A stretch of 35,601 nt of DNA from a virus, in IMG/VR virus record IMGVR_UViG_3300032267_001715, positions 1 through 35,601 of that record. One strand, 5' to 3'. Below are positions 1 to 35,601 of the stretch, in pieces. A program made the translations under genes and the position numbers. The notes under the pieces are model-generated. The model searched no databases and was not told the origin of the DNA. It worked only from the letters and a program-made list of their open reading frames with translations. The stretch's first letter is position 1, and each line of letters begins with the position of its first letter.

Positions 1-336
1 AAGCTCCTTCAAAAGTGGCGTTTCTTCCTCTCCAAATTCTGTAAATGACCCGGAGTAGTGAGCATCAAGAAAAATAGTGACAGGCTCATGTATGTTTGCC
101 AACAGCTCAGGCAAAATCTTTTTAGAATCTCCATGGTGGACTTTCACTTCTTTGTTGTTTTTGAATTGCTCTACATTATGATTGAACCATTTTTCAGAAA
201 GCTCTATTGAATGTATAGTTTCATAGTGACCAAGAACTCCTCTTATTCCGTCGCCAAGATAAGCGCCAGTTTCTATGTATTGTCTTGTTGGTTTTGTTTT
301 TGATCGCAAATAAAACTCTGCACTTAATATGGGCAT
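1..336 (-). CDS. SAM-dependent methyltransferase-like protein (partial, C-terminus outside window)
   Basis: The first 112 residues of a protein that runs off the left edge of the window. The segment IETGAYLGDGIRGVL looks like the glycine-containing SAM-binding loop of a class I methyltransferase. It is followed by an acidic strand end (IHSIELSE), then VHHGDSKKILPEL and TIFLDAHYSG, in the order expected for motifs II to IV of that fold. The ATG is preceded by AAGGAG at good spacing, which fixes the start. It lies 11 bases downstream of the small membrane-protein gene on the same strand, so the two are probably co-transcribed. The substrate cannot be inferred; a sugar or small-molecule target is as possible as DNA. 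Confidence 0.6.
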   Translation of the reverse strand, partial: MPILSAEFYLRSKTKPTRQYIETGAYLGDGIRGVLGHYETIHSIELSEKWFNHNVEQFKNNKEVKVHHGDSKKILPELLANIHEPVTIFLDAHYSGSFTEFGEEETPLLKEL

Positions 337-347
337 TGATTAACTCC

Positions 348-554
348 TTAAAAAATCCACTTCCACAAAAAGTTCAGTATTGTGCAAATCCCCGACAGGA
401 AGCAAACACAATAAAAAACAACTAGAACGCACCCCGTAACTACAAACTGCGCCTTCACCTCATTCTGAGCGGCAGTTCTTGCTCTCAAAATATAAGCTCC
501 GGAAGCCAAGAACAAAACAAGCCAAATCCACCAAAAGCCAGTAATAATTTCCAT
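348..554 (-). CDS. small membrane protein, two predicted transmembrane segments
   Basis: A 68-residue protein with two hydrophobic stretches, roughly residues 7-23 (WWIWLVLFLASGAYIL) and 38-62 (a Cys/Val/Phe-rich segment), separated by a short polar loop with RARTAAQNEVKAQ. The longer reading from 689 would overlap the divergent zincin gene. The ATG at 554 is preceded by TTGAGGTAC, a usable ribosome site, so the shorter form is chosen. It heads a minus-strand pair with the methyltransferase-like gene. No family is recognised. Small two-helix proteins of this kind are common in large phage genomes and may act at the host inner membrane, but nothing here shows a function. Confidence 0.6.
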   Translation of the reverse strand: MEIITGFWWIWLVLFLASGAYILRARTAAQNEVKAQFVVTGCVLVVFYCVCFLSGICTILNFLWKWIF

Positions 555-569
555 TTTGTACCTCAAGCA

Positions 570-577
570 TATATAGA
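570..577 (+). promoter_or_regulatory. late-type promoter octamer TATATAGA, leaderless arrangement
   Basis: TATATAGA ends four bases before the ATG at 582, and no Shine-Dalgarno sequence is present. It resembles the T4 late consensus TATAAATA and follows the same spacing as the other octamers reported here. Confidence 0.45.
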
Positions 578-581
578 CTTT

Positions 582-1175
582 ATGGGAGAATTTAGGGAGT
601 GGCTGAACAATACAGTAGGCACTGAAAACGTAGAGAGTAAAATAGATCATCTCTATGATAAGGCCAAGTATGCCATAAAACTTGTGCAACTATATGATTC
701 AAGCACCGGGCAGAACCTTCTCACGAACATCAGCACAATAGCAGAGCTTAGTCAAGCTGGATTATTTGGCTTGTATAACTCTAAAGAAAACAAGGATGTT
801 ATAGGACATTCAATTGCAAACAAGACAAGGTTCAAGTTTGGCCAAGAAACCTATAATCAAAACGCAAACAATCCCCAAGCCCTACAAAAGACTGTGGTCG
901 GCCAATATGCTCCCAATGTGAATGTCAACAACCTCGTCCCATCAGACGTTATACACATTAATGTTCACAACATAGTTTCAAAGTTTGGCGATTCTAAAGA
1001 AGCAATCATAGAGATCGCCAGCACTATAGTTCATGAATGCACCCATGACCTTGAATACCGAAAGACCGGAAAAACAGATGAAACTGGCCTAAAAGAGATT
1101 GAAGATAAATTCAAGGCATGGGTGCAAAAAAATTGGAATCTGATCAAAACCAGAATCCCACAAATAAATTTCTAG
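582..1175 (+). CDS. putative zinc metalloprotease-like (zincin) protein
   Basis: A 197-residue protein with an HExxH zinc-protease signature, HECTH at residues 151-155, inside a hydrophobic helix (EIASTIVHECTHDLEY). The acidic segment GLKEIEDKF about 15-20 residues later could supply a third, glutamate ligand. The family usually needs more sequence for a full substrate cleft, so activity is uncertain; the motif could also mark a small proteinase used in host takeover or particle maturation. There is no ribosome site; a TATA octamer lies just upstream of the ATG. The N-terminus MGEFREWLNN loosely resembles the capsid-targeting peptides elsewhere in the window but lacks the cleavage glutamate. 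Its stop codon overlaps, tail to tail, the stop of the convergent Pmp3-like gene (shared CTAG). Confidence 0.6.
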   Translation: MGEFREWLNNTVGTENVESKIDHLYDKAKYAIKLVQLYDSSTGQNLLTNISTIAELSQAGLFGLYNSKENKDVIGHSIANKTRFKFGQETYNQNANNPQALQKTVVGQYAPNVNVNNLVPSDVIHINVHNIVSKFGDSKEAIIEIASTIVHECTHDLEYRKTGKTDETGLKEIEDKFKAWVQKNWNLIKTRIPQINF

Positions 1176-1351
1176 GGGTTCTTGAGAACCACATAGATTC
1201 CATGCACTATTCCGGGTACGTGTCCGCACAATGTCAACAACAAATTAACCCAGAATTGAAACCCAAATCCAATCTTGAGAGCCACTCCCAATGGGGGTAG
1301 AAAAATAGTCACCAATAGAATAATCAAATCTTTTGCGTCCATATCCTCCAA
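1172..1351 (-). CDS. Pmp3/YqaE (UPF0057) family small membrane protein
   Basis: Reading the minus strand gives a 56-59 residue protein. It contains IFLPPLGVALKIG, FQFWVNLLLTLCG and VPGIVHGIYVVL, which together match the conserved core of the Pmp3/YqaE proteolipid family. These are two-helix membrane proteins linked in yeast and plants to membrane potential and salt tolerance, and in bacteria to stress. Two starts are possible: TTG at 1351, with AAGGAGG six bases upstream, or ATG at 1342 with a closer GGAGG. The TTG is preferred because two other genes here use TTG with the same strong ribosome site. The stop overlaps that of the convergent zincin gene. The fold call is secure from the motif; its role in a phage is unknown. 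Confidence 0.8.
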   Translation of the reverse strand: MEDMDAKDLIILLVTIFLPPLGVALKIGFGFQFWVNLLLTLCGHVPGIVHGIYVVLKNP

Positions 1352-1387
1352 GTTGCACCTCCTTGCTACAATTATCTATTCAGTGTC

Positions 1388-1395
1388 TATATAAA
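1388..1395 (+). promoter_or_regulatory. late-type promoter octamer TATATAAA, leaderless arrangement
   Basis: TATATAAA (or TATAAATT shifted by two bases) ends four bases before the ATG at 1400. No ribosome-binding site lies between them. Confidence 0.5.
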
Positions 1396-1399
1396 TTTG

Positions 1400-1714
1400 A
1401 TGATCACGTTTCACCAATATCTCACAGAGGCGTCTCCCCCACCACCGGCTGGCGCACCGCCATCTTCGCCTCCCCCAGGAGGCCCAAGCGGACCCCCAGG
1501 CAGCGGACCTCCAATCGGTGGCGGCGGACCTCCATTGGGTGGCGGCGGACCTCCAATGGGCTTGGGAGGCCCTCCTTCAATGAGTTTGGGAGGCCCTCCG
1601 GGTGGCGGCATGCCCGGCGATCCGTCACAAGGAGCCCCTCCGGTAAGCATTCAAAAGATAAAACCAAAAGACGTTTGGAGCGCTTTGGAGAAGTCTTTGA
1701 AGAAGCGCAAGTAG
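1400..1714 (+). CDS. Pro/Gly-rich protein with capsid-targeting-like N-terminus
   Basis: A 104-residue protein in three parts. Residues 1-11 (MITFHQYLTEA) resemble the T4 capsid-targeting peptide of internal proteins, with a possible prohead-protease cut at LTE|A. Residues 12-80 are low-complexity Pro/Gly repeats built on GGPP and GGGGPP units. Residues 83-104 form a basic, probably helical tail (KPKDVWSALEKSLKKRK) that could bind DNA or another virion protein. The high local GC comes from the Pro and Gly codons, and it opens long false frames on both strands. The real frame is supported by the promoter octamer directly upstream and by the shared N-terminal motif. The in-frame TTG at 1397 overlaps the promoter element and is not favoured. 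Function unknown; packaging in the head is an inference. Confidence 0.7.
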   Translation: MITFHQYLTEASPPPPAGAPPSSPPPGGPSGPPGSGPPIGGGGPPLGGGGPPMGLGGPPSMSLGGPPGGGMPGDPSQGAPPVSIQKIKPKDVWSALEKSLKKRK

Positions 1715-1752
1715 TTTTCTCATGAAATCTAGACAAGACTTTGGTCTTGGGC

Positions 1753-1760
1753 TATGATAT
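1753..1760 (+). promoter_or_regulatory. late-type promoter octamer TATGATAT, leaderless arrangement
   Basis: TATGATAT ends four bases before the ATG at 1765. The match to TATAAATA is weaker than elsewhere, but the spacing is the same and there is no ribosome site. Confidence 0.35.
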
Positions 1761-1764
1761 ATGA

Positions 1765-2859
1765 ATGAAAATACTGATATTCAGCGATTTGCATATCCAT
1801 CCGCACAAGAAGTCAACGGAAAGACTCAATCATTGCATTGAGGTCTTGGATTGGATTCTCAAAACAGCCGTTGAAAAGAAAATCAAGAACATTATATTTT
1901 TGGGCGATTTGTTTCATGACCGACAAAAGATAGATGTTTTGACGTATCAAAAGACCTTTGAGACTCTTGAGAAATACCTCTGCAATAACGATCTCAATCT
2001 CAATCTGCTTTTGGGCAATCATGACCTTTGGCATTATGAAAAACATGATGTGTCAAGTGTCAATCCACTAAGGAACTTGCCCGGCATTCGCATTATCAAC
2101 AAGCCTTGCGTGGAAGAAATATCGGACGGAACTGAGGACTTCTTTTTTGGATTTTTGCCTTATACTCACAATCCGATAGAAGATTTGAAAATTATAGAGA
2201 AGGAATGGAAAGAAAAGTCACCCAAGGACCAGAAGAAGGTACTTGGAGGTCACATATCGGTTGACGGTGCCGCTTGGAACGTAAAGTACAACACGGTATC
2301 AGAGGTCACCATAGAGCATGATGGAGACATGATCCGTGTCGGTCCAGAAATATTCAAAAATTGGGACAAGGTGTTTCTGGGCCATTACCATGCCGAGCAG
2401 AAGTTGAATGAAAAAGTTGAATACGTAGGATCTCCTCTTCAACTTAGCTTTGGCGAAGCATTCCAGAACAAGCACATTCTCATCTTTGACACATACGCCC
2501 AAGAGTCAGAGTACATTGAGAATAAATTCAGCCCTCGTCATTTGATACTCAAGGAAGACGAGCTTGAAGAGCATTCTCTTGAAGGAAACTTCGTGAGACT
2601 TGAAGTAGAGGACATCGCCAGCCGACAGTTGCCAGAAGTGCGACAGAGACTTGTTGAAAGTTCAAAGGTTTCTTCGCTAGAAATAAAACAAATACAGAAG
2701 TTTGATGATCATCGCATCAAAGACGCAAAAGCAATCCTTTACAAAGAAGAAGAAATGCTTGAGCGCTATGTTGAACAGGCTAGGCTTGATGGTCTTGATA
2801 AGGAACTTTTGATTAAGATCGGCTCAGCAATATGCCGCCCAGATGAGGTAAAACAATGA
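1765..2859 (+). CDS. 47: gp47/SbcD/Mre11-like recombination nuclease subunit
   Basis: A 364-residue calcineurin-like metallophosphoesterase, the nuclease partner of the gp46/Rad50 ATPase. It processes DNA ends in recombination-dependent phage replication and host DNA degradation. The metal-binding motifs appear in order: SDLHIH (D8, H10), GDLFHD (D48), GNHD (residues 84-87), a later GGH near 168, and GHYH (206-209). The C-terminal third is charged and helical, as expected for the region that contacts the ATPase coiled coil. Length is close to T4 gp47 (about 340). The ATG overlaps the start of gp46 by ATGA, implying translational coupling and a stoichiometric complex. Family assignment is secure. 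Confidence 0.93.
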   Translation: MKILIFSDLHIHPHKKSTERLNHCIEVLDWILKTAVEKKIKNIIFLGDLFHDRQKIDVLTYQKTFETLEKYLCNNDLNLNLLLGNHDLWHYEKHDVSSVNPLRNLPGIRIINKPCVEEISDGTEDFFFGFLPYTHNPIEDLKIIEKEWKEKSPKDQKKVLGGHISVDGAAWNVKYNTVSEVTIEHDGDMIRVGPEIFKNWDKVFLGHYHAEQKLNEKVEYVGSPLQLSFGEAFQNKHILIFDTYAQESEYIENKFSPRHLILKEDELEEHSLEGNFVRLEVEDIASRQLPEVRQRLVESSKVSSLEIKQIQKFDDHRIKDAKAILYKEEEMLERYVEQARLDGLDKELLIKIGSAICRPDEVKQ

Positions 2860-4856
2860 AAAGTCTAGACATCAAATACGTATATGCTCAAAATTTTCTT
2901 TGCTTCGGGCAAGAAGCTTTTGAGCTTAGGCTATCTGATTATTCCAATGTTGTTCTTGTCAAAGGCCTCAATTTTGATGTTTCTGAAGAGTCTAAGGCCG
3001 CAAGCAATGGCGTTGGAAAAAGCTCCATCCCAGAGATCATAGTCTATACGTTGTTCGGCAAAACAATAAAACACCCAAAGAAACTTAACCACAAGGATGT
3101 GATCAACAACCAAATCGCAAAAGGTCTTAAAACTGAAGTGCGATGGGGCGATTTTAGAGTTGTAAGAACTAGAAAGCCTGATGGGCTAAGACTTTGGGAG
3201 AGCAAGGACGGCGTGTGGGACGACAGCACAGAAATAACACTAGGCGGACAACCAGCAACTCAAAAACTTATAGAAGAAAAGCTTGGTCTCAATTACGAAA
3301 CGTTTGTCAACGTTGTTGTTTTTACCGACAACAACGCAGGCAGTTTTCTTGAGTGTGATGCCGCAAACAAGAGAGATATAGTTGAGAATCTTCTTTCTCT
3401 TGAGAAGTACAAGACATTTGCTGAGAATGCCAAAGAACTCAAGAAAGAGAAAAAAGAGGCTATAAGAATAGCTCAAGTTGAATATGAAAACATAAGACAG
3501 CAGCTTGAGCAATCAAAGGGCAGAATTCGTGCCGCAAAAGAACAGGAATCAACTTGGGTCAAACAGAGAAATTCAGAGATAGAAGATTTGATGTCAAAGA
3601 TTAAGTCTCTGAAAAAGATTCTAGAATCAACATCTGAGGGCAGTGAGCTTTCAAAATACCAAGAAGCACAAGTGAAAATAGGGGAGCTTAATTCTGAAAT
3701 CCCCAATATGGAATCTAAGCAAACAAAAATTCAAGAGATGCTTGAAGCCGCACAAGAAAAGCATGCAACCGCTAGACAGAAGCAAAACGATGTGCAGATT
3801 CAAATTAATAATTTGCAATCCGAGCAGAAAAAACTCAACTCTCATATACTTGAAAACAAGAAAGAGATTGAGCGTCTTGAGAACAATGAAGGAGCAACTT
3901 GCAAGTTTTGCTTGGGCACCGTGTCAAAAGAAAACTACAAAAAGTACACGGAGCAAGTCGTTAAGAAAATTTCCTCCATAAAAGAAGAGGTTGAAGATAA
4001 CGAGTCAAAAATTTCTGGGCTTTCTGAAAAGCTTGAATCTTTTGGTTTGACATCAAAAAAGATATTAGAGGGCATCTCCAATGCCAAAGAGAGTCTGGCC
4101 AAAGTCTCCAAAGAACTTTCTGAAAAAAGAAAAGAGTTGGCCGAACTCAACAAAATAAACAAGCCGCAGAGCAAGGACATCAAAAATCAGCTAATAGAGA
4201 AGCAAATAGAGGGCCTTGACGAACAGATAGCTTCAAAGAAAACAGAACTAGCTGGCGACACCCCCTTCAAATCAATCATAGACTCTTTGTCGGAAGAGAT
4301 AGAGTCCAAGACCCTTGGTTTTGATTCCAAAAACAAGGAATTAGATAATCTTGAAAAGCATCTTCCCTACTATGAGTTTTGGTCAACAGCGTTTGGGGAC
4401 TCGGGCATAAGAAAGTTCGTTATAGAAGGTATCATACCGGCACTAAATTCTAGAATCGCATACTGGCTTCAGTTTCTTATAGATGGAAAAATTCGTTTGG
4501 AATTTGATAGCGAATTGGAAGAAAAAATTGAGCGCAACCCTTCTGATGGCGATCCTTTTGTCTACTATGCCATGAGTGGAGGAGAAAGAAGAAGACTCAA
4601 TCTTGCAGTGAGCCAAGCGTTTGCTCATGTGATGATGCTCAGCTCCGGAATGTGTCCAAATCTAGTTTTTCTTGATGAGGTCACAACCAATATTGACCAA
4701 ATAGGGGTGGTTGGTGTATACAATATGATTCTTGAACTTGCGAAAGACAGGCAAGTTTTCATCACGACGCACGATCAAAATCTTCTGGACATGCTTGAAG
4801 GATGTGAGTTAATAGTGTTGGAAAAAAGAAAAGGTTTCACGACCTTGAAAAAATAA
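2856..4856 (+). CDS. 46: gp46/SbcC/Rad50-like recombination ATPase subunit
   Basis: A 666-residue SMC-type ATPase that forms the gp46-gp47 complex. The Walker A loop is SNGVGKSS (residues 50-57). A long two-arm coiled coil is broken by a zinc hook, CKFC, at residues 349-352. The ABC signature is MSGGERRR (from 573), Walker B is LVFLDEVTTN (D607, E608), and an H-loop follows in ITTHD. This is the complete Rad50 layout at a length close to the T4 protein (about 560) but with longer arms. Translation is coupled to gp47 through the ATGA overlap. In T4 the pair resects ends and is essential for late recombination-driven replication. Confidence 0.95.
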   Translation: MKSLDIKYVYAQNFLCFGQEAFELRLSDYSNVVLVKGLNFDVSEESKAASNGVGKSSIPEIIVYTLFGKTIKHPKKLNHKDVINNQIAKGLKTEVRWGDFRVVRTRKPDGLRLWESKDGVWDDSTEITLGGQPATQKLIEEKLGLNYETFVNVVVFTDNNAGSFLECDAANKRDIVENLLSLEKYKTFAENAKELKKEKKEAIRIAQVEYENIRQQLEQSKGRIRAAKEQESTWVKQRNSEIEDLMSKIKSLKKILESTSEGSELSKYQEAQVKIGELNSEIPNMESKQTKIQEMLEAAQEKHATARQKQNDVQIQINNLQSEQKKLNSHILENKKEIERLENNEGATCKFCLGTVSKENYKKYTEQVVKKISSIKEEVEDNESKISGLSEKLESFGLTSKKILEGISNAKESLAKVSKELSEKRKELAELNKINKPQSKDIKNQLIEKQIEGLDEQIASKKTELAGDTPFKSIIDSLSEEIESKTLGFDSKNKELDNLEKHLPYYEFWSTAFGDSGIRKFVIEGIIPALNSRIAYWLQFLIDGKIRLEFDSELEEKIERNPSDGDPFVYYAMSGGERRRLNLAVSQAFAHVMMLSSGMCPNLVFLDEVTTNIDQIGVVGVYNMILELAKDRQVFITTHDQNLLDMLEGCELIVLEKRKGFTTLKK

Positions 4857-4897
4857 TTTATTAGCCTTACATAACTTCACATCAAAAAGGAGAAAAC

Positions 4898-5869
4898 ATG
4901 ATCTTTGAAGAACAGATAAGCAGGAAGCCCGATCACTATCCATGGACACAAGATTTCATTGAGGCCATGCACAATGGATTTTGGACAGACAAGGAATTCA
5001 GTTTCCAAAGTGACGTTCAAGACTTCAGAGTTTCTCTTTCTAAGCAAGAGAAAGAAATAATAATGCGTGCTCTGGCCACCATCGGCCAGCTTGAAATATC
5101 TGTCAAGAAGTTTTGGGCGAAGCTTGGAGACAATCTTCCTCATCCATCTATAAACGATATGGGCTACGTTATGGCCAACACAGAGGTAATCCATGGAGAT
5201 GCCTACGAAAGACTTTTGGAATCTCTTGGCATAGATGACGCTTTTGAAGAAATTCTCAAACTTGACATTATCAAGGGACGTGTTAACTATCTCAGAAAAC
5301 ATCTTCATAAATTCCACGCAGATAACAAGAAGCAATTCATTTATTCGCTGATATTGTTTACTCTTTTTGTGGAAAACATTGCCTTGTTTTCTCAATTCTA
5401 TACAATCAGTTGGTTTGGAAGATACAAGAACTTGCTCAAGGACACAAATAAGCAAGTTGAGTATACAAGTAGGGAGGAAAATCTTCATGCTATGATCGGC
5501 ATGAAACTTATCAACGTTATCAGAAAAGAGCACCCTGAACTTTTTGACGATGAGCTCAAAGAAAAAATTAGTCACGAGGCAGCAGAGGCGCTCAAGTACG
5601 AGATGCAGATAATTGAATGGATAGTTAATGGATACGAAGCCGACAAGCTTAACTCTCCTCTTCTTAAAGAGTTCGTCAAAGACAGAATGAACAATTCTTT
5701 GAAGCAGATCGGATTTAAAGAGATATTTGAGGTAGATGCCGAACTTCTTTCAAAGACGGTTTGGTTTGAAGAACAAGTCCTCGGAAACAACCAATCGGAT
5801 TTTTTCCATTCTCGGCCTGTAGAATATTCCAAAAAATCCAAGAGTTTTGCAGCAGAAGATTTGTTTTAG
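4898..5869 (+). CDS. nrdB: ribonucleotide reductase class I small subunit (NrdB)
   Basis: A 323-residue R2 protein that houses the dimetal centre generating the radical for NrdA. Ligands seen are E66 (QLEISVK), E96 and H99 (EVIHGDAY), E159 (FVENIALF), E194 and H197 (REENLH). The radical-site tyrosine follows as Y103. The first ligand is Glu where E. coli R2 has Asp. The AlaThrIle-Gln-Leu-Glu-Ile-x-Val-Lys-x-Phe-Trp context resembles NrdB proteins of Bacteroidetes, some of which use a dimanganese (class Id) centre. AAGGAG lies seven bases before the ATG. It is followed by nrdA, giving a B-A order. Assignment is certain; the metal identity is inferred. Confidence 0.95.
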   Translation: MIFEEQISRKPDHYPWTQDFIEAMHNGFWTDKEFSFQSDVQDFRVSLSKQEKEIIMRALATIGQLEISVKKFWAKLGDNLPHPSINDMGYVMANTEVIHGDAYERLLESLGIDDAFEEILKLDIIKGRVNYLRKHLHKFHADNKKQFIYSLILFTLFVENIALFSQFYTISWFGRYKNLLKDTNKQVEYTSREENLHAMIGMKLINVIRKEHPELFDDELKEKISHEAAEALKYEMQIIEWIVNGYEADKLNSPLLKEFVKDRMNNSLKQIGFKEIFEVDAELLSKTVWFEEQVLGNNQSDFFHSRPVEYSKKSKSFAAEDLF

Positions 5870-5912
5870 GCCTTCATACTCTATTAGAAAAATCCACCTG
5901 AAAGAAGAAAAA

Positions 5913-7997
5913 ATGAGCAACAAAGAGTACTATTGGCTTAACTCGCATAGTCGCCTTTTCCTTGAGCGCGGTTATATTGAGCCCGGCACCACACCGGAGC
6001 AGAGGGTAAGGCAAATTGCAGAGAACGCAGAAAAAATCCTCAAGAAAAAAGGGTTCGCCGATAAGTTTGAAAGTTATATGAGCAAGGGGTGGTACTCTCT
6101 TGCTACGCCGGTCTGGTGCAACTTTGGAAACAAGAGAGGCCTCCCAGTAAGCTGCTTTGGCAGTTACATAGAAGACAAAATGGAGGCTATTCTCACCAAG
6201 TCGGCCGAAGTGGGAATTATGAGCAAGATGGGAGGAGGAACTTCGGGATACTTTGGATCGCTTCGGCCAAGAGGAACTAAGATTAGTGTCGGTGGAGAAT
6301 CTAGCGGCGCTGTTCACTTCATGGAGATATTTGACAAGGTATCTGAAGTAATATCACAAGGAAGCGCAAGAAGAGGATCCTTTGCTGCCTACATGCCAAT
6401 TGAGCACTCGGACATAGAAGAGTTTCTTCAGATAAGAAGCGAAGGACACCCGATTCAGAACATGAGCATCGGCGTTACTGTTACCGATAAGTTCATGAAG
6501 GATTTGGTTGAAGGCGACAAAGAAAAAAGAAAAGTCTGGGCTAAAGTCATCCAGAAAAGATTTGAAACCGGCTATCCTTACATCATGTTTGTAGACACAG
6601 CAAACAAAAATGCTCCTCAAGTCTACAAGGACAAAAAGCTCAAGATTAAAGCAAGTAATCTTTGTGTTGCTCCTTGGACTAAAATACTAACTAAGAATGG
6701 CGAAGTTGTAGTAGAAGAAAACGACGGAAAAGATGTTGAAATTTGGAATGGAAAGTTCTGGTCAAAAACAAGAATAGTCAAGACTGGAAGCGACCAAAAG
6801 CTAACGAGAGTCAGAGTCATCAAAAGAGAATATGATGACTACGACACAGAACATTTGGCTTGGGTTGATTTGGATGTTACAGAGTATCACAAGTTTTATC
6901 TCAAAGACGGAAAAGAAGTAAGAACCTCAGAGCTTGAAGAAGGAGCTAGACTTCTTTCGTACGACGACCCGAGGGGCAGAAGATTCGTATGTGAAGTAAT
7001 AAGCAAAAAAGAAATAGAAGGCCTTCATGATACGTATTGTGTCAATGAGCCATTTGAGCACAAAGCTGTGTTCAATGGCGTTCTGACAGGCAATTGTTCT
7101 GAAATACAGCTTTATTCAGACGAAGAAAATTCATTTGTCTGCGTCCTCTCTAGTCTAAATCTCCTGCACTGGGATGAGATGAAAGAAACAGACGCCGTAG
7201 AGACGATGACCTATTTCCTTGATGCTGTTTGTGAAGAATTCATACAGAAAACAGAGAATGTGAAGTATCTTGAAGCGGCGAGAAACTTTGCTAAATCTCA
7301 ACGTGCACTAGGGATGGGAGTATTGGGTTGGCACTCTTATCTCCAGAGCAAAATGATTCCTTTTGAAAGCATGAAAGCAAAGCTTCTCAATTCCGAAATA
7401 TGGAAGACCATCAAGGAAAGAGCAGACAAGACTACGGAAGATATGGCCAAGGAATATGGAGAGCCCGAGCTTCTCAAGGGCTACGGCAGAAGAAACGTCA
7501 CTACTCTTGCTGTCGCTCCAACAACATCAAGTAGTTTTATTCTTGGCCAAGTAAGCGCAAGTATAGAGCCTTTGAATTCAAATTACTTTGTGAAAAATCT
7601 TGCCAAAGGAAAGTTTACATACAAGAACCCTTATCTTAAGGAAGTTCTCAAGAAGTACGAAAAGAACACTGATGAGGTGTGGAAGAGCATACTTGTAAAA
7701 GGCGGCTCAGTACAGCACTTGGACTTCCTTTCAAAAGAAGAAAAGGATGTATTCAAAACTTTCGGGGAGATATCTCAGAAAGAAATAGTAATCCAAGCTG
7801 CCCAGAGACAAAAGTACATAGACCAATCTCAGTCGCTCAATCTTATGATCCCCCCATCTGCATCTCCCAAAGAGGTCAACAATCTTCTTATAGAGGGATG
7901 GGAACTAGGGGTTAAGACCTTCTACTATCAGAGATCTGCGAATCCAGCACAAGAGCTAGCAAGAAGTTTGTCAACTTGTGCTTCGTGCGAGGCTTGA
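5913..7997 (+). CDS. nrdA: ribonucleotide reductase class I large subunit (NrdA) interrupted by a mini-intein
   Basis: The precursor has 694 residues and becomes about 550 after removal of a 144-residue intein (see separate entry). The first redox cysteine lies in GLPVSCFGSY. The spliced NLCSEI carries the catalytic thiyl cysteine and glutamate, and the second redox cysteine is in SFVCVLSSLN. The phosphate loop region reads APTTSSSFILG, the radical-transfer tyrosines KTFYYQRS, and the C-terminal shuttle pair STCASCEA. The mature protein is much shorter than E. coli or T4 NrdA (about 750) and starts directly at the core, so the N-terminal ATP-cone is absent. The ATG at 5913 follows GAAAGAAGAAAA, so the upstream in-frame ATG inside nrdB is not used. 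It supplies dNTPs for phage replication. Confidence 0.95.
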   Translation: MSNKEYYWLNSHSRLFLERGYIEPGTTPEQRVRQIAENAEKILKKKGFADKFESYMSKGWYSLATPVWCNFGNKRGLPVSCFGSYIEDKMEAILTKSAEVGIMSKMGGGTSGYFGSLRPRGTKISVGGESSGAVHFMEIFDKVSEVISQGSARRGSFAAYMPIEHSDIEEFLQIRSEGHPIQNMSIGVTVTDKFMKDLVEGDKEKRKVWAKVIQKRFETGYPYIMFVDTANKNAPQVYKDKKLKIKASNLCVAPWTKILTKNGEVVVEENDGKDVEIWNGKFWSKTRIVKTGSDQKLTRVRVIKREYDDYDTEHLAWVDLDVTEYHKFYLKDGKEVRTSELEEGARLLSYDDPRGRRFVCEVISKKEIEGLHDTYCVNEPFEHKAVFNGVLTGNCSEIQLYSDEENSFVCVLSSLNLLHWDEMKETDAVETMTYFLDAVCEEFIQKTENVKYLEAARNFAKSQRALGMGVLGWHSYLQSKMIPFESMKAKLLNSEIWKTIKERADKTTEDMAKEYGEPELLKGYGRRNVTTLAVAPTTSSSFILGQVSASIEPLNSNYFVKNLAKGKFTYKNPYLKEVLKKYEKNTDEVWKSILVKGGSVQHLDFLSKEEKDVFKTFGEISQKEIVIQAAQRQKYIDQSQSLNLMIPPSASPKEVNNLLIEGWELGVKTFYYQRSANPAQELARSLSTCASCEA
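6663..7094 (+). other. mini-intein (144 aa) inserted before the catalytic cysteine of NrdA
   Basis: Starts with C1 in CVAPWTKILTKNG (block A). It carries TEYH (T73, H76) as block B, and ends with TYCVNEPFEHKAVFNGVLTGN followed by Cys+1 (blocks F and G). The flanking exteins read SNL and CSEI, the conserved NrdA active-site string. The length leaves no room for a homing endonuclease, and no LAGLIDADG motif is visible. The penultimate residue is Gly143 rather than the usual His, a variant tolerated by some inteins. Splicing would use Cys1, Asn144 and Cys+1. Being in frame and with all nucleophiles present, it is likely active. Confidence 0.92.
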
Positions 7998-7998
7998 A

Positions 7999-8346
7999 AT
8001 GCTGGATTCAAGAAAAACTTGGTTTTTAGACTTTGATGGAACTTTGGTTGAACACAGGAGTCACTATTCCGATAGAGACTACATACTTCCGGCCACAAAG
8101 GAATTCTTTTCTACTTCCATTAAAGATAATGATTTTGTCATAATAACCACTGCAAGAAATGGCGATGAGCACAAAGAAAGAATAGCTATGTTTATGGACG
8201 CTCATGGTCTAAAGTATGACGTGATACTATGCGATCTGCCTTCGGGAGTAAGAATACTTGTAAACGACAAAAAGCCTGATGGAAGCACAACTGCAATTGC
8301 CGTTAACTTGAAAAGAGACAAAGGAATAGAAGAGAAAATTTCATGA
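7999..8346 (+). CDS. HAD-superfamily phosphatase
   Basis: A 115-residue minimal HAD fold. Motif I is FLDFDGTLV (nucleophile D11, acid D13), motif II is IITTAR (T50/T51), and VNDKKPDG near residue 93 probably supplies the motif IV acidic pair. There is essentially no cap domain, which favours large or polymeric substrates, or nucleotides. The ATG sits two bases after the nrdA stop, with GAGG inside the end of nrdA, and its end overlaps dut by ATGA. This places it within the nucleotide-metabolism operon and makes a nucleotidase, or a DNA 3'-phosphatase like that of T4 polynucleotide kinase, the simplest guesses. Substrate unproven. Confidence 0.75.
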   Translation: MLDSRKTWFLDFDGTLVEHRSHYSDRDYILPATKEFFSTSIKDNDFVIITTARNGDEHKERIAMFMDAHGLKYDVILCDLPSGVRILVNDKKPDGSTTAIAVNLKRDKGIEEKIS

Positions 8347-8771
8347 TCGTAAAGTTCAACAAATTGTCCGATTCTGCAAAAGTGCCAAGCCGAGCTAATC
8401 CAACGGATGCCGGCGCTGATATTTACTCAATAGAGCAGTGCATCATACAGCCTCTTGAAAGAAAAGCCATATCCACTGGGATTAGGATGGAGATCCCAGA
8501 AGGCTATTATGCAAGAATAGCTCCAAGATCTGGCCTTGCTGTTAAAAATGGAATAGATGTTCTTGCTGGGGTGGTGGACTCCAGCTATAGAGGCGAAATT
8601 AAAGTTGTTCTCTACAACTCAGATAAAAGCAACAGTTTTTTTGTCAATCCCGGAGATAGGATAGCTCAGTTGATAATAGAGAAACATTACAATTTTGATT
8701 TGATTGAGGTGGTTGAAGAGCTGTCCGACACCGACAGAGGCTCTGGGGGATTTGGATCTACTGGAATATGA
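8343..8771 (+). CDS. dut: dUTP diphosphatase (dUTPase)
   Basis: A 142-residue trimeric-type dUTPase that hydrolyses dUTP to dUMP, keeping uracil out of phage DNA and feeding dTMP synthesis. All five motifs are present in order: TDAGADIYS, APRSGLAVKNG, AGVVDSSYRGEI, PGDRIAQLII and the C-terminal RGSGGFGSTGI arm. Length is typical. Its start overlaps the HAD gene by ATGA, and its stop overlaps the SET gene by ATGA, so the run nrdB-nrdA-HAD-dut-SET-zinc finger is probably one transcript. Confidence 0.96.
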   Translation: MIVKFNKLSDSAKVPSRANPTDAGADIYSIEQCIIQPLERKAISTGIRMEIPEGYYARIAPRSGLAVKNGIDVLAGVVDSSYRGEIKVVLYNSDKSNSFFVNPGDRIAQLIIEKHYNFDLIEVVEELSDTDRGSGGFGSTGI

Positions 8772-9145
8772 AAGATTTCATGCCCTTCATTAATAAGGGC
8801 CTTTATCTAGATTGGAAAGATGGCATTGGATATGGAGTCTTTACAAAAGAACCCATAAAGAAAAACGAGTTTGTTGAAATATCTCCAGTCATAGTACTAG
8901 ACTTTTTGGAAGATAGAGAAATGATGAAGTATGTCATTTCTTGGGGTGAAAAAATAGCAATGCCAATGGGTTGGACAATGTTGTACAACCACAGTGATAA
9001 AAATTCTTGCGAATTTTCCATGAATATTCATGATGGTCTTCTTGCTATTGTTTCTTTGAGAGATATACTGGCCGGCGAGCAATTGACTGTGAACTACGGG
9101 CCAAATTGGTTCTCTTCAAGGCAAATTGAAAAAATAGACCTATGA
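8768..9145 (+). CDS. SET-domain protein (putative protein lysine methyltransferase)
   Basis: A 125-residue compact SET domain. GIGYGVF (residues 19-25) matches the N-terminal SAM-binding turn, YNHSDKNSCEF (N74-H75-S76) matches the NHS cofactor and pseudoknot motif, and GEQLTVNYG (Y110) ends with the catalytic tyrosine. The size is close to the minimal viral SET protein of chlorella viruses (about 120), with no pre- or post-SET cysteine clusters. It probably methylates lysines of a host or phage protein, using host SAM. It is joined to dut and to the following zinc-finger gene by ATGA overlaps. Phage SET proteins are uncommon, and the target is unknown. Confidence 0.8.
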   Translation: MKDFMPFINKGLYLDWKDGIGYGVFTKEPIKKNEFVEISPVIVLDFLEDREMMKYVISWGEKIAMPMGWTMLYNHSDKNSCEFSMNIHDGLLAIVSLRDILAGEQLTVNYGPNWFSSRQIEKIDL

Positions 9146-9486
9146 ACTGCCCCTTGTGCGAACAAAAAATGGACTTGTATACCAAGGCACACAAGAATGT
9201 GCCGTTTGTTGACAACAAGTTCTATGATCGCCTTTGTTTCACTTGCTACTCTGTTCCCAAGATACTGGAACAGAAATACAATGAAGACGGCAGCATTGCA
9301 GAGGAGATCAAACTCCCGTATTCATTTGAAAATCTTCACACGGAGGAAGAGATTTTTTACATGGGCGCGGCGGATACGCGCAAATATGCTAAAAAAAGCT
9401 TGGAGGCGGTCAAGGCATCTTGTTCCAAGTTGAAAAAAGACAAAAAGCCTAAAAATAGGCCAAATGCTTCTTGGAATATGCCCTAA
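9142..9486 (+). CDS. small zinc-binding protein of unknown function
   Basis: A 114-residue protein with two cysteine pairs, CPLC (C3, C6) and CFTC (C32, C35), spaced as in a treble-clef or zinc-ribbon site. A charged helical region and a lysine-rich tail (KLKKDKKPKNRP) suggest nucleic-acid or protein contact. The start overlaps the SET gene (ATGA), so it may serve as a partner of that enzyme. No family recognised. Confidence 0.75.
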   Translation: MNCPLCEQKMDLYTKAHKNVPFVDNKFYDRLCFTCYSVPKILEQKYNEDGSIAEEIKLPYSFENLHTEEEIFYMGAADTRKYAKKSLEAVKASCSKLKKDKKPKNRPNASWNMP

Positions 9487-9492
9487 GAAACA

Positions 9493-9500
9493 TACATATT
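9493..9500 (+). promoter_or_regulatory. late-type promoter octamer TACATATT, leaderless arrangement
   Basis: TACATATT ends three bases before the ATG at 9504, with no ribosome site between. It lies directly after the stop of the preceding gene (9484-9486). Confidence 0.35.
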
Positions 9501-9503
9501 TTC

Positions 9504-9893
9504 ATGCGATTTAGAACATTTTTAATCAACGAGGAAAAGGGTAGTTTCGCACAAAGGGTTGCGGACATACTCAGTGCTGTCCAAGACTTGAATGACAATG
9601 CTGAGAACATGGGCACAAGACACCTAGTATCAAACGCTCAGACCATAGCCGATCAAATAAGAAGAATCATACACACCCACTGGCCAGAGAAAGAAGAATC
9701 AAATCTAGAAGTGCTGAAGAAATGCGGTGTGGCCATAATGAAGACAATGGATGAAAAAGGAGATCTTTTGTCCATATTAAAATCTTGCGAAAAACATTTG
9801 GGGAAAATATCTGGCGAGCAAGAAGAGCCTGTTAATGATCTTGGAAACGAAGAAGAAGGCCAAGAAGAGGAAGACCAAGAAGAAAAAGAATAA
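9504..9893 (+). CDS. acidic protein with capsid-targeting-like N-terminus
   Basis: A 129-residue protein. Residues 1-10 (MRFRTFLINE) follow the pattern shared with three other genes in this window and T4 internal proteins, with a possible prohead-protease cut after INE. The middle (residues 14-95) is predicted helical, and the last 25 residues are almost all Glu and Asp. The ATG at 9504 is chosen over an in-frame ATG at 9471, which lies inside the previous gene and would hide the motif. The stop overlaps the glutamine amidotransferase ATG (TAATG). An acidic tail on a head-packaged protein could mimic DNA, but that is speculation. Confidence 0.7.
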   Translation: MRFRTFLINEEKGSFAQRVADILSAVQDLNDNAENMGTRHLVSNAQTIADQIRRIIHTHWPEKEESNLEVLKKCGVAIMKTMDEKGDLLSILKSCEKHLGKISGEQEEPVNDLGNEEEGQEEEDQEEKE

Positions 9894-10642
9894 TGTGTGG
9901 AATTGCTGGATATGTGGGCACTTCAAAAAACCCAGACTTATCTTTTGAGATAATTTCTGGCTTATTTCGCGAAATAGAATCTCGGGGCAAGGATGCTTCG
10001 GGATACTGGGGCGTTTCTGAATCTGACCAAGTTTTGTTTCACAAAGAACCAACACCTTCTTCTGATTTTGTCCGTAGCGATATTTGGAAATCTGTTAGAG
10101 AACACAATCCATCCACTCTCATTTGTCATGCGAGAGAAGCCTCCAAAGGCGTTGGCCCTCCCTCAGACAATTCAAACAATCATCCATTTGTTAGTGAAGA
10201 CATGACTGTTGCATTGGTTCACAATGGACGCATTCCGGATGAAACGTACGTCCCCTTTAAGCACAAGCATCAGCTTAAATCAGATTGTGATTCTGAAGTT
10301 TTGCTCAAGATGTTTGAGAATGAACCTGAAGATTTTCTGAATAAAGTTAGTGCTATAAGAACAATACGCCACATACCAGATGCCCACATGGCCGTCGCAA
10401 TAGGGGAAAAACTATCAGAAGGACAGAGATTATGGATTTTTAGAAACGAACACAGAGCCCTTTGTAAAGTAGATCTTGTAGATCAATTGGGACAATTTTT
10501 CTTTGTTTCTACTCAAGATATTTGGGAGAATGCCACTAAATCTCTTGGAGTAAAAGGGTTGGTTGAAGAACTTGATTCAGATACGCTCTACATGTTTAGG
10601 ATTGAAGGATCTGTTTTATTTCAAAGCGCCTTCTTCATTTAG
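9893..10642 (+). CDS. stand-alone class II glutamine amidotransferase domain
   Basis: A 249-residue N-terminal-nucleophile amidohydrolase related to the glutaminase domains of GlmS, PurF and asparagine synthetase. After Met removal, Cys2 (MCGIAGYVG) would be the nucleophile. Other family motifs are SRGKDASG (31-37), ICHAREAS (77-84, R81), SNNHPF (94-99), VHNG (109-112) and SDCDSE (130-135). No synthase or isomerase domain follows. It therefore either delivers ammonia to a separate partner or acts as a glutaminase. Its start overlaps the acidic-protein stop (TAATG); its end overlaps a convergent gene by 27 bases. Possible roles include amino-sugar or nucleotide modification; none is shown. Confidence 0.85.
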   Translation: MCGIAGYVGTSKNPDLSFEIISGLFREIESRGKDASGYWGVSESDQVLFHKEPTPSSDFVRSDIWKSVREHNPSTLICHAREASKGVGPPSDNSNNHPFVSEDMTVALVHNGRIPDETYVPFKHKHQLKSDCDSEVLLKMFENEPEDFLNKVSAIRTIRHIPDAHMAVAIGEKLSEGQRLWIFRNEHRALCKVDLVDQLGQFFFVSTQDIWENATKSLGVKGLVEELDSDTLYMFRIEGSVLFQSAFFI

Positions 10643-10921
10643 ATTCACGCCAAGTTTTATTTTTGCAATCAACAAGTCCAGATGAGCCAACTTGCATTTT
10701 AACTCTGACTCTTTGAGATCTTTATGATTATGAGGATGCAGCTTTTTTAGAGTTTCATATCTGTCTTTTAAATACATGTAGGTCTCTAAAACTTTTTGGT
10801 ATTCAAGATCCTCAACCCTTTCTTTGTGGCTCACAGCATAAGGAGCCGCTCTATAAGGCTTTTTGTATTCAATAGCAAATAATGTTAATGCCAAAACTGT
10901 CAATATTGATATGGCTCTCAT
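10616..10921 (-). CDS. small exported or membrane-anchored helical protein
   Basis: A 101-residue protein. Residues 1-17 (MRAISILTVLALTLFAI) form a hydrophobic N-terminal segment that may be a signal peptide or membrane anchor. The remainder is charged and likely coiled (DLEYQKVLETYMYLKDR and following), with several His and Lys. A perfect TATAAATA late promoter lies five bases before the ATG, and no ribosome site is present. Its 3' end overlaps the convergent amidotransferase gene by 27 bases. Function unknown; a role in lysis or envelope interaction would fit the layout only. Confidence 0.6.
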   Translation of the reverse strand: MRAISILTVLALTLFAIEYKKPYRAAPYAVSHKERVEDLEYQKVLETYMYLKDRYETLKKLHPHNHKDLKESELKCKLAHLDLLIAKIKLGVNLNEEGALK

Positions 10922-10926
10922 TACTT

Positions 10927-10934
10927 TATTTATA
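10927..10934 (-). promoter_or_regulatory. perfect T4-type late promoter TATAAATA, leaderless arrangement
   Basis: The minus strand reads TATAAATA, AAGTA, ATG. The octamer is identical to the T4 late consensus. With T4 geometry (-13 to -6) the transcript would begin on the A of the start codon. This is the clearest example of the leaderless pattern in the window. Confidence 0.7.
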
Positions 10935-11007
10935 CCAAGGCCAGAAAAAACAAGCCTATTTATAAGCCGTCATTAGTTTCTTGGTAATTTTGAGCATTTT
11001 GATCTCC

Positions 11008-11015
11008 TATATAAT
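11008..11015 (+). promoter_or_regulatory. late-type promoter octamer TATATAAT, leaderless arrangement
   Basis: TATATAAT ends three bases before the ATG at 11019. An upstream GATCTCC offers no Shine-Dalgarno match. Confidence 0.45.
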
Positions 11016-11018
11016 TGA

Positions 11019-11567
11019 ATGGAAGAAGATCAAGAGATAGAAGACATATTCAAAGAGAAAACCAAAAAAATAAAGTCTGGAAAAAAGGGCAAAAGAGTTG
11101 AATTGGACCTTGTCAAAAGCCTAAACAAAAGGTTTGAAAAGGTTCTTTTGACAAATCCTTCATACGGCAAATTCTCCAGATCCGTTGGGAGTGGAAATAG
11201 ATGGGGCCAAAACGTTCATCTTTCCCGAACTGCCACGAACATATACTCGGGTGATATAGTCTGCCCAGATCACTTTAAATTCGTTTTAGAGAGCAAGGGT
11301 GGCTATAACGACATTGACCTCGTCTCTGCCTTCTCCGGGAGCCAAGCGGAACTTGACGGGTTCTTGAAGCAAGTCACGGACGACTCAGAGAGATGCGGCA
11401 GGAAGCCGATGCTCCTTTGGAAAAAAGACCGCAAGCCCCGACTTGCATTCTTGAGGCCGGTGGATATGCCCAAGACAGAATTTGACTGTTTTTTTAAGTA
11501 TGGAAGCTGGATTGCTGTTAATTATGAGGAACTTATGAAGGAAGAAGATTCCTTCTTTTTCTCCTAG
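11019..11567 (+). CDS. PD-(D/E)xK superfamily nuclease candidate (Holliday-junction-resolvase-like)
   Basis: A 182-residue protein with the spacing of a restriction-like nuclease core. Glu28 sits in the first helix (GKRVELDLVKSL), SGD ends at D79, and FVLESKGG supplies E91 and K93. The stretch FSRSVGSGNRWGQN between them resembles the basic, glycine-rich substrate loop of archaeal Hjc-type resolvases. The charged N-terminus (residues 1-26) is probably disordered. In a T4-like phage such an enzyme could resolve recombination junctions or debranch DNA before packaging. It stands alone between a divergent small gene and the convergent ParB-like operon, whose last gene ends 5 bases away. Fold assignment is by motif only. 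Confidence 0.65.
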   Translation: MEEDQEIEDIFKEKTKKIKSGKKGKRVELDLVKSLNKRFEKVLLTNPSYGKFSRSVGSGNRWGQNVHLSRTATNIYSGDIVCPDHFKFVLESKGGYNDIDLVSAFSGSQAELDGFLKQVTDDSERCGRKPMLLWKKDRKPRLAFLRPVDMPKTEFDCFFKYGSWIAVNYEELMKEEDSFFFS

Positions 11568-11571
11568 ATAG

Positions 11572-11799
11572 TCAACTCAGACCCAGAACTTCTTGAAGCC
11601 GATCTGTGAGTTGTTCTTTCCTAAGTACAACCATGGCAAATCTCTTCCCCTCTACCGCCGGCGCTTCGGCAAAAACGAGACTCTCCAGACAAGCCCTAGG
11701 AATCCATTCCAAAGGACTGTCTGTTCTTGGCTCGCTCCCCAAAAGGGCGTGTATGCCCTCCTCGGACTCTTTGGAAACCCACACTGGCATGCAGATCAT
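11572..11799 (-). CDS. hypothetical 75-residue protein, last gene of the ParB-like operon
   Basis: A 75-residue protein. The ATG overlaps the stop of the upstream gene (ATGA), and GGAG lies six bases before it, supporting translation. Its composition (Leu, Glu, Arg rich; EGKRFAMVVLRKEQLTDRLQEVL near the C-terminus) suggests a small alpha/beta fold. It shares the GC-rich character of the operon. No family recognised. Confidence 0.55.
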   Translation of the reverse strand: MICMPVWVSKESEEGIHALLGSEPRTDSPLEWIPRACLESLVFAEAPAVEGKRFAMVVLRKEQLTDRLQEVLGLS

Positions 11800-12245
11800 T
11801 TCACGCTCCAGTTCTCAGACCATTGGAAAATATCCTTTGATCTTCTCAATCCTTTGATCTTCTTTTTGAGGCAATAATTTTTGCAAGCATACAAAGCAAC
11901 TTCATAGGTTGATATGTCGTTCTTTTTTCTCTTGGGGCCAGCAACGCCTTTCAGCCACATATAAAAGTGATATACCGGGTCTTCTCTTCCTTCAAAAATT
12001 CCTTCTTTTGCATGTTGCAAGAACTGAATTGCTCTTTCTTGGTCGTATTTAATGGCGCACTTTCCCACGGCTGCACCTATGCTGCTCATTCCGCGAGGCA
12101 TGTACTTCGTTATCTCGTTTATTATTTCGTACTTCTCCATGAAGTTTTCAACTTCTTTTTGGCTTATTTTAAATCCCTTGTTTGATATGCACATCATATT
12201 TTTTGCGACCCAATATTCTTTTTTGTGTTCTTCAATCACGTTCAT
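11796..12245 (-). CDS. paralog of the C-terminal domain of the neighbouring ParB-like protein
   Basis: A 149-residue protein that resembles the C-terminal half of the ParB-like protein encoded at 13887-14918 but has no ParB-like N-terminal domain. Shared features in the same order are an AA-x-G/L-K start to a helix, a Glu/Arg helix before an EDP or DDP turn, a T-Y-or-L-x-x-A-x-x-x-Y helix, and the ending KDIFQWSENW versus KDLFDWEAGW. The ATG at 12245 has AAGGA six bases upstream and leaves a 49-base gap to the gene before it. An in-frame ATG at 12320 would overlap that gene and is not favoured. It might act as a partner or competitor of the full-length protein. Confidence 0.7.
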   Translation of the reverse strand: MNVIEEHKKEYWVAKNMMCISNKGFKISQKEVENFMEKYEIINEITKYMPRGMSSIGAAVGKCAIKYDQERAIQFLQHAKEGIFEGREDPVYHFYMWLKGVAGPKRKKNDISTYEVALYACKNYCLKKKIKGLRRSKDIFQWSENWSVK

Positions 12246-12294
12246 CTTTTTCCTTTCGGGACTTCTGGAGTTTGGAGGTGCCGGCGATGGAATT

Positions 12295-13833
12295 CTACGT
12301 TTTCGTTGCTCCGCCGCCAAGGCTCATGCCTGTCAATCGCTCAACTTCTCGGTTCAACTCTGCGATTCGGCGATTGTGAGCCTCAAGCTCTCCTCGCCAA
12401 TCACTCATTTCGCCTTGGTTCTTGTTGATCTTCTCTTCAATTTCTTTCTTTTTGCCATCTAATCGGAAAATATCCCGATCCAAATCCTCCTTTTGCTTCA
12501 TCTTGTCCCTCTTGGCGATCTCCACGCCGGCAAGGGTATGGGCATGATCTTCTCGCTCCGTCTCTAACTCGGAAATCATTTTTGAAACCTCTGAGGCCTG
12601 CTCGGACTGATGCTCAAATTCTGAGATCAGACCCTTCAGCTTCAATATTTGTTCTGGCGTCAATTGTTTTGGTTGGGCAGGTTCTGCTTCTGTCGTTGCT
12701 GCTGCCATTGCGACAAAAGTTTCGGTTTCATCTTCTTCTTCGCAATAGGCTTCCAAATCTTCTTCTTCTTGAAACATTTCGGACGGTTCGTATGGTTCGC
12801 TTCCGTCCCAATTTTTGTTCATTTTGGCAACAATTGAATCGTCAAGAAAACTTGCGAGAACCTTGATCCGCTTTACTCCTTTCGGAGTCAATTTGTAGCC
12901 AAGCAAGGTTTCTGAAAGTTTGCCGTGAAATATTCTCTCAACATATCCCTCATTGTAGAGAGCCATCCAAAGCGCTCTCATCGCGCCTTCCTTGCTTTTA
13001 TAGGCTTTTCCTTTTTGGATGTAGCCTTTGATGTTCAAGTTTTCAACTATGGAAGTTGAAATAGTTGTTCTTTTTGCAAAACCATTTTCTGCAACAAAGC
13101 TTATGGCAACCAAAGCTCTGTCAAGAATGAACTGTTCAGAGCCAATGGCAGCGTCTCCCGATTCGGGCGAATCAACAAGAGGCGTTATGTCCAAGTTGCA
13201 GATCTTGTCAAAAGTCTGAGCCACCAACACTTGGGCTTGATTCTCCAAAACGTGTTGTGAGACTTGCAAGTTTTCTGAAACTTGATCCTTGTTTGCAAAC
13301 TCCAAGGATTTCTGCGTTACAGGCTCCGACTCCTCGGGCTTTGGCGTAACGGGCTTTTCGGGAGCAGCCACGGGCTTAGGGCCGATCCTTGGCAGAACAG
13401 GCGCCGGCGGCGAGTTTGTGGCTCTTTCATAGACCGCAGTCAGGATAGAGCGCTCTTCGGGTTCCATTCTTGATCCTACTCGGAAAGAATGGTTGAGCCG
13501 CAGGGTGTTTGGATGGATACTTCTGAGCGATTCGTAGACCCCTTCGCAGTCAATGGCCGCCGGCGGTATGAGAATGTACTCATAGCATGTGTCATTGCTG
13601 CCGGGCTTGCATCGGATTTTCACGCCCGCCACACCACCAACGTACTCAATGCGAATGGCTCTGAATTTCTCGGCTCCCTTTTTTCTGGTCTGCCAAGCAT
13701 TCTTCAGAATCCAATTTCCTCTGTCGTGTTTTGTTTCTTCAAGAATCCACCTCACCATTGATAAAGTGGGATTGATGACTTTCTTTTCAGAAAGTCCCAT
13801 CGGAATCTTGTCAAACTTCAAGTTGAAGAGCAT
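12295..13833 (-). CDS. large protein with predicted winged-helix-like centre and C-terminal coiled coil
   Basis: A 512-residue protein of unknown family. Residues 1-150 are a compact domain with a Cys-containing core (IRCKPGSNDTCYEY). A Pro/Glu-rich linker follows (VLPRIGPKPVAAPEKPVTPK). A region near 230-330 (ALVAISFVAENGF, then LWMALYNEGYVER and YKLTPKGVKRI) has the helix-helix-wing look of a winged-helix DNA-binding domain. After an acidic stretch the last 100 residues form a long coiled coil, ending in a Gly-rich tail. The ATG at 13833 follows AAAGGGAAA. It lies between the ParB-like gene and its truncated paralog and may be the DNA-binding or bridging partner in that operon. Confidence 0.7.
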   Translation of the reverse strand: MLFNLKFDKIPMGLSEKKVINPTLSMVRWILEETKHDRGNWILKNAWQTRKKGAEKFRAIRIEYVGGVAGVKIRCKPGSNDTCYEYILIPPAAIDCEGVYESLRSIHPNTLRLNHSFRVGSRMEPEERSILTAVYERATNSPPAPVLPRIGPKPVAAPEKPVTPKPEESEPVTQKSLEFANKDQVSENLQVSQHVLENQAQVLVAQTFDKICNLDITPLVDSPESGDAAIGSEQFILDRALVAISFVAENGFAKRTTISTSIVENLNIKGYIQKGKAYKSKEGAMRALWMALYNEGYVERIFHGKLSETLLGYKLTPKGVKRIKVLASFLDDSIVAKMNKNWDGSEPYEPSEMFQEEEDLEAYCEEEDETETFVAMAAATTEAEPAQPKQLTPEQILKLKGLISEFEHQSEQASEVSKMISELETEREDHAHTLAGVEIAKRDKMKQKEDLDRDIFRLDGKKKEIEEKINKNQGEMSDWRGELEAHNRRIAELNREVERLTGMSLGGGATKT

Positions 13834-13886
13834 TGGTTTCCCTTTCGCGTGAGCAAGTGGGTGGCGTGAAAGATGAGACAAAAAGA

Positions 13887-14918
13887 CTACTTGCTTTCCT
13901 TCTGAGGAACCTTCCAGCCCGCCTCCCAATCAAACAAATCCTTGTCCCGCTCAAGAAGCTTGCTGACGGTCTTGCCGTGGATGTAGTGATGCACAGCCGA
14001 AAGCGTCTTTCTGTAGAGGCTCAACCTCGTCGTCCCCTTTGAGAATTTTGCTTGCTGATGCAGCAATTTGGCCGGATCGTCCTTGCTGGTAAACAGAACA
14101 TCCGCAAACCGCCGGATGAACCCTTCCATCTGATCCGGTCCGTACCACAAAGTTGCTTTCAGGAAAGCCGCAATCACATCGCTGCGATGACCCGGGCAGA
14201 TTTTCACAATCCACTCAATTGTGGGTCCGTGCTGCTTTGCAAACTCCAGATAATCAGACTGACTGAAGCGAGCCGACATCCTCGTCTCAGATGCCCCTCT
14301 CATAGCCGCCCGACAAACCGCCGGCAGCTTGCATCCGATGTTGTTGTGCAACTGCTGTTCAATCTGGACAGTCACGCTCCTAGAGGCTCCGGTGTCCTCG
14401 TCCAAGCGGGCATTGACGAGCGTATTGAAGGTGAAATAGAGCCTCTGGGGCTTGCCACACTGGATCAACGCACTTATGCGGTGTTGGCCGTTGTGCAGCT
14501 TGGCGTTGTAGTCAATGGCAATGCTCTGGGAATTGTCGTGCCACCGCCCATTTCCCATATCGTTGGCGTAGCGGTCAATGCGGTCTTGCATGATCCGTTT
14601 GCGGGGGTTTTCGTTCGCGGCCAAAAGTTCTCGTGCCATCTCAGGCGAAACGAGAACAAATTCGCTGTATTGGCGGTCCGCTTTCACGTTGTGGAACCAA
14701 GGCTTGCCACTCTTCGCAGCCTCACTCAGATAGTGAAGTTGGTTTTGACGAGCTTCTTCCTCATTGGTCTGCATGGCCTTGCGTTCCGAAACTGTCCCGC
14801 CCTTGATTTTTGGGATGCTGTGCTGCATACCCGTTGCCTCATTGGCAGAAAAACCAAGCTTTTTGAGACGCTGGAAGATCGCTTCGGTCGTGTCGTTTGA
14901 TGTGTTTGCGAGGGTCAT
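13887..14918 (-). CDS. ParB-like nuclease/CTPase-fold domain protein
   Basis: A 343-residue protein. The region RIDRYANDMGNGRWHDN, then IAIDYNAKLHNGQHRISALI, matches the ParB/Srx-like domain of plasmid and phage proteins, in which a (D/N)GQHR motif follows a helix describing the set of exclusions. The C-terminal 120 residues form an alpha-helical domain ending KDLFDWEAGWKVP, duplicated in the downstream gene at 11796. The ATG at 14918 has GGAG six bases upstream; the in-frame TTG at 14930 carries that same GGAG inside its second codon. GC content is near 55%, unlike neighbours. It is the first gene of a four-gene minus-strand operon. A regulatory or nuclease role is more likely than true chromosome partition, since no ParA or parS is seen. 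Confidence 0.75.
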   Translation of the reverse strand: MTLANTSNDTTEAIFQRLKKLGFSANEATGMQHSIPKIKGGTVSERKAMQTNEEEARQNQLHYLSEAAKSGKPWFHNVKADRQYSEFVLVSPEMARELLAANENPRKRIMQDRIDRYANDMGNGRWHDNSQSIAIDYNAKLHNGQHRISALIQCGKPQRLYFTFNTLVNARLDEDTGASRSVTVQIEQQLHNNIGCKLPAVCRAAMRGASETRMSARFSQSDYLEFAKQHGPTIEWIVKICPGHRSDVIAAFLKATLWYGPDQMEGFIRRFADVLFTSKDDPAKLLHQQAKFSKGTTRLSLYRKTLSAVHHYIHGKTVSKLLERDKDLFDWEAGWKVPQKESK

Positions 14919-15075
14919 GAGAGACTCCAAGGTTGGTGAGGTCGTTTTCTGCGTGCTACAGAGGGTATACGCGGAAAATCCTAATCGTCAAGTATGACTT
15001 CCCAAAAAAAGAGGTCGGAGGCTTCAAAATACGCTGAAAACCGGCAAAAACCACTCAAGAAAGCTTACGAGAATT

Positions 15076-15825
15076 TCAGTAAACTTGCAGTTGGAGGTTG
15101 TCTGAGATATACTTGGCCTCCCCGAACTCTAGTTCAAACCAGACGTTGTAAATGCCGCAATCCATCCCAAGATCTTCTGTGTCCAAGAAAAAGTAGCCTT
15201 CGGAGTCTCTTCTGTGCTCCACAACTCCGTTCTCAACGACCATACGAAGGTCTTTTTCCTTCGGTACGCATTCGCCGCATTCCTTCTCAATGAAAATCCG
15301 CACGGGGCTTGATATGGCAAGGTTCGCGTAATATCTTTGAAGATCGCTTACGTTTGGCACATTTGGAACCACCTCCACAGTGATCCACCTTCTTTCTCCT
15401 TGCCGAATTCTGTTTGGTCTGAATCCGTAGGAGAAATCGTAAACTATTGGCATGTCTGATGCGAACCACAAATCGGAAATTATCCGAAATTCGTTCGTAA
15501 CCGTTCCGGCTTGACTTGCGCTGAAGTTTACATACCAAACGTCAATGTAGTTTCCAATCGGGTAGACCATATCCTCAACGTACACAGACACCTTATACTG
15601 ACCGCCAAATGGGTCTGTTACGATCTCTATGTCTGCCGGCCCAATAGTTGCAACAAGTCTTCTGCCTTCTGGATTGTCTTCGGTAGCGCACGTTGAATCT
15701 AGTTGGTATATTTCAACTTTTTCAACGCTGTCGGCATTTTGCCTATGGTTAGAGTTGTACGTAAAAAGCCTTAGGTTAAGCGTATCACCTACAACTGGAT
15801 TTTGATTTCTTTCCTTTTCGGCCAT
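15076..15825 (-). CDS. probable virion structural protein, beta-rich
   Basis: A 249-residue protein without recognised family. The sequence alternates hydrophobic and polar residues with many Val, Tyr and Asp, typical of beta-sandwich virion proteins (for example RRWITVEVVPNVPNV and FELEFGEAKYISDNL). A pair of cysteines (ECGEC) lies near residue 185. The ATG follows AGAGGTAAAG and sits 9 bases after the stop of the gp51-like reading frame, so it belongs to the gp26/gp51 operon. In T4 the genes after 51 encode baseplate hub parts, which makes a tail or baseplate role reasonable. Downstream, 14931-15075 holds no gene and no clear terminator. Confidence 0.6.
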   Translation of the reverse strand: MAEKERNQNPVVGDTLNLRLFTYNSNHRQNADSVEKVEIYQLDSTCATEDNPEGRRLVATIGPADIEIVTDPFGGQYKVSVYVEDMVYPIGNYIDVWYVNFSASQAGTVTNEFRIISDLWFASDMPIVYDFSYGFRPNRIRQGERRWITVEVVPNVPNVSDLQRYYANLAISSPVRIFIEKECGECVPKEKDLRMVVENGVVEHRRDSEGYFFLDTEDLGMDCGIYNVWFELEFGEAKYISDNLQLQVY

Positions 15826-15834
15826 CTTTACCTC

Positions 15835-16068
15835 TTACTTCTTGGCTTTCCTTCTGGCAGCTTCCATTGCTTCATTTTCCTTGTCCTTTTGTTGAATGAA
15901 TCTACTAATGATCCATTTTCTTTCATTTATGGGCAAGGACATGAATTGCTCTCTACTTTGGCGCAAATGATAGAGAAAGAAAAAGAACTCCTCCATCAAG
16001 TTGCTCCATAGTTCTAGGCTTGCGTCTTCAATGTCGTAGTTTTCTTTCGCCTTGCCCGTGGGAAGAAA
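15835..16068 (-). CDS. 51: gp51-like tail chaperone segment in the -1 frame (frameshift extension of gp26-like protein)
   Basis: In the -1 frame relative to the gp26-like gene there is an open stretch of 77 codons. It has LELWSNLMEEFFFFLYHL, then LPINERKWIISRFIQQ, and a Lys/Ala/Glu-rich tail ending ARRKAKK. This resembles the short helical C-terminal part of tail-assembly chaperones. It can be made in two ways: by -1 slippage at AAATTTT (giving a fusion of about 427 residues), or from an internal ATG at 15996 with GGAG seven bases upstream (53 residues). The arrangement mirrors the G/GT pair of other tailed phages. Because it is shorter than T4 gp51 (249), the gp51 name rests on position and helical character, not on clear identity. 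Confidence 0.6.
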   Translation of the reverse strand, partial: FLPTGKAKENYDIEDASLELWSNLMEEFFFFLYHLRQSREQFMSLPINERKWIISRFIQQKDKENEAMEAARRKAKK

Positions 16069-17117
16069 AAATTTGACTCTAGTGGTAGTTCAACCTCAAA
16101 ATCTCTAAGCGTATATGGGTTTGTTATTGAAACCTTCGTATCTACACCAAAAGGAGGTTCGTTTACAACCGTTCGCAAATAAGCAACGTCTTGTATTGGT
16201 AATTTTTTCAAGAGCATCTGAATTTCAAGCTTATCCGTTAGACCTTCAACTTCTTCTATCAAGTGAGCCGTACGATAAATAAGCGTATCGTCCGCCTGAC
16301 TGCTCAGGTCAAAGTTCTTTGCGCGACGTTCGCGATAATCTTGAATCAACTGTTCGTCCTTGCCAACGGCCAATCTATATTGGAATCTATAGCCTGTTGA
16401 TGGTAACGTGTCCGTAAGGTTTTCTGGGCCAAACTCAGGACCGCACTGATCAACGTAGAGATCGTTAAGATTTATGGTTGTTGCAAAAGTCTGATCAGAA
16501 TCTGGATCTCTTATTTCAACGTCATACTCTGGAGTGTATGATATGCCGCGAAGATAGATCAACATGTATGTTCTGTCTTGAGTCAAGAAGTTTGAAGAAT
16601 CATAATTTTCTCGCATGCAACGGTTGAAAATCATATTGATGGCTTGACCCTTCTTAACAAATCTTGGAGTCGCCAATATTTCTTCTTCTTCTCCTGTCAT
16701 AGGACGAAGATGTATTACTCCATTTGTAGGTCCATCTTCGCCATTATAGAACTTGCCCTTAGAAGGCAGTTCAATTGGCTCGTAAACCATGTTTCCTTTG
16801 GTTCCGATCCCAGCAATCAACTCCTCTAGCTTTCCACTGCCGGTTACGCGCATTTCAGGAGCGGCAGTTCTTTCTTTCTGTGCTGATTGTCTCTTGGCAG
16901 CAACTGCTTGCTTGAATATCTCGGGGACGTTACCGCTCACCTGAACCCCAGCCTCTGGATTAAGTCCGGGATTCTGAAGCTCTTCTTCCACGTTCTCAGA
17001 AACCCTTTTCCTCATTGCGGCCATCTCTGACAGTTGCTCTGCCGCATTTGAATCCCCATCATTGATTTCGCTTTGAGATACTGACCTCTTTTGTGGTCTG
17101 AACGCGTCGTCGGCCAT
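16014..17117 (-). CDS. 26: gp26-like baseplate/tail assembly chaperone
   Basis: A 367-residue protein. The first 110 residues are charged and probably disordered. The rest contains ELPSKGKFYNGED, IHLRPMTGEEEEILATPRF and GQAINMIFNRCM, which match the T4 gp26 baseplate family core. The T4 protein is shorter (208), so the extension is N-terminal. The ATG at 17117 has AAGGAGAA seven bases upstream; a longer in-frame start at 17168 overlaps the divergent gene. Near its end an AAATTTT heptamer could shift ribosomes into the gp51-like frame. It is thought to act in assembly around the tape measure rather than remain in the particle. Confidence 0.8.
   Translation of the reverse strand: MADDAFRPQKRSVSQSEINDGDSNAAEQLSEMAAMRKRVSENVEEELQNPGLNPEAGVQVSGNVPEIFKQAVAAKRQSAQKERTAAPEMRVTGSGKLEELIAGIGTKGNMVYEPIELPSKGKFYNGEDGPTNGVIHLRPMTGEEEEILATPRFVKKGQAINMIFNRCMRENYDSSNFLTQDRTYMLIYLRGISYTPEYDVEIRDPDSDQTFATTINLNDLYVDQCGPEFGPENLTDTLPSTGYRFQYRLAVGKDEQLIQDYRERRAKNFDLSSQADDTLIYRTAHLIEEVEGLTDKLEIQMLLKKLPIQDVAYLRTVVNEPPFGVDTKVSITNPYTLRDFEVELPLESNFFFPRARRKKTTTLKTQA
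16068..16074 (-). promoter_or_regulatory. -1 ribosomal frameshift slippery heptamer A_AAT_TTT
   Basis: In the gp26-like frame the codons read TCA AAT TTT, so the heptamer A AAT TTT fits the canonical X XXY YYZ rule. Slippage re-pairs to AAA TTT and continues 77 codons in the gp51-like frame, past the normal gp26 stop at 16014. No stimulatory structure was assessed. Confidence 0.6.
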
Positions 17118-17148
17118 ATTCTTCTCCTTTATTTTTGCCTTGTTGATT

Positions 17149-17156
17149 CTAATAGA
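17149..17156 (+). promoter_or_regulatory. possible late-type promoter CTAATAGA, leaderless arrangement
   Basis: CTAATAGA ends four bases before the ATG at 17161. The sequence match is weak; support comes from position and the absence of a ribosome site. Confidence 0.25.
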
Positions 17157-17160
17157 GTGT

Positions 17161-17523
17161 ATGAACATAAATATTCAAAACGTTGAGGACGTAATTTTTT
17201 ATGATCCCGAAGTGTGGAGGAAACTGCCAGATCTGGCGCACCTTAGAGATCAATGGAGAATGAGCAAAATATCTCCGGTTTTAAGAGCCATGGGAAAAAA
17301 AGCCCTGCTTGATTTTCTAAAGATCTCAAAAAACACACACGAAAAGGCACTATCTCTTCACTTTGGCCAATCAGTTACTATAGATAGAATTGATAGGAAT
17401 CTTGTAAAGAACCTTGAAATTTCTATAAGCGAAGAAGATTTCATGATGGAATCCGACGAGTCATACACAGGACTCAGTGCCTATAGAAAAGAAGATAAGC
17501 TCTACATAACATTTTGGAGATAG
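17161..17523 (+). CDS. conserved-looking phage protein of unknown function
   Basis: A 120-residue soluble protein, with a hydrophilic N-terminal half containing WRKLPDLAHLRDQWRMS and a C-terminal half of mixed helix and strand ending YRKEDKLYITFWR. No motif recognised. The ATG at 17161 (MNINIQNVED) is favoured over one at 17140, which lies beyond the putative promoter. It opens a five-gene plus-strand run (to 18952) divergent from the gp26 operon, and the next gene's ATG lies just after its stop. Confidence 0.65.
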   Translation: MNINIQNVEDVIFYDPEVWRKLPDLAHLRDQWRMSKISPVLRAMGKKALLDFLKISKNTHEKALSLHFGQSVTIDRIDRNLVKNLEISISEEDFMMESDESYTGLSAYRKEDKLYITFWR

Positions 17524-17525
17524 TG

Positions 17526-17846
17526 ATGGATATTTCTTCCTTGTTGTTTTTTTCTGTTTCTGTTATAGGACTCACAAACATAGTCGTTGACCCAGCTACA
17601 ATAATGCAGCCAGTTAGGGATTTTATAGAAAAGAAATGTCCTTCTTGGTTAAACAAAATGGTGTCTTGTTATCAATGCTTTGGAACATGGGCTGGATTTC
17701 TATGTGGATATGTCATCGTCAGCAACAAGCCTGAAATAGTATTTTTTTGTGGAATGGCCGGTAGTTTTCTCGCCACCGCATCTGCCACATATATGAACTA
17801 TCTTGAGGCACAAAGTATAATAGGCATGGAGGAAGATGAGCGGTAA
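17526..17846 (+). CDS. small membrane protein with CxxC motif (DUF1360-like)
   Basis: A 106-residue protein with hydrophobic segments at about 4-20, 54-66 and 72-88. A central VSCYQCFGTWAGF carries C48 and C51. The CxxC followed by F-x-x-W is reminiscent of the DUF1360 family of small bacterial and phage membrane proteins. The ATG at 17526 has GGAG about eight bases upstream, in the end of the previous gene, and its stop overlaps the next gene by 11 bases. Function unknown. Confidence 0.6.
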   Translation: MDISSLLFFSVSVIGLTNIVVDPATIMQPVRDFIEKKCPSWLNKMVSCYQCFGTWAGFLCGYVIVSNKPEIVFFCGMAGSFLATASATYMNYLEAQSIIGMEEDER

Positions 17847-18141
17847 ATACATCCTTCTTTGTCAATACTGTAATTGGAAAAAAATAACAGACTTAAAAGA
17901 CGTTGATCTTCATGAGCTTAAAAATGATACTTTGAGCAACAGAAAGTTTAGATGCCCAAAATGCGGCAGAGCAGTTTGTCCGAGAAGCATAAAAGATCCT
18001 CAAAGCGAATTGGACAATAAGCTAGAGGGCGAAAAAATCAAAGAAGATAACCAAAGATGGATCAAAGAAAGTTTTCGTTTTCAAGATGAATTTCTAGAAG
18101 AGAGGAAGAATGCAGAGCGAGAAGAAAATCAGCCTAACTGA
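17836..18141 (+). CDS. zinc-ribbon protein
   Basis: A 101-residue protein with CQYC (C9, C12) and CPKC (C40, C43) plus C48, consistent with one zinc ribbon in the first half. A charged helical tail (KEDNQRWIKESFRFQDEF) makes up the second half. It overlaps both neighbours, by 11 bases upstream and 32 downstream, so the three are probably translated from one message. Zinc ribbons of this size often contact nucleic acid or RNA polymerase; no specific role can be assigned. Confidence 0.7.
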   Translation: MSGKYILLCQYCNWKKITDLKDVDLHELKNDTLSNRKFRCPKCGRAVCPRSIKDPQSELDNKLEGEKIKEDNQRWIKESFRFQDEFLEERKNAEREENQPN

Positions 18142-18496
18142 TGTTAAAAGAGCCTTGAAAGATTCAAGATTTAGACTAACCCTTCCAAAAGAAATGGAAA
18201 GAGAGGTTGAGGAATTTCTCAACAACCCGGGATGTTCCTGCCACATACCTCTGTACAGAAAAATAATTAAGGATTGTAAAGAGCAACTTCAAAAATACTA
18301 TCCAAACCTTGAAGTTCCTTCTCAAGATGAAGAGCTAAGAAGATTAGCTGAAAACAATTGGTCAGTGATAAATTGTCATGTTGATGAACTGGAGAAAAGA
18401 CTAAGCAAACTTGGCCCCGGAAGAAAACAGTTGGACGTAGCCAGATGGGAAGATCAAGTAACTGTAGTTGTCAATGAATTGGATGTCATTTTTTAG
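18110..18496 (+). CDS. phage protein of unknown function
   Basis: A 128-residue, mostly helical protein with a cysteine-containing turn (NPGCSCHIPLYRKII) near residue 40 and the ending GPGRKQLDVARWEDQ, then VTVVVNELDVIF. The ATG follows AGAGGAAG inside the previous gene. The length and strong end of the coding frame support a real gene; no family is recognised with confidence. Confidence 0.65.
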   Translation: MQSEKKISLTDVKRALKDSRFRLTLPKEMEREVEEFLNNPGCSCHIPLYRKIIKDCKEQLQKYYPNLEVPSQDEELRRLAENNWSVINCHVDELEKRLSKLGPGRKQLDVARWEDQVTVVVNELDVIF

Positions 18497-18507
18497 TCAG
18501 TTTTTCA

Positions 18508-18515
18508 TATATACC
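18508..18515 (+). promoter_or_regulatory. late-type promoter octamer TATATACC with short leader
   Basis: TATATACC lies 29 bases before the ATG at 18545, giving a leader of about 24 bases that contains GGAG. This is the Shine-Dalgarno-bearing version, unlike the leaderless ones. The same octamer recurs at 29503. Confidence 0.35.
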
Positions 18516-18544
18516 ATGTTACTCTGGCATGATGGAGCTTAAAA

Positions 18545-18952
18545 ATGATCGGTTTTCAAAAGTTTGTAGATCTGAAAGAAAATATAGAATCTGAGGCTCC
18601 TTCTTCGGAATTAGAGCTCAAAAGTTCTGCTGAGAAAATTGCTGAAATGTTTGGGGGATCAAGCAACACTGACTTCCGTCCAAACCAACATGGAGTAATT
18701 ACAATTCAAATCAAAAACAGATTGGGAGGAGCCACTGCGGTCTACTTCAGCATGGGGCCGAATGGCGTAGAAGCCGATACAATGCATTTTACTAAGCAAT
18801 TGATAAATGGAGCTTATGTGACCGGAGATTTTGCTAGCGCAAGAGACTGGATATCACACATGAAGCTGTCAGGCTATGACGTTTCTAAAGGCAAATTTAG
18901 ACTGAGTATGAACATGCAAGAGTTAGAAGACCATCTGTTCAGACATGTTTGA
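18545..18952 (+). CDS. protein with capsid-targeting-like N-terminus, unknown function
   Basis: A 135-residue protein beginning MIGFQKFVDLKEN, the same pattern as the other packaged-protein candidates, with a possible prohead-protease site LKE|N. Residues 15-35 are Ser/Glu-rich. Residues 45-135 form a compact alpha/beta domain, with ITIQIKNRLGG and AVYFSMGPNGVEAD strands and helices around ARDWISHMKL and MQELEDHLF. GGAG lies seven bases before the ATG. It ends overlapping a convergent gene by 14 bases. Packaging in the head is inferred from the N-terminus only. Confidence 0.7.
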   Translation: MIGFQKFVDLKENIESEAPSSELELKSSAEKIAEMFGGSSNTDFRPNQHGVITIQIKNRLGGATAVYFSMGPNGVEADTMHFTKQLINGAYVTGDFASARDWISHMKLSGYDVSKGKFRLSMNMQELEDHLFRHV

Positions 18953-19208
18953 TAGGCTCTTTATGTTGCACATCAAAGCCAATACACCCCCAGAACTCAT
19001 CGCGCCAGCTAGAAATAATTACTGAGCATTCTTCTATAGCTCTAGTTGTGTAGACATTGCGATCATTGCATCTTTCTACAACTTTCTTATTTTCTTCTTT
19101 TATCTCTTCGCATATTTTTCTGGCTTGGACAAGACTCCGAGCCTCTACTTCCCTAATTTCTTCTTGGAAGCATCCTTTGTGGCGAACTGAAATTTTGAAT
19201 TTTGCCAA
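18939..19208 (-). CDS. small protein of unknown function, TTG start
   Basis: An 89-residue protein, basic and helical (ARKICEEIKEENKKVVERC), with a strand-like N-terminus (KFKISVRHKGCFQEE) and a cluster of Cys residues. The start is TTG at 19208 with AAGGAGG five bases upstream, one of three TTG starts in this window with a near-perfect ribosome site. The end overlaps the convergent gene at 18952. No family recognised. Confidence 0.6.
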   Translation of the reverse strand: MAKFKISVRHKGCFQEEIREVEARSLVQARKICEEIKEENKKVVERCNDRNVYTTRAIEECSVIISSWRDEFWGCIGFDVQHKEPIKHV

Positions 19209-19243
19209 TGCAACCTCCTTGTGTGCACCTATTATCTATCTAA

Positions 19244-20179
19244 TTAGGAAACTGTTTTCGCTCCTATAAAAACAGTCTTTTTCCTAATTTCATCTATGTT
19301 GGCAATCATTTTTTTTGGATACCTATAGTATTTGTTTATTTCAACCGGATTGTTATCTGTGTTTAGTCTTCTTTTGCCTATTATTATTGCATTTTCATAC
19401 ATGTGCTTTGCTTTTTCGTACTTTACTTGTTTATAGAACATATCTCCAAGAAGGCACCAAAATTCGGCAAAATTTGGATAAAAAGCAATGCAAGTCAAAA
19501 TGTTTTTTGCTGCTTCTTCAAGCTTTCCTTGATAAAGCTGAACTTTTGCCATGTTGTATCTAACCATAATGCTAGACATTGATAGCCTTTCATCCATTGC
19601 CAAATATTGCAAAGCAAAAGACATGAATTCCTGCACCTTCATAGCGCCCAAATAAGAAAAAGCCATGTAGTAATATGGCTCTGGAGATGTAGGTTTTTTC
19701 TTGAGCCATCCTTTGCAGATTTCTATTTTTTCTATGCTGCAATCTGGCTCTTGATCTGCAATTATCACTATGTTTGGATTGCACTCGGCGTCTTCGTCCG
19801 TTATAGATTCATAGATTGGATTTTCAAACTTTTTATCTACCCAGAATCTTATTTCTTTGGTTAATATTCCACTTTGTAAGACAAAAAAATGAGTGGATTT
19901 TTTTAGCTCCCTTATTTCTTCATGACCTTTCAATAAAACTTCCCAAGGATGCAGATACATATTCAGACCATCGCGCACGAGGCCGTTTCTTATAGATGAA
20001 AAATCTTCGTTTGCTTTTACATTTACAATTTCCGCACCGTACTCGGAGCATATTTTGGAGGTTTTATCTGTTGAACCTAAATCTCCGATCAATATATCAA
20101 ATCCTAAATCCTTAACAGATTCAAGGGTTTTTCTTATTGTCTTTTCATTGTTTTTTATCAATATTTGAAGCGTCGGCAT
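19244..20179 (-). CDS. family 2 glycosyltransferase with C-terminal TPR region
   Basis: A 311-residue protein. Residues 1-100 resemble a GT-A glycosyltransferase family 2 domain: an N-terminal strand, ILIGDLGSTDKTSKI (30-44) for nucleotide-sugar binding, then a short acceptor region. Residues 165-290 hold repeated helix pairs with PYYYMAFSYLG, MVRYNMAKVQLYQGKLEEA and FWCLLGDMFYKQ, typical of tetratricopeptide repeats. The canonical DxD is not obvious. The protein may glycosylate DNA, virion protein or host surface sugar. AAGGG lies upstream of the ATG. Its start overlaps the preceding small gene. Confidence 0.75.
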   Translation of the reverse strand: MPTLQILIKNNEKTIRKTLESVKDLGFDILIGDLGSTDKTSKICSEYGAEIVNVKANEDFSSIRNGLVRDGLNMYLHPWEVLLKGHEEIRELKKSTHFFVLQSGILTKEIRFWVDKKFENPIYESITDEDAECNPNIVIIADQEPDCSIEKIEICKGWLKKKPTSPEPYYYMAFSYLGAMKVQEFMSFALQYLAMDERLSMSSIMVRYNMAKVQLYQGKLEEAAKNILTCIAFYPNFAEFWCLLGDMFYKQVKYEKAKHMYENAIIIGKRRLNTDNNPVEINKYYRYPKKMIANIDEIRKKTVFIGAKTVS

Positions 20180-20330
20180 GGAATTTTTCCCTTATTAAGA
20201 AGCCTATTGCCTCACTTTCTTCAATCATGCCGTCTAGACGATACTGCTTTTGCAGCTCTTCATAAGACCTTTCTGCTGAAGGGTTGTTCAATATTGAGGC
20301 TAAGGCTTCTATCCGCAGCTCCCAGCTCAC
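20145..20330 (-). CDS. short protein of unknown function, GTG start
   Basis: A 61-residue, charged helical protein starting with GTG, whose codon overlaps the TGA stop of the upstream gene (GTGA). It runs 35 bases into the following glycosyltransferase gene. The coupled overlaps support translation, but the size leaves doubt. No motif recognised. Confidence 0.5.
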   Translation of the reverse strand: MSWELRIEALASILNNPSAERSYEELQKQYRLDGMIEESEAIGFLIREKFHADASNIDKKQ

Positions 20331-20545
20331 TGGTCACATTTCTCGCACATTCCTAGTATTTTCTGCCAAAATGGGCATTCAGGGGGCTTGTTTACGGGCC
20401 AACAAGTACAACATTCATCTTGAGGGATAAACTTTTGATTCTCGCCAACAAGCGATCTTTCAAAGCTCATCGCAATTTCATCGTCTGTTAGCAGAAGATC
20501 CAAGCATCTTCCGTCTACTTTTATTGTGGCGTGGCGTAGTTGCAT
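20327..20545 (-). CDS. small cysteine-rich protein
   Basis: A 72-residue protein with six cysteines in its second half (DECCTCWP, PPECPFW, GMCEKCDQ), suggesting a zinc or iron-sulfur site. The ATG has AAAGGAG seven bases upstream. It overlaps the next gene by GTGA and starts a minus-strand run that leads into the glycosyltransferase. Function unknown. Confidence 0.6.
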   Translation of the reverse strand: MQLRHATIKVDGRCLDLLLTDDEIAMSFERSLVGENQKFIPQDECCTCWPVNKPPECPFWQKILGMCEKCDQ

Positions 20546-20576
20546 TCTATCTCCTTTAATTCTAAGCAGTTATTGC

Positions 20577-20584
20577 TATATTAC
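20577..20584 (+). promoter_or_regulatory. late-type promoter octamer TATATTAC, leaderless arrangement
   Basis: TATATTAC ends four bases before the GTG start at 20589, with no ribosome site between. It drives the run that includes the late sigma gene. Confidence 0.4.
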
Positions 20585-20588
20585 ATGA

Positions 20589-21464
20589 GTGATACACTTT
20601 AAAAATTCTGCTCCTCTAAGAAATTTGGATGTTAACCATGCTCCTTGGAGAGGTAATTGCCGGGTAAAGCCATGGGAATATGATGTTACCGCAGTGGTAC
20701 CAGTAATAGATACGCACGAAAATCTAAGTTTGTGTGTTGAAATACTTAGACTGCAAACCATCAGACCATACATAATAGTCATAGACACGGGCAGCACAGA
20801 AGAAAATCTCAATAAAATACTTTCTATGCACTCGGAAGATCTAGAAGTTCATACCATTAGGCTCAATGGATCATTGCACCCATCAGACTCTGTTTGTATG
20901 GCCATGGACTTGGCCCAGAGTCTATGCAGAACGGAGTATATGTTTGCAACCCATTCTGATGTATTCCTTAGAAGAAGAGATTACATAGAGTGGCTTTTTT
21001 CTATGTGTGGAGATGATAGAGATAAGTTTCCCGTTGTTGGGTATGAGATGAGCCCAAGGCATCATGATGATTGGAGAGGTATGATAAGCCACACAGCAAC
21101 CATGTACCATATGAGAACGCTAGACAAGATAGGTTTTGGATGGAGCATGAGGAGATTGGCATCTTTATACGACCTTAAAAATCAAGAGCCACACGCAGAT
21201 AGGCCCAACTGGCCCGACACAGAAATATTGGGAAATATGATACTTAGGCAAAACAACGTAAAAACTAAGATCATAGGAAGCGAACAGAATTTTCAAAGAA
21301 ATAAAGATGATAATATAGACCATTGTCGTAGTATAAGTCTTGGATTGTTATACTCCCCGTCCTATTACAATACGGCAAAAGTTTGGCTAGAAGAAGCCAA
21401 GGAAGAAGCTAGAGAGAGAATAAGAGATTGGAGTGATGTACCTTACAAAGGCGGTTCTTCATGA
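20589..21464 (+). CDS. family 2 glycosyltransferase-like protein
   Basis: A 291-residue protein starting with GTG. The GT-A features are VTAVVPVIDTHEN (strand 1), IIVIDTGSTEENL (63-74), and THSDVFLRRRDY (121-132) in the place of a DxD-like metal and donor site. The remainder, with HHDDWRGM and WPDTEILGNM, is reminiscent of acceptor-side motifs. An out-of-frame ATG at 20585 gives only five codons and is rejected. It overlaps the sigma-factor gene by ATGA. A second glycosyltransferase on the opposite strand lies close by, so the region may encode a glycosylation route of unknown target. Confidence 0.7.
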   Translation: MIHFKNSAPLRNLDVNHAPWRGNCRVKPWEYDVTAVVPVIDTHENLSLCVEILRLQTIRPYIIVIDTGSTEENLNKILSMHSEDLEVHTIRLNGSLHPSDSVCMAMDLAQSLCRTEYMFATHSDVFLRRRDYIEWLFSMCGDDRDKFPVVGYEMSPRHHDDWRGMISHTATMYHMRTLDKIGFGWSMRRLASLYDLKNQEPHADRPNWPDTEILGNMILRQNNVKTKIIGSEQNFQRNKDDNIDHCRSISLGLLYSPSYYNTAKVWLEEAKEEARERIRDWSDVPYKGGSS

Positions 21465-21994
21465 ATGAATATCTAAATAACAAGATTTTTGAGAAGATGA
21501 TCAATCAGTTCCAGAATTCAAAGAGGGAAAAGTCAAAACTTGCTCTTTTGATGGAAGAAATAAAAGACACAATTCTAAGGAAAAAGATAAGAAAAGTTAA
21601 GTCCTTGGATAATAAAAATATGCTGAAGGAAAAAGAGACTCAGTTGTCCTTGGTTTCTTCTGATCACGAGGACTGCAAAAATAAGCTTGCGATTGCTTTT
21701 TTTACCCTTTCTGAAAACATAGTTAGATACGCTAAATTTCAACTAATAGACTCTGATGATGCGGTTCAAGAAGGAGTCATGATATGCTTTGATAAGATAG
21801 ACAGGTTTGATTCAAGAAAAGGCAAGGCTTTTAACTATATGACGACATGCATATTGAACCACTTTAGACAGTTGTACAGAACCAGTAGGAACTACAACGA
21901 ATTGAAAAAGAGATACCTTAACCACATGCAGATTCTTGAAGGAAATTCTTCTTTTAACAACGGCCGACAGATGTTTGATCAAAATCAAAACTGA
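21461..21994 (+). CDS. 55: gp55-like late-transcription sigma factor
   Basis: A 177-residue protein. Residues 96-150 carry the sigma region 2-like core, SDDAVQEGVMICFDKIDRFD, then KGKAFNYMTTCILNHFRQ, followed by YRTSRNYNELKKRY, matching T4 gp55 and its relatives. T4 gp55 (185 aa) replaces host sigma and directs RNA polymerase to TATAAATA promoters. The octamers found before many genes here fit that. The C-terminal tail is polar rather than the short hydrophobic-acidic clamp-binding end known in T4, so clamp coupling is unsettled. It overlaps the upstream glycosyltransferase by ATGA, which implies co-translation. Confidence 0.88.
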   Translation: MNEYLNNKIFEKMINQFQNSKREKSKLALLMEEIKDTILRKKIRKVKSLDNKNMLKEKETQLSLVSSDHEDCKNKLAIAFFTLSENIVRYAKFQLIDSDDAVQEGVMICFDKIDRFDSRKGKAFNYMTTCILNHFRQLYRTSRNYNELKKRYLNHMQILEGNSSFNNGRQMFDQNQN

Positions 21995-22019
21995 TATTGA
22001 AATCTAATTTGACTTGCTT

Positions 22020-22027
22020 TATATTAA
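22020..22027 (+). promoter_or_regulatory. late-type promoter octamer TATATTAA
   Basis: TATATTAA ends seven bases before the ATG at 22035, slightly farther than in the other leaderless cases. No ribosome site is present. Confidence 0.35.
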
Positions 22028-22034
22028 CAACCCT

Positions 22035-22256
22035 ATGAGTATAGATTACATTGAACGTCAAGAGTTGATAAATAAACTGATTGAAAATGGGTATGGCGAA
22101 ATAGTCAAAGCCCTTTTAGAAGACGAAAAGAAAGTTTACACTAAAAAAGGTCGGCTTAATAAAAGTGGCGCTTGCCGAAAGTTAAAACTTAAGACAAAGC
22201 AACTTGAGGATAAGCTCTCAGAAATGAGAGATCTTCTCAAGAAAGACATGGAATAA
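22035..22256 (+). CDS. small basic phage protein of unknown function
   Basis: A 73-residue helical protein with a lysine-rich middle, KKVYTKKGRLNKSGACRKLK, and a C-terminal helix KTKQLEDKLSEMRDLLKK. The arrangement suggests a DNA-binding helix-turn-helix-like segment (GRLNKSGACRKLKLKTKQLE). It lies immediately after the late sigma gene. It ends one base from the stop of the convergent tail-tube gene. The role is unknown. Confidence 0.6.
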   Translation: MSIDYIERQELINKLIENGYGEIVKALLEDEKKVYTKKGRLNKSGACRKLKLKTKQLEDKLSEMRDLLKKDME

Positions 22257-22772
22257 TCAACCCGAACAAGCAGTTGTCCAAGCTCTATCATAGCGTAAGG
22301 TTAGCTCAACAGTGACATAGTCTTGACTAGACATGTCAAGCTCGCCCCATTCTATGTTGTTTGGCCAGATGTTTCGGAAAACCCATTCTTCCATAACGTC
22401 ACCACACCCTGTGTACATTTTTAGCCTTGCTGTCTTTTTCCAAACAGATGGCTCTGGAACTTTCCATTCGCCCTTATCGTCACAAGGATCGTACTGCTTT
22501 CTAAGCCACTCAAAAACTGGGTTTTTATTCATCTTGAGATCAAAAAGCGTTAGCTGAACAGGCTTCCATTCCGGCTTTCCTGCAAAGTAGATTGTCTCGT
22601 TTAAATGTTGTACTTCTATTTCTTTGAAGTTGAGAGAAGGCCGCGCTCCTTTATCGGGAGGCAGTGCGCTTGTTCCATCGTCACATATCCCATCTATGAA
22701 GAACAACCACCTAAACTTTCTCATTAGGCAGACATCAGTATCAAACTTTCCCAAACCCATTTTTTGAGCCAT
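22257..22772 (-). CDS. 19: tail tube protein gp19-like, copy 1
   Basis: A 171-residue protein of the T4 gp19 family. N-terminal MGLGKFDTD and RKFRWLFF and C-terminal EWGELDMSSQ and TVELTLRYDR are shared with the neighbouring copy at 22854. It is cysteine-poor in the core but has KMYTGCGD near residue 120. Tube proteins stack as hexamers to form the inner tail. It lies beyond a strong terminator, and TATATCAA about 18 bases upstream of the ATG may provide its own promoter; only a weak AGG ribosome site is present. The presence of two paralogs means this could be the terminal or a minor tube component. Confidence 0.85.
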   Translation of the reverse strand: MAQKMGLGKFDTDVCLMRKFRWLFFIDGICDDGTSALPPDKGARPSLNFKEIEVQHLNETIYFAGKPEWKPVQLTLFDLKMNKNPVFEWLRKQYDPCDDKGEWKVPEPSVWKKTARLKMYTGCGDVMEEWVFRNIWPNNIEWGELDMSSQDYVTVELTLRYDRAWTTACSG

Positions 22773-22806
22773 ATATAACCTAATTTAGTCTTGATATAAC
22801 AAAAAA

Positions 22807-22829
22807 GGGCCGGTGGAATCCACCGGCCC
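22807..22829 (-). terminator. strong intrinsic terminator, 10-bp stem, bidirectional sequence
   Basis: GGGCCGGTGG, loop AAT, then CCACCGGCCC: a perfect 10-bp GC-rich stem with a 3-base loop. On the minus strand it is followed by TTTTTT, giving a textbook terminator for the tail-tube gene at 22854. On the plus strand only TTTAT follows. It separates the two tail-tube copies. Confidence 0.9.
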
Positions 22830-22853
22830 TTTATGATTCTAATTGGATTGAGA

Positions 22854-23486
22854 TCAATTGACGGCTGTGCCCCTGGCGCCAGCACCAGCAGAAACCATTG
22901 GCGAGCTAGGACAACCGCAGCATTGAACCTTGGGATCTGGTCCGCAGAGGTTCTTGTATTCAACTTTAGAGTAACGCAGAGTTACTTCTATGGTTACTTC
23001 TTCCGAAGATGAATAATCAAGCTCTCCGAAATTTACAGCCTGAGGCCAACAATCAGACAGAGTCCACTTTTCAAGTCCATTTCCGCAACCATCGTATAAA
23101 GTGCAAATGCCCTGTCCCGTATAGCAGCTTCTTCTTGAGTTTTGCGTCAACATTACCGGATTGATGAAGTTGTAAACGTCGGCCAACCAACTCCAAAGAG
23201 CCGTGTTGTCTCCACCATTGCCAGCCCCCGAGCCAAGAGAAACGTCATAATATGTGATAGTTATCGTTTCCCATGTTCCCTTTCCTGGAATATAAGCCTT
23301 TCCGTTCAAGAAGTTGATTTCTGTTTCTTCTATTGATACGTTTGGACGAGCGGCCATTTTCACAAAGCTCGCAGGCACGTTACCATTAGGAACGTCTTTT
23401 CTTCTTACTTCAAAAGTCCAGCGGAACTTTCTCTTGTGGACGACTGTATCGCCTCCAAGTTTACCCAAACCCATGTTAATCGGCAT
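22854..23486 (-). CDS. 19: tail tube protein gp19-like, copy 2
   Basis: A 210-residue gp19-family protein. Shared with copy 1 are MGLGKLGGD, RKFRWTFEV, NFGELDYSSS and TIEVTLRYSK. It differs by a larger middle loop and a C-terminal extension with CCGC and a Ser/Ala/Gly-rich end. AGGAGAA lies upstream of the ATG. It follows the sheath gene on the same strand, as 18-19 do in T4, and ends at the strong terminator. By position this is the more likely main tube subunit. Confidence 0.88.
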   Translation of the reverse strand: MPINMGLGKLGGDTVVHKRKFRWTFEVRRKDVPNGNVPASFVKMAARPNVSIEETEINFLNGKAYIPGKGTWETITITYYDVSLGSGAGNGGDNTALWSWLADVYNFINPVMLTQNSRRSCYTGQGICTLYDGCGNGLEKWTLSDCWPQAVNFGELDYSSSEEVTIEVTLRYSKVEYKNLCGPDPKVQCCGCPSSPMVSAGAGARGTAVN

Positions 23487-23520
23487 GTCTTTATTCTCCT
23501 ATTTTTGATCTATCTTTCTA

Positions 23521-26262
23521 TCAGAAGGTATCAGAACCAGATTCAAAGCTTCCAGTTCTGTGTATGCTGAACTCTATGAACATGAATTCAACGGCTCTTG
23601 TCGGCTGTACTCCGATTCTTGCTCTGAATTCATTTCGGTCTATAACGTCAGGAGTGTTCAACTCTTCGTCTGCCTTGATGATGAAGGCAGTTAGACCTCT
23701 TCCGATTTGGACTTCTCTCAATATCGCTGTGGCAATGTCCACGAATGTTGAGCGGAAAGTCTCATCGTTGGGTTCAAACAACAAGGATCTTGAAGCTTGA
23801 CGTATTCTCTTCTCTATGACAAACATCAGCCTTCTCACGTTTACGCGATCCAAGGCAGTTGGCTTTCTTTGTAGAGTCTTTTGACCCCACACGACATAGT
23901 CTTGGAAATCAGCGTACTGAACAATAGGATTGATACAATTTCTGTTTCCATACATAAGATCTCTTTCTTCAAGAGTTGGTCTGCTGAACACGTCGGTGAT
24001 TCCAGGAACAACGCCTCTGTTGACACCAGCCGGTGCAAACCAAGGAGCCGCGAGCGCATCGCTTCTGGCATAAACTGCCATTACAGAACCAGATGGCGGA
24101 ACCCATACATCAACATTGTTGTATGTGTCACGAATCTTGACCCACGGCCAGTAGAGTGCTGCAAAGTCGGAGTCAAAACGTGTAGTGTTGAGCGGATGAG
24201 CTCCGTTCTGCCAAGCTACTATTTCGTTTACTGTCAATCCGAATGGAGCGTCAACAATCGCGAGACAATCCATTCTGAGGTTTTGGCACATATTGATAAG
24301 AGCCATCACAACACCAGTGCTGCTGTGGCCCGGTATAGCAATAAGATCTATATCAATCTGCTCTGGCTCACTAAGAGCATAGAGACCAGTGTAGGCCACA
24401 TTGTTTCCAATCAAGAAGTAATCTTGATCATCTGGATCTGATGGAACACCGTCGTTTCCTCCTACGAGGTCATAAACACCGTCAAGAGGAGGTGAAGGGT
24501 TGGCTGTGTTGTCAACAGCTCTCACATAATCAGAGACCAATACGAGGAATGTTTCCACATAATATCTGCTGGTCTCGTCTTTGGTGAGATTACCCCAAGC
24601 TTCAACTTGAACTCCATTGTTGAATACTGAGAGCGAGAAGTTTCCTTCTCTTACGTTGTTCTTTATAACAACTTGGGTTCCGTTTCCATCAATACCGGGC
24701 GAGTCTGCCGTCACCGTTACTGAAACTTCACCGAATCTGTTTGTGTCGCCTCTTACGAGACCCTTTGTAGCTATTCCACTCTTTCCGCTGACTCCTTCGG
24801 GCGAATCGCCTTCGGCAGTCAAATACATTCCCTTGTTCTCCAAAGTGACCGGATCAACAACGGCGGGATCGGTTGGACTAATGAGAGGAGCATCAAAGCC
24901 AAGCAAGGCGAAAACAGAGCTCTCATTCTTAACGAGCAGTCTGGCATCGTTGCCTGCGTGTAGTGTTTTGAGCGAGACATAATCACCTACGGCAACAGCC
25001 TCAAAACCACCAGGAATATCTCCGTCAGAAATGGCTTCGTTTATTGCTGCGACAACTTGATCAGCAGTCACTGTGCTATCAGAAGCAAGACTTGAAAGAT
25101 CTATGACCTGATTAACATTGTCAATCAGAACATTATCTGTTCCGTCCACGACAACCTGAAGATCATGCGAGTCAATTGATGTGAAATCAAAATCTCCTTC
25201 CTCACTTCCGGTCATCTGGGCTGGGGTCATACCTGTTCCCAATCCGATTTCCCCGTAAAGAGCGTCGGCCACTGATACAAGCTCAAGACTCGCAGAAGGA
25301 CCGAACGAGAATGTCGTTCTTACACCTATTCTGCTGTTTGTGTGATCTGTTGTGTACTTGAAATCAACAGATATTGCGTTGGTTACGCTGCTTCCGCTGG
25401 ATGAGCTGTTGCTTGGAAGATTGCCATTGTAAGTCAGTGTAAGAACGCCAGTTGAATCAACAAATGTTCCACTGATCGCTTTCACTGTTGAAGGGACGAC
25501 AGCCTTAAAACTAACGTTGTCATCTTCGTCAATCTTGAAGGTTTGAACTACAACGCCATCAACAATCACGCGTCCGGTGACTGTTCCGGGAACCACATTT
25601 GTGTTGCCTAGAGAAAAAATGGCCGAAGCATCTGTGTCCGAAGTGCTTACGGTTCTGGCTTCAACAAGACTTGTTTCCTTTGAGGCGTAGAAGAATTCTA
25701 TTCCGTCAATTGCAGTATCAAGTTGCAAGTTAAGATCATCAACTAACTGTGCGGCACTGTATCCGCTTGTGTTTACAATTGGATCTGGGTGGTTGTCGTT
25801 TGAAAGGGCAACCAAAGTCTTTGAAGAAAGTACTCCGTTTAGTCTCCAACGGAAATACATGTCATTATCAAGGTTATAGGGGCCCGGGGTCGCTGACATC
25901 ATTACGACGGCGCCACCAGCAGAAGGTAGAGAAACCTCGGCGATGCGAGCTCTTTCCCAACTTACTGCGTCTGTATCGGCTACGCGAACTACGTAAAGCT
26001 CGCTTGCTACAAGCAAGTATTGTTCGGCTGCATATATGAGATAAGGATCGCCAGACTCAGGGTGTGGGTATCCAAACACAGTGTTAAGCTGCCTTCTTGA
26101 CCTTATTACGGTCGGAATATTGATCGGACCCTTGCTCGCAAAACCCACCAAGCCAGCACGATGGAAAGATTGCTCTGGAGCGATGAAGCTCAAGTCTTTC
26201 TCTGTAATACGAACTGATGGTGAAATTAGGTTGGAGGGCGGAAAGCTCCTTAGGATTGCCAT
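23521..26262 (-). CDS. 18: tail sheath protein (gp18-like), large version
   Basis: A 913-residue contractile sheath protein (T4 gp18 is 659). The N-terminus has the sheath look (PSVRITEKDLSFI, GLVGFASKGPINIPT). The conserved C-terminal block includes DLIAIPGHSSTGVV, MDCLAIVDAPFG, PPSGSVMAVYAR, RRLMFVIEKRIRQASR and a terminal RAVEFMFIEFSI segment that carries the inter-subunit strand. The extra residues lie in the middle (about 200-600), a Ser/Thr/Asp/Val-rich beta region likely exposed on the tail surface. AGGGAGAA precedes the ATG. It is part of the minus-strand run from the gp15-like gene to the tube gene. Confidence 0.92.
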   Translation of the reverse strand: MAILRSFPPSNLISPSVRITEKDLSFIAPEQSFHRAGLVGFASKGPINIPTVIRSRRQLNTVFGYPHPESGDPYLIYAAEQYLLVASELYVVRVADTDAVSWERARIAEVSLPSAGGAVVMMSATPGPYNLDNDMYFRWRLNGVLSSKTLVALSNDNHPDPIVNTSGYSAAQLVDDLNLQLDTAIDGIEFFYASKETSLVEARTVSTSDTDASAIFSLGNTNVVPGTVTGRVIVDGVVVQTFKIDEDDNVSFKAVVPSTVKAISGTFVDSTGVLTLTYNGNLPSNSSSSGSSVTNAISVDFKYTTDHTNSRIGVRTTFSFGPSASLELVSVADALYGEIGLGTGMTPAQMTGSEEGDFDFTSIDSHDLQVVVDGTDNVLIDNVNQVIDLSSLASDSTVTADQVVAAINEAISDGDIPGGFEAVAVGDYVSLKTLHAGNDARLLVKNESSVFALLGFDAPLISPTDPAVVDPVTLENKGMYLTAEGDSPEGVSGKSGIATKGLVRGDTNRFGEVSVTVTADSPGIDGNGTQVVIKNNVREGNFSLSVFNNGVQVEAWGNLTKDETSRYYVETFLVLVSDYVRAVDNTANPSPPLDGVYDLVGGNDGVPSDPDDQDYFLIGNNVAYTGLYALSEPEQIDIDLIAIPGHSSTGVVMALINMCQNLRMDCLAIVDAPFGLTVNEIVAWQNGAHPLNTTRFDSDFAALYWPWVKIRDTYNNVDVWVPPSGSVMAVYARSDALAAPWFAPAGVNRGVVPGITDVFSRPTLEERDLMYGNRNCINPIVQYADFQDYVVWGQKTLQRKPTALDRVNVRRLMFVIEKRIRQASRSLLFEPNDETFRSTFVDIATAILREVQIGRGLTAFIIKADEELNTPDVIDRNEFRARIGVQPTRAVEFMFIEFSIHRTGSFESGSDTF

Positions 26263-26266
26263 GACG

Positions 26267-26491
26267 TTATTCTCCCTTGTTCAAATCTTTCTTGGTTAGG
26301 TGCCTTGTTGAAATTAAGCCCATTTTTTCGGCTCTTCCAACGTATTCTGTATTTCTTTCATCCTCTAGCATATAAATATTCTTGCCAGACCCAATGCCCG
26401 GCACATTTAGTGTTGTAAAACTCTTTGGAGACTTACGTGATCTTATGAGTATTTGAACTGGACCTCTTGTTTTGTTTTTTATCTCAATCAT
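26267..26491 (-). CDS. small protein between gp15-like and sheath genes
   Basis: A 74-residue basic protein with IKNKTRGPVQILIRS, then a Gly-containing turn (PGIGSGKNIYML) and a helical end. Its ATG overlaps the gp15-like stop by ATGA. It ends just before the sheath gene's ribosome site. Position suggests a tail accessory protein. No family recognised. Confidence 0.6.
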   Translation of the reverse strand: MIEIKNKTRGPVQILIRSRKSPKSFTTLNVPGIGSGKNIYMLEDERNTEYVGRAEKMGLISTRHLTKKDLNKGE

Positions 26492-27468
26492 TCCGTTTGC
26501 CTTTCTATGTCTTCAACACCTTCTTCTAATCGTCCCAAAACATCCGTAATTTTCTTTTCGTCAACACTGTTGTAAAAATCAACTTTAGTGCTGAGTACCG
26601 ACTTATTACGAACCATTGGCTGTGGTATATATGCGCGAGTTGTCAAATTAAATTCAAACTTGATGATTCGCTGATTTTGATCTCCCGGCTCATAATCCAC
26701 ATTGTTTGCTATGGAGTCCAAAGAGACCGTAGTCTCCCAATTAACTCCTCTGACTCGTATGTATGCAACTGGAGAAAATTTTAACATGATCTGCTCAAGA
26801 ATCTGATCAATATCCTCCATATACATTGTCCAAGCCGTTAAGGTATATGTCTTATTTACTGGTATTCCCCTTGCAACGCCAAAAACTGTGTCTCTCTCGT
26901 GTTTCTCTTTTGTATGAAGTCCCGGTCTTCCTTTAGGGTCAAGCCTACGCATATAATCTAGGGCTTTGTGATATGTGTATCTTGTTGTGTCAAACTCAAT
27001 CCCAGATGAATAAATTGCCATCATGGGCAATCTAAGTCTGTCCACCACCAAGCTTCCATCTTTGCGAGTATTGTCTTGTAGAATCCAAGCCACAGCTCTT
27101 TCCTGAGTTCCCCATACTATGGGTACTCTATGCGCCTTTCCATCTTCGTCTATAACGACTACATTTGAAAACAAATCTACCATGGCCTCATCGCATCCTC
27201 TGAGACTTTTTGAATATCTATAGAGGACGCGACGTTCGGGATTGTTCATGTCCTCTACTATCTGTCCGCTCTGCATGGGGTCACATTGGGCATCTTCGCC
27301 TATTCCAATTTTTTGACTGGCTTTTCCCTCAAGCCAATTGAGACCTCCCCCATCCGGCCCCGGACATGCATCGGAAGCTTTGTCTTTTTTTCTACTATTT
27401 TCAACTGGACTGTTCGGCCGACAGTCGTTTAGGCTTTTATCTTGATGATTTCCAGGATTGACATTCAT
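26488..27468 (-). CDS. 15: gp15-like tail sheath stabiliser / terminator
   Basis: A 326-residue protein. After a disordered 90-residue N-terminus, the segment MVDLFSNVVV (96-105), then HRVPIVWGTQERA, RLRLPMMAIYSSGIEF, and TAWTMYMEDIDQILEQIM match T4 gp15 (for example DLFSN, RVPI and the EDxxQIxEQI helix). In T4 gp15 caps the sheath and tube and links the tail to the neck. The extra N-terminus is not seen in T4. AAGGAAAA precedes the ATG. It is the first gene of the operon that continues to the sheath. Confidence 0.8.
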   Translation of the reverse strand: MNVNPGNHQDKSLNDCRPNSPVENSRKKDKASDACPGPDGGGLNWLEGKASQKIGIGEDAQCDPMQSGQIVEDMNNPERRVLYRYSKSLRGCDEAMVDLFSNVVVIDEDGKAHRVPIVWGTQERAVAWILQDNTRKDGSLVVDRLRLPMMAIYSSGIEFDTTRYTYHKALDYMRRLDPKGRPGLHTKEKHERDTVFGVARGIPVNKTYTLTAWTMYMEDIDQILEQIMLKFSPVAYIRVRGVNWETTVSLDSIANNVDYEPGDQNQRIIKFEFNLTTRAYIPQPMVRNKSVLSTKVDFYNSVDEKKITDVLGRLEEGVEDIERQTE

Positions 27469-27481
27469 TAGTTTTCCTTGG

Positions 27482-27490
27482 TATTATTTA
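27482..27490. promoter_or_regulatory. divergent late-type promoter TATTATTTA between gp15-like gene and the gene at 27496
   Basis: TATTATTTA on plus (TAAATAATA on minus) sits between divergent starts 27468 and 27496. It can serve both strands; the plus gene has no ribosome site, the minus gene has AAGGAAAA. Confidence 0.4.
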
Positions 27491-27495
27491 GCAAC

Positions 27496-28341
27496 ATGAT
27501 AGTCAAATACAGAACGTGGTACAGAGGAATTCCTCCAAGCCCAATAAAACTACAAATTCCCGGTTGGGCCGGAATGGACAAAAACCACAGTGATGGAGCA
27601 ATTCCTCAGCCGTGGCACTGTCCTCCATTTGTAGATGGCAGTACGTATGGACACGAACTCATCTATCCATTTAAAAGCGAGTGCAGAGTTAGCAGAATAA
27701 GAGGAGAGCTTGTTTTTGAAGGAGACTTCTCAGCAGAAGATTGGATGCTCAATGAACAAAATAACCACATAACTGGCGATGAGTCCAAGAAAAAAACTCC
27801 TCCCATGATGAGTTTTGCGCCGGGACATTATGGCATGTCTAGCTCTTTGGATATGGAGCCTCCTGATGGTTATGTGATTAGAACAGAGCCTCATCCCCGT
27901 TTCTACACAGACGACACAGGAACCGTTCCTTGTATGCTTGCCGGACACATACAAAGATGGTGGTCAAGAATATTTTTTGTTGTGTTCAAAGCTCCAAGAG
28001 AAGGTGAGACTCATATATTCCGAGAGGGAGAGCCTTATGGACAAGTCTTGTTTGTTCCTCAAAAAAATAACGTTGAGTTTGTGCCTTTTACAGACGAAGA
28101 AAGAATTCAGAGAGAGAGTAGAGATAGAAAAATAAGCGAACATGGAGATAAGATATCAAATCATTCTTGGAAAGATCACAAATGCTTGAAGTTTGATGAC
28201 AAATATAAAGTCCTTTCTTCTTCTTATGCAAAAGGAGGATATGGAAATATGGATAAAACCATTAATGAAAAAGTTTCTTTGAAAAATGATGAGCCCATCA
28301 AGACTAAAATACCAAAGAAACTTTTCCGGGCTAAAAAATGA
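27496..28341 (+). CDS. DUF6065-like protein
   Basis: A 281-residue protein. Motifs such as KLQIPGWAG, PQPWHCPPFVDGSTYG, APGHYGMSS, VIRTEPHPRFYTDD, and IFREGEPYGQVLFVP match my memory of the DUF6065 family found in large phages and some bacteria. The last 60 residues are basic and likely disordered (KKLFRAKK end). The start at 27496 is leaderless. It overlaps the next gene by ATGA. Its function is unknown; the His and Trp-rich conserved core suggests an enzyme or a metal site. Family match is from recall, not from a search. Confidence 0.6.
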   Translation: MIVKYRTWYRGIPPSPIKLQIPGWAGMDKNHSDGAIPQPWHCPPFVDGSTYGHELIYPFKSECRVSRIRGELVFEGDFSAEDWMLNEQNNHITGDESKKKTPPMMSFAPGHYGMSSSLDMEPPDGYVIRTEPHPRFYTDDTGTVPCMLAGHIQRWWSRIFFVVFKAPREGETHIFREGEPYGQVLFVPQKNNVEFVPFTDEERIQRESRDRKISEHGDKISNHSWKDHKCLKFDDKYKVLSSSYAKGGYGNMDKTINEKVSLKNDEPIKTKIPKKLFRAKK

Positions 28342-28538
28342 AGCATTTTCCTATCAAGCGATCAAAAACAAGAAGAATGGCGAGGATACTTGAAATAAGA
28401 CCACATCTTCGCAAGCCAACTATTCCAAAGATTGTTTTTTGGAACGCTCACAAAGTTGATAATGTCTACCTTGGATGGAATGAAATCAGCCTCTCTGATT
28501 CAAATCGTTCAAATCAAAGTCCGGTTTCTTTTGAGTGA
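28338..28538 (+). CDS. small basic protein of unknown function
   Basis: A 66-residue Lys/Arg-rich protein (KRSKTRRMARILEIRPHLRK) whose ATG overlaps the upstream stop (ATGA). Its 3' end overlaps the convergent neck gene by 53 bases. It may bind nucleic acid; no family recognised. Confidence 0.5.
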   Translation: MKHFPIKRSKTRRMARILEIRPHLRKPTIPKIVFWNAHKVDNVYLGWNEISLSDSNRSNQSPVSFE

Positions 28539-29037
28539 CCTTGCCCTCGCCTGTCGTGACGCTTTCTTGGAATCTCTGACAAAGTATTTGCATTCTAATT
28601 TGACTCCAAAGCATCGTCTCTCCAACATTTCTTTGTATGATAACCCAATCTTCTTTCCTATGTGGACTGTGTATTCTTGATCCTATTTTCGGAGGATGTC
28701 CGATTCTTTTGATGACATCCCGATAGTTCATATCAAATATCACTTCGTCTGGAGAATCTATGCCAAAAGTACTTTGGTAGTTTTGTCCGACCACAGGCTC
28801 ATAACTAGCATATAAGGTTATCGGATTATTTGACCACAGCTTGCCCCGGTCTTCTCTGTAAAGTTTGTCTAGAGATCCGGTTTGTATAAAAACCTCGTAG
28901 TAGAATACGGGCGATCCATATATCTTCATGATCTCCGCATCCCAATCATTCCACAAGCAACGCTCAGGATTGTTTGGATCAAATTGCTCCAAGCTTCCTG
29001 TTGGCGTGTAAGGTGTTCCATCGGGGTTTTTAAGCAA
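28486..29037 (-). CDS. probable neck protein (gp14-like)
   Basis: A 183-residue protein starting with TTG at 29037, with AGGAGG seven bases upstream. The sequence WNDWDAEIMKIYGSP, then YYEVFIQTG, FGIDSPDEVIFDMNY, IGSRIHSPHRKEDW fits the general pattern I recall for T4 gp14-type neck proteins (a D-x-F-Y strand, a DE(V/I)-F strand, a G-D/S-x-I loop). It stands near the gp15-like and sheath genes, consistent with a head-to-tail connector role. The assignment is tentative; a baseplate protein remains possible. Confidence 0.5.
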   Translation of the reverse strand: MLKNPDGTPYTPTGSLEQFDPNNPERCLWNDWDAEIMKIYGSPVFYYEVFIQTGSLDKLYREDRGKLWSNNPITLYASYEPVVGQNYQSTFGIDSPDEVIFDMNYRDVIKRIGHPPKIGSRIHSPHRKEDWVIIQRNVGETMLWSQIRMQILCQRFQESVTTGEGKVTQKKPDFDLNDLNQRG

Positions 29038-29075
29038 TGAAGTTCCTCCTAAACTATATATCGCCTCAACAATCC

Positions 29076-29477
29076 TTAATTCAATTGAACTTGTGGGCGT
29101 ATCGCTACTTCGCCACCGCCATCGGGCAAGCTGAATGGAGCTCCGGGGAACTCTTCAGCCCACATTATTTCATTAGAGGTGTTTGTTACGTAATATCCAT
29201 ACACATCTTGCCCAACCGAAAAACTAAACGTTATCCCAGTGTTGTAAACGGCAGCAGAAATTCCGCCTGTTGTTGCTGCGGTCCAGTTTGATCCTGTGAG
29301 AGTTACGGCGGCATAACCTGATGCCGATGCCTCTGTGAAACTTCCAGTGCTGAAAGTTTCTGATGTTAGATCAATATTGTTTCTATACAAATGCAATACA
29401 AGATTTGTTGGAGTTGAATTGTTTACAATGTACTTTAGAAGTCTTACTTCTCCGGAATCTGGAACAACTAGCGTCAT
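29076..29477 (-). CDS. virion decoration / structural protein candidate
   Basis: A 133-residue protein of low charge and high Ser, Thr, Gly, Asn, typical of virion surface proteins: NNSTPTNLVLHLYRNN, TFSTGSFTEASAS and AAVTLTGSNWTAATTGG. Similar sequences appear as small structural proteins in marine and freshwater phages, from recall. GAGG lies seven bases before the ATG. It shares a divergent promoter with the plus gene at 29526. Confidence 0.6.
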   Translation of the reverse strand: MTLVVPDSGEVRLLKYIVNNSTPTNLVLHLYRNNIDLTSETFSTGSFTEASASGYAAVTLTGSNWTAATTGGISAAVYNTGITFSFSVGQDVYGYYVTNTSNEIMWAEEFPGAPFSLPDGGGEVAIRPQVQLN

Positions 29478-29500
29478 TTTTTACCTCGCTTTCTATCATA

Positions 29501-29510
29501 GCTATATACC
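29501..29510. promoter_or_regulatory. bidirectional late-type promoter GCTATATACC
   Basis: Plus strand TATATACC (29503-29510) lies upstream of 29526; minus strand TATATAGC (29508-29501) lies upstream of 29477. The core is nearly self-complementary and serves both divergent genes with short leaders. Confidence 0.4.
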
Positions 29511-29525
29511 TCGCAGAAATTAAAA

Positions 29526-30179
29526 ATGACGCTAATAAAGAAAGACGGAACAGTATACGTGCTAGAAGGGCCAAATCCTCTTGTTAAAACCCAACAAGAA
29601 TTTGATTCTAACAATATGATCTTCCACAATTTCTCGTGGGACGACATAACGATGAAAATTAGCCGCGCAACAGCCACGGTTAAAAAACCAAAGGCAGAGC
29701 CGCCGAAAGAAGAACACAGACCAGAGCCAATAATTCCTCCCAAAGAACCCGAAATTGAAGAGAAGGTCATTTCTGATTCTAAATCTGAAGAAGATGAGCG
29801 CACTTTTGACTTGCCATACATAAAGTACAAGGTGCTCTCTTATTGTCTTCCTGCCAAAATAGAACGCAAGACCGATGATCTTTACGGGGATTCTTGGACA
29901 AGGGTCAAATATGGCAATAAGATTGTGTTTCCTTCAATCATGCTTGAATCAAACGACTTTAGCATAGAATTCTGGACTAGTGACCCAAACAGCCAAATTA
30001 CAGAAAAGTCAATAATATATCCTTTTGCTTATGAGGTTCATAACTCATCAACCGATTCGTATGACAAGGTTCCATATGATGAATACAGATGGTGGAAGGT
30101 TGATCACAAAGAGCAGAAAGAAGGCGGATGGCTTTTCAGAGCCATACCATCAGAAACACAACCAGACTTTTCAAGCTAG
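29526..30179 (+). CDS. phage protein of unknown function
   Basis: A 217-residue protein. Residues 1-45 look like a small beta domain (TLIKKDGTVYVLEGPNPL). A Pro/Glu-rich linker follows at 50-85 (KPKAEPPKEEHRPEPIIPPK). The rest (95-217) contains LPYIKYKVLSYCLPAKI, YGDSWTRVKYGNKI, SIIYPFAYEVHNS and YRWWKVDHKEQ. No motif recognised. The minus gene that follows ends overlapping it by four bases. The start has no ribosome site; a promoter octamer lies 15 bases upstream. Confidence 0.65.
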   Translation: MTLIKKDGTVYVLEGPNPLVKTQQEFDSNNMIFHNFSWDDITMKISRATATVKKPKAEPPKEEHRPEPIIPPKEPEIEEKVISDSKSEEDERTFDLPYIKYKVLSYCLPAKIERKTDDLYGDSWTRVKYGNKIVFPSIMLESNDFSIEFWTSDPNSQITEKSIIYPFAYEVHNSSTDSYDKVPYDEYRWWKVDHKEQKEGGWLFRAIPSETQPDFSS

Positions 30180-30469
30180 CGAAATATCTTGTTGTTTTCT
30201 GATGATGTGTTGGGCTTTTGTTCTGGGACTACATTGACTGTCATTCCCATTTTGGCAAGTTGTTCTTTATATTGATCCAAAGCCCTCATGAATCCTGCTT
30301 CGTAAACATCCACTAAAAGCGAGCCAAAGCTTTCGTAATCTTCTTTTGTTGTAACATAAGTGGTCAGTCGCTCTATAAATTTTTCGTTTTTAACGTATTT
30401 TTCTTTGATCATGTCAAAGATATGCTTTTTTATAGCCATTGACTGAGGGTTTTGAAACATTGGAAGCAT
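30176..30469 (-). CDS. small helical protein of unknown function
   Basis: A 97-residue protein, helical in the middle (AIKKHIFDMIKEKYVK; DVYEAGFMRALDQYKEQL), with a disordered Asn/Ser/Lys C-terminus. TATTTTAA ends three bases before the ATG at 30469, a leaderless arrangement; a second in-frame ATG at 30460 is possible. It is divergent from the helicase gene. No family recognised. Confidence 0.55.
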   Translation of the reverse strand: MLPMFQNPQSMAIKKHIFDMIKEKYVKNEKFIERLTTYVTTKEDYESFGSLLVDVYEAGFMRALDQYKEQLAKMGMTVNVVPEQKPNTSSENNKIFR

Positions 30470-30472
30470 GCA

Positions 30473-30480
30473 TTAAAATA
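30473..30480 (-). promoter_or_regulatory. late-type promoter octamer TATTTTAA, leaderless arrangement
   Basis: Minus strand TATTTTAA ends three bases before the ATG at 30469. It lies 34 bases from the ATG of the divergent helicase gene, which has its own octamer. Confidence 0.35.
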
Positions 30481-30502
30481 GTAGAATTTGCGAGAATAAT
30501 GC

Positions 30503-30510
30503 TACATAGC
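30503..30510 (+). promoter_or_regulatory. late-type promoter octamer TACATAGC, leaderless arrangement
   Basis: TACATAGC ends three bases before the ATG at 30514 that begins the capsid-targeting-like peptide of the helicase. This supports the shorter start over the one at 30439. Confidence 0.35.
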
Positions 30511-30513
30511 AAT

Positions 30514-33504
30514 ATGAAGTTTTCAAACTGGTTTTTTTTGAGAGAATCTGCCGAGGGCAATGTTTCCGGAGAAGGCGTCAAGGCTCTTCAATCAATAATG
30601 AGAGATATGGCCTCTCGTGGAATTCCTAACGAATACAACGACTATGGTTTCAACAAACAAGATTGGAATGCATATCAGTCCTTAGAAGCTTCTGGGCACA
30701 TAGATTCTGCTTCTGTTCCCATGAAAGAACTTTTGAGAATGCTTCAAATTATTTCTCATTATCAAAACACACAGATAAGAAATTATCGCAGCATAAGTGA
30801 TCTTGTTAAAAAAGATATAGACTCTGCCAATCCAAGTGGCAACCAAGCCACTAGTGATAAAATTTACGTATATGACAGACAACCTCTTGAATACGGCAAG
30901 GTCAAGGTTTACATCCCAAGAGGTTTGGACAGAAGCTCCGTGATTCTGATCAACAGAATAGTTGATTCCAAACTCGCACAAGAAGGCGAGAAAAAAACTG
31001 TAGACAACTACGGAAAAGAAACGTACCCAAGATACAAAAAAATCCAAGCTGTTAAGTCTGAAATGCACATGTATAGGATACACAAAAGTGTTCTTGATCC
31101 TATTCTTGACATATTAACATCAAAGGGAATTGAAGTAGAATATGAATCGGGCACTCCCTATTCATCGCAAGGAGCATCATCGCAAGGACCAACGACAGAT
31201 CAATCGTCGCGAAGTACAACCGAAGAACCAGACATTGAGATTCTGGGAAAAGAAAGCAATAGGTGGGGAAATAAGATTGCTGTTAGTTTCAATTATGAAA
31301 GAAGTAAAGGACTGTATCAGAAAATGAAAGGTGCGGGATTGACCCCCAAAGGCATATCTTATGATTATGAAAGAAAAGTCTTCTTGATAAACATAGATGA
31401 CAAGTCAATGTTTGATAAAGTGGTTGATATAGCCAGACAGTCTGGTTTGGATGTCTCTCCGCTTGAAGAATTCGCAAAGACTATGGGCCAAACAGATCAA
31501 CCCGCCACGGGAGAAGAACCAAAGGGAGATGGACTGGCCAATAAGGAAGGGATAATAAGGTTTACTGACGCTGCGGGAGACGCAATAAACGTCAAGACGG
31601 ATGTTAGAGGACTACCCCAAGAAGTTAAAGATTTTGTTCGCGAAAGTATCCAGTACACATTCCCAGAATACAAATATGATATGACTGGTCATTTCTACAC
31701 GATCTCAGGTGACTTCAAGCAGTATTCTACCTTTGGCCGGCTTCTTAAGAAGTTTAACTATCCAGTAGATGAACTTAGAGCTATAATCAGAGCCAAGTTA
31801 GACAGCGGCAGATTGAATAAAACAGAATGGGAAGGCAAATTTGATAAAGACAAAGCTTTCCAAGACTCCATAGAAGAAAAAGTTCCCGATAGCGTCGTTG
31901 ATCTTTATGACGAACAGAAATTCGGCGTTGCATTTCTTTACGGCAGAGACTCGGCAATACTCGGTGACGAAACGGGTTTTGGAAAAAGCATTCAGCTCAT
32001 AACTGCCGCCGCTCTTAGAATGAAATCCAACAATAAACCAACACTCATCATCACCCTAAAGGCAACTCAACAACAGTTCGCGAAAGAAATATTGAGGGTA
32101 ATGGGAGAAAAAATAGAAGACATGTCGCCAGACCAGATTGAAGCGCTATACAAGAAGCACGGGATATCCCTATCTCCTACGACGCCCAATAAATGGACGG
32201 TTATTAGGTATAGTGATTTTTCTGGAGGAGCAGGATCAAGAAACGATACGGTCAAAAATCATGTTGAAAGCTTGAAAAAAGCTGGGTTTGGAGTTGCTAT
32301 TTTAGACGAACTTCACAAGGTCAAGCACGGTAAGAGTCAGAGAAGCGAGAATGTATCTTCTGTTGTGAGCGGAATACCGACAAGATGGGGCGCTTCTGCC
32401 ACCGTCTCCAGCAACAAGCCGATGGATGTTAAGAATCAACTTTTGATGATGGGACATCAACTCGGAAGGATAAAAGAAAGCAAATTCAAAAAAGATTTCG
32501 CGGGAATGGTGGCTGATGGATACGGTGGCGCTTTCGTAAAAAGCAAAAAGGAAGAAGATGAAATAAGAGCAGCCGAAAGGCTCAACAAGTGGCTTAATCT
32601 TTCCGGCGTGTATGTCCGCAGAGAAAAAGGCGACATTAGAGAGATGCCCGAGCTTACTGTGGGCAGCGATAGTACTGGCATAGATCCAACTAGGTTTCAG
32701 GACATCTATTCGGAAAAGGTTCGCGAGTACCAGAGCCGCCGAGCCGGACAACCCGTGCTCGCTGTGAGCAAGTTGATTGCCGCAAGGCTTGCCGTGGCTC
32801 AGTTGAAGACAGATGAGTCAACAAAAAAGGCTTTGGATATAGTTGCTGCCGGAGAAGGCAAACCACCAGCAGCAAGCAAGATCGTTGTTTTCACTAATTT
32901 CGTAGAGGCCGGACGACAACTTGTTAGTAAAATTTCAGATGGACTTAAAAAGATCAATCCAAAATACAGTGTCCTAACCTACTTGTCTGACACTTCAAGA
33001 AAAGAAAGAGATCAAGTCAAAAGCAAATTTACCAACGATCCTGATCTAAAAGTTCTTGTTATGAGTATGAAGATGGGCGGAACGGGAATTGACTTTCCCA
33101 ATGCATCACAAAACATGATAATCAATGACTTTGATTGGACGCCTGAGAGTGCGGAACAAAGCGAAGGCAGAATATACAGAATCAATACAGACCACCCAGT
33201 CAAAATAAGCTATGTCATTGGACATGGATTAGACGCAGAGCTATTCCAGAAAGTTCAAAGAAAGAGAGAAATAGCTGCGATCATTCAGAAGTACAGAAGA
33301 GAATATCACGACTCTGAATCCGCACCAGAAGCACTCAAGAAGATTGTAGATGCTCAAAAAGAAATGAAGAAGTTGGACGACGATATGGTTAGTATCGTTG
33401 CCAAGAATCTTCCGGGAGCAGAAGGCGCTTTGCAAAAAGAGTCTTTTTCTTCTTACTTGGAAAAGCTTCAAGAAATTCGTGATGCTCTTATGCCCTTAGA
33501 ATAA
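30514..33504 (+). CDS. SNF2-family helicase/translocase with capsid-targeting-like N-terminus
   Basis: A 996-residue protein. Residues 1-14 (MKFSNWFFLRESAE) resemble T4 capsid-targeting peptides, with a possible cut at LRE|S. Residues 15-480 hold substrate domains with a Ser/Thr/Gln-rich linker (about 210-235) and no clear catalytic motif. The SNF2 core follows: GDETGFGKS (484-492, Walker A), DELH (598-601, motif II), a C-terminal lobe with VVFTNFVEAGRQL, MKMGGTGIDFP, and QSEGRIYRI (882-890, arginine finger). The layout is nearest to SMARCAL1/HARP-like remodelers or phage UvsW-type enzymes. An upstream in-frame ATG (30439) overlaps the divergent gene and hides the peptide. It probably acts on replication or recombination forks, possibly early if it enters with the DNA. 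Confidence 0.85.
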   Translation: MKFSNWFFLRESAEGNVSGEGVKALQSIMRDMASRGIPNEYNDYGFNKQDWNAYQSLEASGHIDSASVPMKELLRMLQIISHYQNTQIRNYRSISDLVKKDIDSANPSGNQATSDKIYVYDRQPLEYGKVKVYIPRGLDRSSVILINRIVDSKLAQEGEKKTVDNYGKETYPRYKKIQAVKSEMHMYRIHKSVLDPILDILTSKGIEVEYESGTPYSSQGASSQGPTTDQSSRSTTEEPDIEILGKESNRWGNKIAVSFNYERSKGLYQKMKGAGLTPKGISYDYERKVFLINIDDKSMFDKVVDIARQSGLDVSPLEEFAKTMGQTDQPATGEEPKGDGLANKEGIIRFTDAAGDAINVKTDVRGLPQEVKDFVRESIQYTFPEYKYDMTGHFYTISGDFKQYSTFGRLLKKFNYPVDELRAIIRAKLDSGRLNKTEWEGKFDKDKAFQDSIEEKVPDSVVDLYDEQKFGVAFLYGRDSAILGDETGFGKSIQLITAAALRMKSNNKPTLIITLKATQQQFAKEILRVMGEKIEDMSPDQIEALYKKHGISLSPTTPNKWTVIRYSDFSGGAGSRNDTVKNHVESLKKAGFGVAILDELHKVKHGKSQRSENVSSVVSGIPTRWGASATVSSNKPMDVKNQLLMMGHQLGRIKESKFKKDFAGMVADGYGGAFVKSKKEEDEIRAAERLNKWLNLSGVYVRREKGDIREMPELTVGSDSTGIDPTRFQDIYSEKVREYQSRRAGQPVLAVSKLIAARLAVAQLKTDESTKKALDIVAAGEGKPPAASKIVVFTNFVEAGRQLVSKISDGLKKINPKYSVLTYLSDTSRKERDQVKSKFTNDPDLKVLVMSMKMGGTGIDFPNASQNMIINDFDWTPESAEQSEGRIYRINTDHPVKISYVIGHGLDAELFQKVQRKREIAAIIQKYRREYHDSESAPEALKKIVDAQKEMKKLDDDMVSIVAKNLPGAEGALQKESFSSYLEKLQEIRDALMPLE

Positions 33505-33517
33505 CAAATGAGAATTT

Positions 33518-34330
33518 ATGAAATTTACTGATTACGCTCGCGAAAAAGATATTGAACAACTTGTGAGATTTTTGAGAGAGAACGAAATTGAATTCTCCGA
33601 TCAAGATTTACAAATGTTGTTAGAAACAGACTGGTGGAATGGTCTTAAAAAAGCGGCAAGAACCGGAGCCTTGCTTGCCACCCTTCCGGCAACAATGAGC
33701 GCAGCATACAAAGATACAACTCCTAAACCTTATCATTTTCAAACTAGCGGAATACATGCCAATCAACAGCACGATGCCGATATGGATGCCGATGAAAGGT
33801 ATCATGCCGCCGGAGGCCCTAGGTTTAAACAAACATTAGAAGACGCCGAACGCTTTGTTCAAGATTTCATGCACACCCCCCAACACAAAATGGCCTTGCA
33901 GAAGGCAGGGCTTCCGAGCAATTATATGCCTACGCCTCTCAGAAGCTTTGTTTACGGCGATAAGATTGGAACCGCTGACGAATTTTACCAAACAGGACTC
34001 ACGGTCATAGAAGGAGAAGTCAAGAAAAAATTTGGCAAAGAAAGCCATGTTCACCTAATCGGATCCGAAGATTCCGTAACGGGCGGCAAGATTATATTGG
34101 TTCAAATAGATGGAATAGTAGTTGCTACAGACAAGCAAGATGCCATCCGACGCGCAGAAATCATTATTCGTCAAATAGCCGAAGACAAAGGTTTTAGTTT
34201 AGAGGGATTTAAAAGCAATGATAAAGAAATAGATGTTCAAAACGCCCCTAGAAGCACCATGGACTTGGCAGCAGAATCAACAAAAATGCCGATGAAATTC
34301 AGCGTTGTTGTGAAGCTCAAGATTTCCTAA
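33518..34330 (+). CDS. protein of unknown function downstream of the helicase
   Basis: A 270-residue protein starting MKFTDYAREKDIEQ. The N-terminal 40 residues are helical and include FLRENE, a possible prohead-protease site at LRE|N, but the usual F-x-x-(F/Y)-L spacing is not met. A short hydrophobic helix follows (ARTGALLATLPATMSAAY). A His/Asp-rich segment (NQQHDADMDADERYH) and an alpha/beta C-terminal half (IILVQIDGIVVATDKQDA) come next. It starts 13 bases after the helicase stop with only a weak ribosome site, suggesting coupling to it. No family recognised. Confidence 0.65.
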   Translation: MKFTDYAREKDIEQLVRFLRENEIEFSDQDLQMLLETDWWNGLKKAARTGALLATLPATMSAAYKDTTPKPYHFQTSGIHANQQHDADMDADERYHAAGGPRFKQTLEDAERFVQDFMHTPQHKMALQKAGLPSNYMPTPLRSFVYGDKIGTADEFYQTGLTVIEGEVKKKFGKESHVHLIGSEDSVTGGKIILVQIDGIVVATDKQDAIRRAEIIIRQIAEDKGFSLEGFKSNDKEIDVQNAPRSTMDLAAESTKMPMKFSVVVKLKIS

Positions 34331-34477
34331 TGTGAACTCTTAAATTGCTTGCGGCGCCAATGATTACCATTCTATTGTGCTCTTAAAATTAGCCATCATT
34401 TTTGGATAACACTCTTTACAGCCAATAGTTTCGCAATTTTATTCCAATTACAAACCTCACACACAGCCAAATAAAAA

Positions 34478-34503
34478 AGCAGGACGGGTTTCCCCGTCCT
34501 GCT
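34478..34503 (-). terminator. intrinsic terminator, 11-bp stem
   Basis: AGCAGGACGGG, loop TTTC, then CCCGTCCTGCT: a perfect 11-bp stem. On the minus strand it is followed by a T run (TTTTTTAT), so it ends transcription of the tail fibre gene. The surrounding 34331-34565 otherwise shows no gene. Confidence 0.88.
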
Positions 34504-34565
34504 CTATAATTATTGAAGCCGGTCTTGATTACCGTCTATTGTCAATTTTCCACTCGCTTCAACGA

Positions 34566-35601
34566 CTAATATCCACCAATAAACAAAACAATATCCCACT
34601 TGTCCCTTCCTTCATGGTAGGTCGCAGTAAGAATGTCCATTTTGTCGGGGTCTGTGCTCCACTGCACCCCAGCCATACTGGGAACATTGAACTTGCTGCC
34701 GAGAGTTACCGCCCGATTTCCGGTACCGTCTTGAGCGACTCTGAACCTAATGGTTTTTCCATTAGTCGGATTAATCGGATTCTCCAGCACAGTATCGCCA
34801 CTCAAAGTGACATCAAATACTTCGCCCAATTTGGCGTCTATCACTATGGAGGGATAATAACTCAATGATACAACCGTTGGAGAGTATGTTATGGGTGAAT
34901 CAATATAAATTGAGGCAACGTTTGCTCCATTGTTGGAAGTGCTCTTCAAACGACCGGCTTGCCAATTAAGTTCATACCCGACAACACAATTTAAACTGAC
35001 GCCTTTGTTTCCTGAGTACCCATTGTCATATGTTCCAACATCAACAGAAGCGCCATTATTTAAAAGAACGCCCCCAGGTATTTCTAAATTGCTATTTTCG
35101 TTGAATGTCCAATCGTTGTTGTTCACTCTAACCATAACATTTCCAGGAAATCCAGTGGAGGTTGATCCACCAACTATATCAACACTACCAGCTTGGCCTT
35201 CTGCCGAATATCCACCCGTTATTGCCACGCTTCCGCCATTCGTGATTCCTCTGCCGCCTTCAATGTTGACATAGCCGCCATAGCCACTGTTTGGAGAAAC
35301 ATTGTCCGCATCGCCGGCGTATATTTTGATGTCTCCACCATTGTAAGCAGCATCACCGCCCCACAAATAAACGTCGCCACCCTCGCCGCCGCCGGACGCC
35401 CTTTGTCCTTGAATTATGATTCTTTGGGCGCTGTCTCCCGATTGTGGCGTCGGACCCGTAATTACAGATTGTTGCGAAACGTCGTCAAATTTCAATATCT
35501 GCGCCGACTGGAGCCCCCCGTTATGCAGATTGACCGCACCTATTTGGAGACCAGACCCACCGCCACCGCCAATTAGGTCTAAAACTTCTTGTGTTAGATT
35601 A
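34566..35601 (-). CDS. tail fibre / receptor-binding protein (partial, N-terminus outside window)
   Basis: The last 344 residues of a protein that is still open at the right edge. The middle holds Gly-rich strand repeats of the form GG-x-(V/I)-x-(I/L) (GGDVYLWGG, GGDIKIYAG, GGSVAITGG), about 16-20 residues apart, likely a beta-helix shaft. The C-terminal domain has EVFDVTLSGDTVLEN, GKTIRFRVAQDGTGN and KWDIVLFIGGY, a pattern common at the ends of phage fibre and spike proteins. Upstream residues include a GGGGGSG linker. It would bind the host surface. A strong terminator lies 63 bases past the stop. In the -1 frame just past the stop a further short open stretch occurs (see findings). Confidence 0.8.
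   Translation of the reverse strand, partial: NLTQEVLDLIGGGGGSGLQIGAVNLHNGGLQSAQILKFDDVSQQSVITGPTPQSGDSAQRIIIQGQRASGGGEGGDVYLWGGDAAYNGGDIKIYAGDADNVSPNSGYGGYVNIEGGRGITNGGSVAITGGYSAEGQAGSVDIVGGSTSTGFPGNVMVRVNNNDWTFNENSNLEIPGGVLLNNGASVDVGTYDNGYSGNKGVSLNCVVGYELNWQAGRLKSTSNNGANVASIYIDSPITYSPTVVSLSYYPSIVIDAKLGEVFDVTLSGDTVLENPINPTNGKTIRFRVAQDGTGNRAVTLGSKFNVPSMAGVQWSTDPDKMDILTATYHEGRDKWDIVLFIGGY

Follow-up and report, generated by a model that had tools for sequence, protein, structure and literature searches.

An N-terminal tag resembling T4 capsid-targeting sequences on otherwise unrelated proteins of uncultured huge phages

Introduction

The viral DNA analysed here in full (the window; IMG/VR record IMGVR_UViG_3300032267_001715, 35,601 nt) raises the question of why several proteins that have little else in common begin with much the same short peptide. 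The initial annotation described this peptide in four proteins, starting at 1400, 9504, 18545 and 30514, and proposed that all four are packaged in the head and delivered to the host as early effectors. The window, a fragment without head genes, comes from an uncultured clade of huge T4-like phages infecting bacteria, whose closest named record is LR756511 (595 kb). The clade has no isolate, and there is no virion proteomics for it.

Here, we report that at least four, and probably six, otherwise unrelated window proteins start with a capsid-targeting-like tag; packaging is well supported, though by inference, and presence in the virion, cleavage and injection are without experimental data.

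Results

Six N-termini in the window pass the tag profile

We trained a profile on 187 tagged proteins from relatives, excluding the families of the window, and set the threshold at the 99.9th percentile of 9,639 internal Met positions as control. Exactly six of the 48 N-termini in the window lie above this threshold, where ~0.05 would be expected: the four already reported and those at 582 and 33518. Their empirical p-values relative to the internal Met positions are 0.0001-0.0009; the weakest are 18545 (p ~0.0009) and 33518 (p ~0.0008), either of which, taken singly, might still be a false positive. The profile recovered T4 IPII and IPIII, which served as an internal positive control. N-termini with a signal-peptide-like core were removed by a hydropathy filter for the hydrophobic core of a Sec signal peptide in the first 30 residues; this filter flagged 0/6 of the window N-termini.

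The claim of four tagged N-termini therefore held, all being encoded where they had been placed and each with an in-frame ATG, but the list was incomplete, because 582 is the top scorer and 33518 also passes. The motif proposed for the four, M-x-x-F-x-x-(F/Y)-(L/I/V), literally fits only 1400 and 18545 and fails for 9504 (MRFRTFL) and 30514 (MKFSNWF), which have one residue fewer ahead of the first aromatic; the constant feature of the four peptides is the aromatic-x-x-aromatic spacing and not the literal motif. The proposed (L/I)-x-E site held in all four, at TE/A, NE/E, KE/N and RE/S (slashes mark the presumed cut), as did the claim that the rest of each protein is unrelated: past the tag there is no detectable similarity, and the proteins belong to separate BLAST families (1400, whose start the gene caller had placed elsewhere, was left out of this set and compared by hand).

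We considered that the peptides might merely reflect a chance likeness of short Phe-rich N-termini. In favour of this, the literal motif, when scanned across all six frames, also matches non-genes, and it does not discriminate on its own. Against it, each of the six N-termini has an out-of-sample p <0.001 and the tag is enriched clade-wide over controls (see below), and for the set as a whole we regard chance as practically ruled out. Although the SET-domain protein at 8768 (MKDFMPFINK) matches the literal motif, it does not pass the profile (p=0.013) and was not counted.

The tagged genes

All coordinates below are on the + strand. The top-scoring tag in the window, MGEFREWLNN (582..611; p=0.0001), starts a 197-aa protein (582..1175) with a TATATA box upstream (570..575) and homologues that begin MDFKKWMV (G015, G016) and MRTWHEFV (LR756511). 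This protein has an HExxH motif, the HE..H being invariant in four homologues, and is a putative zinc peptidase; the call remains tentative, with HExxH as its sole basis. The Pfam match to Tox-MPTase3 is weak (E=0.011, below the cut-off), and the low-confidence fold model (pLDDT 59.5) gave no structural match.

A 104-aa protein rich in Pro/Gly, with a KxxDVWxxLEK segment at its C-terminus (1400..1714), begins with MITFHQYLTE/A (1400..1429; p=0.0004). Because the late-promoter-like box TATATAAA (1388..1395) lies only 4 nt ahead of its ATG, a leaderless mRNA is predicted. The tag is retained in the homologues of LR756511, G010, G011 and G012, all of which are immediately upstream of gp47.

The 129-aa protein encoded at 9504..9893 consists of the tag MRFRTFLINE/E (9504..9533; p=0.0003), a four-helix bundle predicted by AlphaFold2 (residues 14-105) and a disordered acidic tail. 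pLDDT is about 90 over the bundle and <50 over residues 1-11 and 107-129, so that the model places the tag outside the confidently folded bundle; the bundle had no significant match among viral structures. In 25 homologues, E10 is invariant and positions 3 and 6 (F3/F6) are always F or Y, and these residues are kept across genomes of very different GC while the residues between Met and the first aromatic vary. A late-promoter-like box, TACATA, lies upstream (9493..9498), and boxes are also found ahead of several homologues.

The same box (TACATA, 30503..30508) precedes a 996-aa SNF2-type helicase (30514..33504; Pfam SNF2-rel_dom 2e-10, Helicase_C 2e-13; PHROG 62 1e-63) with the tag MKFSNWFFLRE/S (30514..30546; p=0.0003). 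The tag is at the same place in L002, L003, L005, L006 and G008, the first three of which also have a box, and is degenerate in the L004 homologue (MKSIKFLIENNEN). Altogether, the peptide is kept in 25/25 homologues for 9504, 5/5 for 1400 and 6/7 for SNF2, the seventh being the degenerate one.

The two weakest tags have no late-type box ahead of them. MIGFQKFVDLKE/N (18545..18580) starts a 135-aa protein without an assigned fold (18545..18952), which has an SD-like GGAG upstream and of which only near-identical, hence uninformative, homologues were found. MKFTDYARE (33518..33544), a probable tag, starts a 270-aa protein of no assigned function immediately 3' of the SNF2 gene (33518..34330), for which no homologue was found among relatives.

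The tag is widespread and apparently portable in the clade

Relatives have about 15 to 50 tagged proteins per large contig or genome (16-54 as counted in the profile scan of related phages that had been proposed), and the tag is present on 6-20% of clade genes compared with ~1% of internal Mets. In an early pool, the numbers were 40/316 N-termini versus 12/1465 (p=3e-21). The same result was obtained with a gene caller blind to promoter and SD. The clade-wide enrichment is strong against internal-Met, shuffled and other-phage controls, and phages CBB and immuto do not rise above background. Published MS data exist for the Rak2-like phages CBB and Atu_ph07; because CBB does not exceed background and no tag occurs in the first 50 kb of Atu_ph07, these data are unable to test the tag.

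The consensus is aromatic-x-x-aromatic-hydrophobic, then hydrophobic-x-E. In the clade profile, the first aromatic column is 90% F/10% Y and the second 55% W/26% F/19% Y; the selecting regex itself demands aromatics there, but F or Y at both positions was also found in the 9504 homologues, including those retrieved with a search seed that lacked the tag. In 144/188 tagged proteins, a hydrophobic-x-E comes after the aromatic pair, and L/I-x-E occurs in residues 6-15 of 38% of tagged versus 12% of untagged proteins (p=1e-12), while at residues 16-25 the two groups do not differ. The strict site is not universal; because it is missing from residues 6-15 in 62% of the tagged proteins, the protease may accept a wider range of sites or some tags may not be removed. 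In T4 IPIII, mutagenesis demonstrated that residues 4 and 7 target the protein and residues 8 and 10 govern processing (PMC9026906), and this mutational map fits the conserved columns of the clade, supporting the capsid-targeting reading.

Among the tagged families, 118/166 are confined to one genome. Some cargo families have untagged homologues in which the tag is missing from, or has been added before, an intact domain, and a kinase, a HAD and a 2H phosphoesterase each occur both with and without the tag. Such gain or loss ahead of an intact domain argues for a portable tag. Tagged enzymes in the clade include SNF2, UvrD, kinase, nucleotidyltransferase, C39 peptidase and SAM decarboxylase. 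One tagged 2H phosphoesterase scores above the Pfam cut-off for Acb1 (anti-CBASS); phmmer with T4 Acb1 (57B) gave no convincing homologue.

A matching protease and maturation site in relatives

The initial annotation had suggested looking for a gp21-type protease. The window stops short of the head module, and exact-match scans outward from both of its ends yielded no extending contig toward that module; the prohead protease of the window phage itself is thus inferred from relatives only. In relatives, a T4-type S77 prohead protease adjoins gp23. It is present in all seven relatives with the head module available, including LR756511, and its motifs GEL[ND]HP, SSRG and [FV]D[AI]V are conserved compared with T4 gp21. 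The gp23 proteins have a conserved L-[IM]-N-E site of the same type as the tag site; in this clade, gp23 maturation presumably takes place at LINE, the sequence found in the 9504 tag. Between protease and gp23, G004 has a Glu/Lys-rich 298-aa gene; a profile search of this gene for gp22 (scaffold core) gave no PHROG match.

These data bear on the alternative that the peptide localises proteins elsewhere than to the prohead, e.g. to a membrane or replication compartment, or docks them on a single partner. Binding to a membrane or partner would be conceivable for an aromatic amphipathic N-terminal helix, and no docking partner has been demonstrated. However, tagged genes cluster around the head module in G004 (11/27 genes within 12 kb of the protease), a protease-type Glu site like that of gp23 closes the peptide, which also fits the IPIII mutational map, and signal-peptide-like N-termini had been filtered out. 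We consider this alternative unlikely.

Late boxes are unlikely to explain the tag

Late-type boxes lie ahead of 582, 1400, 9504 and 30514, and the window encodes a gp55-like late sigma factor (21461..21994; PHROG 234 late sigma transcription factor, 5e-7) as their likely reader. In the clade, such boxes, which are promoters by sequence alone, precede 41% of tagged versus 10% of untagged genes. Roughly half of the tagged genes are preceded by a TAnATA box at about -10/-11, from which leaderless mRNAs are inferred. This association favours the alternative that a signal at the nucleotide level underlies the shared start, i.e. a leaderless-translation element or downstream box close to the late promoter, with the peptide as a by-product. 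Against this, 97/188 tagged genes have no box and 175/266 genes with a box have no tag; the Phe codons (TTT/TTC) track genome GC; the spacing of the aromatic pair is constant despite one to three preceding residues; and E10 and the aromatics of the 9504 homologues are kept regardless of GC. We therefore regard a nucleotide-level signal as very unlikely.

Discussion

Our computation documents the tag, its statistical reality, its conservation and its attachment to unrelated domains, as well as a matching protease and gp23 site in relatives. We suggest that the window peptides are likely T4-type capsid-targeting sequences; docking on the core, packaging, cleavage and injection are inferred by analogy with T4. 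In the suggested scheme, the gp55-like sigma factor would read the boxes late in infection, giving rise to a set of unrelated proteins with a tag of ~10-15 residues, M-x(1-3)-F-K-x-[WFY]-[LIV]...[hydrophobic]-x-E. The two aromatics, three apart, would dock each protein on the core of the prohead while the shell is still open, the gp21-type protease would then cut after Glu and free the mature protein inside the head, and this protein would exit with the DNA into the next host.

The clade resembles T4, in which IPI, IPII, IPIII and Alt have an N-terminal peptide of ~10 residues, a Glu cut site and unrelated mature domains, the aromatics are three apart (Y4/F7 in IPIII) and an S77 protease is present, as it is in the relatives. 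It differs in that T4 has about four such proteins and the clade tens per genome, in that the second aromatic is mostly Trp and the Glu often one or more residues further along, and in that large enzymes are among the cargo and a leaderless-type late promoter precedes half of the tagged genes. The inner body of phiKZ-like phages and the ejection proteins of SPN3US are likewise a large head cargo, with propeptides removed by a gp21-related protease, and some of these proteins are injected. However, those propeptides are mostly longer than 100 residues, with cleavage at S/A-x-E (PMC5694885, PMC9026906), whereas the clade peptides are ~10-15 aa with hydrophobic-x-E and do not meet the long-propeptide criterion, and the clade is T4-like (gp23, gp21, late sigma). 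DarB of phage P1 is also a very large protein sent to the head by an N-terminal signal and is believed to be injected, acting in anti-restriction; its signal requires >9 and at most 30 residues, and a consensus shared with other Dar proteins was not found (PMC9024508).

Packaging and delivery of the four proteins, as originally claimed, is likely, by inference. Least well supported is the claim that all four act as early effectors. It is possible that tagged proteins are packaged as structural core or scaffold and are degraded or retained in the head rather than injected: the 9504 and 1400 proteins are clade-conserved, the former with an acidic tail, and gp22, gp67 and gp68 of T4 are core proteins cut by gp21 (PMC9958956). 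Against this as a general explanation, the enzymes among the cargo, from SNF2, UvrD, kinase and nucleotidyltransferase to C39 peptidase and SAM decarboxylase, have no structural logic, and unlike core proteins most tagged families occur in a single genome. For each protein, an effector or structural role remains undetermined; our guess is that the SNF2 and HExxH proteins may be active in the host and that the 9504 and 1400 proteins may be general internal head proteins.

Returning to the capsid-targeting reading, we infer that viruses of this clade probably inject a large set of ready-made proteins into the host by a much expanded form of T4 capsid targeting, the tagged set including helicases, RNA-repair enzymes and SAM decarboxylase. 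A T4 review suggested earlier that the CTS is a general protein-loading route of T4-like phages (PMC9026906); to this suggestion, our data add a clade, a consensus and a scale. A bolder reading, toward which we lean by a narrow margin and only as one joint claim, is that the clade has turned T4 capsid targeting into a general loading system by which tens of unrelated proteins per virion, each with a removable tag, would be injected as an RNA-repair and anti-defence kit of SNF2 and UvrD helicases, CCA/poly(A)-type nucleotidyltransferases, kinases, an RNA-repair HAD, 2H phosphoesterases, a C39 peptidase and SAM decarboxylase. If true, the 12-residue pattern would help in choosing start codons, as initially proposed, provide new tags with which to load proteins into the heads of phages, and tell from sequence alone which of the hundreds of uncharacterised huge-phage proteins travel in the virion and are the first to reach the cell. 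The old question of what huge phages inject would then become lists that can be checked by proteomics, with many new candidates for injected proteins, probable anti-defence enzymes among them.

Placement of the phage and its relatives

The 35.6-kb window is, by gene content, part of a T4-like myophage genome; it encodes a tail sheath, a tail tube, a sheath-stabiliser-like protein, a T4-type baseplate protein, ribonucleotide reductase, dUTPase, a gp55-like late sigma factor and, on the basis of the sequence itself, a gp46/47-like pair. As relatives we used whole contigs traced via the SNF2 protein and via the prohead protease (144, 323, 158, 299 and 320 kb, plus smaller ones), and added the 595-kb uncultured phage record LR756511. 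BLAST matched 26 of the 47 called window proteins in LR756511, 20–24 in each of the contigs G010, G011 and G012, and only 4–5 in T4, CBB, Syn9, HTVC008M and immuto; the best match always lay within the clade. The clade gp23 is 72.6% identical to that of LR756511, and because the best isolate, a Flavobacterium phage, reaches merely 38%, we conclude that none of the 50,697 phage records searched is an isolate of the clade.

Two further features of the window were observed. The ribonucleotide reductase large-subunit gene (5913-7997) is interrupted at about 6700-7150 by ~135 extra residues that end ...VLTGN|C and have the look of a mini-intein; Pfam reports the barrel domain in three stretches and no Hint domain. 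The phage operon that contains dUTPase also encodes, at 8768-9145, a SET-domain protein of compact size (5e-15 to Pfam SET); its lysine methyltransferase fold is eukaryote-like.

Capsid-targeting-like tags in the window and its relatives

The initial annotation had proposed that four unrelated proteins, starting at 1400, 9504, 18545 and 30514, share a capsid-targeting-like N-terminal peptide. All four peptides are real and at these positions, and this core claim was confirmed and widened, by computation alone; the literal spacing, M-x-x-F-x-x-(F/Y)-(L/I/V), held only in part, fitting two of the four. Their constant feature is aromatic-x-x-aromatic, then a hydrophobic residue, then a hydrophobic-x-Glu site. 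A profile scan, run with 187 tagged proteins from which window families were left out and with 9,639 internal Met positions as control, found the tag beyond the original four: six window N-termini exceeded the 99.9th percentile of the control (582, 9504, 30514, 1400, 33518 and 18545), the seventh-ranked gene scoring far lower. At the identical threshold, T4 has three such N-termini, CBB one and immuto none.

Gene starts are heuristic calls throughout. With a simple gene caller, the pattern occurs in the relatives on 6.5–19% of N-termini without a signal-peptide-like core (53 of 802 N-termini in LR756511) and on roughly 1–2% of shuffled N-termini. Internal Met positions show it at a rate of at most about 1% in almost every contig, with higher rates in the small contigs G003 (3.9%) and G016 (2.3%). 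The N-terminal frequency is low in T4 (3.5%), Syn9 (3.3%) and HTVC008M (2.6%) and at background in CBB (1.1%) and immuto (0.6%). A first-ATG caller blind to promoter and SD gave the same picture. Outside the clade, one Syn9 cyanophage protein (NC_008296, 149735-150883; MKKFSAFLSEAERSF...) carries a convincing single tag with an FLSE|A site.

Individual peptides are conserved. The 25 non-redundant homologues of 9504, with identity down to about 28%, have F/Y at positions 3 and 6, aliphatic residues at 7 and 8, mostly N at 9 and always E at 10; the search was seeded partly on the tag, and 13 loci recovered without it, via a core seed, show the identical residue pattern. Tag and Glu site start five of five P/G-rich proteins related to 1400, all of which adjoin gp47 and share a conserved DVW segment. 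In the SNF2 protein, the tag is present in the window, in loci L002, L003, L005 and L006 and in contig G008, and degenerate in L004; a V/I-S/G-G-x-G block after the tag position is conserved in all. The HExxH protein 582 has tagged homologues in contigs G015 and G016, and its LR756511 homologue begins MRTWHEFV. For 18545 and 33518, no informative homologues were found among the relatives.

Presumed cut site and prohead protease

Across 137 tagged proteins the consensus is [NTS]-[F]-K-[EDN]-[WFY]-[LIV], with Glu enriched 2, 4 and 5 residues past the second aromatic; both aromatic columns were fixed by the selecting regex, and the others are mostly free of it. T4 gp21 cuts after L/I-x-E (PMC9026906). 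L/I-x-E falls within residues 6–15 in 38% of tagged versus 12% of untagged proteins, and deeper into the sequence the two groups do not differ; the 52 occurrences observed compare with a mean of 29 for shuffled tails (maximum 43 in 500 shuffles), and 144 of 188 tagged proteins have hydrophobic-x-E downstream of the aromatic pair. In T4 IPIII, mutagenesis assigned targeting mainly to residues 4 and 7 and processing to residues 8 and 10 (PMC9026906), a reading that fits the clade peptides as well. The presumed gp23 maturation site of the clade, L-[IM]-N-E|[SVAT], is conserved over ~30 gp23 sequences, and the 9504 peptide ends in this very site, L-I-N-E.

The expectation of a gp21-type protease held in the relatives; the window fragment itself shows neither protease nor gp23. 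An S77 protease lies above the Pfam cut-off in contig G004 and was detected by BLAST in G008, G010, G011, G012, G015/G016 and LR756511, its catalytic motifs aligning to T4 gp21. In G004, it lies near gp23 (PHROG 138, 3e-85), and a tag is present on 11 of the 27 genes that lie no more than 12 kb from the protease. About ten tagged genes are grouped round protease and gp23 there (locus L010, 1-13000), several beginning MKSFxxW. LR756511 also has, at about 242240 (in locus L208), away from the head cluster, a second, diverged S77-type paralogue, 41% identical to that of G004 and altered in the catalytic His region (GELGMP).

Late-promoter-like boxes

Late-promoter-like TAnATA boxes lie at 570-575, 1388-1395, 9493-9498 and 30503-30508, and upstream of 11019 (+) and 10921 (-). 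In a promoter-blind gene set, such boxes peak at -11/-10 from the ATG (tagged genes, 16% and 17%; untagged, about 2% each); no cluster at -11/-10 was seen in T4 and CBB in the gene set of the profile analysis. We considered that the peptide is merely a by-product of the box, and reject this as very improbable because a box is missing from half of the tagged genes and only one third of box genes are tagged. Taken with T4 late promoter geometry, the box position predicts that late mRNAs in the clade would be leaderless, an inference made without transcription-start data.

Tagged proteins as probable cargo

The proteins that begin with these capsid-targeting-like tags belong to 166 BLAST families, of which 118 are singletons and some will be noise. 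Among the domains that Pfam identified in a set of 131 tagged proteins are SNF2, UvrD, PolyA_pol nucleotidyltransferase (three), AAA_33/AAA_18 kinases, HAD_SAK_1, tRNA_lig_CPD, Peptidase_C39, S-adenosylmethionine decarboxylase, FGE-sulfatase and one 2H phosphoesterase also above the Acb1 cut-off; an ADP-ribosyltransferase match is sub-threshold. An RNA-repair theme is possible but only suggestive. Several enzymes exist both with the tag and, in a different phage, without it, as a portable tag predicts; these are kinases (tagged G008_145754, untagged G011_235424), HAD proteins (tagged G012_251158 and LR595_582920, untagged G011_3144) and 2H phosphoesterases (tagged G012_128712, untagged G010_3278). 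The tagged S-adenosylmethionine decarboxylase lies in G011 (L139:11232-11651; Pfam 1.5e-21) and, if packaged, could reduce SAM levels or supply polyamine synthesis as infection begins.

This kind of tag is already known; its scale and variant are new as far as checked, and we found no prior description of these tags in the openly licensed literature searched, which does not exclude one. On computational evidence alone, with packaging and injection inferred, it is likely that this clade of uncultured huge phages uses T4-type capsid-targeting tags on a far larger cargo.
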